The notes under the pieces: generated by a model
Databases searched by the model: none
Seen by the model: only the letters and a program-made list of their open reading frames with translations
Told to the model about the DNA's origin: nothing
Shown here: one piece after another, positions 1 through 64,000 of the stretch
How positions within the stretch are numbered: the stretch's first letter is position 1
Layout of the letters: every line of letters begins with the position of its first letter
Translations under genes and position numbers: made by a program
Source of the DNA: Petrosia ficiformis
Lineage: Eukaryota > Porifera > Demospongiae > Haplosclerida > Petrosiidae
Assembly: GCA_947044365.1 (NCBI GenBank)
Contig: OX345636.1
Location: forward strand, 59,027,537 to 59,091,536
Length of the DNA stretch: 64,000 bases
Direction of reading: 5' to 3'

Positions 1-973
1 CTTTAAAAGCAAAGCAGTTTATTATATTAAAAATATCAAACATAACACCAATTGAAATATACAAATATTATGGCCTGTAGGGCAATCCCTATGATTTCTT
101 TCCGCGAGGTTTAATGCATATAAATTATTTTATAATTATGTTTGTGTAACATATATAACTATGTGTTGTATACATAGTTGTGTCATTCTGGGTGTCTCGG
201 TCAATTAAGAAAGACTAGCAGAAAGAAAGCAGCTTGTAGCTTACATAGAAACTGGTACTAATAGCTATTCTACCTGAAATATATTCATAAAGTTCTATAA
301 GATCTTTTAAAAAGTAAGAAGAGTAGATAATGAAAATAATAACTATAATAGGCTGTTGTGTTTCAAACATGAGAAAGTCAGCCATGATTACTGAATGCTG
401 GATACCACAAAGCAATAATAATTGTAAGGATACTTTTATTTCCATAATTATACATGTATCTTGTTTCCCAGTCCATCTTACAGATAGGGTACTACATAAT
501 TATCTAAACAATTGACTATAAATGAATAATATTGCCTGGGCCATGACCCAGGCTAGCCCTGTGCTTGCTACACCTATGATAGATTTCTCATCAATCCTTG
601 TAGTGACTAACTTTCTAAAATAAGGACACCTTGCTGTTATGTAAAGCAGTCACGAATATACATGCCCCAAATAATTTTTATTAATATAAAATTATATGAT
701 ATCATGGACAATTGATTAATAATAACTTACTACTTGACAATTATCTACTTTAATGATATCTGTCCGCCATCTTGAAGATCGTATAGACACTTGATAATAA
801 TAAATACATGTATGTGCTTATGAAGGCATCTTCATCTACGTATATATTGGCAGTTATCATTGTAATAGAATATTATAGCTATGTACATGTATATATGAAT
901 AATGTAATATTGTAATTCTTGTAGACTTATTGTGTCTGTTAGTCCTGATGCATTCTGTTACTATTCTTAAAAG

Positions 974-1252
974 TAGGGCTGGAAATCAGTTGAGATTCTG
1001 AAATGGATTATCAAATTGATTGATAATCAATGGAAGTAATTAAGCCAATTAAGTAAATTAATACAGGAATCTCCTCCCATTTGATGATTAAAAAGGTTTC
1101 CCGTAACTTACATATTGTACATTACTTGATATCACATGCTTGAAAAGTATATCTTCTGGAATAATTAGCATAATTGATATCACAGACTTATAATTGATAA
1201 TCAGAAGAATTTTCAATATCGATTGATTAATAGATTAATCATCCCAGTCCTA
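974..1252. mobile_element. hAT-like MITE, 279 bp
   Basis: The ends are TAGGGCTGGAAATCA and the inverse of TAGGACTGGGATGA. The 8-bp repeat CTTAAAAG lies immediately left (966-973) and again at 1259-1266, but on the right it is separated from the element by the hexamer CATGTA. This looks like a hAT insertion with a later hexamer gain at its border. Confidence 0.6.
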
Positions 1253-1390
1253 CATGTACTTAAAAGTCTATTTATAGTAACATCATCCTGATAAGCACAT
1301 TGATTTAAAAGATTGCACTCTGGCTCTGTAATGATATTCATAACTCTTATTAATTTTAAAAACATATTTCAGCTACATGTACATAAACAG

Positions 1391-1566
1391 CAGTGTTTCT
1401 CCCAGGATAAATATTAAGTGTGAGGGAGTGCATCAGTGGTACATGACATTTGGGCAACAATGTTCAATCAGTGTTGTAAAACAGTGTTTTTAAAATTCAA
1501 AACTAAATGGTAGGGGAGCAAGACTGATATAGCGCCATGGTACCACCCTTTATGGGGGAAACACTG
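1391..1566. mobile_element. MITE with CAGTGTTTCTCC ends, copy 1
   Basis: The ends are CAGTGTTTCTCCC and GGGGGAAACACTG. It is homologous throughout to 63513-63663 (shared GAGTGCATCAGTG, ACATGAC and CCATGGTACCACC). Flanks carry imperfect repeats (ATAAACAG and AAAACAGG). Confidence 0.6.
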
Positions 1567-1935
1567 AAAACAGGTCTTCAGAGAAGTGCTTGTTTCAGTT
1601 AAAGTTTTGTTTTTATCCAATTCTTATATGCCTAATCACAAAGAGCTGGATAATCAAACTCTTAGGTACACTGTACATTTCTCTGGAGTGTAATGGATCA
1701 CATACAATTGAAACTACACATGCATGTACTTGTACATGTAATGGTTAACTACAAACTGTTCAGTCCACTTTCCTACTTACATGTAGTTTTGTATTGTCAC
1801 TATAGTGACAATTGTCACTACAAACAGTGGAATTCTCACTCTCTGTAGCAACATCTCGTATATGTATTGATGTTCATGTTTTGCAGGTCATCCTACATAG
1901 AGGGTGTATGCAACCATATCTAAACATTTGCTTAA

Positions 1936-2495
1936 CCCTTAGAGGACTGATGTCACATATATGTGACATTTCATCCCTGTTCCTAGCTACACGAAGCTGT
2001 CCAAATGGTTGTAATTGGCGTCAGGCACAAGTTGATGAACCTGGCTAAAAAATTTGATTGTTTTCTGGCCGCCCTTTGGCATAAATAACAATCATGGGGG
2101 AAATTTTAAGGGGGGGTGTCCCCCTGTTAATGCGGGGGTTCGAAGTGGGTGCAGCCCTCTCGCTGTCGATGAATTTTGCATTTTTTGATCATGCCCACGT
2201 TGTCTGGTGGGTACCTGAGGCATTTTCCTTGCTGTGAAACCTGAAATCGTGGGTGTAGCTGGTGCCAACATGCAGTGGGGTCATTTTGTTAGCCCCAGTT
2301 CCAGTCAAAAGAAGGAGAGCACTGCATTTGATTTGATCCTACGAAGTGCTTGGGGACTTTCGAGTCCTGGTAAGCAAGTTGGTGGAAGTAGTACTCCACG
2401 TCGGAAAAGGAGCCAAGTTTGGGGTAGAGAAAGTGAACGGTGCCCACATTATATGCAATAGAGTCACCAGTGTTGGAAATGGGAAGAATTTTGAA
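1936..2495. mobile_element. piggyBac-like MITE, right-truncated copy
   Basis: Left TTAA is at 1932-1935, followed by CCCTTAGAGGACTGATG and the palindrome at 1950-1969. The interior is collinear with 58884-59482. The right terminus is missing: the similarity stops in GAAGAATTTTGAA and ACATGT-rich sequence follows. Confidence 0.65.
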
Positions 2496-2499
2496 TACA

Positions 2500-2830
2500 T
2501 TAATACATGTACTTGTGCTATACATACTATATAAGTTACATGTACATGTTCATACTGTATTTACATGTATATTAGTACTTATACTTGTTATTATAATGCT
2601 TGTTGATATTATAATATGTACATGTAGTACATGTATACCATGTATATTACATGTACATGTACATACATGTGGTACATTTACATACATACAGTGTGTACTG
2701 CAATACAGTATATATGCTATTGTACATTTTGTAGCTAGCACACATCTACATACATGTACAATTATTCATGTTAATACTATAGATCATTTTCTTACTATAC
2801 TACATATTACATGTACATAGGATAGTACAT
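2500..2830. repeat. ACATGT-rich cluster
   Basis: Dense ACATGT/TACATG hexamers, alone and in tandem, with other AT sequence. Similar to 15830-16130. Comparable clusters lie at 9830-10040, 22730-22985, 27190-27500 and 32040-32160. Confidence 0.8.
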
Positions 2831-3423
2831 GTACATGCATATACATGTACACAATATAGTTATGAGATATTATGTGAGCATAAACAATACTATAGCCACC
2901 AAACTACATGTACATGTTATTTTAGGTATCAGCTGTGTTTGTATGTACATGTACTACATGTATTAATTGAGCTATGATAATTTATGATTATAATAAATTA
3001 TCATTCAAGCCTTTCAAATGTTGATTACTAACACCTCGAGGATTCTGTGATATCATGATTGTTTTATAGTGACAATATTATATACTCACCTATACAGATT
3101 CATTATTGGTTTCATTTGATAGTATAGGTCACATGTGAAAGTATAATTTCACTCCATTATTTTATTCATATACATATTCATATGCATGTACATGTACATA
3201 GTGGAATAAAAACAAGAAAATGAATTTTTAGTAATAGTTGGAACTATACAATATTCAAAATTAAATGAATCTGTATAAATACTAATACATGTAATTCTCC
3301 CCCTTTTATACAAGTCATATTCCCAGCTGATTATCTAATGATCCAGGTAACATGTTCACTTTAAGTTGGTACATAGTCTGGTAATTATAGTGTATTTATT
3401 AACTGACATACAGTATAATTATA

Positions 3424-3585
3424 TCAATAAAAAGTCACCATACAGTGCAGTAATTACTCAGTTTCTACAGTACATTAAAAGTGGTTTGACAGTAATTGGT
3501 GTACTTATGAATTACTGTAATTACTGTACTATACTGACAGTAGAAATAAGGTAATTATTGTTACTGTATGATGACTTTTTATTGA
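3424..3585. mobile_element. 162-bp MITE with 23-bp inverted ends
   Basis: TCAATAAAAAGTCACCATAC at the left is matched by the inverse of TCAATAAAAAGTCATCATAC at the right, with one mismatch in 23 nt. The interior contains several CAGTAATTAC-like motifs in both orientations. I found no second copy in the window. Confidence 0.6.
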
Positions 3586-5880
3586 CATGTATGGTACGTT
3601 TATCATTACTGTAAAAGTCATTTTTAAAACTAATTTTTAAATAAAACCTGTTCTTGTTATGCAAGCTATGAAAATACATGAAGTTTGATTAGTGTAGTTG
3701 TGAGAGACATCAAGCTGATAATTATATACCAATGCTAATTAATTAATTAATTAACCATTATATAGATGACATCAAATACATGTATATGTATGTAATTATT
3801 ACACTTACAGTCACTATCCTAGCATAATGTTTGTGTTCAGTTGCAAGCTCTTAAAAGTCAAATACATGTGAATAATTTTGCCCCATTTTTGGCTAAATGT
3901 TATAGACATGTACATTCTGTATTTATTATAATTATGGATAGTGACATTACCCTCATGATAAGACACAAACTGACTGAATGTTATACGTACATTAAACATC
4001 TCTCCTGATACAATACATTGGCTATTCATAAATAAATCAAGTCTACCATTCTATTGTAAGCATTACTAGTATACAGTGTTCTCAACAGGATTTTAGCACT
4101 TGGTAGAGCCTGTAAAACTAAGATTTATTAGGTGTGACTAAGTTTCTTGAATCAGGCCACAAGTTAGTAGGAAAATAATGAGTGATAGTAGTGTAGGCTT
4201 AATCCCAGAGCTGAAATGATGGACCAGCACCACCACTAAAAAGCCTAGTGAGAACATACCCTGCTAGTATATTGTCTAATATATCCATAAATTAGACATG
4301 CTATGAGACCTTTAAAAGTGGACAATTTTCAGTCTCAATTGACCTCTTGCTAATCGTTTTAGTTAAACACCCTTTATAATATAAGAACAGCTTGCTATTC
4401 TGTAAAGTAGCCACTAAATGTCCCAAATAATATCTTTACTAGAGAATGCTTGCATGAATGCAGTCATTGTGGGGCAAGCCTGAGAAGGAATAACCAAATG
4501 AGCAAAAGCAAGCAGAAGGGAAGAAGAGCAAAATGCAACAGTTCATGAGTTGGTTTTGGTTTTAGAGCAACAGGAACTCACAAAACATGTAGATCAGTTT
4601 ATCAGTACTATCAATCCAATCTCTCCTCTTTAGTCTATGCAGTTTGTCTAGCTCTGTCCCTCTCTCTTCTTTTCATCGATCTCTTTTCATCCATAGCTAT
4701 CACACAATGACACACATGTAGCTTTGTTAATTAATTAATAAAACGTATTTCAACAACGAAATACATACGTACATGTACCAAAAATTTATTGAAAAGTCAA
4801 CACGGTTTAATAGAACATACTGAATCATGTATAATACATACACATGTACATACATGTACATACATATATACGTAAAGAAAATTCTCAACCAACTCCCTAG
4901 TGTAGGGCTCTCTCAGGCTCGTCTCAATTCAAACAACAATACATAAATAATATTACATGTATATATTATGGGCAATAGATTGATACTAATATAATATAAT
5001 TGATATAATACTTGAACATTCTCTACAATAATGATGTCTGTTAGCCATCTTGAAGATCTTGTTAATTGTATAGACACTTGATAACAAATGATATGGGGTT
5101 ATGAAGACATGTATGTCTATTAGCAGTAGTGTTGTATTATTATGACAATGATGAGCACTATTAGTTATAGTATGACTAGTTTATCACTAGTTATGATTTA
5201 ATTATCTATAATAATATAGGCTTACTAAAAGGGTTTTAATTTTAGATAACTAACTAAAATTCCCAATTATTGGTGAATTTTGATTTTAGTTAATTATAGT
5301 TATTTCATCACACCTGTAATTTACGTAGTTATAGTTTAGCTAAAAGTCATAATGTCTTTAATGGAAGGGGTTTTAGTTATAATTATGTTTAATTAAAACA
5401 ACACTAATTGGTAGTTGTCATTTTGTAGCATAATATAGTATTATAGCTATATACATGTATGAATAATGTAATATTAATTTTAAAAGTTAACACAATGGTA
5501 TTATAGTACAATATACAAGAAAGAAGTGTGACTTACATCACAATATATGTGATGTAATTTTCAAAAACGGACACTTCCCAAAAATTTGGTATCAGGAAGA
5601 GCTACAATATTAATCTTCATATTAATTTTCAATACAAAATGGTAGACTTATGAGCTATTAACCTTAATTTGATCGAAATTGTTTTACAGGAAAGTGTCCC
5701 TTTCCAAACATTAGATCACATGTTGATGTTAGTTATATTTCATGTACATAATTATATATACATGCTTTTTCTACATAAGCTATAACTATTCCTCTACATG
5801 TAATCACATATACACATAGTCACACACATGCTTTTATTGCTTTAACAATTCCTAAGAAATTTTGTCAAGATATTTAGATA

Positions 5881-6240
5881 TGGGTTCACTTACAATTACA
5901 ATTGTAATTGAGGTCAATTACAATTACAATTATGTAGTTGTAATTGTACTGTAATTGAAACATTTGTATTGATGCTATTGTTAATCATAAGGATTTTACT
6001 TTCATTCGGCATTCTATACCAAATTATTAAAATGTAATGGTTATTATACATGTAGACACTTTCATTTTAGAATTTATGCTACCGGCTTAGAGGTATTGCT
6101 GTAATTATATTGTAATTGCATGCGACTGTACATGTAATTGTAGTTGAATGTCACATAATTGTAATTGTAATTAACCAGTGGTAGCTACACTGACAATAAT
6201 TGAAGCTGTAATTGTAATTGGCCTTTTGTAATTGAACCCA
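5881..6240. mobile_element. MITE with TGGGTTCA ends and ATTACAATT repeats, copy 1
   Basis: Begins TGGGTTCACTTACAATTACA and ends with the inverse TTGTAATTGAACCCA. The interior is dominated by TTACAATTACAATTGTAATTG-like palindromic runs. The same element is at 34765-35115 in cassette copy 3 but absent from copy 2 (near 20640), so it either inserted before copies 1 and 3 diverged or was replaced in copy 2. Confidence 0.65.
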
Positions 6241-6830
6241 GACCTGGTACACATACATGTAGATGTACATAACCACTATTAATTAATTTATATTCAAATG
6301 TCACCTGAAATAATTGGAACAGAGTGTTTGTATAAATGTAGCATTGTTAAGTAAATTCTTAGCTTGATACACCTACTATTATTCCACTATATATAAGAGA
6401 ACAACTACATTTTGTATTTAGTAATGACAACTATTGATCTTCCAGATAATAAATTCTATCATGTTTTATAATTAATAATGAAGATTTTAATAATAATCAT
6501 TTGTTTTATGTAGATATTCTCTTTTGTATACATTATACACATGTATCATGTACTTTTATATCTTCATTGTATCTAATTCAGATTATAAAGAGTATCACCA
6601 TACCATTGTGTATACTTACATAATCTTGTTTGAATTCTCATTAGTTTATATCTTATAATTCAGTTACATTCCTCCCTACTTAATCAACATGATGTTAAAT
6701 GTAGTATCCTATCAAGACACTAAATTGTTTAATATAATTATGATTAGTAATTGAGTCATGCATTTCTAATATGAATTGATTGTACAAATTCTAAAGAATT
6801 ACTTTTATTATTTCTTTTGCATAATTATAG

Positions 6831-6929
6831 TATGAAAATACACCCCTTCATTTGGCTTCTAGAGAGAATTATGAAGATGTGGTAGATATATTATTGCGTC
6901 AAGGATCAAATCCTCATACAAGGAATAAA
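6831..6929 (+). CDS. ankyrin-repeat exon A (one complete 33-residue repeat)
   Basis: The exon is preceded by a pyrimidine-rich tract ending in AG at 6829-6830 and followed by the donor GTTAGT at 6930. It is exactly 99 nt and phase 0 at both ends, so it adds one 33-residue repeat without shifting the frame. The translation begins Y-E-N-T-P-L-H-L-A-S and carries V-V-D-I-L-L-R-Q-G-S-N, matching the ankyrin consensus (TPLH turn, second helix, G-A/S-N-loop). Ankyrin repeats bind protein partners; the partner is unknown. Flanking intron is almost identical to that around the exons at 21252 and 36255, but this exon matches the 21252 exon at only about 63 of 99 bases by my count. Of the three it is closest to the general ankyrin consensus. 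Other exons of the gene must lie upstream of the window. Confidence 0.88.
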
Positions 6930-8383
6930 GTTAGTTCTAATAACACACTATACTATAGTATTCATTATGTTATTGTACTAATTCCAGTGGTAATACATAT
7001 TTTCATTAGTAATTGAATTTTGGGATTATAAAGAAGGGCTAATCTACTACAGATCTGTGTTATAATATATAAATACCTTGTATGATATAACAGTGTCACA
7101 AGTATGATATTTACATGGAATATGATTTACATTAGTCTCTAGTAGTGTAATGTAAATGAATTAATTGTAAGTACTCTCTGACTTTTACCATTTTGATGAC
7201 ATAATGATTATAATTATTATCCTTTCCAAATACAAAATGACTTTCTTCCTACAAACAGTTTTCATGCGTGACTGAAAACTTTTCACCACAATGTACATGT
7301 GTGTACATGTACATGTAGTATTAGAATAATACTGTTTAATGTGGACATTTTTATATACACACAAAAACATGTTATAAATGTCTTGTTTTGGTATACATGT
7401 GGTTAATACGTATATATACAAGAATGTGTACACATGTGTCTAGTAATTAGTCTGGTGGCACTGCCCCTTCACTGGTAGGATGAAGGGTTTGGTACATACA
7501 TGTACATGTACATGTATGTTACCAGATTGCTCCATCTCAAACCACACTTTTATGAGCACCACATCAAAAGTAACAAATACAATCGTCAATAACTCACTAT
7601 TCAGCCATTTTGCACAGGAAGCCAATAAATAATAGTGGTATTATAGATAATAGTGGTAATATAGATAATAGTGGTAATGTTAGAGAAATGAGTAAATTTA
7701 CACAATCTACTAATGATTTCAGTTGTCCATTCATTGTTTACATCATGGATTAAGTTTATTATTCTATAGGTTTTGCTAGAGTTTACGATGATTCTAAAAT
7801 GTGATAGAATTACAGATATTGTTGTACACAAGTTGGGATAAATATTATTCCATTATTCTGGACTATTACCAGTATTACCTATAATACCACTATTATTTAT
7901 TATAAGATCTCTATGAATTAGTATCCTCTCTAGACGGCCACACCCCCACAGTGAAAAACAGTCTGGTAGCTTTGGTCAACATTCCTGGCACATGCAGTGA
8001 CATCCCATTCCTTGTATTTGTATTGTACATGTATAATCAGATTACTCAGTGTATTACATGTAATTGATCACATGACTGTGTGTATTTAAAAATGTCATAT
8101 CAAACTCCTGCAATGAAACAAATGGTAATAAAGGCTATATAGCATCCCAGATACCATCCTTCCTAATCTAATCAAACTTGTTTGGTCATGTGACTAACTT
8201 GTTGAAAGCACTAGTTATAACTGCGTGTAGAAATTATTAATTATATTATACTATTACATTCTTGTTTGAAACAAATTGTATCACAGTTTCCCCAGATGCT
8301 TCCTCATTTTATCAATATAATTATCAGCCATGCAAGACTATTATATACTATATACATTTAGTATGTATACAAGTACATCAGTA

Positions 8384-8597
8384 TTTTTGATAAGCTTATA
8401 TGGCGCACCATTGGCCCAAAGAGCTTCTTATTTGGCACTGCACAGTTCTCTATTTGGGCCAGTGGTGCAGTTAATTATGATTATATTGTCAGTAACAGAA
8501 TTAACTCTTTGTTACTCGGCTCAAGATGTATTCTCAATGGCACACACACTAACCATTGTTGAGCCAATTTGGCCCATGCTTCAAAACTTATCAAAAA
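8384..8597. mobile_element. 214-bp MITE with TTTTTGATAAG ends
   Basis: The ends are TTTTTGATAAGCTT and AACTTATCAAAAA. The interior holds GGCGCACCATTGGCCC and GCCAATTTGGCCCATGC in opposite orientations. Further copies: 23502-23715, 40626-40840, 47100-47314 (inverted), and diverged ones at about 10455-10672, 25546-25745 and 27835-28040. The open frames overlapping these copies are not genes. Confidence 0.6.
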
Positions 8598-9829
8598 CTG
8601 TGAAGTACATGTGTATGTATTAATTTACAGCCTATAAAGGAATTAGTCTCAATGTAAGTACTCTCTGTCTGTTACCATTTTGGTGACATAATCCTTTCCA
8701 AATATATTGGATAAACACTTCATGAGATTCATGAAGAAAAATGACCTTCTTAGTTTCCATGCATGACTTAAAACTTTTAATAGAAGTTTATATTTCATAC
8801 CACCATATAAACATTATGTGTACATGTAGGTAGTATTTTAATACAGACATGTTTATATACACATAAAAACCAGTTATAAATGTCTCGTTTTGGTGTATAT
8901 GTGGGTAACATGTACAGTAGTCCTCAATAAAATGTTCACGTAGCATTGTTGTAGTACACAAGTAGTACTCTACACTCCATAAAACACTGAAAGAGCATAT
9001 TATTATGCATACTACACTTAATGAAATAATAAACAGCAGTGACATTTGAGCTCCACCTTCTACTACTAACTAACTCTTTACCTCTACATATACATGTATA
9101 ACTCTCCCATTTTATATAACTAGAGTCTGTAACTTACATGTACTTTGGTGGAAAGAAGTGTTGTTAAGTAAGCTACACATGTATAGATCTTAAATGTATA
9201 TATGATGCACTATCAGCAGGAAGATAGCAAGGCAGGTGCTTAAAAGTTTAGTAGTCTAAAGGGCAACACCCACACCTTTGCTTATACCTGTGTAACTTCA
9301 CATTTTACACAACACAGACTTCTAACTTCCTTAATTAGACAGGGGAGCTTCTAACAAAGTCGTAGATACCAAATACATGTATATGTACATGTACATGCTT
9401 CGTTAGTCAGAGGAAAGCAACAAAGCAAGTGTTTGAAATAGCAGTGGTCAGTGCCAACAGTCATGAGGCTAATGTGCTATGCGTTTTACATATAATTATG
9501 TACATATTATAATTAAAATGTTGCCGTAATTAATATAGTGGAACATACTTAGTGCATACGTACTACAGAAGGGTCTGGGACATACATGTACATGTACATG
9601 TATATTACCAGATTACTCAACCTCAAACCACACTCTTATAAGCTCCACCTCACATGTAACAAATACAATGTTCAATGTACTGTAAATGGGGAGGGTATAA
9701 AACCCGGAATAGAATGAAACTGAATGTGGAATGGAACGGAACCGAACCGAACTGGAAGTTGATAACTATTATTATATGTTTGGTAATCGAATTTAATATG
9801 TAATTTTAATATTATATCGTGCGCAATCG

Positions 9830-10040
9830 TACATGTGTACATGTATACTGTACATGTACATGTACTTCTTAACTGCATGTATAATAATTGTTACATGTAC
9901 ATACATGTACATGTACAATAATACATGTTCATACTATACGTCATCTTCATACTATAGTACATACGTAGTAGATGTACATGTATATACTGTGGTACTTCTA
10001 CATGTACATGTACATGTACAACTACAGTATATAATCTGTA
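9830..10040. repeat. ACATGT-rich cluster
   Basis: Runs of TACATG hexamers. Compared with the cassette 2 copy at 24935-25125, several runs differ in length by whole 6-nt units. Confidence 0.8.
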
Positions 10041-11124
10041 CTTAAAATTAAAAATTTGTGATATTTGAATTAAACATTGGCCACACCCACCATTAATTAA
10101 TTAAACGAATGCAAAATCTACAGACTCAGAGAATCCTAAAACTTTCATAAATGCTTTTGAAACATTTCTAAGATGTTCATGCATGTACTATTACTTGACT
10201 GTCTATTACTATCCCATGTCTGAGTTCACCCAACTACATGTTACATGCCATGCTTTGGCAACAAAATTAAATACCACTTACTCATAACAACCATACATAA
10301 GTAATAGATAGAGTAAAGGCAAAACACAAAGAAGTGATACTTACATGTACGTATGTATGTATGGTTGTTATATGGAAGTGGAATTTAATATTGTTGCCAA
10401 AACAAGGTACCATCCCCATCTTGTTCCTGTGCTTTTTCGGTTTTGATATATATCAGTGTTTATGAAAAGCTCATATGGCGCACCATTGACCCAAAGAGCT
10501 TCTTAATTATTTAGCACTGTACAGTTCTCTCTTTGAGCCACATGGTGCAATTAATTATGATTACATTGTCACTAACAGCTTTGTTAACTGGCTCAAGATG
10601 TTTCCAATGGCATAACACTCTAACCATTGTTGAGCCAATTTGGCCCAAGCTTCAAACTTATCAAACTCTCTCATCCCTACATACTCCATTTCATTTTTTA
10701 AAATGTTTTTATTATATATATAATATAATCACAATATAATAATTATTATTATAGTCAAGTATTGTCTACAATTATTTTCTTATCAGTAATTATTGTTCTA
10801 CACTGTGAGTGCATCATTAAAATAGTAAGGCCCTTAATTAATCCTTAGACAACTGTTATGGAATATACACAACAGTGTACATGTATGTGACATTTGGTAC
10901 CATACTGCATTCATGATCATGATGTAGCATTCCAAGTGTCATGTTTGTCCTCAGCAGCAAATCCAAGGAAGTCATGACAATTATTTGAGCTGAAAATAGA
11001 CTTAGACTGATTTTAATGGATATCCCCATTTGTTCAGCATTAATAAGGGCAGGACCACATTGATACTTGGGTTTTCATGCATTTGGGATATCTTGTTGAA
11101 TGAACTATGTACATGTACACTCTG

Positions 11125-11128
<4 letters not shown>

Positions 11129-11163
<35 letters not shown>
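11129..11163. repeat. TA dinucleotide microsatellite
   Basis: An uninterrupted TA run that is much shorter in the copies at 26192-26206 and 28486-28502. Confidence 0.9.
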
Positions 11164-11168
<5 letters not shown>

Positions 11169-11834
11169 TGTAGATGGTGTGAGACTATCAGTCTACATCC
11201 TCAAGATAGGAAACAAAATGACTGATGTAATGCATTAATTATCCTCTATCCATTTTAGTATATTGTACATGTCACTACAATGTCTCCATAAGTTACATGT
11301 ACTGTACAACCTCTTAAAAGCAGATGCACATGGTAAATTTGAAAATATTTTCAGTCGCTATTGATTTCATAGGCATAGCCAGACCTTTAGGATTGGATGG
11401 GCCAGGGAAAGCATAGATCGGCATGCAAAGCATGCCAAAACATTTTATCGTTAATAAATCCATGATAAGTGTGCTCTACCATTCGTGGCCAGGCAGACAA
11501 GTTGAGTTGGAGCTAGTTCAACTTTATTCTTGAGAGCATTCAAACTCTCTGATGTTCTCCGAGTGAAAAAACGATATTTATCACACAATAATTATAGTAC
11601 AATGTACCTTACACCACACCTCCCAATTATGTGAATAATATTGCCTGAGCCACAGCCCAGGCTGGCCCTGTGCTAGCTACACCTATCCTTGCAGTGACTA
11701 ACTCTCTAAAATAAGGACACCTTGCTATTATGTAAAGCAGTCAGAAATATACATGCCACAAATATTTTTTCTTAATTTATTGAAGGACAAAAAAATTTAA
11801 ACACAAAGCGAAAAACATCATCTGATCTTTCAAT

Positions 11835-12444
11835 ATGGTACCATTGGTGGCAGTCTATTGGAGAAAGAAGAGTAATCAAACATATACAGCAGTTTTCATC
11901 GCTGCCTTGCTAACGAAAAGAGTTTACCTTTTAGTATATATACTCAAGGACCTCGAATTTACAAGTTCTAGAGAGAGTTTAAAAGCATCACGAAAGATGC
12001 TGAAGAAACAAGGCAAAGGAGATCGTCCCCAGGCAGTAATGTCTTTATCTAATGAGGATATTGTAGCAAACTGGTGCACGGGGTGGTTCGAATCCAGAAC
12101 CTTTAATGCATACTGTATGGTTTCGGGTATATTACCACATTGGTATGCGAGGAAGGGATGAACCCAAAAAATATTGTTTTGGAGACTACACAATTTAGTC
12201 CACATCTGATGGAAGGAAATACATAGAATACACCAGTGAACAAGACACAAAAACAAGATCTTGAGAGCATGAATATGATCATCGCTCTTTCAAGCCCAAA
12301 ATGTGGGCTACTCCTGAATGTCCCAAGAGGTGTCCTGTAATCATTTTTGAGCATTTTATCCAAGACCGACCAGAAAGTACATGTACATGTATGTGCAAAC
12401 CAATGTCTCCATTTTACTTAGCCATCAACGGACTACTATTGGTT
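11835..12444 (+). pseudogene. Crypton-type (DUF3504) tyrosine recombinase relic, copy 1
   Basis: An open frame from 11835 encodes S-R-K-M-L-K-K-Q-G-K-G-D-R-P-Q-A, a motif typical of the DUF3504 / Crypton recombinase family. A frame change near 12140 leads to G-M-R-G-R-D-E-P, which contains the conserved catalytic-type arginine. The frame then continues through D-G-R-K-Y-I-E-Y, F-K-P-K-M-W-A-T-P and S-P-F-Y-L-A-I-N. Stops lie after the D-Y-T-I segment and after T-K-T-R-S. These enzymes are site-specific tyrosine recombinases of Crypton DNA transposons. The C-terminal catalytic part (second Arg, Tyr) is absent. Two in-frame ACATGT hexamers (12 nt, near 12378) are present here and not in copy 2. 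Confidence 0.72.
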
Positions 12445-12449
12445 GCAAA

Positions 12450-13150
12450 TAGTATAAGATAATGATTTTGCCTCTTTTTTGGGTAAATGTAATTGAAGGG
12501 GAAAGTATGTACTATTTTCAGACTTGCATGAGTTTTCTGGGATCCAGTAAACCCACACATGTACAATTGTACATGTATTCAAGAGGGTATTTGAAAGTGT
12601 AGCTTGTAGTATTTCTCTTCCTGAATGAATGTATATCTGATAGTGACATTACCCTCATGATAAGACATAAACAGACTGATTGTTATACATTAAACATCTT
12701 TCCTGATACAGTCCATAGACTATTCATAAATAAATCAAGTCTACCATTCTATTGTAAGCATTACTAGTATACAGTGTTCTGAACATGATTTTACTATTTG
12801 TGGTAAATGGATTAATTTATTAAAAGATTTAATAGGTGTGGCTAAGTTTCTTGAATCATGGCAAAAGTTAGTAGGAAAACGATGAGTGATAGTGATGTAG
12901 GCTTAATTCCAGAGCTGAAATGATGGACCAGGACCGCTACCAAAAAGCCTAGTGAGAACATACCCTGCTAGTATATTGTTTAATATATATGTATCTGTAC
13001 GTTATAAGCGAGAACACACGGTTAAGGAGGACAATTTTCAGTCCCAATTGGCCTCTTGCCAATCTTTGTAGTTAAAAACCATCATCCTTTTTGAATAAAT
13101 TATAAGTACTGTGTACCTTACTGAACTGTCCATTCAACAATAAACTGTTA
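12450..13150. repeat. dispersed block, one of four copies
   Basis: Contains GATAGTGACATTACCCTCATG, AATCAAGTCTACCATTCTATTG and GCCTAGTGAGAACATACCCTG. Other copies are at about 3840-4390, 16440-17230 and 30150-30820. It has no coding potential that I recognise; it may be an old transposon or simply duplicated intron. Confidence 0.7.
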
Positions 13151-14339
13151 ACACTACAATTTAATGGGTTCTGTCTTCATGTAACCATTGTGTGATTATG
13201 TCATCATAATAATTATCATAACATTATTCTATACAGTATCATTGTTAGTATTGGGTGTGGTTTTATATTTTATAGAATCAAATGTGTTTCTATTTATAGT
13301 AGTGAATGGTTACATGAACAAACTGTCAGTTAATATCTCATTTGTAATTTATAATGTATGGATTGCCATCTTTTCAAGCTATCCTCTGAATTAATTCACA
13401 TATTCTATAATCAATACATTTTCAGTGGTCCTAATGGTGTGGATGTTCCATTGTATATTGTGTTATATTTGGTGTTTATTATGTTAATTATGTTAGTGGA
13501 ATTAGGAACTGATAGGCACATTGATTTAAAAAATGGCACTCTAACTTTGTAATGATATTCATAACTTTTATTAATTTTTAAAAACATATTTTGACAGCAT
13601 AGTTTCCCCAGTATATATAGTATTGCATATCGCTGCCAAAAATATTGTGATACGATATATTTGAAATAACTACATGTACATGTAGGTGAATGCAGGGTAT
13701 TGAAAGTAAGTGTTAGCACTGAGCAGTTATATAATTCCATGGTGATGGTGGTAGGTTGCATTATTGAGATTTAAAAGGCTGTTTCACAGTGACATATATA
13801 CATGTACATGTATATCCAATAAGGTTGTGTACTGGCAGTCTCTTATGCTATTGTCTTCACAATTGAATGCTATACAGGTGTTTTCTACTCAGTCGCTAAC
13901 AAATGCAGCCCAGAAGAATTTGAGATGCTCAGCGCTATCTCTCTCTGTATGCATATAATATTATAATTATGTAGCTCTGACTTCAAGTAGTCTTGTTGTA
14001 GGTCTTCTTCTCATGATGTCATATCTCTTCATTGAGATTCACACGTATGTATTTTTACAGGTGTATGTTTATTATGATCGATAATATAAAAAGCATACCG
14101 TACATGTACATGTAAATACACAATGTAAAGAGAATATAAATTATTATCGTCAATAATATAAAATGCATTTACAGACAAACACACTTGACTTATTAGGTTA
14201 AGGTCACTAATGCTCACAATAATAGTAGTATTTATAATATATTTATATTTCATTAATCATGTGTGAATAGAATACTTTGAAATGGCTATATTTAGTTTCA
14301 GCTATTAAACAATTCTGTTTGTTTAATTCACTATGTACA

Positions 14340-14660
14340 TGTGTATATGAATAAAATAATAGAGTCAAATTATACTTTCACATGTGACCTATACTTTCAA
14401 ATGAAATAAGTAATGAATCTGTATAGGTGAGCATATCCTATTGTCACTATAAAACTATCATGATATCACAGAATCCTTGACTTGTTACTACAAATGCAAT
14501 CAAAATGTGGAAGGCTACATCACTTGAATGATAAAATCATAGATTTTCATAGCTTAATTAATAGTTTTTACAAAGCAGCTGACTATTAAAATAACATGTT
14601 CATGTAGTTTGGTGGTTATAGTATTACTTGCTTATCCATGTGTACTGTAATAAACTATTA
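14340..14660. repeat. inverted copy of 2880-3190
   Basis: TACTTTCACATGTGACCTATAC and GAATCTGTATAGGTGAGCAT here are the reverse complements of sequence at about 3090-3150. The similarity is high but interrupted. Confidence 0.7.
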
Positions 14661-14831
14661 CTGTAGAGTGTAGAATCATTCTTGGTATATGTACATCTAA
14701 TATGTACTATAGTAAGAATATGACCTATAGTATTAACATGTACCTATTATACATGTATGTAGATACAACAAAGATTTGTACTGATGGGATAGCATTATAA
14801 TTATAAGTCAAACTTGTAAATTGTAATGGAA

Positions 14832-14876
14832 TAATTTCATTACTTATTTCATTACTTATTTCATTACTCTCATTAC
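14832..14876. repeat. short tandem repeat, TTTCATTACTTA units
   Basis: Three consecutive TTTCATTACTTA-type units followed by CTCATTAC. Confidence 0.7.
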
Positions 14877-15169
14877 AATATATAAGTTTGATCACATGAC
14901 TGTGTATTCAAAAATGTCACATCTAAATCCTGCAATAAAACAAACTGTAACAAAGGCTATATAGCATCCCAGATACACATGTACAGGGTGTATATACCAT
15001 CCTTCTACAACCTTCTAATCTAATCAAACTTGTTTGGTCATGTGACTAACTTGTTGAAATATTTGACAGAAATTATGTAATAATAGAAAAGAAATTAATA
15101 ATAGATTATATAATTATTACATGCATGCATATATAATTTATATAAATGAATATCAGCGCATTGTCCCCC

Positions 15170-15660
15170 CTTGCCATCTTCTGGCCAACATTCCTACTAC
15201 AGTGACGTTTATTATCTAGGTCTTGTAATGTCCAATCTGATTGCTCAGTTTATTAATTGATCATATATATGACTTGGTATATTCCAAAAGGGCATATCAA
15301 AATTAATTAACAAGCTATAGCGAGGGCTGTGAAGTGTCCTGGATGCCAACCTTCTACCATCATCTGGAGACTGTGATTCACCACGGTAATAACAAAGATT
15401 CAAATACATGTCAATCAGGTGACATTCACCTGATTATGATATCAATGCATCAGGAATGTTTACCCAAGTTACCAGACTGTGTTTCGCCGTGGCGCATGTC
15501 AGTCTGTAGACGAGACTAGCCACCATTGGAGACTGTGCTTCACCACAGATGTGACATACATAGATTAGTAATACACATAGATGGAGCGAATCAGGTGACT
15601 GATTATGACATCACTGATGATGCGCGCAGCTGTTAACTTGCGTCTAATCAGCACTGTACA
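15170..15660. repeat. dispersed repeat with AATCAGGTGA segments
   Basis: Contains GAGACTGTG and GACGAGACTAGCCA segments followed by AATCAGGTGA...TCACCTGATTATGA. A related copy is at 31480-31700, and parts of the start resemble 7930-8000 and 22640-22700. No coding region was recognised. Confidence 0.55.
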
Positions 15661-15829
15661 TGCACTTACATGTACTTCTTGTACATACTTGTATTAGATG
15701 TTCATACTGTAGTACATGTACATATACACACTATGATATTGTTATAATATTTATATAGATTGCCGATATAAATTTGGGGTGGGACTGGAGCCTCCCTTTT
15801 TTCTTCTCCTGTACTTGTGCTATACATAC

Positions 15830-16130
15830 ATTATAAGATACATGTACATGTACATGTTCATACTGTATGTATATTAGTACTTACATGTATACTTGTTATA
15901 ATGCTTGTTGATTATAATACATGTACATGTACCATGTATAATACAGTAACATGTACATACATGTACATGTAGTACATTTACATACATGTACATACAGTGT
16001 ATACTGTAATACATGTATATAGTACATATGCTATTGTACATTTTGTAACTAGAATACATGTACATGTACATACATGTACAATAATTCATGTTAATACTAT
16101 AAATCATTTTCTTACTATACTACATTCATG
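15830..16130. repeat. ACATGT-rich cluster
   Basis: Collinear with 2500-2820, but with many hexamer-length differences. Confidence 0.75.
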
Positions 16131-16136
16131 TACATA

Positions 16137-16280
16137 GCAACTCTCATTTTTCATTTTTTCATTGTCTCAGGTGTCTGTCTTTCTTTCTTTCTTTCTTTCT
16201 TTCTTTCAGATAACATATGTATTAGATGTACATAGGATAGTGCATGTACATGTACGTACATGTACATGATATTATCAGGA

Positions 16281-16320
<40 letters not shown>

Positions 16321-16357
16321 CACCTGAGGCAATGGAAAAATGAAAAATGAGAGTTGC
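16137..16357. mobile_element. foldback element with CTTT/AAAG arms
   Basis: The left arm GCAACTCTCATTTTTCATT... followed by CTCAGGTGTC and a CTTT run is matched in inverse order by an AAAG run, GACACCTGAGG and AATGAGAGTTGC. The arms are about 70-90 nt with a loop of about 50-60 nt, so a long hairpin is possible. A single arm (AAAG run plus GACACCTGAGGC) occurs at 27270-27338. Confidence 0.7.
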
Positions 16358-18099
16358 ATGTACACAATATAGTAATCATATATTATGTGAGCATAAACAA
16401 TATACATATGTAGCTTAATATTTGTGTTCAGTAGTATCTAGTAAGCTTTTATGAGTCAAAAACATTAGAATGATTTTGCCCCTTTTTTGGGTAAATGCAT
16501 ATAGACAAAGTAATGGGAATATTGAAAGGGTGTCCTCTTCCTTTTGAGGATTTAAACGAAGGGGAAAGTACATATATGTACTATTTTGGGTTTTCTGGGA
16601 TCCAGTAAACCCACACATGTATTCAAGATTGTATTTGAGACGGTAGATGTAGTGTTTCTCTTCCTGAATGAATGTACATTGTGATAGTAACATTACCTCA
16701 TGATAAGACACAAACAGACTGAATGTTATACATTAAACATCTCTCCTGATACTATACATAGACTATTCATAAATAAATCAGTGTACAGTGTTCTCAACAG
16801 GATTTTAGTATTTGTAGTACATGTAGAAAAATGATTAATTTATTATAAGATTTAATAGGTGTGGCTAAGTTTCTTGTATCATGCCACAAGTTAGTAGGAA
16901 AACGATGAGTGATAGTGGTGTAGGCTTAATTCCAGAGCTGAAATGATGGACCAGCACCACAACCTAAAAGCCTAGTGAGAACGTACCCTGCTAGTATATT
17001 GTCTAATATATGTACATGTATACGTTACAAGTGAGGACACACGATTAAGGAGAACAATTTTCAGTCCCAATTGGCCTCTTGACAATCTTTGTAGTTAAAA
17101 AACGTCATCCTTTTTATATAAATTATAAGTACTGTGTACCTTACTGATCTGTCCATTCAACAATAAACTGTTAACACTACAATTTAATGGGTTCTGTCTT
17201 CATGTAACCATTGTGTGATTATATCATCATTATCATTATCATATACAGTACTTGTTGTGTGTAATATTTGTATCTATGGATTTTCTCCTTGTCTTGGAAA
17301 GGTAATCGAGTGTTTCAACTGTTAATTGTAGAACTCCAGCATTTCTCATAATGGCACTGTGGTCAGTGTTAATATTGTAGATGTGTAGTTGTGGTTATAC
17401 CACATGCTGTATGTAAACTACACTTGACAGGTGTGGTATAACTAGTAGTTGTGTGAAGACAAGCTAACTAATGTTGGGTTGTTGCAAAGTAAAAAGTGGT
17501 TATTTGGACAAGTGGACAAGTGTTAATTTCTAGTCCTAAGGGAAATATCAATTTGGATACAATTGTTTCTAAATTAATATAATTACTACATGTAATGTGA
17601 TATTGTAATTTGAAAACAATGGGATCAAAATTTACCTTGAAATGTCACGTGGAAATCACATACATGTAATAGTACATGTATTACATAAGGAATCATTTTG
17701 GATAATGTAATAGTATTACATAAGGAATCACCCAATCCACAACCCACTTAGTTTATCTTAAATTACATGTATTATATAATTTATAGTGAGTGTACTGTAT
17801 AGCTGTTTTTATTCATGGTAAGAGAAAAACTGTTCCATTAGCGACGTACATGTATTTCACACACGCGATTGTAGTCAATTGAAGAACACATAAATACATT
17901 TCCGTGAACTGTTATTTACACCTTCTTCAATCTACTGCGAAATTAAGTGAAAATAAACTCCCCTGGAAAAACACCCACTATATGGTACAAGTGTATATAA
18001 AATCATTTCCCTATGCACCTAATTGCTAATTACATGTACTGTATGTGCCTTACTAGTCATGAGGACAGAGGAAAAGATATAAACATGAAAAGTGTATAA

Positions 18100-18290
18100 A
18101 ACATTTTATGGCCCGTAAGGCCATCCCTATGATTGCTTTCCCATGGGTTCGATGTATGCAAACATAATTATATATATATATATATATTCCGGGTACTCAA
18201 GCGCTCGGTCAATTAATAGGCGTGGCACGTAAAAGTACACGCACTCGAGCTCTACAGACCAGCAGAAAAAAAACTGTGTAGCTTACTTAG
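18100..18290. repeat. dispersed repeat with ATGGCCCGTAAGGCCATCCC
   Basis: Related copies lie at 65-215 (+) and about 39780-40010 (inverted). Common parts are the GGGCCAT/ATGGCCC start, GCTTTCC(C/G), an AT tract and TCGGTCAATTAA. The ends are not clear enough to name a transposon class. Confidence 0.6.
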
Positions 18291-18473
18291 GAACTGGAAC
18301 TAATAGCTAGCTATTCTTTCTAAAAGTTCTACAAGGTCCTTTAAAAGGTAAACAGAGTATACATGTAGATAATCAAAATAATAAGGCTGATGTGTTTCAG
18401 GCACGATAAAAGTGTATGAAACGTTTTACCTAAGTCATTTCAGTGGGTGTGGTCAATTATTTTATGTTCTTAA

Positions 18474-19504
18474 CCGATTCACCGCGGAATTAATTTTTGT
18501 AATTCTACGTTACAAACGCTAAATTAAATCTTAAAAAATTTCAAATTTACATATCTGTTTACAAAACCGGTTATAACTGCTTATGTGTACAATTTTTGTA
18601 TGGCATCGATTGCGTCATCGATCAGACCACTTTTTTCTGAGCAGAAAGGTACCAAACACGAAGGACTTTGAGTCAAGAATGTAGAGAAACGGAGGGATAT
18701 ACAGGTTGGTGTTTGTTGTTAGTACAATTTGTGTGTAAAGTAGCTATTGTAGGATTATAAAATTGTCTAAGTAACATTATAGAGACCAGTACTATATATA
18801 TATATATTATGCAGGTATAAATATATATTATACATATATATAATTGTTATAGTGTAATTATAATAATTATTATTATATGTATAAAGAAGACTATGCATGC
18901 ATAAATATGAACTGGACTCTATTATGTTGAAGGGTTGTTCCTGTGATGAATTAGAAAACAGTGTGTTGTGTGATCTCCTGTGGGACACAAGTACTTGCTG
19001 CACTCCTCACAGAGCTCAAAAGTCTCTTCTTTTATGTTTTATTATGTGTTGGAATGCCAACAATGTCTAACACAACAATATTGTTATTGGCTGTTTTCTT
19101 TTTTGTAGGGTGTGTTACTAGATGTGATGATCCACAGTAGGTTCTTCAACTGGCCATAACAGCAAGATAAAACATCCCAAGAAATAAATAATACTATCTA
19201 TAAAAGAATTATTTATTCTATTGTTATTACAATAATTAGTCACATGTAAACAAAAAAAGACACGTGTACTTTACACGTGGATTTTTTCAATTTTTCTTTA
19301 AGAAATGTCCTATTAAACAGTACATGAAAGTTGTAGCGTATATGTTCGTATATCATCTGTGAAAGTTACAGCGCTGTACTGTGGACCGTTCGTGAGTTAG
19401 ACGTGTTTGAAGTGGGTGTGTCAGATTTGTCGCATTTATGCGACAACCGCGTTTACAGTACATAAATCTTTTGTCGCATAAATGCGACAACGGCGGTGAA
19501 TCGG
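18474..19504. mobile_element. piggyBac-like element, 1.03 kb
   Basis: Flanked by TTAA (18470-18473 and 19505-19508) with ends CCGATTCACCGC and the exact inverse GCGGTGAATCGG. Two complementary hairpin motifs, GTCGCATTTATGCGAC (19429-19444) and GTCGCATAAATGCGAC (19473-19488), lie close to the right end. A decayed transposase C-terminus is on the minus strand (18943-19074). Confidence 0.75.
18943..19074 (-). pseudogene. piggyBac transposase C-terminal zinc-ribbon relic
   Basis: The minus-strand translation gives C-V-R-H-C-W-H, two stops, then K-E-E-T-F-E-L-C-E-E-C-S-K-Y-L-C-P-T and H-C-F-L-I-H-H. The spacing C-x2/3-C ... E-T ... C-x2-C-x4-C ... C-F-x2-x-H matches the cysteine-rich zinc ribbon at the C-terminus of piggyBac transposases. 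Two stops and the lack of any upstream catalytic domain make it a relic. Confidence 0.55.
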
Positions 19505-19766
19505 TTAACTAAGTTGTTATGTATTCTAGTAAAGAAGTAAAGAGAATTTAGTTGAATCAGCTGTACTTTCAAATCATAGGCTATTGTTGTTAATTCAGTT
19601 TCATCGATTTGTGGACAAGCAGTGCATGATTTCATTCCGGGGCCCTACTTTTCAATCTAATTCATTATCTTATCAATACAATGAAACTTTCATAATGTAA
19701 ATGCCATCAGGAAAGTTTTGAAAGGGCTTATATGATGGTCCAGACAATTAGGTACCTTATAAGGGC

Positions 19767-20093
19767 AGTGTACAATATTTGATGTGAATTTTGGCTGGCC
19801 ATGATAGCCAACCAAGGTGATATTTGATTGGCCATTTTTTTTGCATTGCTTGGACATGTGACTACTTGTACAATATGCATACATGTATATATACATGTAT
19901 GTTACAAATTATTAGTGATATTGTCATTAAACATAATGTCTAATTTTTACAAAATGATACTAATCAACCCAACATTTTTCTCATTTTATAAAAATTGACT
20001 GGTTACAATGACCAACCAATTGCCCATTTGAATGGTCATTCTAATTATTTGCTCGAAAAATGGCCGATGGCCGACTGTAATATTGTATACTGC
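19767..20093. mobile_element. 327-bp TIR element with an empty paralogous site
   Basis: The inverted ends are AGTGTACAATATT and AATATTGTATACTGC. AAGGGC is present on both sides (19761-19766 and 20094-20099). The paralogous sequence near 30865-30880 reads straight through with one AAGGGC and no element. The superfamily is uncertain because the exact duplication length (5 or 6) is ambiguous. Confidence 0.65.
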
Positions 20094-21251
20094 AAGGGCA
20101 TTATTAAGTGTAGCTTCTGATTTTATAATAGTGATGTGGTAGTTCATTACATTTGTTTATCACATCAGTTCAGTTTGACTAACTTCGTTTGTATCTATTC
20201 TGAAGGAGGAGAGCACATGCAACTCAAATTGACCTTAATATAAAATAGTTATGAATTAATTCAAATAATTGAATATAGGACAAATTTTCCCCAAAAATAA
20301 TTCAATCCAATGTTTATCTTTAATCACTTGCTTTTATGCCATTTTATACAATAACATTTGTTATCAGGAAGAGCTATTATTAATCTCCTTACATGTATAT
20401 ACTGAATTTCATTAATTTCCAGTACAAATGGTGGACTTATGAGCTAATTATTAATTTGATAAAAATTATTTTACAGGAAAGTGTCCTTTTCCAAACATTA
20501 GATCACATGTTGTATGCTATCATGTACATATATATTTTGTGGAAAACACTTTTTCTACATAAGATATACATGCTCCACACATGTATACACATGCTTTAGT
20601 AATTCCTAAGAAGTTTTGTGATAATAACAATTAAACAATGATTACCATACCCTTCCGCCTACTCTTCGCAGTGAGGGTAACAACAATACACATACATAAC
20701 CACTATTAATTAATTTATATTCACATGTCACCTGAAATAATTGGAACAGAGTGTTTGTATAAATGTAGCATTGTTAAGTAAATTCTTAGCTTGATACACC
20801 TACTATTATTATACTATATATAAGAGAACAACTACATTTTGTATTTAGTAATAACAACTATTGATCTTCCAGATAATAAATTCTATCATCTTTTATAATT
20901 AATAATGAACATTTTAATAATAATCATTTGTTTTATGTAGATATTCTCTTTTGTATACATTATACACATGTATCATGTACTTTTATATCTTCATTGTATC
21001 TAATTCAGATTATAAAGAGTATCACCATACCATTGTGTATACTTACATAATCTTGTTTGAATTCTCATTAGTTTATATATTATAATTCAGTTACATTCCT
21101 CCCTACTTAATCAACATGATGTTAAATGTAGTATCCTATCAAGACACTAAATTGTTTAATATAATTATGATTAGTAAATGAGTCATGCATTTCTAATATG
21201 AATTGATTGTACAAATTCTAAAGAATTACTTTTATTATTTCTTTTACATAG

Positions 21252-21350
21252 GATGGATGGACACCTACTCATAAGGCTGCTTTTTACAACAGTGTAGATG
21301 CACTATCTGCACTAATACGTCATGGATCAAATCTAGATACACGGAATAAT
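21252..21350 (+). CDS. ankyrin-repeat exon B (one complete 33-residue repeat)
   Basis: A 99-nt phase 0-0 exon with acceptor AG at 21250-21251 and donor GTTAGT from 21351. The translation starts D-G-W-T-P-T-H-K-A-A and continues with V-D-A-L-S-A-L-I-R-H-G-S-N-L, a clear ankyrin repeat. It is the second member of the tandem exon series and lies 14,421 nt downstream of exon A. It differs from exon C (36255) at 12 bases by my count, 9 of them changing amino acids, while the adjoining introns are nearly unchanged. Function beyond protein binding cannot be told. Confidence 0.9.
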
Positions 21351-22719
21351 GTTAGTTCTAATAACACACTATACTATAGTATTCATTATGTTATTGTACA
21401 AATTCCGGTGGTAATACGTACATATTTTTATTAGTAATTGAATTTTGTGATTATAAAGAAGGGCTAATCTACTATACAGATCTGTGTTATAATATATAAA
21501 TACCTTGCATGATATAACAGTGTCACAAGTATGATATTTACATAGAGTATGATTTACATTTGTCTCCAGTAATATAATGTAAATGGACTAATTGTGTGTA
21601 CATGTAGTATTACTAGTAATTAGTCTTGTTTTGGTATACATGTGGTTAATATGTATACAAGAATGTGTACACATGTGTCTAGTAATTAGTCTGGTGGCAC
21701 TGCCCCTTCACTGGTAGGATGAAGGGTCTGGTACATATTACTAGATTGCTCCATCTCAAACCGCACTTTTATGAGCACCACCTCAAAAGTAACAAATACA
21801 ATGGTCAATGTATAATTATGAATGTTATTATACATGTACAGCTGTATTTTGTAAAAAGGGACCTTGTTCAGCAATTAAACACTTACTTTTAATAACTCAC
21901 TATTCAGCCATTTTGCACAGGAAGCCAATAAATAATAGTGGTATTATAGATAATAGTGGTAATATAGATAATAGTGGTAATGTTAGAGAAATGAGTAAAT
22001 TTACACAATCTACTAATGATTTCAGTTGTCCATTCATTGTTTACATCATGGATTAAGTTTATTATTCTATAGGTTTTGCTAGAGTTTACGATGATTCTAA
22101 AATGTGATAGAATTACAGATATTGTTGTACACAAGTTGGGATAAATATTATTCCATTATTCTGGACTATTACCAGTATTACCTATAATACCACTATTATT
22201 TATTATAAGATCTCTATGAATTAGTATCCTCTCTAGACGGCCACACCCCCACAGTGAAAAACAGTCTGGTAGCTTTGGTCAACATTCCTGGCACATGCAG
22301 TGACATCCCATTCCTTGTATTTGTATTGTACATGTATAATCAGATTACTCAGTGTATTACATGTAATTGATCACATGACTGTGTGTATTTAAAAATGTCA
22401 TATCAAACTCCTGCAATGAAACAAATGGTAATAAAGGCTATATAGCATCCCAGATACCATCCTTCCTAATCTAATCAAACTTGTTTGGTCATGTGACTAA
22501 CTTGTTGAAAGCACTAGTTATAACTGCGTGTAGAAATTATTAATTATATAATAATAGAAATTTATAATTACATGTACATGTATAATTATATTTATTACAT
22601 GCATGCATATACAATTTATATACTGTACATGAATGAATATCAGAGCATTGTCCCCCCTTCTCATCCTTTGGTCAACATTCCTACTCATTGATGTTTATCA
22701 TCCCGATTTTATGGTACTA

Positions 22720-22880
22720 CCATCATTACTGTAGTGTGTACATGTACAAATGAACATCTACTACATGTACATGTACATGTAGATGGTCATTGCTGTAGAG
22801 TGTACATGTACAAATGAACATCTACTACATGTACATGTAGATGGTACTACCATCATTACTGTAGTGTGTACATGTACATG
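22720..22880. repeat. palindromic tandem repeat (about 65-nt units)
   Basis: Units contain GTGTACATGTACAAATGAACATCTACTACATG...GTAGATGGT. The part ACATCTACTACATGTACATG plus GTAGATGG is nearly self-complementary. The two open frames on opposite strands here are an effect of the palindromes. Confidence 0.7.
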
Positions 22881-23501
22881 TACTACATGTACAGGTATTA
22901 TAAAGTCAACAAGTTTTATAATAACAAGTATAAGTACTAGTATATATGTATACAGTGTATACATGTATATTATACATACAGTATGAACATGTAGTCATGC
23001 ACTTAGTCTCATGTGGCTGACATGCAATGTATCATAAAATGAGGCAATGTCGGGGAAATTGTAACATTTCTGCTGGAAGATTTGTCACAGAGCCAATCAA
23101 ATTCGTTTGGTCATATGACTTTCACCAAAAGAAAATGTATTATAGTGTAACTGGAGACTATACAGAACATTCAGACACTTGCCTTGCTGTATTGCAATAA
23201 CAAACAACCATTCTGGTTTCTGTGGCTTTATTAGATGATCTTCTATCCAACAAAATAAGTTAGAATTCTGAATGTGTTCAAATTTTAAAGATATAATAAA
23301 CCTATATTTTTTTTCAAAATCTCACTCATGTTGTGTCATGGGAATTCATCAATTAATTGACATTATTCTGGACTATTACATTCTTGTTTGAAACAAATTG
23401 TATCACAGTTTCCTCAGATGCTTCCTCATTTTATCAATATATCAGCCATGCAAGACTATTATATACTATATACATTTAGTATGTATACAAGTACATCAGT
23501 A

Positions 23502-23715
23502 TTTTTGATAAGCTTATATGGCGCAACATTGGCCCAAAGAGCTTCTTATTTGGCGCTGCACAGTTCTCTATTTGGGCCAGTGGTGCAGTTAATTATGATT
23601 ATATTGTCAGTAACAGCATTAACTCTTTGTTACTCGGCTCAAGATGTATTCTCAATGGCACACACACTAACCATTGTTGAGCCAATTTGGCCCATGCTTC
23701 AAAACTTATCAAAAA
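23502..23715. mobile_element. MITE with TTTTTGATAAG ends, cassette 2 copy
   Basis: Nearly identical to 8384-8597 and in the same cassette position, so it duplicated along with the cassette. Confidence 0.6.
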
Positions 23716-26700
23716 CTCTGAAGTACATGTGTATGTATTAATTTACAGCCTATAAAGGAATTAGTCTCAATGTAAGTACTCTCTGTCTTTTACCATTTTG
23801 GTGGCATAATCCTTTCCAAATATATTGGATAAACACATCATGACATTCATGAAAAAAAATGACCTTAGTTTCCATGCGTGACTTAAAACTTTTAATAGAA
23901 GTTTATATTTCACTCCACCATATAAACCACAATGTGCATTATGTGTATGTAGTATCTTAATCCAGACATGTTTATATACACATAAAAACCAGTTATAAAT
24001 GTCTCGTTTTGGTGTATATGTGGGTAACATGTACAGTAGCCCTCAATAAAATGTTCACGTAGCATTGTTGTAGTACACAAGTAGTACTCTACACTCCATA
24101 AAACACTGAAAGAGCATATTATTATGCATACTACACTTAATAAAATAATGAACAGCAGTGACATTTGAGCTCCACCTTCTACTACTAACTAACTCTTTAC
24201 CTCTACATATATAACTCTCCCATTTTATATAACTAGAGTCTGTAACTTACATGTACTTTGGTGGAAAGAAGTGTTGTTAAGAAAGCTACACATGTATAGA
24301 TGTTAAATGTATATATGATGCACTATCAGCAGGAAGATAGCAAGGCTGATTCTTAAAAGTTTAGTAGTCTAAAGGGCAACACCCATACCTTTGCTTATAC
24401 CTGTGTAACTTCACATTTTACACAACACAGACTTCTAACTTCCTTAATTAGACAGGGGAGCTTCTAACAAAGTCATAGATACCAAATACATGTATATGTA
24501 CATGTATACATGCTTCGTTAGTCAGAGGAAAGCAACAAAGCGAGTGTTTGAAAGAGCAGTGGTCAGTGCCAACAGTCATGAGGCTAATGTGCTATGCGTT
24601 GTACATATATGTACATATTATAATTAAAATGTTGCCGTAATTAATATGGTGGAACATACTTAGTGCATACGTACTACAATAACACTGTGTGAACTATTTA
24701 TTGAGGGCTACTGTATACAAGAATGTGTACACATGTACGTGTCTAGTAATTACATGTAGTCTGATGGCATTGCCTCTTCACTGGTAGGAGGAATCTACTG
24801 TAAATTGGGAGGGTATCAAACCCGGAACAGAATGAAACTGAATGTGGAATGGAACAGAGCGGAACCGAACTGGAAGTTGATAACTATTATTATATGTTTG
24901 GTAATCGAATTTAATATGTATTATATCGTGCGCAATCGTACGTGTGTACATGTATACTGTACATGTACATGTACTTCTTAACTGCATGTATAATTGTTAC
25001 ATGTACATACATGTACAATAATACATGTTCATACTATACGTCATCTTCATACTATAGTACATAGTAGATGTACATGTATATACTGTGGTACTTCTACATG
25101 TACATGTACAACTACAGTATATAATCTGTACTTAAAATTAAAAATTTGTGATATTTGAATTAAACATTGGCCACACCCACCATTAATTAATTAAACGAAT
25201 GCCAAATCTGCAGACTCAGAGAAACCTAAAACTTTCTTGAAACATTTCTAAGATGTTCATGCATGTACTATTACTTGACTGTCTATTACTATCCCATGTC
25301 TGAGTTCACCTAACTAAACTACATGTTACATGCCTGGGTTTGGCAACAAAATTAAATACCACTTCCTCATAACAACCATACATACAGTGTAAGTAATAGA
25401 AAGAGTAAAGGCAAAACACAAAGAAGTGATACTTACATGTACGTATGTATGTATAGTTGTTATATGGAAGTGGAATTTAATATTGTTGCCAAAACAAGGT
25501 ACCATCCCCATCTTGTTCAAGTGCTTTTTCGGTTTTGATATATATCAGTGTTTATGAAAAGCTCATATGGCGCACCATTGACCCAAAGAGCTTCTTAATT
25601 ATTTAGCACTGTACAGTTCTCTCTTTGGGCCACATGGTGCAGTTAATTACATTGTCACTAACAGCTTTGTTAACTGGCTCAAGATGTTTCCAATGGCATA
25701 ACACTCTAACCATTGTTGAGCCCAAGCTTCAAACTTATCAAACCTCAGATTTAAAAAAAATTTTTTTTTATATATATAATATAATCACAATATAATAATT
25801 TTATTATTATTATCATGTATTGTCTACAATTATTTTCTTATCAGTAATTATTGTTCTGCACTGTGAGTGCATTCATTAAAATAGTAAGGCCCTTACTTAA
25901 TCCTTAGACAACTGTTATGGAATATACAACAGTGTACATGTATGTGACATTTGGTACCATACTGCATTCATGATCATGATATAGCATTCCAAGTGTCATG
26001 TTTGTCTTCAGCAGCAAATCCTTATAAATTAAAGAAAGTCATGACGATTATTTGAGCTGAAAATAGACTTAGACGGATTTTAATGGATATCCCCATTTGT
26101 TCAGCATTCATAAGAGCAGCACCACATTGATACTTGGGTTTTCATGCATTTGGGATATCTTCTTGAATGAACCATGTACATGTACACTCTGGATGTATAT
26201 ATATATGTACATGTAGATGGTGTGAGACTATCAGTACCATCAGGATAGGAAACAAAATGACTGATGTAATGCATTAATTATCCTCTATCCATTTTAGTAT
26301 ATTGTACATGTCACTACAATGTCTCCATAAGTTACATGTACTGTACAACCTCTTAAAAGCAGATGCACATGGTAAATTTGAAAATATTTTCAGTCACTAT
26401 TGATTTCATAGACATAGCCAGACCTTTAAGATTGGATGGGCCAGGCAAAGCATACATGTACCTGTACATGTAGATCGGCGCGCAAAGCATGCCGAAACAG
26501 TTTAGTGCTAATAAATTTTTGATGGGCATGGTCTACCGTTCGTGGCCAGGCAGACGAGTTCAGTTGAAACTACTTCAACTTAGGGATGGGCGATTATGAA
26601 AATATGAATCAATTATTATTATATGTGCAAGTATCACGATTATTGCCATTATTGGTTACCTTACATACAATATACATGTACAGTATATGCATGTACATGT

Positions 26701-27189
26701 ACATACTAGTGTATAGCTCCAATAATTAATCGAGGGCAAAAAGTTTCGTGATATATATTATATATTTTTAATTTCGTAAAACATTATTGGTTACAATTGT
26801 GGTTATACAAGCCACACCCACCTGATTTGAAAGTGTTATGATGGACAATGTTTCATTTGTATCTGGTTCTTATATATGAGCTTATCCAAACACTGATGTT
26901 CAATATATTGTATTATCAGTACCTGACATTATTAAGTTCACATACTATCACTGTACTTACAGTGTACTTTGTGAGTGAAGTACAATGTACTTCAAATGTA
27001 CTACACCATATTTGACATACAAATGTAATGGGAATTAACACACAACTACGATTACAGTACAAAGTATGTAGTACAAATATATATTATTATACATGTACCA
27101 CTTAGAAGTGCAGTTGACTATCACCTTATTAAAGTGTAGCTCCCATCATAGTATATAAAGTCAAGTACTATACATTTTGATAGTGTAAT

Positions 27190-27500
27190 ACTTGTAGTAT
27201 ACATGTATGTACATGTACATGTAGATACAGTAATGTACATTGTACATGTACATGATGTTATTGGAGATGTAGAAAGAAAGAAAGAAAGAAAGAAAGACAC
27301 CTGAGGCAAATGGAAAAATGAACATGAGAGTTGCCACATGTACGTGTACATGTACATGTAGTATGTATAATACTTGTACATGTACATAACAATAATGTTC
27401 ATGTACATTGTACATGTACATGTAGGTTGCATGTACATGTATTATACATTTACATGTACAATTGTACATACAAGTACGTGTACTGTAATTAATACACATG
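27190..27500. repeat. ACATGT-rich cluster with single CTTT-foldback arm
   Basis: Long runs of TACATG with an AAAG run and GACACCTGAGGCAAATGG at 27270-27318. The overlapping minus-strand open frames are not genes. Confidence 0.75.
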
Positions 27501-28858
27501 TACATGTGTACATACTATTATGTGTATACTGTACATGTACTTCTTCACTATAATTATTACACCTACATACGTGTACAATAATACATGTTAATACTATACA
27601 TGTACGTCATCTTCATACTATAGTACATATTAGATGTACATGTATATATACTATGGTACTTCTACATGTACATGTACAACTACAGTAAAACACAAAGAAG
27701 CGATATTTACATGTATGCATGTACATGTATGGTTGCTATATGGAAGTGGAATTTAATTTTGTTCCTAAAGCAAGGCACCATCCCAATCTTGTTCCTGTGC
27801 TTTTTTGGTTTATATATAATTTTATTATTATATCAGTGTTTCTGAAAAGGCACCATTGACCCAAAGAGCTTCTTAATTATTTAGCACTGTACAGTTCTCT
27901 CTTTGGGCCCACATGGTGCAGTTAATTATAATTACATTGTCACTAACAGCTATGTTAACTGGCTCAAGATGTTTCCAATGGCATAACACTCTAACCATTG
28001 TTGAGCCAATTTGGCCCAAGCTTCAAACTTATCAAACCTCAGATTTAAAAAAATGTTTTTATTATATATATAATATAATCACAATATAATAATTATTATT
28101 ATTGTCATGTATTGTCTATAATTATTTTCTTATCAGTAATTATTGTTCTGCACTGTGAGTGCATTCATTAAAATAGTAAGGCCCTTAATTAATCCTTAGA
28201 CAACTGTTATGGAATATACAACAGTGTACATGTATGTGACATTTGGTACCATACTGCATTCATGATCATGATGTAGCATTCCAAGTGTCATGTTTGTCTT
28301 CAGTAGCAAATCCTTATAAATTAAAGAAAGTCGTTACGATTATTTGAGCTGAAAATAGACTTAGACGGATTTTAATGGATATTCCCAATTGTTCAGCATT
28401 CATAAGGGGAGCACCACATTGATACTTCTGTTTTCATGCATTTGGGATATCTTCTTGAATGAACCATGTACATGTACACTCTGGATGTATATATATATAT
28501 ATGTACATGTAGATGGTGTGAGACTGTCAGTACCATCACGATAGGAGACAAAATGACTGATGTAATACATTAATTATCCTCTATCCATTTTAGTATATTG
28601 TACATGTCACTACAATGTCTCCATAAGTTACATGTACTGTACAACCTCTTAAAAGCAGATGCACATGGTAAATTTGAAAATATTTTCAGTCGCTATTGAT
28701 TTCATAGACGTAGCCAGACCTTTAGGATTGGATGGGCCAGGTAAAGCATAGATCGGCGAGCGAAGCATACTGAAACAAGTTAGCGTTGATAAATTCATAA
28801 TGGACATGGTCTATCGTTCGTGGCCAGGCAGACGAGTTGAGTTGAAACTACTTCAACT

Positions 28859-29162
28859 TAGGGATGGGCGATTATGAAAATAATTATGAATCAATTATTA
28901 TTATATGTGCAAGTATCACGATTATTGCCATTATTGGTTATCTTACATACAATGTACATGTATGTATGTAGATTCCATTGAACAATCAAATTGATACCTT
29001 TTATTAGTTTAGTAAACAGTGTTGAAAAACTGATTTAGATGTGATAGTACTGAAAACCTGAAGTTATGGCACAATAATCATTATTTTTTGTGACCACAAT
29101 ATGGCCAATATGATTATCACAGGAAATTTTCATCACGATTATCAAAATATTCCCCATCCCTA
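28859..29162. mobile_element. hAT MITE, 304 bp, target duplication CTTCAACT
   Basis: The ends are TAGGGATGGGCGATTATG and the inverse of TAGGGATGGGGAATATT. Perfect 8-bp duplication CTTCAACT at 28851-28858 and 29163-29170. A left-end-only copy of the same insertion lies at about 26578-26660, truncated on the right. Confidence 0.78.
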
Positions 29163-29539
29163 CTTCAACTGCATGACCCTAGTTGAATCTGCTGGTTCCA
29201 TCATCTTTAATACACATCTTCATAACTATATCCTTGAGAGCATTCAAACTCTCTGATGTTCTCTAAGTGAAAAAACGATATTTATCACACAATAATTATA
29301 GTAGCAATGTACCTTACACCACACCTACTAATTACATGATATATATTGCCTGAGCCACAGCCCAGGCTGGCCCTGTGCTAGCTACACCTATCCTTGCAGT
29401 GACTAACTCTCTAAAATAAGGACACCTTGCTATTATGTAAAGCAGTCAGAAATATACATGCCACAAATATTTTTTCTTAATTTATTGAAGGACAAAAAAA
29501 TTTAAACACAAAGCGAAAATCATCATCTGATCTTTCAAT

Positions 29540-30135
29540 ATGGTACCATTGGTGGCAGTCTATTGGAGAAAGAAGAGTAATCAAACATATACAGCAGTTT
29601 TCATCGCTACCTTGCTAACGAAAAGAATTTACCTTTTAGTATATATACTGAAGGACCTCGAATTTACAAGTTCTAGAGAGAGTTTAAAAGCAGCACGAAA
29701 GATGCTGAAGAAACAAGGCAAAGGAGATCGTCCCCAGGCAGTAATGTCTTTATCTAATGAGGATATTGTGGCAAACTGGTGCACGGGGCTGTTCGAATCC
29801 AGAACCTTTAATGCATGCTGTATGGTTTCTGGTATATTACCGCATGGGTATGCGAGGAAGGGATGAACCATAAAAATATTGTTTTGGAGACTTCACAATT
29901 CAGTCCACATCTGATGGAAGGAAATACATAGAATACACCAGTGAACAAGACACAAAAACAAGATCTTGAGAGCATGAATATGATCATCACACTTTCAAGC
30001 CCAAAATGTGGGCTACTCCTGAATGTCCCAAGAAGTGTCCTGTAATCATTTTTGAGCATTTTATCCAAGAACGACCAGAAAGTATATGCAAACCAATGTC
30101 TCCATTTTACTTGGCCATCAACGGACTACTATTGG
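29540..30135 (+). pseudogene. Crypton-type (DUF3504) tyrosine recombinase relic, copy 2
   Basis: Homologous to 11835-12444 throughout, with the same K-K-Q-G-K-G-D-R-P, M-G-M-R-G-R-D-E and P-F-Y-L-A-I-N motifs and a frame change near 29840. It has a stop after R-D-E-P that copy 1 lacks, and it reads through D-F-T-I-Q where copy 1 has a stop. Both share the stop in T-K-T-R-S. The relic was therefore already dead when the cassette duplicated and each copy decayed further on its own. Confidence 0.72.
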
Positions 30136-32039
30136 TTCCAAATGGTATACAGTGTAAGATAATGATTTTGGCCCTTTTTTGGTAAATGTATACAGACAAA
30201 ATAATGGAAATGTTGAAAGGGTGTCCTCCTTCCTTTGGATGGTTTAATTGAAGGGGAAAGTATGTACAGTACTATTTTTAGACTTGTATGAGTTTTCTGG
30301 GATCCAGTAAACCCACACATGTACATGTATTCAAGAGGGCATTTGAGAGAGTAGCTATAGTGTTTCTCTTCCTGAATGAATGTACATTCTGATAGTGACA
30401 TTACCCTTATGATAAGACACAAACAGACTGAATGTTATACATTAAACATCTTTCCTGATACAGTACATAGACTATTCATAAATAAATTAAGTCTACCATT
30501 CTATTGTAAGCATTACTAGTATACAGTGTTCTGAACAGGATTTTAGTATTTATGGTACATGGATTAATTTATTAAAAGATTTAGTAGGTGTGGCTAAGTT
30601 TCTTGAATCATGGCAAAAGTTAGTAGGAAAACGATGAGTAATAGTGATGTAGGCTTAATTCCAGAGCTGAAATGATGGACCAGGACCACCACTAAAAAGC
30701 CTAGTGAGAACATACCCTGCTAGTATATTGTCTAATATACATGTATCTGTATGTTACAAGCGAGAACACGCAATTAAGGAGGACAATTTTCAGTCCCAAT
30801 TGGCTTCTTGCCATCAGGAAAGTTTTGAAAGTGCTTATATGATGGTCCAGACAATTAGATACCTTATAAGGGCATTATTAAGTGTAGCTGCTGATTTTAT
30901 AATAGTGATGTGGTAGTTCATTACATTTGTTTATCACATCAGTTCAGTTTGACTAACTCCGTCTGTATCTATTCTGAAGGAGGAGAGCACATGCAACTCA
31001 AATTGACCTTAATATAAAATAGTTATGAATTAATTCAGATTATAGTAACACAAAGTGTGACTTGTATAATATACTATTTGTGATGTAATTTTCGAAAGAC
31101 ACATTTTCCCCAAAAATAATTATACAATAACATTTGTTATCAGGAAGAGCTAATATTAATCTTTTTAGATACTGAGTTTCATTAATTTCCAGTACAAATG
31201 GTGGACTTATGAGCTAATTATTAATTTGATCCAAATTATTTTGCAGGAAGTGTCCTTTTCCGAACATTAGATCACATGTTGTATGATAGTTATATTTCAT
31301 GTACATATATATTTTGTGGAACACACTTTTTCTACATAACATATACATGTAACTGCTCCGCACATGTATATACATGCTTTAATAATTCCTAAGAAGTTTT
31401 GTGATAATAACAATTAAACAATGATTACGATACCCTTCCGCCTACTCTTTGCAGCGAGGGTAACAACAGTACATAACCAGACTGTTTTTTGCCGTAGTGC
31501 TTGGAAGTCTGGAGACGAGACTAGCCACTATTGGAGACTGTGCCTCACTGCAGATAACATATAGATTGGAATATTTGTAATACACGTAGGTTGAGTGAAT
31601 CAGGTGACAATCACCTGATTATGACATCACTGATGATCATCAGGAATATTAGACAAATTTGGCAGACTTTTTTTCTCCATGGGGCATGGTAGTATGGGGA
31701 TAAGACTTTCTGTAAAAAATAGTCTCATATTAGAAGAACGCTGTGACATTGTTGGGCGAGCCTACATGATGGTGACAATACAACATGTGGTATTACTTAC
31801 ACAATTACATGTAAATAGAACATGTGGTATTACTTACAGCACATACAACATGTACATTTAGAGCGATTTCAGTAGCAACTTTCTAGTGTTGGACTCACTC
31901 AGGCTCATTCCAATTATTTGTACTTGTAACCCCATCATGACAACAGTTACAAGTATTACCACATGTTTTATGAACATGTATTAATGTGTATTAGTGATCA
32001 TATGATTATAAATATACATTTATATGTCTAAGTAAACTA

Positions 32040-32160
32040 TGAATGTAGTACATGTAGCATTGTACATGTACATGTATGTTTGATAACTATATTACATGTA
32101 CATACATGTTAATACTATAGTGCATACATGTATTATATATTCAGTACATGTACATACTAT
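32040..32160. repeat. ACATGT-rich cluster
   Basis: Several TACATG runs within otherwise unremarkable AT-rich sequence. Confidence 0.7.
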
Positions 32161-32269
32161 GGTAATGTTATAATATATAAATTGTTTTATACTTATATAT
32201 TCTGCTTTTTATGTTCCTGTTCAAATTACATGTAATATAAGTAATCAGTAACAATTAATAATTGCTTAA

Positions 32270-32911
32270 GGTGGCGGTACGGCGGAAGCAAGAAACCATA
32301 CAATTGCCCGTTAATTATATTCATACTTTATTCATGATATTCATTTTGTGGTTGCAGTACAATACTTGCGCATGCAGAACTGCGTTAAATATACATTCCT
32401 GTGGTATTATCTCTGCTATAATGAATCAAAGTCAGTGGGTTGTACTGAGGTACATTTTTCTCAGCTCTAATAATCGGTACAGCTCTGAAATTTTGAACAA
32501 ACGTTTGTTACACGTGTACCTACAAAACAACGAAGCAATTTTTTCAATAGCGAAGCACTTTGTCGAGAAATTTGTCGAAGAAGGATGATGATATACAACC
32601 CCTGTGGTACAGAAACAGATATAAGGAAAAGGTCTTCGTTGTTTTTTAGACTAGGATGTATTCACTTTGCACAGTAAGTGTCCAGTCTTTGTCTTGTGTG
32701 TTTATGGAGAAAAATGTACCTTTGTGGCTGGTTCTGCTGACGATCATAACTCATGAATACAACATACAAAATACTTCAAATTTTCACTGATAATAAACTT
32801 CAATAAAATAATATTGTGTTGCAAATATGAAAATGATTTAAGAAATTGTAACAATGAAAAAAACAAAAAAACTTTTGCTATGAATATCATAAACGTCACC
32901 ATACCGCCACC
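32270..32911. mobile_element. TTAA-flanked TIR element with GGTGGCGGTA ends
   Basis: The ends are GGTGGCGGTACGG and CCATACCGCCACC (one mismatch in 13), each bordered by TTAA (32266-32269 and 32912-32915). A TTAA target fits piggyBac or Kolobok; the GG start fits Kolobok-like ends better, but this is a guess. The 108-codon open frame at 32262-32588 starts across the border and has no recognised domain. Confidence 0.65.
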
Positions 32912-33954
32912 TTAAGGTAAGAATATTGAAAGAATACTTCAGTTTCATTAAAGATCTGTGTACCTAGACTACAGTTGCATGCACTTTGTAAATTTGGGGT
33001 GGGACTGTAGCCTCCCTGTTTTCTTCTCTTGTCCATAGGAATACATTTTTTCTCTGTATATGACTATATTGATTTTCTTTATTATTACTATGAAAATCAA
33101 AACATGTGAAACAGTTTATAAAAGTATCAAACATAATGTCAATTGAAATGTATTGATGGCCATTTTTTGCAAGCCATCCTACATACATGTACAGTACATG
33201 TAGATGGTAGTACCATTATTACTGTAGTGTGTACATTTACATGTACTACATGTGGATGTATTATAGTAATATAAGTACTAATATGTATGTATGTATATTA
33301 TACATACAGTATGAACATGTACAGTAGTCCTCAATAATAAGTTCACATAGCATTGTTGTAGTACACAAGTAGTACTCTACACTCCATGAAACACAGAAAG
33401 AGCATATTATTATGCATACTACACTTAATAAAATAATGAACAGCAGTGACATTTGAGCTCCACCTTCTACTACTAACTAACTAAAGGGCAACACCCACAC
33501 CTTTGCTTATACCTGTATAACTTCACATTTTACACAACACAGACTTCTAACTTCCTTAATTAGACAGGGGAGCTTCTAACAAAGTCGTAGATACCAAATA
33601 CATGTACCTGTACATGTACATGTACATGCTTCGTTAGTCAGAGGAAAGCAACAAAGCGAGTGTTTGAAATAGCAGTGGTCAGTGCCAACAGCCATGAGGC
33701 TAATGTGCTATGTGTTGTACATATATGTACATATTAAAATTAAAATGTTGCTGTAATTAACATGGTGGAACATACTTAGTACATACATGTACGTACTACA
33801 ATAACACTGTGTGAACTTTTTATTGAGGGCTACTATATACAAGAATGTGTACACATATATGTGTCTAGTAATTACATGTAGTCTGATGGCATTGCCTCTT
33901 CACTGGTAGGAGGAAGGGTCTGGGACATGCATGTACATGTACATTAGCGGACAC

Positions 33955-34100
33955 CTCCCAATAGCGGACACCTCTCTAAGACAGACACTTTCTTGCAGTC
34001 CCAAACACACTTCCATAGATGCCCATAGATTGGAACCCTCTAAAATACGGACACCTCGCTATTCCGTATACTGGACACATATCACGCCCGCATTGATATT
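33955..34100. repeat. GCGGACACC-type dispersed repeat
   Basis: AGCGGACACCTC is repeated, followed by CTCTAAAATACGGACACCTC. Diverged relatives (CTCTAAAATAAGGACACCTTG) occur at 607-640, 11704-11735 and 29407-29440, and a weaker one at 4370-4400. Confidence 0.6.
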
Positions 34101-34173
34101 ATAAGATACGAAAACCACTCTATATTGCCATTTAATTTCCTTAATAAGCATGAGCAAAATGCAACAGTTCATG

Positions 34174-34337
34174 CAGGGGTGTGGAAATAGTGAGCCAATT
34201 GCCAGACATTCTGGCTTGTTTTCACTACTCTTGTCCTGCTCCCCATGTACTTTGTATACAGTTCAGTTTTAATTTACCGGACATTCACTAGATTAATCGG
34301 ACAATGTCCTGCATGACTGGGTGTTTCCACACCCCTG
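34174..34337. mobile_element. hAT MITE, 164 bp, target duplication AGTTCATG
   Basis: The inverted ends CAGGGGTGTGGAAA and TTTCCACACCCCTG match exactly over 14 nt. Perfect 8-bp duplication AGTTCATG at 34166-34173 and 34338-34345. The paralogous site near 4530-4545 has the target once and no element. Confidence 0.88.
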
Positions 34338-34764
34338 AGTTCATGAGTTGGTTTTGGTTTTAGAGCAACAGGAACTCACAAAACTAGTACAACTAGTACA
34401 ACTAGTACAACTATACTCCAAAAATACTTTAGATGAAACACTTCCTTCAATTGCTCATTTAATAACATTTGGTATCAGGAAGAGCTATTATTAATCTTCT
34501 TAGATACTGAATTTCAGTACAAAATAGTAGACTTACGTATGAGCTATTAACATTAATTTGATCAAATTGTTTTACAGGAAAGTGTCCCTTTTCAAAATTA
34601 GGTCACATATTGCATGGTAGTTATATTTCATGTACATATATATACATGCTTTTTCTACATAAGCTATAACTATTCCTCTACATGTAATCACATATACACA
34701 TAGTCACACACATGCTTTTATTGCTTTAACAATTCCTAAGAAATTTTGGGATAATAATCAAATA

Positions 34765-35115
34765 TGGGTTCACTTACAATTACAATTGTAATTGAGGTCA
34801 ATTACAATTACAATTATGTAGTTGTAATTGTACTGTAATTGAAACATTTGTATTGAGGGTATTTTTAATCATAAGGACATTCGGCATTCTATACCAAATT
34901 ATTAAAATGTAATGGTTATTATACATGTAGACACTTTCATTTTAGAATTTATGCTACCGGCTTAGAGGTATTACTGTAATTATATTGTAATTGCATGCGA
35001 CTGTACATGTAATTGTAGTTGAATGTCACATAATTGTAATTGTAATTAACCAGTGGTAGCTACACTGACAATAATTGAAGCTGTAATTGTAATTGGCCTT
35101 TTGTAATTGAACCCA
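34765..35115. mobile_element. MITE with TGGGTTCA ends and ATTACAATT repeats, copy 2
   Basis: Same ends and interior as 5881-6240 with a few substitutions and small deletions, and in the same cassette position. Confidence 0.65.
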
Positions 35116-35623
35116 GACCTGGTACACATACATGTAGATGTACATGTACATAACCCCACTATTAATTAATTTATATTCACATGTCACCTGAAATAATTGG
35201 AACAGAGTGTTTGTATAAATGTAGCATTGTTAAGTAAATTCTTAGCTTGAGACACCTACTATTATTCCACTTTATATAAGAGAACAACTACATTTTGTAT
35301 TTAGTAATAACAACTATTGATCTTCCAGATAATAAATTCTATCATCTTTTATAATTAATAATGAAGATTTTAATAATAATCATTTGTTTCATGTAGATAT
35401 TCTCTTTTGTATACATTATACACATGTATCATGTACTTTTATATCTTCATTGTATCTAATTCAGATTATAAAGAGTATCACCATACCATTGTGTATACTT
35501 ACATAATCTTGTTTGAATTCTCATTAGTTTATATATTATAATTCAGTTACATTCCTCCCTATTTAATCAACATGATGTTAAATGTAGTATCCTATCAAGA
35601 CACTGAATTGTTTAATATAATTA

Positions 35624-35660
35624 ACCCGAGCGCGTAGGCGGAGGGTTATAGTAGTCTTCT

Positions 35661-35692
<32 letters not shown>

Positions 35693-36167
35693 TGTGTGTT
35701 ACCGCTTGATCTCCGCAACTGCAAGGTCTTAGTGTATTCTGAGCATATCTGCAGAATACTAGTATAGTGAAAGGTAAGAAATAAAAGTGATTTGTTCTGA
35801 ACTAGTCATGTAGCAGAGAAACAGCCGTGCAAATACTCGTCGATCTGTCGCCATCTTGAAATTTTATTGTTTTTGCTGATGTCAGCAGGAAACACTGAAC
35901 ACTAACTTTTGTCTCTTTGAAGTTTTGTTTCTTAGGCTTTGTCTATCGTCCTAACGAGTGTTTATACAGCTATTTGTGAAGTTTTGTCCAGAAATTCGCT
36001 AGTTCTCAAGAGATCTCATGGCCATGCTATCTCCATAATTTGCATATTCATGATGTACTACTGAATGGGGGTGTTCCTGGCTGTTGCAATAGGTTACTTA
36101 GGCAAAGTTGTTCTAAAGCCATGCTGTTTTTGCAAGCTAGCGAGGGTTCTGCACTTTAGTGCATTCA
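35624..36167. mobile_element. 544-bp insertion unique to cassette copy 3
   Basis: Copies 1 and 2 read through TATAATTATGATTAG. Here ACCCGAGCGCGTAGGCGG ... AGTGCATTCA is inserted with TTA on both sides (35621-35623 and 36168-36170). It contains a TG dinucleotide run (35662-35691). The start resembles, on the other strand, the ACCCTTCCGCCTACTC fragments at 20650 and 31430. I see no inverted ends, so the class is unknown. Confidence 0.65.
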
Positions 36168-36254
36168 TTATGATTAGTAATTGAGTCATGCATTTCTAAT
36201 ATGAATTGATTGTACAAATTCTAAAGAATTACTTTTATTATTTCTTTTACATAG

Positions 36255-36353
36255 TATGGACGGACACCTACTCATCAGGCTGCTATTAACAACAGTGTAG
36301 ATACACTATCTGCACTAATACGTCATGGATCAAAATTGGACACACAGGATAAT
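36255..36353 (+). CDS. ankyrin-repeat exon C (one complete 33-residue repeat)
   Basis: A 99-nt phase 0-0 exon with acceptor AG at 36253-36254 and donor GTTAGT at 36354. The translation starts Y-G-R-T-P-T-H-Q-A-A and continues V-D-T-L-S-A-L-I-R-H-G-S-K-L, again a full ankyrin repeat. It lies 15,003 nt after exon B in the same intronic surroundings. Relative to exon B the changed residues are 1, 3, 8, 11, 12, 17, 27, 31 and 32 of the exon. In standard ankyrin numbering five of these are positions 3, 5, 13, 14 and 33, the positions that line the target-binding face. Confidence 0.9.
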
Positions 36354-37820
36354 GTTAGTTCTAATAATACACTATACTATAATATTCATTATGTTATTGT
36401 ACTAATTCCGGTGGTAATACATATTTTCATTAGTAATTGAATTTTGTGATTATAAAGAAGGGCTAATCTACTATACAGATCTGTGTTATAATATATAAAT
36501 ACCTTGTATGATATAACAGTGTCACAAGTATGATATTTACATAGAATATGATTTACATTAGTCTCCAGTAATATAATGTAAATGGATTAATTGTAAGTAC
36601 TCTCTGTCTTTTACCATTTTGATGACATAATTATTATTATCCTTTCCAAATAATTATATTGGATAAACACATCATGAGATTCATGAATATATACACATAA
36701 AAACCAGTTATAAATGCCTTGTTTTGGTGTATATGTGGGTAACATGTACAGTAGTCCTCAATAAAATGTTTACATAGCATTGTTGTAGTACACAAGTAGT
36801 ACTCTACACTCCATAAAACACTGAAAGAGCATATTATTATGCATACTACACTTAATAAAATAATAAACAGCACTGACATTTGAGCTCCACCTTCTACTAA
36901 TAACTAACTAACCTTTCTTTACCTCTACATATATAACTCTCCCATTTTATATAACTAGAGTTTCTAACTTACATGTACTTTGCTGGAAAGAAGAGTTGTT
37001 AAGAAAGCTATAGATGTTAAATATGTGATTCACTATCAGCAAGAAGATAGCAGGAAGATAGCAAGAAGATAGCAAGGCGAATGCTTACAAGTTTAGTATA
37101 CCAAAGGGCAACACCCACACCTTTACTTACCTGTATAACTTACTCATTTTACAGTTTATATAGACTACTAACTTACTTACAGGGGAGCTTCTAACAAAGT
37201 TGTAGATACCAAATACATGCTTCATTAGTCAGAGGAAAGCAGCAAAGGGAGTGTTTGAAAGTGCAGTGGTCAGTACCAACAGCCACGAGGCTATAATAGT
37301 GCACTATGTGTTGTACATGTACGTACATGTATGTACAGTGTACATATTAAAATTAAAATGTTACCATAGTTAGTAGCTAACATGGTGCAACATACTTAGT
37401 ACATACATGTACATGTACGTACTGTGTGAACTTTTTATTGAGGGCTACTGTATACAAGAATGTGTACACATGTATGTGTCTAGTAATTACATGTAGTCTG
37501 ATGGCATTGCCTCTTCACTGGTAGGAGGAAGGGTCTGGGACATATATGTACATACACATGTATATAATACATGTACTATAATACATGTACCAGATTACTC
37601 CACTTCAAACCACAAGCTCCACATCACATGTAACAAATACAATGTTCAATGTGAATAATATTCTTTGTATTATACATTATAACTGGTATAACAATTGAGA
37701 GGGTATAAAACCCAGAATGGAATGAAACTGAATGTGGAATGGAATGGAACGGAACTGGAAGTTGATAACTATTATTATATGGTTGGTAATTGAATTTATT
37801 AAGTAATTTTAATATTATAT

Positions 37821-37843
37821 GTGACATCAGTGCTCTAAGGGTT
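37821..37843. mobile_element. piggyBac-like terminus between direct repeats
   Basis: GTGACATCAGTGCTCTAAGGG is the right end of the 58884-59482 family, followed by TTAA. The flank TTAAGTAATTTTAATATTAT occurs on both sides of it, whereas paralogs (for example 42137-42160) have it once. This looks like a repair footprint of an excised copy. Confidence 0.5.
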
Positions 37844-38856
37844 AAGTAATTTTAATATTATATCATGCACAAAAAAAACCAAACAAAGTCTGTACCTTTA
37901 TTAGTGGAATATTTGTCTACCAATAATGATCAATCTCAATATTGACATACAACCATACAAAAGTAGTTACATCATATATAGTAATTTATTAAGTAACTTA
38001 ACAAGTGCATAGGTAACAAAGTATCTACATAAGTGATATATAGCAACTCATTATAAATAAATAAGTAACTTCATATGAATAGTCTCATCACTAGAATCTT
38101 TACATTTGGTAGATGAATCTTCCAAGATACACACTTAGATATTTTGAATGGTGGTGGTGATGAAGATGATGACAGAGAGTCATACTCATCGCTACAAATT
38201 AAAATGAGTTCAGAAGTCATTCCTCTCTTGCTTCCACATTTGTCTTTTTGCACATACTAATAATATTAAGATTAAATAATTTTATTTAATGTAGTTATTA
38301 ATTTCCGGTTCCGTTCTGTTCCAAGTTTTCTACCTACCCATCAAAATTATATTATACATGTAACCAAATTTTATTAAACACTTACCTTTAGTCAGTCACT
38401 ATTCAGCCATTTTGTACAGGAAGCCAACAAAATGTGGAATTAATGATATCTCATCCTGGATACCAAATTCGATTGACTTCCTGTACAAAATAGCGGACCT
38501 AACCATTTGATCAAAATTATTTTGTGGTAGAGTACAACTTGTTCATTTTTGTAATTCAGTCACTATTGCCCAGCCCTAATTAATACACACTTACAAAGCA
38601 AGTAACCCCACCTCAATCAACCTTCCAGCTTGTAAAAGTCTGATATACATGTACATGTATACACTTGTCCTCAGACCACTTCCTCATATGTAAAGTGAGT
38701 GGTAACACCAGACTATCTAGTAATTATACAATGACACCTTAGCTCACTATGTAGTTGATAATAATCTTTTCACTGAGTACATACATGTACATTACTCAAT
38801 GAATGAGTCTTCCAAGTAGATTCTTAATCTCTCATACATGTACATGTACATACATG

Positions 38857-39278
38857 TAGTGTTGGGCGATTATGAGAATTGATGATATGATAATCATACA
38901 GTATATATTCACGATTATCACGGTTATAATCAAAGAGATTTGTAGTATTCCCACCTTTGGCTTGGACTGATTTTTTACACTTGTAACAAACGGGCCTCTT
39001 GTTCTGACTCAATCATAATACAATCTTCTGTTGCCTGTAGTCCCAAGTAAGTCCAAACACAACTTTTTGTGTTTTTTTTTCTTTACAACATTCATTCCCT
39101 GAGCTTGATGTAAAGCCATCTTTTTACTTAAGACACTTTTGTGGTCTAACACAATAATCGAGCATGCGTGATAATCGTGCAAATCAATAATCACCTCAAA
39201 CAAAAATGTAACGGTTTGATTATTGTTTATTATAAACACCGTGATTTAATCGTCAAACCGGTTAATCGCCCAACACTA
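38857..39278. mobile_element. hAT element, 422 bp, with decayed BED zinc finger
   Basis: The ends are TAGTGTTGGGCGATTATGA and the inverse TAATCGCCCAACACTA. Flanking 8-mers CATACATG and CACACATG differ by one base. The paralog at 46027-46045 lacks the element. The minus strand keeps part of the transposase N-terminus. Confidence 0.8.
38926..39058 (-). pseudogene. hAT transposase BED-type zinc-finger relic
   Basis: The minus-strand translation gives V-W-T-Y-L-G-L, then after a frame change R-P-V-C-Y-K-C-K-K-S-V-Q-A-K-G-G-N-T-T-N-L-F. The C-x2-C pair with G-N-T-T-N-L-F is the signature of BED fingers in hAT transposases. The histidine part is replaced by D-Y-N-R-D, and the rest of the transposase is missing. 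Confidence 0.65.
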
Positions 39279-39459
39279 CACACATGTATACATGTAATTA
39301 TAAATTATTGTTAATGTACATTGAGCTAACCTGTAGTATTGAGCAATTATTGAATAGTCTAATAAATGAACATCTTTAGAGAGTTCAATTTATCATGTAC
39401 TGTATGATACAAAGATCATGATGATTAACTGAATAAAGAGTGTGTAACATATAAAAACA

Positions 39460-39899
39460 AGTGTATATAGAGAAAAAAACATCCCTATATTTGCTTTGTG
39501 ATGACTATGTATTAAGCATTGCTGATGGCACTAGTGTCTCTACCTTTCTGTGTACTCCTGAAGACGTAAGTGTAAGCCTAATTGCAGTCTAAATACACAG
39601 ATGTCTGATGAACTGACTGAGGTACTCCTTCAAGGTTCTAAATGATGACTTCCTCGTGTCTGAAACTCAACAACTTATCATACTTACTTGTTAAAGATTC
39701 TTGCATAATATCTATACTGTTTCTCTGCTATATACAACAGTTATTAGCACTTTTACATCCTTTTTGAATCTTCCTGGCTGGTCTGTAGCTCAAACGCGCG
39801 TTCTTTTACGCGCCACGCCCATTAATTGACCCAGCCCCCGGGAATGACGCAACTTCCTTAACTACATATACAACGCATAGTCGCGCAAGTGACACAAGA

Positions 39900-39960
<61 letters not shown>

Positions 39961-40010
39961 TAAACCCCGTGGAAAGCAATTATAGGGATGGCCCTACGGG
40001 CCATAAAAAA
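39460..40010. repeat. insertion with AT tract and GGGATGGCCCTACGGGCCAT repeat
   Basis: The paralog at 46195-46210 goes directly from AAAAACAAAAG to AAGGGCTAAGC; here about 550 nt lie between. The segment ends with the ATGGCCC-type repeat in inverted orientation and includes an AT run at 39906-39957. Confidence 0.55.
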
Positions 40011-40625
40011 GGAGGGCTAAGCAATACTGGAAATTATTTGTTGTACTTGTATTTTATAACTACACATAGTAGCCACATTCATTAGTGATAATAATTATCT
40101 TAACTAATAAGTTCTAGTGTTGCTTAGACTTTCTCATCTAGTCTGTTCTCTTGTATTTCAATCTTCATTCACTGGATCATCATTCTGTTTATATTAAGTT
40201 TCTGATGATCTACCTTATTATAATATTTAGTATATGATCAATGATATAACAAAACATTCACATATTATCCATTGACTACATTACTGATATGAATGTACAC
40301 TTGAATTGAGCTAATTATAAACCTGATATTATTTAAATATCATTAAAAGCTAGGACATTGTTTGTATAAATTATAATTATATTATGTATAATAATTATCT
40401 CTTGGTAGAGATATAATAAGCCTATAAAATGTTTTCAAAATCTCGCTCATGTAGTGTCATGGGAATTCATCAATTAATTGATATTATTCTGGACTATTAC
40501 ATTCTTGTTTGAAACAAATTGTATCACAGTTTCCCCAGATGCTTCCTCATTTTATCAATATAATTATCAGCCATGCAAGACTATTATATACTATATACAT
40601 TTAGTATGTATACAAGTACATCAGT

Positions 40626-40840
40626 ATTTTAGATAAGCTTATATGGCGCACCATTGGCCCAAAGAGCTTCTTATTTGGCGCTGCACAGTTCTCTATTTGG
40701 GCCAGTGGTGCAGTTAATTACGATTATATTGTCAGTAACAGCATTAACTCTTTGTTACTTGGCTCAAGATGTATTCTCAATGGCACACACACTAACCATT
40801 GTTGAGCCAATTTGGCCCATGCTTCAAAACTTATCAAAAA
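40626..40840. mobile_element. MITE with TTTTTGATAAG ends, copy in the 40.4-kb block
   Basis: Nearly identical to 8384-8597 with one change in the left end (TTTTAGATAAG). Confidence 0.6.
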
Positions 40841-43109
40841 CTCTGAAGTACATGTGTATGTATTAATTTACAGCCTATAAAGGAATTAGTCTCAATGTAA
40901 GTACTCTCTGTCTTTTACCATTTTGGTGACATAATCCTTTCCAAATATATTGGATAAACACATCATGAGATTCATGAAGAAAAATGACCTTCTTAGTTTC
41001 CATGCGTGACTTAAAACTTTTAACAGAAGTTTATATTTCATTCCACCATATAAACATTATGTGTAGGTAGTATTTTAATACAGACATGTTTATATACACA
41101 TAAAAACCAGTTATAAATGTCTCGTTTTGGTGTATATGTGGGTAACATGTACAGTAGCCCTCAATAATAAGTTCCCGTAGCATTGTTGTAGTACACAAGT
41201 AGTACTCTACACTCCATAAAACACTGAAAGAGCATATTATTATGCATACTACACTTAATAAAATAATGAACAGCAGTGACATTTGAGCTCCACCTTCTAC
41301 TACTAACTAACTCTTTACCTCTACATATATAACTCTCCCATTTTATATAACTAGAGTCTGTAACTTACATGTACTTTGGTGGAAAGAAGTGTTGTTAAGA
41401 AAGCTACACATGTATAGATGTTAAATATATATATGATGCACTATCAGCAGGAAGATAGCAAGGCAAGTGCTTAAAAGTTTAGTAGTCTAAAGGGCAACAC
41501 CCACACCTTTACTTACCTGTGTAACTTCACATATTACACAACACAGACTTCTAACTTCCTTAATTAGACAGGGGAGCTTCTAACAAAGTCATAGATACCA
41601 AGTACATGTATATGTACATGTACATGCTTCGTTAGTCAGAGGAAAGCAACAAAGTGAGTGTTTGAAAGAGCAGTGGTCAGTGCCAACAGTCATGAGGCTA
41701 ATGTGCTATGTGTTTTACATATAATTATGTACATATTATAATTAAAATATTGCCGTAATTAATATGGTGGAACATACTTAGTGCATACGTACTACAATAA
41801 CACTGTGTGAACTATTTATTGAGGGCTACTTTAATACAAGAATGTGTACACATGTACGTGTCTAGTAATTACATGTAGTCTGATGGCATTGCCTCTTCAC
41901 TGGTAGGAGGAAGGGTCTGGGACATACATGTACATGTACATGTATATTACCAGATTACTCAACCTCAAACCACACTCTTATAAGCTCCACCTCACATGTA
42001 ACAAATACAATGTTCAATGTACTGTAAATTGGGAGGGTATAAGATCCGGAATAGAATGAAACTGAATGTGGAATGGAACGAACCGAACCGAACTGGGAGT
42101 TGATAACTATTATTATATGTTTGGTAATTGAATTTAATATGTAATTTTAATATTATATCGTGTGCAAAAAAAACAACAAAGTTTGTACCTTTATTAGTGG
42201 AATATTTATCTACCAAATGTGAAGATTCTAGACTGAACAAGTGTACATGTATAAAGATGAGAGGTGAACAGCTCATTATTCTTTGTAACAATAATCAATA
42301 TTGACATACAATGAAACAAAAGTAGTGACATCATATATAGTAACTTATTAAGTAACTTAACAAATACATGTACAGTACATAGGTAACAAAGTATCTATCT
42401 AAGTGACATATAGCAACTCATTAAGTATCACTTACAATGTACATTGTGTAAATAAATAAGTAATTATAACGTCATACGAGTAGTCTTGTCACTGGAATCT
42501 TCACATTTGATAGGTGAATCTTCCATCAATAAAGGTACACACTTAGATGTTTTGAATGGTGGTAGTAGAGGTTGTAGTGATGAAGATGATGACAGAGAGT
42601 GATATTCATCGCTATAAATTAAAACGAGTTCAGACGTCATTCCTCTCTTTCTTCCTTGTTTGTCTTGTTGCACTTTTATACTTGTAACCAAATTTTATGT
42701 ACCTTTAATAACTTACTATTCAGCCATTTTGTACAGGAAGCCAACAAATTTTGAATTAATGATACATGTATCTCATCCTGGATATCAAATTTGATTGACT
42801 TCCTGTACAAAATGGTGGAGTGGTTACCAATTGTACCTAATCATTTGATCAAAATTATTTTGTAATAGAGTACAGCTTGTCCATTTTTGTAATTTCAGTA
42901 GTTTATTAACCAATGATCTAAAGTTATTAATACTAGGGCCGGGCGATAGTGATGGCAGTCTGACTATTAATTGTTATCGTCAGCACTATTATTGTGATAG
43001 TGATAGTTAAAATTCTCTATCACTATAGTAAACATGTGGGATTGTGCATGCACATGTGCACACTAATCACCACACCCACATTGCAACTTGTGGGAGAAGT
43101 GTAAATAAA

Positions 43110-43285
43110 ATGGCAACTGATTCTACAAGTGACGTAGTTCTAGATTGTGAACCAGAAGTTCTTCCATTGGAAAGTTCTAAGCATGATGTTTAGCAGTATT
43201 TCTGTTTACCTGTAATAGAAGGACATTTGCAGAACCAGATAGTGAATATCAAAAGAAAGTCAAATATTCTGAAAATACTTCCAAT
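43110..43285 (+). pseudogene. hAT transposase N-terminal (BED finger) relic, copy 1
   Basis: Starts M-A-T-D-S-T-S-D-V and reads to S-S-K-H-D-V before a stop. Further on, other frames keep Y-Q-K-K-V-K-Y-S-E-N-T-S-N, the second half of a BED finger. Interrupted by the piggyBac-like insertion at about 43320. Related to copies at 43692 and 45360. Confidence 0.5.
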
Positions 43286-43320
43286 ACATGTATATATATG
43301 TACAGGTACATATTTACATA

Positions 43321-43525
43321 CCAGGACACCCCCCTTTAAAATTACCCCCGTAGTCGTTATTTAGGCTAAAGGGCGGCCGAAAAACCATCAACTTTTTCAG
43401 CCATATTCATGTGCTTGTTCCTGACGCCAATTACAAGCATTTGGAGAGCTTCATAATGCTAGGAACACCCCCCAAACCATGTAGAGGTGAAATGTCACAT
43501 GTATGTGACATCAGTCTTCTAAGGG
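43321..43525. mobile_element. piggyBac-like fragment, reverse orientation
   Basis: Inverse of the left part of the 58884-59482 family: ends ATGTCACATGTATGTGACAT ... CTTCTAAGGG followed by TTAA (43526-43529). The other end is lost. Confidence 0.6.
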
Positions 43526-44913
43526 TTAATACTAGTGCCGGGCTATAGTGACGATAGTCTGACTATAGTTATCATCAGCATTATTATTGTGATAGTAATA
43601 GTCAAAATTCTCTATCATGATAGTAAACATGTGGGATTGTGCATGCACATGTGCACACTAATCACCATACCCACATTGCCACATGTAGGAGATGGCAACT
43701 GATTCTACAAGTGACGTAGCTCTAGATTGTGAACTAGAAGTTCTTCCATTGGAAGGTTCTAAGCATAAATAAATTAAATTGTTCCATCGGGGTGTAGAAT
43801 TAGGGCACAAACGGGTTAAATCCAATAAAGTCAAACTCTAAACAAATGCAATGTTCAATGGAGATATTATGCTTTGTATTTTACATTATAACTGGTATAA
43901 CAAATAGGAGGGTATAAAACCTGGGATGGAATGAAACTAAATGTGGAATAGAACAGAACTGGAAGTTGATAACTATTATTATATGGTGGCGATTGAATTT
44001 ATTAAGTATTATATCGTGCCCAAAAAAATAACAAAGTCTGCACCTTTATTAGTAGTTTATTTGTACCTACCAAATTTGAAGATTCTAGACTGAAGTGTAC
44101 ATGTATAAAGAAGAGCGGTGAACAGGGGTTATACAGGTAGTTACATCATATATAGTAACTTATTAAGTAACTTAACAAATATCTATTAAGTGACAAAGTA
44201 TCTACATAAGTGATATAGCAACTCATTATAAATAAATAAGTAACTTCATATGAATAGTCTCGTCACTAGAATCTTCACATTTGGTATATAGGTGAATCTT
44301 CCATTAATAAAGATACACACTTAAATATTTTAAATTGTGGTGGTAGAGGTTGTGATGATGAAGATGATAACAGAAAGTCATACTCATTGCTAAAATGAGT
44401 TGAGAACTCATTCCTCTCTTTCTTCCACATTTGTCTTTTTGCACATGCTAATAATATTATTATTAAATTAATTTAATGTAGCTATTAATTTCTGGTTCCC
44501 TTCCATTCCAAGTTTTATACCTTCCCACCAAAATTATATTATACATGTAATCAAATTTAATTAAACACTTACATTTAACACTAACTATTCATGTACAGGA
44601 AGCCAACAATATCTGGAATTAATGATAGCTCTTCCTCAATATCAAATTTGATTGACTTCCTGTACAAAATGGTGGAGTGGTTAGCAATTGTAGCTAATCA
44701 TTTGATCAAAATTATTTCAGTCACACAATAAGAGCTGTTATTAACCAATGATCTAAAGTTATTAATGCTAGTGCCGGGCTATAGTGACGATAGTCTGACT
44801 ATTGTTATCGTCAGCATTATTATCGTGATAGCAAAAATCTAAATTCTCTACTGCGATAATAAACATGTGGGATTGTGCTTGTGCATGCACGCACTAATCA
44901 CCACACCCACATT

Positions 44914-45315
44914 GGGGTAGCTAGAAAACGCGGACTGTGGATCATGGATTACGAATGAAATGAGCTATGAATTTTGTTAAAATCATGTGATAAGCACATA
45001 ATAAATGTCATTTAAATTAGCTTTATTGGATTATTACAATCAAGGTGATAGGAACGAGCACACAGCACAAACCCTCCATAAAGGTTGCTAAATCCCTCTA
45101 GCTATGTACTGAGTACAACGAGGCAGTATTCTCATCATTTTTAGGGTTCAATCACTATGTGGTGAATCCATGTTTTCTTGTTTTCCGTTTCCGTTTCTCC
45201 ATTTGTTTTTATAACCACCCAAGCAATATAACTGTCACATGATGCCTAGCAGTGTCACATGACATACATGTAAGTCTGTAATCTGTGATCTGCAGCCCGT
45301 GTTTTCTATCCACTG
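44914..45315. mobile_element. nested TIR element, 402 bp, target duplication CCCACATT
   Basis: CCCACATT occurs at 44906-44913 and 45316-45323, and sibling copies of the host repeat (near 43075 and 43672) have it once. Left GGGGTAGCTAGAAAACGCGG and the inverse of the right end (CAGTGGATAGAAAACACGGG) share a TAGAAAACRCGG core. The 8-bp duplication suggests hAT. Confidence 0.65.
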
Positions 45316-45359
45316 CCCACATTGCCACATGTGTAAACTCTAGGAGAAGTGTAAATAAA

Positions 45360-45580
45360 ATGGCATCTGATTCTACAAGTGACGTAGCTCTAGATTGTGA
45401 ACTAGAAGTTCTTCCATTGGAAGGTTCTAAGCATGATGTTTAGCAGTATTTATGTTTACCTGTAATAGAAGGAAATTTGCAGAACCAGATAATCCTACAT
45501 GTAGGTTGTGAATATAAAAAGAAAATCAAACATTCTGGAAATACTTCCAATATGAGATTCCATTTACTGCTATGTCAAAA
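45360..45580 (+). pseudogene. hAT transposase N-terminal (BED finger) relic, copy 3
   Basis: Starts M-A-S-D-S-T-S-D-V-A and reaches G-S-K-H-D-V before a stop. Later pieces N-P-T-C-R-L and K-H-S-G-N-T-S-N-M-R-F-H-L, in shifted frames, form a BED finger with the first cysteine and the histidine visible. Confidence 0.55.
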
Positions 45581-46758
45581 TTACAGACTCCTAGTAGCAA
45601 AATAGTAAACAGAAATCTACTGAATCAAAAAAGCTGTCCCTTGAATCCCATACTACTATACCAAGAAACTAACAAGGGAATTGTGTTTATTATATATGTT
45701 ATGATAGTATTCACTGTCATTTCAGTAATTATAACTATCATGATAGTAAAATAATTCACTATTGCCCAGCCCTAATTAATTAATACACACTTACAAAGCA
45801 AGTAGCCCCATCTTAATCAATCTTCCAGCTTGTAAAAGTTTGATATACATGTACATGTACATGTATACACTTGTCCTCACACCCCTTCCTCATATGTAAA
45901 ATAAGTGGTAACACCAGAAGTAATTATACAATGACACCTTAGCTCACTATATAGTTGATAATCTTTTCAGTGAGTACATACATTACTCAATGAATGAGCC
46001 TTCCATAGTAGATTCTTAATCTCTCATACATGTACATGTAATTATAAATTATTGTTAATCTAAATTGAGCTAACGTGTAGTATTGAGCAATTATTGAATA
46101 TTCTAATAAATGAATATCTTTAGAGAGTCCAATTTATCATGTACTGTATGATACAAAGATCATGATGATCAACTGAATAAAGAGTGTGTAACAGATAAAA
46201 ACAAAAGAAGGGCTAAGCAATACTGGAAATTATTTGTTGTACTTGTATTTTATAACTACACATAGTAGCCACATTCATTAGTGATAATAATTATCTTAAC
46301 TAATAAGTTCTAGTGTTGCTTAGACTTCTCTTATCTAGTGTGTTCTCTTGTATTTCAATCTTCATTCACTGGATCATCATTCTGTTTATATTAAGTTTCT
46401 GATGATCTACTTTATTGAATTGAGCTAATTATAAACCTGATACTATTTAAATATCATTAAAAGCTAGGACATTGTTTGTATAAATTTTAATTATATGTAA
46501 ATTATGTATAATAATTACATGTATCTCTTGGTAGAGATGTTTACATGTTAGTTTTCATAAACTCATCTTTAGGAATTTACTGTCACAAACTTATTATATT
46601 TAGGAATCTATTATTTAATTATATTCATAATATTTTATACATAAGTATGTACATGTAAATATGCTGTATAATTATAATATAGATAATAAGTGTGATTATA
46701 TTTTACAGATAATTATAATCACACTTATAATTGTTACATTACATGTCATTATTTACAG

Positions 46759-46833
46759 AAGGGAGAAACAGCTCTGGATTTAGCAAAAAGATTTCAAAAG
46801 GAGGAATGTGTGCAATTACTAGAACAGACTATG
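46759..46833 (+). CDS. C-terminal ankyrin cap exon (partial repeat)
   Basis: Acceptor TTTACAG ends at 46758 and the donor GTGTGT begins at 46834. The 75-nt exon is phase 0 at both ends and encodes 25 residues beginning K-G-E-T-A-L-D-L-A-K and ending C-V-Q-L-L-E-Q-T-M. This is the typical degenerate last ankyrin repeat (G-x-T-A-L-D-L-A-x, second helix with L-L-E), which closes the hydrophobic face of the stack. Because exons A-C and this cap are all phase 0, they splice into a continuous ankyrin domain. The cap is not followed by a copy of the duplicated cassette, so it marks the downstream limit of the amplified region. Confidence 0.82.
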
Positions 46834-47099
46834 GTGTGTAAAATTATGTAATTTTCATTACTTGTCATAACATGAATATATGTATAATGTGTAATTACAT
46901 CACTACACTATCAGAGTTTCATTTAGAGGGGGGGTGTGGTGGGAGGGGTCATTTGCCCCCCCCCCCTTGCTAGAGTTTTGCACATCTTTAATTTTTTTTT
47001 TCCAATATGCACACTATTATAGCCCTGTATGTCACCCCTCTAAAGTTATTTAAATTCACACTTCAACAAATTTTCTAAATGAAAACCTGACAATCAGAG

Positions 47100-47314
47100 T
47101 TTTTGATAAGTTTTGAAGCATGGGCCAAATTGGCTCAAAAATGTTTAGTGTGTGCGCATTCGAAAAACATCTTGAGCCAATTAATAAAGGCTTAATGCTG
47201 TTAGTGACAATATAATCATAATTAACTTCGCCACTGGCTTGAAGAGAGAACTGTGAAGTGCCCAAAAAAAGAAGCTCCATGGGCCAGTGGTGCACCATAT
47301 GTGCTTATCGAAAA
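47100..47314. mobile_element. MITE with TTTTTGATAAG ends, inverted independent copy
   Basis: The same element in the opposite orientation and outside the cassettes (ends TTTTTGATAAG and CTTATCGAAAA). It has diverged from the cassette copies, so it represents a separate insertion. Confidence 0.55.
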
Positions 47315-47336
47315 CACTGCTGTCTATACTATATAC

Positions 47337-48105
47337 CAGTATGGGTATACATTTTCGAGGTGTTTAATTTTCGCATTTTCAGCTTTTGTAGGGGTTTCAT
47401 TTTCGCAGTTGGGATAATTATTATTAACCTGTTTGCAATTATTCCTGTTTGTGGGCATGGTGCAAAAGAAATTTATTGACATAATAATTCTGATTCCAAA
47501 TATAGGATGAAATCATGGAATAAAAAAGAAACTGACATGCTCACAACATGAAGATGTTTATTTAGTTTAAAGCAGCCCAAAAATCGAAGCTACTTGCCTA
47601 ACAAAAGTGATAAAGAGACGCTAATTGTGGGTATTACCACTAGACTGCTTAATACTCGCCTTGCTGCTTTCCTGTAGCCAGCGAAGCATGTTTGTTGTAT
47701 ATACAGCTTTCTTAGATGGTCTTCTGTCTAATTAAGTGGGTTAAAAGTCACTGGTATTTAAAATGCAGAAGTTATGCAGGTGAGTATAGAGGTGGGCGTA
47801 GCCCTGGAACTATTAAATTTTCAAGCGCTCGCCTTACTCTCTTCCTGCTGATAATGAAGCATTAGGCAATCACCTGTGAAGGCACAATTTCTGACAAAGG
47901 AACATTGGGATCCAGAACATCATCAACAGGACGAAGGTATCTGAGCAAAGCCATGTTTGTACATGTTTCACACTCGCGTACACGTGTAAAAAAAGTGGGT
48001 GTGGCATCAAAAAATTAAAATTTCCAGAGAATTTAATTTTGTGGGAGCCAAAGCATAGCGAAAACAGCGAAATTTAGTCCCCCTCAAAAATTTATACCCA
48101 TACGG
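47337..48105. mobile_element. TIR DNA transposon remnant with GTATGGGTATA ends
   Basis: The left end reads CCAGTATGGGTATACATTTT and the right end is its near inverse (AAATTTATACCCATACGG), giving inverted repeats of about 25 nt with a few mismatches. Both ends are followed inward by TTTTCG/GAGG-type sequence. There is no transposase frame, so this is non-autonomous or internally decayed. A segment at 47630-47720 resembles, in inverted orientation, sequence inside the cassettes (for example 9395-9440). The superfamily is not assigned because I could not define a target duplication. Confidence 0.5.
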
Positions 48106-48294
48106 ACATTTCTGATTACCTACATAATATAGTTCTACCCCACCCCACAATCTATTGCTCTATGTGTACAATATTTATACATTCCTAATCATATAAACCT
48201 ACTCATATTTGTATAGTGATTATGTTTATTATTAGTACATTAAAAAGTCTGATTCTGTTACTAGTATTGAGATTTGGTAATTATTTCCTTTTAG

Positions 48295-48331
48295 AAGAAT
48301 CAAAAAGTTGATAAGCATTTGGATAAAACTG
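48295..48331 (+). CDS. linker exon 1 after the ankyrin domain
   Basis: A 37-nt exon following CTTTTAG (AG at 48293-48294) and ending before GTAAGT (48332). It enters in phase 0 from the ankyrin cap and leaves in phase 1. The residues K-N-Q-K-V-D-K-H-L-D-K-T are polar and lysine-rich. It is short, so the evidence is the good splice sites plus the phase agreement with the cap exon and the next three exons. Confidence 0.6.
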
Positions 48332-48490
48332 GTAAGTAAATATGGTATTGTTTTATTGGTTATATACACATGTACATGTACATGTACATGTAGATTGTAA
48401 TTGTTGTAATGATTGTTATGATTGTAATGATTGATTGCAATGATTGTAATGATTGTAATGATTGTAATGGATATCAGGTCTGGTACTTGG

Positions 48491-51400
48491 CCGGGTTGTG
48501 TCAAGCACTCTCCGGGCTTAAGCACAGTTTATGAAGTGCTTTATTTGAAGTGCTTCAAAGCCCTTTGTCAATTTAAGCACAAATGTTAATTTTCTGTGCT
48601 TGTAGTTAGTTACATGTACATTCTGATATTTACCACTTTTCCTTGCAACTACATGTACTGTAAGAGGGTATACAACTACCCTTATCAGCACATGTGTGAT
48701 AGCAGGTGTATAATCAAGACAATGACAGCTGTAGTAGCACTTTCAAGTGCTTTAAAGTAATTAAGTACTCTAACAAAGGGCTTGTGCTTAGGGTTAAGCA
48801 CATGCAGAAATGTTAATACTTGTATTTGTGCTTGTACTTGTACTTGTGCTTGTGCTTGTGCTTGTGTTTGTGTTTGTGCTTGTGTACTTATGCTTGTACT
48901 TGTGCTTGTATTTGTGCTTGTGTACTTGTGCATGTGCTTGTGCTTGTGCTTGTACTTGTACTTGTGCTTGTACTTGTGCTTATATTTGTGCTTGTGCTTG
49001 TACTTGTGCATGTGCTTGTGCTTGTGCTTGTGCTTGTACTTGTACTAATACTTGTACTTGTGCTTGTGCTTGTGCTTGTACTTGTACTAATACTTGTACT
49101 AATACTTGTACTTGTACTAATACTTGTACTTGTGCTTGTGTTTGTGCTTGTGCTTGTACTTACATGTATACTTGTACTTGTGCATGTTTTTGTATTTGTA
49201 CTTGTACTTGTGCTTGTATTTGTGCTTGTACTTGTACTAATACTTGTACTTGTGCTTGTGCTTGTACTTATACCTGTACTTGTGCATGTTTTTGTGTTTG
49301 TGCTTGTATTTGTACTGGTACTTGTGCGTGTACTTGTGCTTGTGCTTGTACTTGTACTAATACTTGTACTTGTGCTTGTGCTTGTATTTGTACTTGTGCA
49401 TGTGCTTGTACTTGTGCTTGTGCTTGTACTTATACCTGTACTTGTGCATGTTTTTGTGTTTGTGCTTGTATTTGTACTGGTACTTGTGCGTGTACTTGTG
49501 CTTGTGCTTGTACTTGTACTAATACTTGTACTTGTGCTTGTACTTGTACTAATACTTGTACTTGTGCTTGTGTTTGTGCTTGTGCTTGTACTTACATGTA
49601 TACTTGTACTTGTGCATGTGTTTGTATTTGTACTTGTACTTGTGCTTGTATTTGTGCTTGTACTTGTACTAATACTTGTACTTGTGCTTGTATTTGTGCT
49701 TGTACTTGTACTAATACTTGTACTTGTGCTTGTGTTTGTGCTTGTGCTTGTACTTATACTTGTACTTGTGCTTGTGTTTGTGCTTGTGCTTGTACTTACA
49801 TGTATACTTGTACTTGTGCATGTTTTTGTATTTGTACTTGTACTTGTGCTTGTATTTGTGCTTGTACTTGTACTAATACTTGTACTTGTGCTTGTGCTTG
49901 TACTTATACCTTTACTTGTGCATGTTTTTGTGTTTGTGCTTGTATTTGTACTGGTACTTGTGCGTGTACTTGTGCTTGTGCTTGTACTCGTACTAATACT
50001 TGTACTTGTGCTTGTGCTTGTGCTTGTATTTGTACTTGTGCATGTGCTTGTGCTTGTGCTTGTGCTTGTGCTTGTGCTTGTACTAATACTTGTACTTGTG
50101 CTGGTGTTTGTGCTTGTGCTTGTACTTATACTTGTACTTGTGCTTGTGTTTGTGCTTGTGCTTGTACTTACATGTATACTTGTACTTGTGCATGTTTTTG
50201 TGTTTGTGTTTGTATTTGTACTGGTACTTGTGCTTGTACTTGTGCTTGTGCTTGTACTTACATGTATACTTGTACTTGTGCATGTTTTTGTGTTTGTGCT
50301 TGTATTTGTACTTGTACTTGAGCTTGTATTTGTGCTTGTACTTGTACTAATACTTGTACTTGTGCTTGTGCTTGTATTTGTACTTGTGCATGTGCTTGTG
50401 CTTGTGCTTGTGCTTGTACTTGTACTAATACTTGTACTTGTGCTTGTACTTACATGTATACTTGTACTTGTGCATGTTTTTGTGTTTGTGCTTGTATTTG
50501 TACTTGTACTTGTGCTTGTATTTGTGCTTGTACTTGTACTAATACTTGTACTTCTGCTTGTGCTTGTACTTATACCTGTACTTGTGCATGTTTTTGTGTT
50601 TGTGCTTGTATTTGTACTTGTACTTGTGCTTGTACTTGTGCTTGTGCTTGTACTTGTACTAATACTTGTACTTGTGCTTGTGCTTGTATTTGTACTTGTG
50701 CATGTGCTTGTGCTTGTGCTTGTGCTTGTACTTGTACTAATACTTGTACTTGTGCTTGTATTTGTGCTTGTACTTGTACTAATACTTGTACTTGTGCTTG
50801 TGCTTGTACTTACATGTATACTTGTACTTGTGCATGTTTTTGTGTTTGTGTTTGTATTTGTACTGGTACTTGTGCTTGTACTTGTGCTTGTGCTTGTATT
50901 TGTACTTGTGCATGTGCTTGTGCTTGTGCTTGTACTTGTACTAATAGTTGTACTTGTGCTTGTATTTGTGCTTGTACTTGTACTAATACTTGTACTTGTG
51001 CTTGTGTTTGTGCTTGTGCTTGTACTTATACTTGTACTTGTGCTTGTGTTTGTGCTTGTGCTTGTACTTACATGTATACTTGTACTTGTGCATGTTTTTG
51101 TGTTTGTGCTTGTATTTGTACTTGTACTTGAGCTTGTATTTGTGCTTGTACTTGTACTAATACTTGTACTTGTGCTTGTGCTTGTATTTGTACTTGTGCA
51201 TGTGCTTGTGCTTGTGCTTGTGCTTGTACTTGTACTTGTACTAATACTTGTACTTGTGCTTGTACTTACATGTATACTTGTACTTGTGCATGTTTTTGTG
51301 TTTGTGCTTGTATTTGTACTTGTACTTGTGCTTGTATTTGTGCTTGTACTTGTACTAATACTTGTACTTCTGCTTGTGCTTGTACTTATACCTGTACTTG

Positions 51401-54400
51401 TGCATGTTTTTGTGTTTGTGCTTGTATTTGTACTTGTACTTGTGCTTGTACTTGTGCTTGTGCTTGTACTTGTACTAATACTTGTACTTGTGCTTGTGCT
51501 TGTATTTGTACTTGTGCATGTGCTTGTGCTTGTGCTTGTGCTTGTACTTGTACTAATACTTGTACTTGTGCTTGTATTTGTGCTTGTACTTGTACTAATA
51601 CTTGTACTTGTGCTTGTGCTTGTACTTACATGTATACTTGTACTTGTGCATGTTTTTGTATTTGTACTTGTACTTGTGCTTGTATTTGTGCTTGTACTTG
51701 TACTAATACTTGTACTTGTGCTTGTATTTGTGCTTGTACTTGTACTAATACTTGTACTTGTGCTTGTGCTTGTACTTACATGTATACTTGTACTTGTGCA
51801 TGTTTTTGTATTTGTACTTGTACTTGTGCTTGTATTTGTGCTTGTACTTGTACTAATACTTGTACTTGTGCTTGTGCTTGTACTTATACCTGTACTTGTG
51901 CATGTTTTTGTGTTTGTGCTTGTATTTGTACTGGTACTTGTGCGTGTACTTGTGCTTGTGCTTGTACTTGTACTAATACTTGTACTTGTGCTTGTGCTTG
52001 TATTTGTACTTGTGCATGTGCTTGTGCTTGTGCTTGTGCTTGTGCTTGTACTTGTACTAATACTTGTACTTGTGCTTGTGTTTGTGCTTGTGCTTGTACT
52101 TATACTTGTACTTGTGCTTGTGTTTGTGCTTGTGCTTGTACTTACATGTATACTTGTACTTCTGCATGTTTTTGTGTTTGTGCTTGTATTTGTACTTGTA
52201 CTTGAGCTTGTATTTGTGCTTGTACTTGTACTAATACTTGTACTTGTGCTTGTGCTTGTACTTATACCTGTACTTGTGCATGTTTTTGTGTTTGTGCTTG
52301 TATTTGTACTGGTACTTGTGCTTTTACTTGTGCCTGTGCTTGTGCTTGTACTTATACTTGTACTTGTGCTTGTGTTTGTGCTTGTGCTTGTACTTACATG
52401 TATACTTGTACTTGTGCATGTTTTTGTGTTTGTACTTGTACTTGTACTTGTACTTGTATTTGTGCTTGTGCTTGTACTTGTACTTGTACTTGTACTTGTA
52501 CTTGTATTTGTGCTTGTGCTTGTACTTGTACTTGTACTTGTACTTGTGCTTGTACTTGTACTTGTACTTGTAATTGTATTTGTGCTTGTGCTTGTGCTTG
52601 TGCTTGTAGTTGTACTTATACTTGTACTTGTGCTTGTATTTGTGCTTGTACTTGTACTTGTATTTGTGCTTGTGCTTGTGCTTGTGCTTGTACTTGTACT
52701 TGTACTTGTATTTGTGCTTGTGCTTGTGCTTGTGCTTGTGCTTGTGCTTGTGCTTGTGCTTGTACTTATACCTGTACTTGTGCATGTTTTTGCGTTTGTG
52801 CTTGTATTTGTACTGGTACTTGTGCGTGTACTTGTGCTTGTGCTTGTACTTGTACTAATACTTGTACTTGTGCTTGTGCTTGTATTTGTACTTGTGCATG
52901 TGCTTGTGCTTGTGCTTGTGCTTGTACTTGTACTAATATTTGTACTTGTGCTTGTACTTACATGTATACTTGTACTTGTGCATGTTTTTGTGTTTGTGCT
53001 TGTATTTGTACTAATACTTGTACTTGTGCTTGTGCTTGTACTTACATGTATACTTGTACTTGTGCATGTTTTTGTATTTGTACTTGTACTTGTGCTTGTA
53101 TTTGTGCTTGTACTTGTACTAATACTTGTACTTGTGCTTGTGCTTGTACTTATACCTGTACTTGTGCATGTTTTTGTGTTTGTGCTTGTATTTGTACTGG
53201 TACTTGTGCGTGTACTTGTGCTTGTGCTTGTACTCGTACTAATACTTGTACTTGTGCTTGTGCTTGTATTTGTACTTGTGCATGTGCTTGTGCTTGTGCT
53301 TGTGCTTGTGCTTGTGCTTGTACTAATACTTGTACTTGTGCTGGTGTTTGTGCTTGTGCTTGTACTTATACTTGTACTTGTGCTTGTGTTTGTGCTTGTG
53401 CTTGTACTTACATGTATACTTGTACTTGTGCATGTTTTTGTGTTTGTGTTTGTATTTGTACTGGTACTTGTGCTTGTACTTGTGCTTGTGCTTGTACTCG
53501 TACTAATACTTGTACTTGTGCTTGTGCTTGTATTTGTACTTGTGCATGTGCTTGTGCTTGTGCTTGTGCTTGTACTTGTACTAATACTTGTACTTGTGCT
53601 GGTGTTTGTGCTTGTGCTTGTACTTATACTTGTACTTGTGCTTGTGTTTGTGCTTGTGCTTGTACTTATATGTATACTTGTACTTGTGCATGTTTTTGTG
53701 TTTGTGCTTGTATTTGTACTGGTACTTGTGCTTGTACTTGTGCTTGTGCTTGTACTTGTACTAATACTTGTACTTGTGCTTGTGTTTGTGCTTGTGCTTG
53801 TACTTATACTTGTACTTGTGCTTGTGTTTGAGCTTGTGCTTGTACTTACATGTATACTTGTACTTCTGCATGTTTTTGTGTTTGTGCTTGTATTTGTACT
53901 GGTACTTGTGCTTGTACTTGTGCTTGTGCTTGTACTTGTACTAATACTTGTACTTGTGCTTGTGCTTGTATTTGTACTTGTGCATGTGCTTGTGCTTGTG
54001 CTTGTGCTTGTACTTGTACTAATACTTGTACTTGTGCTTGTGTTTGTGCTTGTGCTTGTACTTATACTTGTACTTGTGCTTGTGTTTGTGCTTGTGCTTG
54101 TACTTACATGTATACTTGTACTTGTGCATGTTTTTGTGTTTGTGCTTGTATTTGTACTAATACTTGTACTTGTGCTTGTGCTTGTATTTGTACTTGTGCA
54201 TGTGCTTGTGCTTGTGCTTGTGCTTGTACTTGTACTAATACTTGTACTTGTGCTTGTATTTGTGCTTGTACTTGTACTAATACTTGTACTTGTGCTTGTG
54301 TTTGTGCTTGTGCTTGTACTTATACTTGTACTTGTGCTTGTGTTTGAGCTTGTGCTTGTACTTACATGTATACTTGTACTTGTGCATGTTTTTGTGTTTG

Positions 54401-57302
54401 TGCTTGTATTTGTACTAATACTTGTACTTGTGCTTGTGCTTGTGCTTGTACTTACATGTATACTTGTACTTGTGCATGTTTTTGTATTTGTACTTGTACT
54501 TGTGCTTGTATTTGTGCTTGTACTTGTACTAATACTTGTACTTGTGCTTGTGCTTGTACTTATACCTGTACTTGTGCATGTTTTTGTGTTTGTGCTTGTA
54601 TTTGTACTGGTACTTGTGCGTGTACTTGTGCTTGTGCTTGTACTCGTACTAATACTTGTACTTGTGCTTGTATTTGTACTTGTGCATGTGCTTGTGCTTG
54701 TGCTTGTGCTTGTGCTTGTACTAATACTTGTACTTGTGCTGGTGTTTGTGCTTGTGCTTGTACTTATACTTGTACTTGTGCTTGTGTTTGTGCTTGTGCT
54801 TGTACTTACATGTATACTTGTACTTGTGCATGTTTTTGTGTTTGTGTTTGTATTTGTACTGGTACTTGTGCTTGTACTTGTGCTTGTGCTTGTACTCGTA
54901 CTAATACTTGTACTTGTGCTTGTGCTTGTATTTGTACTTGTGCATGTGCTTGTGCTTGTGCTTGTGCTTGTACTTGTACTAATACTTGTACTTGTGCTGG
55001 TGTTTGTGCTTGTGCTTGTACTTATACTTGTACTTGTGCTTGTGTTTGTGCTTGTGCTTGTACTTATATGTATACTTGTACTTGTGCATGTTTTTGTGTT
55101 TGTGCTTGTATTTGTACTGGTACTTGTGCTTGTACTTGTGCTTGTGCTTGTACTTGTACTAATACTTGTACTTGTGCTTGTGCTTGTATTTGTACTTGTG
55201 CATGTGCTTGTGCTTGTGCTTGTGCTTGTACTTGTACTAATACTTGTACTTGTGCTTGTATTTGTGCTTGTACTTGTACTAATACTTGTACTTGTGCTTG
55301 TGTTTGTGCTTGTGCTTGTACTTATACTTGTACTTGTGCTTGTGTTTGAGCTTGTGCTTGTACTTACATGTATACTTGTACTTCTGCATGTTTTTGTGTT
55401 TGTGCTTGTATTTGTACTGGTACTTGTGCTTGTACTTGTGCTTGTGCTTGTACTTGTACTAATACTTGTACTTGTGCTTGTGCTTGTATTTGTACTTGTG
55501 CATGTGCTTGTGCTTGTGCTTGTGCTTGTACTTGTACTAATACTTGTACTTGTGCTTGTATTTGTGCTTGTACTTGTACTAATACTTGTACTTGTGCTTG
55601 TGTTTGTGCTTGTGCTTGTACTTATACTTGTACTTGTGCTTGTGTTTGAGCTTGTGCTTGTACTTACATGTATACTTGTACTTGTGCATGTTTTTGTGTT
55701 TGTGCTTGTATTTGTACTTGTACTTGAGCTTGTACTTGTACTAATACTTGTACTTGTGCTTGTGCTTGTACTTATACCTGTACTTGTGCATGTTTTTGTG
55801 TTTGTGCTTGTATTTGTACTGGTACTTGTGCTTTTACTTGTGCTTGTGCTTGTGCTTGTACTTATACTTGTACTTGTGCTTGTGTTTGTGCTTGTGCTTG
55901 TACTTACATGTATACTTGTACTTGTGCATGTTTTTGTGTTTGTACTTGTACTTGTACTTGTACTTGTATTTGTGCTTGTGCTTGTACTTGTACTTGTACT
56001 TGTACTTGTACTTGTATTTGTGCTGGTGCTTGTACTTGTACTTGTACTTGTACTTTTGCTTGTACTTGTACTTGTACTTGTAATTGTATTTGTGCTTGTG
56101 CTTGTGCTTGTACTTGTGCTTGTACTTGTACTAATACTTGTACTTGTGCTTGTGCTTGTGCTTGTAGTTGTACTTATACTTGTACTTGTGCTTGTATTTG
56201 TGCTTGTACTTGTACTTGTATTTGTGCTTGTGCTTATGCTTGTGCTTGTACTTGTACTTGCACTTGTATTTGTGCTTGTGCTTGTGCTTGTGCTTGTGCT
56301 TGTGCTTGTGCTTGTGCTTGTACTTGTACTTGTACTTGTGCTTGTATTTGTGCTTGTACTTGTGCTTGTGCTTGTACTTGTGCTTGTACTTGTATTTGTG
56401 CTTGTGCTTGTGCTTGTGCTTGTGCTTGTGCTTGTACTTGTGCTTGTACTTGTATTTGTGCTTGTGCTTGTGCTTGTGCTTGTACTTGTACTTGTGCTTG
56501 TATTTGTGCTTGTACTTGTGCTTGTGCTTGTACTTGTGCTTGTACTTGTGCTTGTACTTGTATTTGTGCTTGTGCTTGTGCTTGTGCTTGTGCTTGTGCT
56601 TGTACTTGTACTAATACTTGTACTTGTACTTGTACTTGTGCTTGTACTTGTACTTGTACTTGTAATTGTATTTGTGCTTGTGCTTGTGCTTGTACTTGTG
56701 CTTGTACTTGTACTAATACTTGTACTTGTGCTTGTGCTTGTGCTTGTAGTTGTACTTATACTTGTACTTGTGCTTGTATTTGTGCTTGTACTTGTGCTTG
56801 TATTTGTGCTTGTGCTTGTGCTTGTGCTTGTGCTTGTACTTGTACTTGTACTTGTATTTGTGCTTGTGCTTGTGCTTGTGCTTGTGCTTGTGCTTGTGCT
56901 TGTGCTTGTACTTGTACTTGTACTTGTGCTTGTATTTGTGCTTGTACTTGTGCTTGTGCTTGTACTTGTGCTTGTACTTGTATTTGTGCTTGTGCTTGTG
57001 CTTGTGCTTGTGCTTGTACTTGTGCTTGTACTTGTATTTGTGCTTGTGCTTGTGCTTGTGCTTGTACTTGTACTTGTGCTTGTATTTGTGCTTGTACTTG
57101 TGCTTGTGCTTGTACTTGTGCTTGTACTTGTGCTTGTACTTGTATTTGTGCTTGTGCTTGTGCTTGTGCTTGTGTTTGTGCTTGTACTTGTGCTTGTACT
57201 TGTATTTGTGCTTGTACTAGTGCTTGTACTTGCACTTGACGTAATTTAAAAGTGCTTGCACTTGTACTGAAGCACTTTTCCAAAGGGCTTCACACAACCC
57301 TG
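48491..57302. mobile_element. TIR/foldback element with an expanded internal hexamer satellite
   Basis: The left end reads CCGGGTTGTGTCAAGCACT and the right end, read on the opposite strand, CCAGGGTTGTGTGAAGCCC, giving inverted ends of about 17 nt with about 2 mismatches plus a 1-nt indel. Inside the left end there are further short inverted motifs (GAAGTGCTTCAAAGCCC... at 48549-48580; AACAAAGGGCTTGTGC at 48772-48787), so the left arm can fold on itself. The right arm repeats AAGTGCTT and CCAAAGGGCTTC. The hexamer array lies between the arms. This fits a non-autonomous TIR element whose internal simple repeat expanded. No clear target duplication was found, so the superfamily is unknown. Confidence 0.55.
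48819..57239. repeat. 8.4-kb array of a CTTGTA/CTTGTG hexamer with higher-order repeats
   Basis: The array consists of CTTGTR hexamers (R = A or G) with recurring variants such as CTAATA, TTTGTG, CATGTT and TACATG. The register is kept so well that all three forward frames and several reverse frames stay open for long stretches, the longest from 48820 to 57249. Variant order is not random: a segment starting near 50454 recurs near 51270, and one near 52400 recurs near 55910, showing higher-order duplications of about 0.8 and 3.5 kb. It is intronic repeat DNA, not a coding sequence, because two-residue repeats in every frame are the arithmetic result of a 6-nt unit. Confidence 0.95.
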
Positions 57303-57579
57303 GTCTTAGAGTGGGCGACCTTTGGATTTACCCAGGATCCCCAACATACCACAGAAAGAATGGGCCTGGAATGGATCGTTTTGTAATTTACAAATGACTA
57401 ATCACTTCTTGTCTAGATAATAAATTGATTTAACAACAGTATTCAATTGATTTTAAAGCATTAAAATCTGATTTCTGTAGTATAACATCATACTCACATA
57501 ATAACAAGTTAATTAAGGACATAATATAATAAGTGACCACACCATCATGAATAAATTATTATCTAGGATCATTACTACT

Positions 57580-58210
57580 ATTGTAGTCTTGTGTAGCCAA
57601 GCACTGCAACTCTACGAGTGACTCCCAGAGTCTTGTCACATGACTCTTGACATTACATTTTTAATTAAAGCTGATTTTTCAAAATACAGATAATCAACGT
57701 AACATTTGCATGCGTGGAACAGTCTCCCGTCACCTTCAATACAACCCACATTACTTGAGTAGGTGTTTAAAATGGCAAAGCAGCAAAAACGAAAATTATA
57801 TAGTCATGTCTTTAAACACGCGTCTTACACTAAATATTATTATTAGAGTTAGTTGACCAATAGCTAAGATATTATACTACATAGATAATGAAATTCCTGA
57901 GAGAAGCACAGTTTGTCTGGAAGCTCTATTTGAACTAATTATGTTTTCTTTAATTTTATTGTTTATCTATACAGTATAATAACTTATCTATTTGTCCACT
58001 AACTCTTGGATTATAGATAATCATATTTATAAGCATTTAAAGTCATGTCTGCTTCTCCATTTTAAACACCTACTCAAGTTAAGTGGGTTGCACCTAAGGA
58101 CTACTGATATATCTCTGATCAAACACTATCCATACAGTGTATTAGACCATCTCTTGATCATAGAGAGGAGGGGCTTGCTACACAAGACTAGCGTTCAAAA
58201 TATGCAAATA
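57580..58210. repeat. large imperfect inverted repeat (foldback)
   Basis: 57580-57860 and 57970-58210 contain reverse-complementary parts: TAGTCTTGTGTAGC, ACTTGAGTAGGTGTTTAAAA and AGTTAGT(T/G)GAC. The arms have diverged. The open frame at 57992-58234 lies in the right arm and is not recognised as a gene. Confidence 0.55.
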
Positions 58211-58357
58211 TTTCTATCCCAGACCAATAAATAATCCCTTAAAGTTTTAAGTTTTATAGTTTGTATTAATACATGTATATTAGTTATATTAGGTGTTTTG
58301 GTTGTATGAATTGTATTGTAATACTGATTTTTTTTAAACTTTTTTTTCCATTTGCAG

Positions 58358-58405
58358 ACATTAATCGAAAAGTAGCCATGCAGAAGAAGCCTGAAGCAGT
58401 GCCAG
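58358..58405 (+). CDS. linker exon 2
   Basis: A 48-nt exon after a long pyrimidine tract ending TTTGCAG (AG at 58356-58357), with donor GTACTA at 58406. It is phase 1 in and phase 1 out, matching the exon at 48295. Residues run D-I-N-R-K-V-A-M-Q-K-K-P-E-A-V-P-G. The end K-K-P-E-x-V-P-G and the donor context closely resemble the following exon, which suggests an exon duplication. Confidence 0.65.
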
Positions 58406-58883
58406 GTACTAAATACACTTCCAATGTTTTCATAGTAAATAAGTACAATATCTTATACATTGTACATAGCTACATTTAGAAAAGTTACCAAGGATAGCAA
58501 AACAGGTGTTTGTCAAAATAAAGGGGAGCAAACCCCTCATCTGTTTACATAAGCACATGCCCAACTAGGGAGGTCTGGTGACAGGGTTCCTCAGGAAATT
58601 TTTATATTACAATCTCTGAGATCACTTTTGGTTGCATATTCAGACTAATGTTTGACCTCAAAAGATTGCAACTTAATAATTTGTTGTGAAACTCTACTAG
58701 TAATTTATTAATAGTACAATACTATATTATTTGTAATTCAGACATAGTAGTTACCATTCTAATAGTTAATTAAGAGCATAATATAATAAATCACCACACC
58801 TGTTATGAATAAATGGTTGCTAGGGCAACATGTGCAAATCTATATGCTCAGCATCTATTTATTATACTCCCTGAGTGTTTTAA

Positions 58884-59482
58884 CCCTTAGAGCACTGATG
58901 TCACATATATGTGACATTTCACCCCTGCGTCGGTCGCCGTCTGTTCCTGGCTACACGAAGCTGTCCAAATGCTTGTAATTGGCGTCAAGCACAAGCTGAT
59001 GAACGTGGCTAAAAAAGTTGATGATTTTTCAGCCGCCCTTTGGCCTAAATAACGACTACGGGGGAAATTTTAAATAAGGGTGTCCCCCCGTTAATGCGGG
59101 GGTTGGAAGGGGGCGCAGCCCCCTCGCTGCCGACGAATTTTGCATTTTTTGACCCCGCCCACGCCCTCTGGTGGGTAGCTGAGGCATTTTCCTTGCTGTG
59201 AAACCTGAAATCGTGGGTGTAGCTGGTGCCAACATGCAGTGGGGTCATTTTGTTAGCCCCAGTTCCAGTCAAAAGAGGGAGAGCACTGCATTTGATTTGA
59301 TCCTACGATGCGCTTGGGGACTTTCGAGTCCCGGTAAGCAAGTTGGTTGAAGTAGTACTCCATGTCGGAAAAGGAGCCAAGTTTGGGGTAGAGAAAGTGA
59401 ACGGTGGCCAAATTATATGCAATAGAGTCGCCAGTGTTGGAAATGGGAAGAATTTTGAAAAACAGGCTCAGTGCTCTAAGGG
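58884..59482. mobile_element. piggyBac-like MITE, full-length copy
   Basis: The element is flanked by TTAA on both sides (58880-58883 and 59483-59486). Its ends are CCCTTAGAGCACTGA and the exact inverse TCAGTGCTCTAAGGG. Next to the left end lies a perfect palindrome ATGTCACATATATGTGACAT (58898-58917). A TTAA target and a CCC start are hallmarks of piggyBac. The interior is GC-richer than the surroundings and has no recognisable transposase. A truncated copy begins at 1936, a reverse fragment lies at about 43321-43525, and a solo end lies at 37821-37843. Confidence 0.75.
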
Positions 59483-59579
59483 TTAATGATTGTATTATTT
59501 GTATTACATGTAGTGATAAAAGTTGTAATAGTCACATGTATATAGTTTGTATTGGTTATAAAAATTGTTTACTTGTATT

Positions 59580-59982
59580 TAGGGCTGGGACAAAGGTGGG
59601 AAAACAGCCTTTAAAGCTTCGTCAGCAAAAGTGAACGAAAGTTCGAAGATTCACACGTGTTTTTATCAATGTTGGTCTTACCTTGATTGGCTATAGAAAG
59701 CCTCCAAAACAGTGTTATTGCTTTATAATGAGAACTAGTGTGGTTCCTGTCAGTGTTTCTATCAAGATTAGGCACCGCTGGACTAAGAAATAAGACAAAA
59801 GCAACCAGCAACACAGCCTCACATTTCATGAAACACGCCCACATTATTAGCCACAAGTGTGAAGTGTCCATGCACAAACATTAAAGTAGGCGTGGCAGCG
59901 AAGCTTCAAAGGTAGAAATGTAGCTTTGAATGCACAACCAACGAACGAAGATTGAACCTTCTAACCTTCATTCCCACCCCTA
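59580..59982. mobile_element. hAT MITE with 8-bp target duplication CTTGTATT
   Basis: The ends are TAGGGCTGGGA (59580-59590) and the inverse of TAGGGGTGGGA (ending 59982). Both sides carry the 8-bp direct repeat CTTGTATT (59572-59579 and 59983-59990), as expected for hAT. The right duplication is also the start of the nonamer array. The interior shows no transposase frame. Confidence 0.75.
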
Positions 59983-60515
59983 CTTGTATTACTTGTATTA
60001 CTTGTATTACTTGTATTACTTGTATTACTTGTATTACTTGTATTACTTGTATTACTTGTATTACTTGTATTACTTGTATTACTTGTATTACTTGTATTAC
60101 TTGTGTTACTTGTATTAGTAGTATTACTTGTATTACTTGTATTACTTGTATTACTTGTATTACTTGTGTTACTTGTATTAGTAGTATTACTTGTATTACT
60201 TGTATTACTTGTATTACTCGTATTACTTGTATTACTTGTATTACTTGTATTACTCGTATTACTTGTATTACTTGTATTACTTGTATTACTTGTATTACTC
60301 GTATTACTTGTATTACTTGTATTAGTTGTATTACTTGTAATAGTTGTATTAGTTGTATTACTTGTATTACTTGTATTACTTGTATTACTCGTATTACTTG
60401 TATTACTTGTATTACTTGTATTACTTGTATTACTCGTATTACTTGTATTACTTGTATTAGTTGTATTACTTGTAATAGTTGTATTAGTTGTATTACTTGT
60501 ATTACTTGTATTACT
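59983..60515. repeat. CTTGTATTA nonamer minisatellite
   Basis: About 530 nt of a nearly perfect 9-nt repeat with variants such as CTCGTATTA, TTAGTATTA, CTTGTAATA and CTTGTGTTA. Two stretches within it (around 60300-60380 and 60430-60510) share the same variant order, so segments have duplicated. The open frames through it are an effect of the 9-nt period and are not genes. Confidence 0.95.
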
Positions 60516-60540
60516 CATATCAGGAGCCCAGAATGATGTT

Positions 60541-61055
60541 GACGAGAAAGGGAAAGAGTAGGAGCGGCAGACGACCACGCATTTAATTAAATTGGTCAAA
60601 CTATATATCTGTCTGACCATCTGTTACTATTTTTAGAATCCATGTGTATCCACACCTTCGTTGAAAACGAACTGCTACTAACTACATTGACTTAGTTTCC
60701 TCTAAAACAAAGAAAATAATTTGGCTGTGTAGACCTGTGAAGACGTTGCTAGTGAAGCCATTGACAGAATAGCAGAAATAATGTCAAACACTCTTGATTA
60801 GGACTAAACAATTCTTTCTCGGCTTCTCCAAAGCATTCTCTCGCTTTCCTGATAGTAGGTGACTCCATTTCTGCCTCCAAACATGTTCGTATACTAACTA
60901 ACCTTGGAGATCTTTGAGGTGTTGACGCCATATTTAACAAAGGCGTGGATTCTACAAATAGTAACAGATGGTCAGACAGATACATGTAGTTTGAGCAATT
61001 TAATGAAATGCATGGTCATCTACCGCTCACTACCGCTCCTACTCTTCCGCTTTCT
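60541..61055. mobile_element. foldback element interrupting the nonamer array
   Basis: 60541-60670 is repeated in inverse orientation at about 60930-61055. Both arms contain AGAGTAGGAGCGG, the ATGCATTT-type segment and CTGTCTGACCATCTGTTACT. The arms are about 120 nt with scattered mismatches, and the spacer is about 260 nt. Nonamer-like sequence (GTATTAGTTGTATT) resumes at 61077, so the element probably inserted in the array. Confidence 0.6.
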
Positions 61056-61117
61056 GGTAAGTTTTTGGCTCTTGTTTGTATTAGTTGTATTTTTTTTGTA
61101 CAAGTGTTGATCAAATG

Positions 61118-61320
61118 TGGCTTAATGAGGAAGCTAAAATAGCACAGAGACCGACGGCTTTACATCCCCTCCGAAGGATGGGGTGATTAACACCTCCTCA
61201 TTTTTGGAGGGTAGAGCTGAGTACACTCATAGGTGAAAAAAACCTAACCCTAGCGGGGCTTAAACCTGCAACCTTTCGATTGCAGGCCAGCACTTTAGCT
61301 AGCAGGCCACTAGTACCCCC
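61118..61320 (-). mobile_element. possible tRNA-derived SINE
   Basis: On the minus strand the segment 61250-61313 reads like a tRNA body: TAGCTAAAGTG matches the A-box consensus TRGYNNARNNG, followed 24 nt later by GGTTTAAGCCC, one mismatch from the B-box consensus GGTTCRANNCC. The A-to-B spacing is shorter than in a normal tRNA, so this is a derived or damaged copy and not a working tRNA gene. The downstream part contains no recognised tail, and the ends of the element are approximate. Confidence 0.4.
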
Positions 61321-61401
61321 CTATTAGTTGTGTTAGTTGTGTTGATATAAGGGTTGTATTATAATGCACATTTCAATGAACACCATTTTTTTCCATTGCA
61401 G

Positions 61402-61470
61402 ATGATATCAAAAGCGATATTTCTGAGCAAGATGAACCAAATGTGAAGAAGCCAGATGAAACAATACCAG
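61402..61470 (+). CDS. linker exon 3
   Basis: A 69-nt exon after TTTTTTTCCATTGCAG with donor GTACTA at 61471. It is phase 1-1. The residues include D-D-I-K-S-D-I-S-E-Q-D-E-P and end V-K-K-P-D-E-T-I-P-G, an acidic/lysine linker. Acceptor and donor contexts are very similar to those of the exon at 58358, which supports both being real and related by duplication. Confidence 0.7.
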
Positions 61471-62135
61471 GTACTAAATGTAGTGTCTTTATAAAACAAA
61501 TAGTACAGTATGACTAGTAGCATCATGAGTACATGTATATCTTTCTGTATTTTAACTTAATGTGATGTGTTATAAACTCTAATACAGTGTATTAATATTA
61601 CTATTAGTAGAATGCTGTATTTGTAATTAAGATATAATTAGTTACCACTCTTCTTAATAGTTCCTATACATAGAACTATTGTATTGCTTATAATTATATT
61701 ATCAATACATGTATTGAGAATGTCTATAGACACATTGAAATTTCAAACTCACTGTAGTGTGACTTGGCCATGGAAAGTATAGTATAATGAATATCTGTTA
61801 TTAGTTTCAATTATCATAGGTTATTGGTAGAATATATTTTGTAATAAGTAGATGATGTCAACTTTCATACCTTAAGGCTACCTTTTATTACATGTACTAA
61901 TTTTAGCAAATTTAGCAACTAAAATTATTACGTGCTAAAAATATATTTTGTGATTAGGCAAATTAGGTGTGGCTCAGAAATTCACTAAAATCATACAATG
62001 CCATGATAAACACAAGCATTTAAAAATCGCTTAATTTAGTGGATGCAATTAATAGTAGGCTTCAGGTAGTTAGTGAAAATTAACATCACCATAGTTACAT
62101 GTATGTAAACAATGTGAGTACTCCAACAACATTAA

Positions 62136-63156
62136 CCGATTAACTGCCATAGACGCCAATTGGCGTCCAACACAGAGGGCGTTGAAACGCCGTGGACGCC
62201 AATTGGCGTCTTGGATGCCACACCTTACTCTTATGCTTATATCTCACGAAAGATATCAGTTAGGGCCCTGATATTTTGGCAACACTGAGAGGAGTTCTTG
62301 TGCTAAAAATAATCTGTACTGGGTCTAGAGGCTTACCATAAAAAAACATGGAGTTTTTTCAGTGTGAAAATTTATCGTGGTTTTACAGTGTGTTTACACT
62401 GTTTGGATTATCATAATAATATTTCTATAAACAAGTAAAATAAGTATGACACAGAAAACAAAGATATGAGACAAGTGATGTCTTGAAAATGATGGTCAGC
62501 AATACTGAATCTGAAGATCTGTTCCTTCGTCACTGCCTATAGTATTGCAACACCTACAAATAGACAGTGGTACGGTAATGAGTGGTGACATTTATTTTGC
62601 CACTGAGGAAGCACAGTGGTTTTATATTGCATAATTATATAATATAATTATATACACATATAAATTTTATATATATATCATTTTCAATTATAGCAACTAA
62701 TAATATAGTATAAAGTCACTATATTCCCAATCATCATTATTTATCTAGTTGCAAAACATTTGTTTTTTACATCTAAACATACTTATAACATCCAATAGAG
62801 TCATTCACTTACTTTTGATATGGCAAGTGTCCAGAGACATTTCAGGCGCTCCACATCATTATTTGAGTGTCCAAAGCCTCTGTAATGAGCTTTAAGAAAC
62901 TTTCTGATTGTAAAACAATGGGTAATAACACACTTTCAGACAAAAAGAAACATAACTTTCCACCAGATCATCACAGCCCTTCAAGAAAACCATCGTTCGA
63001 TTCCTCATCACGTACTCTACAATGTTATAATACTGTAAAGGCAGTTTTGACGCTTGCTTCGTCATCTATAGGGGTTTTCCCTGTCTAGTAGAAATTTTTG
63101 TGATGCCTTTGGCATTTCAGGGCAAGTCAACGCCCACGCACGCGGCTGTTAATCGG
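62136..63156. mobile_element. piggyBac-like element, 1.0 kb, with GACGCCAATTGGCGTC palindromes
   Basis: The element is flanked by TTAA (62132-62135 and 63157-63160), with inverted ends CCGATTAACTGCC and GGCTGTTAATCGG (one mismatch). Two copies of the perfect palindrome GACGCCAATTGGCGTC lie just inside the left end (62152-62167 and 62195-62210). The length and end sequence resemble the element at 18474-19504. An open frame at 62867-63088 has no recognised domain. Confidence 0.65.
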
Positions 63157-63164
63157 TTAAATTC

Positions 63165-63295
63165 ACTTGTGTCAACTGCATTGAAAAGCCACTTGTATCA
63201 ATAGCATTGAATGTATCAATAGCTGTATCAATAACATTTAAAAGCCAATTGTATGAACAGCATTGAAAAGCCACTGTGTCAACATCATTGTTGTG
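63165..63295. repeat. degenerate minisatellite with GCATTGAAAAGCCAC units
   Basis: Units of roughly 30 nt containing TCAAYAGCATTGAAAAGCCAC-like sequence recur about four times with substitutions and partial deletions directly after the TTAA-flanked element. Confidence 0.55.
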
Positions 63296-63512
63296 TCTTT
63301 TTCTTACTCATATCTACTCCTTCTACTATAACACTTACATCATGTAGTGCTACAGTTCATCTAATGATATTCATAAACATGATCTTCCACTACTATGTCC
63401 TGATTCATTTCAGTATACCAAACACAATGTTTTAATAGTGTTCATCCATCTAATGATATGCATAAACATGATCTTTCACTGCAATGGGAGTGAATGTCTG
63501 TCTATACTATAT

Positions 63513-63663
63513 CAGTGTTTCCCCTTGGGTAAAAGATTAAATGTGAAGGAGTGCATCAGTGTTACATGACGTCAACAGTGCCATAAAACAGTTTTTTTTT
63601 CAGCATAAACTTTAAAATGAAAGGGTGGGGGGCACCATGGTACCACCTTTTGGGGAAACACTG
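63513..63663. mobile_element. MITE with CAGTGTTTCCC ends, copy 2
   Basis: The ends are CAGTGTTTCCCC and the exact inverse GGGGAAACACTG. The interior contains GTGCATCAGTG and CATGGTACCACC, as in the copy at 1391-1566. The ends are hAT-like, but I could not see a clear 8-bp target duplication at this copy. Confidence 0.6.
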
Positions 63664-63715
63664 CTACCTGTATAGTTATATAAAGTATATAATATTATTT
63701 TTTTTTATATCAAAG

Positions 63716-64000
63716 ATAATCAAACATATGGAGATCAAGTCAGTCCCTTCAGACAACAATTTAAAGAGTCACAACAGACAGAGACAGCTGGAAGAAGTCC
63801 AGTCAAAACACAACAGCAACTTAGTATAATGAGCATTAGAGTAGAAGAACAGCAGCAAGCAATGGAAGACACTAATACAAAGAAACAAGAGATGGAGCAA
63901 GCAATTCAAGAAATTAATATAATGAAAGAAGAGATGAAGCAAGTGATTCAAGAAGCTAAACAAGAGAAAGAGCAAGCGATTCAACAAACTAATATAAAGA
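63716..64000 (+). CDS. coiled-coil exon (5' part, continues past the window)
   Basis: Acceptor ATATCAAAG ends at 63715, and the exon enters in phase 1 in agreement with the preceding exon. It stays open to the window edge (94 codons plus). After a polar N-terminal part (D-N-Q-T-Y-G-D-Q-V) it becomes rich in Q, E, K and regularly spaced I/M/V residues, such as E-M-E-Q-A-I-Q-E-I-N-I-M-K-E-E-M and a related stretch E-K-E-Q-A-I-Q-Q-T-N-I, which is an internal repeat. This predicts a parallel helical coiled coil for oligomerisation or scaffold binding. No enzyme domain is visible. Confidence 0.75.

Follow-up and report, generated by a model that had tools for sequence, protein, structure and literature searches.

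Ankyrin exons in a clustered gene family of the sponge Petrosia ficiformis differ mainly at predicted contact codons between nearly identical introns

Results

An ankyrin-kinase gene model on chromosome 1

The window analysed here is a 64,000-nucleotide stretch of the genome of the stone sponge Petrosia ficiformis (chr1:59,027,537-59,091,536). A single gene model fits the exons predicted from its letters (Table 1): the ankyrin exons N1, N2, A, B, C and D come first, a linker follows, and the 3' end encodes a coiled coil and a TKL-like kinase. The 12.6 kb 5' of N1 were scanned for ankyrin-like frames only. Joined together, repeats N1-N2-A-B-C-D score above the cut-off for ankyrin in a profile search (PF00023, 121.3 bits; PF12796, 130.4 bits), and the best 120 of 466 protein matches include no annotated close relative, only distant ankyrin proteins at 25-39% identity. 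The 99-base cassettes A, B and C read as phase 0, and exon skipping would therefore preserve the frame. The donor of exon D was set where it is because its phase (1) then matches the following exon, which makes this the probable splice site. The stop codon of the last exon lies close to chr1:59,092,621, outside the window.

Table 1 Features of the gene model and of the intron blocks around exons A, B and C (window positions).
Feature	Position	Strand	Description
Intron block 5' of A	6266-6817	+	Near-identical to the block 5' of B
Exon A	6831-6929	+	99 nt, phase 0, single ankyrin repeat (33 codons), YENTPLHLASRENYEDVVDILLRQGSNPHTRNK, class A
Intron block 3' of A	6930-7174	+	Near-identical to the blocks 3' of B and C
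Intron block 5' of B	20693-21244	+	
Exon B	21252-21350	+	99 nt, phase 0, single ankyrin repeat (33 codons), DGWTPTHKAAFYNSVDALSALIRHGSNLDTRNN, class BC
Intron block adjoining C	36167-36254	+	Distal portion shifted to 34464-35623
Exon C	36255-36353	+	99 nt, phase 0, single ankyrin repeat (33 codons), YGRTPTHQAAINNSVDTLSALIRHGSKLDTQDN, class BC
Exon D	46759-46837	+	Capping (last) ankyrin repeat, KGETALDLAKRFQKEECVQLLEQTM...; inferred donor GTAAAA
Linker exon	61402-61470	+	DIKSDISEQDEPNVKKPDETIP; both sides phase 1; reading-frame inference
Last exon, start	63716-64000	+	Coiled coil (judged by reading); runs beyond the window into a protein kinase domain

The kinase domain is recognised by profile search (Pkinase match, E 2.7e-36; PF00069, 125.8 bits, and PF07714, 101.1 bits, above cut-off), and the motifs GRGGWGEV, VAVK and HRDVSSANVLL can be read in it, with DYG replacing DFG. 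The nearest solved structures include CTR1, plant receptor-like kinases, IRAK4, RAF and TAK1, and grouping by nearest matches rather than by a tree predicts a TKL-like kinase. At E <= 0.001 there are 5,807 protein relatives of the kinase among 7,991 scored; one of the 120 listed is a named protein. A profile search of the exons read, from the ankyrin to the kinase exons, found no NOD domain (NACHT or NB-ARC).

Exons A, B and C compared with their introns

An earlier, preliminary description of this DNA had pointed to ankyrin exons that diverge at target-contact positions while their introns stay nearly identical, and its counts hold exactly. Exons A and B are identical at 63 of 99 bases, and A and C differ at 40 of 99. 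Of the 36 A/B differences, 30 fall in the first two thirds of the exon (66 bases) and only 6 in its last third (33 bases). The 12 base differences between B and C comprise nine amino-acid-changing and three silent ones, the nine falling at standard ankyrin positions (Ank) 3, 5, 10, 13, 14, 19, 29 and 33 and at position 1 of the next repeat, that is, at exon codons 1, 3, 8, 11, 12, 17, 27, 31 and 32. The B and C peptides have 24 of 33 residues in common; A and B share fewer.

The introns around the three exons are indeed alike, with mismatches of a few percent in the aligned flanks. On the 5' side, A and B differ at 7 of 474 aligned bases (1.5%), B and C at 1 of 68 and A and C at 0 of 62; on the 3' side the corresponding values are 13 of 234 (5.6%), 8 of 236 (3.4%) and 9 of 238 (3.8%). 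The A/B similarity falls already inside the final 20 bases of the 5' intron. At exon C about 540 extra bases break the 5' similarity: 5581-6740 matches 34464-35623, and similarity restarts with 6737-7232 on the A side against 36167-36652 on the C side.

How much of this contrast reflects selection? Between A and B, dS is 0.36 against an intron divergence of 1.5-5.6%, and since silent sites also differ this strongly, the contrast is not the product of selection alone; old exon lineages lie inside introns that recombination appears to have kept alike. For B and C, which the preliminary description had offered as the pattern expected under diversifying selection while naming a dN/dS at or below 1 as evidence against it, dS is 0.131, dN 0.133 and dN/dS 1.0, and the pair alone was accordingly rejected as a case of positive selection. 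The whole-exon average masks two codon regimes, as the family-wide data described below make clear.

A clustered family of at least 36 gene units

Searching the genome with an exon-end/donor pattern gave 119 matches against nine with a reversed control pattern, which suggests that about nine of the 119 arose by chance. The analysis covered 100 of the 119 matches. The sequence around them contains 106 pattern-like places, of which six were rejected as cassettes, being a single unrelated sequence with stops and without an ankyrin match, and 100 carry an ankyrin exon. None of these 100 exons contains a stop codon, 99 are preceded by an AG acceptor and 89 of the 100 sequences are distinct; donor integrity is partly preselected by the pattern, which demands a near-normal donor and leaves the first 76 exon bases free. 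Matches to the A cassette number at least 42 in the genome (40 of 119 candidates scored) and those to the C cassette at least 40 (40 of 178). Of the 100 cassettes, 95 lie in chr1 50.9-52.8 and 55.7-61.9 Mb, where they belong to at least 36 gene units of recurring order N1-cassettes-D, with N1-headed units recurring 36 times on the + strand. Kinase DNA of at least 95% identity occurs at ten places in the genome search, and eight of the 36 units were observed to finish with this kinase.

By exon sequence, 36 cassettes fall in class A and 51 in class BC, with 13 of other types outside the class statistics. The flanks of class BC form a main cluster of 37 cassettes, used for exon/flank contrasts, and further clusters of 7, 4, 2 and 1. 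The near-identity of the introns is local, extending over hundreds of bases only; across 30 three-kb loci of class BC, diversity reaches 0.2-0.3 once the distance 3' of the exon start exceeds about 400 bases.

Repeats abound in this region, so that collapsed or duplicated repeats, mis-joined during assembly, could in principle have produced alike introns, a concern that the preliminary description itself had raised. The assembly was built from HiFi reads with Hi-C scaffolding (PMC12648040) and has a QV of 62.8. Copying errors would have equalised the exons too, but the copies differ within their exons, 89 of 100 being distinct, and sit in units of recurring order. An artefact is therefore highly improbable.

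Amino-acid-changing differences concentrate at predicted contact codons

Across the family, scaffold codons and nearby introns are alike, and predicted contact codons change mainly at amino-acid-changing sites. In class A (n = 36), divergence is 2.6% in the flanks, 13.0% at silent exon sites (pS) and 16.6% at amino-acid-changing sites (pN); the corresponding values for the main BC cluster (n = 37) are 2.2%, 4.0% and 10.0%. Exon pN and pS thus both exceed flank divergence, and the bootstrap intervals for pN-pS and for exon pS minus flank divergence lie above 0 in both groups. Since silent divergence exceeds that of the flanks, part of the contrast must be due to exon age or exchange and not to selection. 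The putative contact codons of these two groups show 32-38% amino-acid-changing against 5-12% silent divergence, and in the main BC cluster Ank 3, 5, 13, 14 and 33 have a pN of 31.5% against a pS of 4.6%. One pair of cassettes 2.5 Mb apart shows that the contrast goes beyond chance: all 334 flanking bases compared are identical, whereas 10 of the 99 exon bases differ.

To quantify this enrichment, the codons for Ank 3, 5, 13, 14 and 33, as far as an exon contains them, were compared in mean pN with its remaining codons. For A and BC, this comparison and the pN/pS of 5.0 set against the chr7 arrays below include every cassette of the class (36 and 51), and the codon models the distinct exons among them (31 and 46). 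The ratio of mean pN is 2.9 in A, 5.3 in BC, 4.6 in D and 2.0 in N1, and random codon sets reached the contact enrichment in 74, 31, 24 and 1010 of 20,000 draws, respectively. Class D (21 copies, first 75 bases compared) agrees with A and BC. Within the BC flank cluster of seven, enrichment was not found (586 of 2000 draws), the clusters of 4, 2 and 1 lying outside this test. In codon models, an omega above 1 is preferred for Ank 3, 5, 10, 13, 14 and 30 in BC and for Ank 3, 10 and 14 in A, with 2dlnL of M2a over M1a of 108.2 and 40.8, although these models assume a tree, which recombination breaks, so that nominal significance is inflated. Most codons have an omega of about 0.1-0.16 or of 1, and one class, at contact positions, reaches about 5-13. 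Support for diversifying selection acting on a binding surface comes from the family-wide data and not from the B/C pair.

N1 behaves differently. Its pN is close to its pS both across the whole exon (15.0% and 14.0%) and within the contact codons (26.6% and 25.2%), giving no support for omega above 1 in this exon. It was rejected as a neutral control, because contact positions vary there too. Other ankyrin arrays, on chr7, served as a control, at the four of eight loci with enough recognised repeats (the other four having fewer than six). At Ank 3, 5, 10, 13 and 14 their pN/pS is 0.84-1.05 against 5.0 in each of classes A and BC, and for pairs at least 85% identical it is 0.57-1.48 against 7.4 (A) and 5.1 (BC), a comparison limited by the greater divergence of the chr7 repeats (mean 76-86% identity).

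These data bear on two readings that do without diversifying selection. If gene conversion homogenised the introns, the exons could be old paralogues whose contact positions vary as an unconstrained surface; the A/B silent divergence, the excess of exon pS over flank divergence (strong in class A, slight in BC) and the N1 contact codons all agree with this. Unconstrained sites, however, predict pN close to pS, as in the chr7 arrays despite the limits of that contrast, and not a ratio of about 5 or an omega of 5-13 in the selected codon class; however old the exons, their age by itself would not lift pN over pS. We consider this reading unlikely. Alternatively, hypermutation targeted to exons, for example by a deaminase or a templated diversity-generating process, would need no selection and would fit changes that are concentrated in the exon and at the first two positions of few codons: position-wise diversity in BC is 0.49, 0.35 and 0.15 in the five contact codons and 0.06, 0.03 and 0.04 elsewhere. 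By inspection, however, all four bases occur at variable positions in BC next to near-fixed scaffold codons, and to our knowledge such respect for codon phase is known only from selection, making hypermutation very unlikely.

Copies appear to exchange short stretches

Distances in the upstream and downstream flanks are almost uncorrelated between copies (Mantel r 0.009 in BC and 0.071 in A), and 121 of 210 (BC) and 350 of 946 (A) site pairs violate the four-gamete condition. From the weakly related flanks and these violations we infer that family members probably exchange sequence. Flank similarity shows no relation to genomic distance. Decoupling is incomplete, with an exon-downstream flank Mantel r of 0.26 in BC (20 of 999 permutations as high); weakly related exon and flank distances would also be expected of old exons in converted introns. 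The signature of whole-exon shuffling, identical exons with flanks at least 2% different, is found in 2 of 1,275 BC pairs and 0 of 630 A pairs, and the members of both BC pairs lie within 14 kb of each other.

Discussion

It is still debated how animals that lack antibodies tell many microbes, or members of their own species, apart, and little is known about the molecules behind allorecognition and symbiont tolerance in sponges. Judged from its DNA, the present set of dozens of clustered ankyrin genes, some of them kinase-ended, has the look of a recognition repertoire that is diversifying rapidly in an animal of an early-branching lineage. Our preferred explanation, to which we give a probability of about 70%, is a clustered multigene family (chr1 ~50.9-61.9 Mb) that exchange homogenises, in which positive selection diversifies the ankyrin face and whose product is a recognition receptor. 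Duplication and frequent ectopic exchange of short stretches, by gene conversion or unequal crossing over, would homogenise the family, while positive selection would create or preserve differences on the concave binding face. The protein may then be an intracellular recognition receptor whose variable ankyrin face binds a changing ligand, for which a microbial or symbiont effector or an allogeneic self protein are candidates; the coiled coil would oligomerise and the kinase would signal.

A role in immunity or self-recognition would fit the predicted ankyrin-coiled-coil-kinase architecture. The sequence names no ligand, and the selected surface could also serve an ordinary fast-evolving interaction, for example with reproductive or cytoskeletal partners. 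A family this large, with one type of member joined to a TKL-like kinase, appears more typical of recognition repertoires, and we regard an ordinary interaction as rather unlikely. A more specific proposal is a germline repertoire in which single-repeat phase-0 exons act as cassettes and near-identical introns as recombination arms between dozens of genes; each unit would hold up to six cassettes 5' of a shared coiled-coil kinase, and alternative splicing might multiply the repertoire further. If true, the fungal repeat-receptor system would have a counterpart in an animal, but the few pairs with identical exons and different flanks lower its odds, and we put it forward as a doubtful, tentative possibility. 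For the family as such, the selection signal sits in about six codons of each repeat, across at least 36 clustered gene units; it predicts which face binds and allows direct tests, of the ligand, of population diversity at these codons and of the response to microbes or grafts. Alike introns with divergent exons also make this a case for separating selection from homogenisation.

Relation to known systems

Exons that evolve faster than their conserved introns, or contact residues under positive selection within a conserved scaffold, are known from snake venom PLA2 and conotoxin genes, PRDM9 zinc fingers and plant NLR LRRs, all of which differ from the sponge family in fold and function. In DARPins, positions 2, 3, 5, 13, 14 and 33 are randomised, and the variable sponge positions coincide with these; Ank 10, strongly variable in the sponge family, lies outside the set, and DARPins are engineered libraries. 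One DARPin paper gives six randomised positions per repeat, and the spacing of contact residues there appears to fit positions 2, 3, 5, 13 and 14 (PMC3602593).

In sponges, NLR and SRCR expansions form large receptor-like families, and kinases and ankyrin-repeat genes occur in networks responding to microbial molecules (PMC6208332). Those families use NACHT/LRR or scavenger domains, unlike the ankyrin-kinase family, and the accessible part of that paper describes no ankyrin-kinase family with contact-site diversification. Our literature search, with most subscription papers outside its scope, turned up no description among the entries found, and the genome note (PMC12648040) does not once use the word ankyrin in its main text.

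A close likeness is with fungal NLRs carrying ANK, WD or TPR repeats, Podospora hnwd (PMC2873952) among them. Exchange, both inside a gene and with other members of its family, homogenises the repeats there (PMC4986451), and positive selection acts at few positions per repeat, mostly on the concave ankyrin face, with a link to non-self recognition (PMC4986451). The fungal type is defined as a protein whose repeats are more than 85% identical across 100 or more residues (PMC4986451), whereas sponge exons B and C agree at 24 of 33 residues and A and B at fewer, and in class N1 pN is not above pS. In the fungal proteins the repeats follow a NACHT/NB-ARC domain, whereas the sponge gene has one repeat per exon, long introns and a kinase as the only output domain seen; the hosts also differ, a fungus in one case and an animal in the other. 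Classes A and BC nevertheless resemble the fungal repeats in combining exchange among members with positive selection at contact positions.

A predicted ankyrin–kinase gene with near-identical introns

The window spans chr1:59,027,537–59,091,536 of the Petrosia ficiformis genome. Comparison of the window with itself reveals three alike blocks, each carrying one 33-codon ankyrin exon (A, B or C) with its flanks, together termed a cassette. The preliminary description had reported near-identical introns around diverged exons, and a recount bears this out: A and B differ at 36 bases and share 63 of 99, B and C differ at 12 (nine amino-acid-changing, three silent), and the introns are alike to a few percent, with A/B and B/C flank mismatches of 1.5–5.6% (A/B 7/474 or 1.5% upstream and 13/234 or 5.6% downstream; B/C 8/236 or 3.4% downstream). 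Silent-site dS between the A and BC lineages in the window is 0.36–0.53. A 111-codon open frame is also repeated in two nearly alike copies (11826–12158 and 29531–29863), possibly part of a mobile element.

Ankyrin, linker and kinase exons of the gene, in order (window positions unless chr1 is given)
Feature	Position	Location	Basis or content
N1 ankyrin exon	chr1:59,020,177-59,020,272	upstream of window	profile search and reading
N2 ankyrin exon	about chr1:59,026,488-59,026,577	upstream of window	profile search and reading
Exon A	6831-6929	in window	
Exon B	21252-21350	in window	
Exon C	36255-36353	in window	
D capping repeat	46759-46837	downstream of C	
Linker exon	61402-61470	downstream of D	
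Last exon	from 63716, past window end		coiled coil (by reading) and kinase

The predicted exon phases appear consistent, being 0 through the repeats and 1 at the D–linker and linker–last exon junctions; the gene start was not found among the exons read, N1 through the last exon. Only ankyrin and protein kinase families score above Pfam cut-offs in these exons, and the kinase resembles CTR1, plant receptor-like kinases, IRAK4, RAF and TAK1. The D–linker intron holds a minisatellite of ~8.4 kb (48801–57246; 12- and 18-base spacing) with 2,810 codons open in one frame, and a simple tandem repeat at 59909–60558 has several open frames on both strands, encoding runs like LVLLVLLV or SNTSNT. Upstream of N1 (chr1:59,014,788–59,015,967; L129:7252–8431 in the stretch taken from the genome), two open frames overlap in separate reading frames and resemble a putative retroelement reverse transcriptase.

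A large clustered family

The A cassette has at least 42 genome matches (best 40 of 119 candidates scored) and the C cassette at least 40 (best 40 of 178). A genome pattern search gave 119 matches vs. 9 for the reversed pattern. Six of the 106 matches in the sequence taken were unrelated and were dropped; the other 100 contain an ankyrin exon, with a stop codon in none and an AG acceptor in 99, and comprise 89 distinct exons and 87 distinct peptides. At chr1:59,910,503 ATAA replaces the acceptor, and this one exon may be skipped. Most cassettes (79/100, 78 of them on the + strand) lie at chr1 55.7–61.9 Mb, 16 at 50.9–52.8 Mb, all on the − strand, and five elsewhere (chr1 2.4–2.7 and 37.4 Mb, contig 18). 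Far from the main cluster, at chr1 2.40, 2.63 and 2.72 Mb, lie three near-identical ankyrin exons whose donors begin alike. Chr1 itself, at 63 Mb, is one third of the assembly, the next chromosome being 16 Mb. All family data are DNA from one assembled haplotype of one sponge genome.

The other exons are likewise repeated: N1 has at least 40 matches (best 40 of 59 candidates scored), D at least 45 including secondary ones (best 40 of 53), the coiled-coil exon 19 at 10 places, and the kinase at ≥95% identity occurs at at least 10 places (best 40 of 105). Among 36 gene units starting with N1 in + strand order, 13 have one cassette, 10 two, seven three, two four, two five, one six and one none, and eight include the window-type kinase; since borders were set by position alone from incomplete match lists, long units may in some cases comprise two genes. 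Literature searches found this clustered ankyrin family described in none of the entries listed.

Replacement divergence exceeds intron divergence

The expectation that exons would prove more diverged than introns holds in both main exon classes. Class A (36 cassettes) shows 2.6% flank divergence, pS of 13.0% and pN of 16.6%, and the main BC flank cluster (37 of 51 cassettes) 2.2%, 4.0% and 10.0%; bootstrap intervals for pN−flank, pN−pS and pS−flank do not include zero in either class. The corresponding values in a smaller BC cluster of seven cassettes are 1.1%, 1.2% and 3.9%, with no contact-codon enrichment. Flanks within 1.2% accompany at least five amino-acid differences in 116 of 1,275 BC and 33 of 630 A pairs.

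Variation is concentrated at putative target-contact codons (exon codon n is position n+2 of standard ankyrin numbering, Ank). In BC the amino acid is constant at 14 of 33 codons, and the most variable are Ank 3 (11 residues), 5, 10 (8 residues), 13, 14 and 30. Diversity at codon positions 1, 2 and 3 of Ank 3, 5, 10, 13 and 14 is 0.49, 0.35 and 0.15 in BC (other codons 0.06, 0.03, 0.04) and 0.53, 0.44 and 0.16 in A (others 0.17, 0.08, 0.11), compared with 0.022–0.026 in the flanks. The spacing of the variable positions agrees with that of the contact residues listed for DARPin G3 in an excerpt of PMC3602593, and DARPins bind via the concave face, according to an excerpt of PMC8229355. Mean pN at DARPin positions Ank 3, 5, 13, 14 and 33 is 2.9 times that elsewhere in A and 5.3 times in BC; the ratio is 4.6 in D (3, 5, 13, 14) and 2.0 in N1 (5, 13, 14, 33). 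Per 20,000 random codon draws, 74 (A), 31 (BC), 24 (D) and 1010 (N1) reach these ratios, and with Ank 10 added 5, 0, 102 and 986. The rule recurs in the distinct exon class D (21 copies; contact pN 45% vs. pS 26%). In N1 (21 copies) enrichment is weak and contact pN (26.6%) is close to pS (25.2%), which slightly lowers our confidence in the favoured explanation.

Probable selection at contact codons

Overall omega (M0) is 1.0 in both A and BC. M2a improves on M1a with 2ΔlnL of 108.2 in BC (omega 13.1 for 21% of codons; Ank 3, 5, 10, 13, 14, 30) and 40.8 in A (5.1 for 9%; Ank 3, 10, 14), a nominal significance that recombination makes too strong; the models were run with purpose-written code on one FastTree topology per class. 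Independent of these models, and tree-free, is the contrast of pN, pS and flanks. At Ank 3, 5, 10, 13 and 14, pN/pS is 0.454/0.090 in A and 0.367/0.073 in BC, ~5 each. The exons might be old paralogues in homogenised introns whose contact positions are unconstrained, with no diversifying selection. In other ankyrin arrays on chr7, our control (four of eight loci testable), the same five positions are likewise more variable than the rest. Their pN/pS there is only 0.84–1.05, and because the chr7 repeats are more divergent we also compared pairs at least 85% identical, obtaining 1.48, 1.44, 0.75 and 0.57 in the four controls (22, 24, 62 and 5 pairs) vs. 7.4 in A (224 pairs) and 5.1 in BC (1,238 pairs). 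The excess is therefore not what an unconstrained surface produces, and we consider this alternative unlikely. These chr7 arrays (~0.97–1.73 and 5.89–6.89 Mb; L001–L008) form a separate expansion, in which the longest open frame reaches 3,088 codons.

Probable exchange between copies

Distances in the upstream flank say almost nothing about those in the downstream flank (Mantel r 0.009 in BC, 0.071 in A). Exons are no more alike in neighbouring copies than in remote ones (r of exon to genomic distance 0.009 in BC, −0.013 in A), and the four-gamete test is violated by 121 of 210 BC and 350 of 946 A site pairs, some perhaps due to recurrent mutation. Copies megabases apart therefore seem to swap short stretches. 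Exon distance still tracks flank distance to some degree: upstream, r is 0.11 (BC) and 0.13 (A); downstream, it is 0.10 in A and 0.26 in BC, a value that 20 of 999 permutations reached. Such exchange would explain why the introns resemble one another and why A and BC, both old exon lineages, have persisted; pN above pS at contact codons still requires selection beyond it. There is less evidence that whole exons move than that short stretches are exchanged: identical exons in flanks differing by at least 2% occur in two of 1,275 BC pairs, whose members lie within 14 kb of each other, and in no A pair of 630. This scarcity lowers the already modest odds that the family is a germline repertoire of single-repeat cassettes passed between genes with the near-identical introns as recombination arms.

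A putative recognition receptor

We favour, at a probability of about 0.7, diversifying selection on the ankyrin face of a recognition receptor together with exchange that homogenises the family. The window's gene has an ankyrin scaffold, a variable face and a kinase exon, and its product is a putative intracellular recognition receptor, whose ligand may be microbial, symbiotic or allogeneic. Its nearest known parallel is the repeat-receptor system of fungi, in which, according to an excerpt of PMC4986451, ANK repeats undergo concerted evolution and positive selection acts mostly on the concave face. The sponge family appears to work like that system; the likeness is in how the repeats evolve, and we make no claim of NLR membership.
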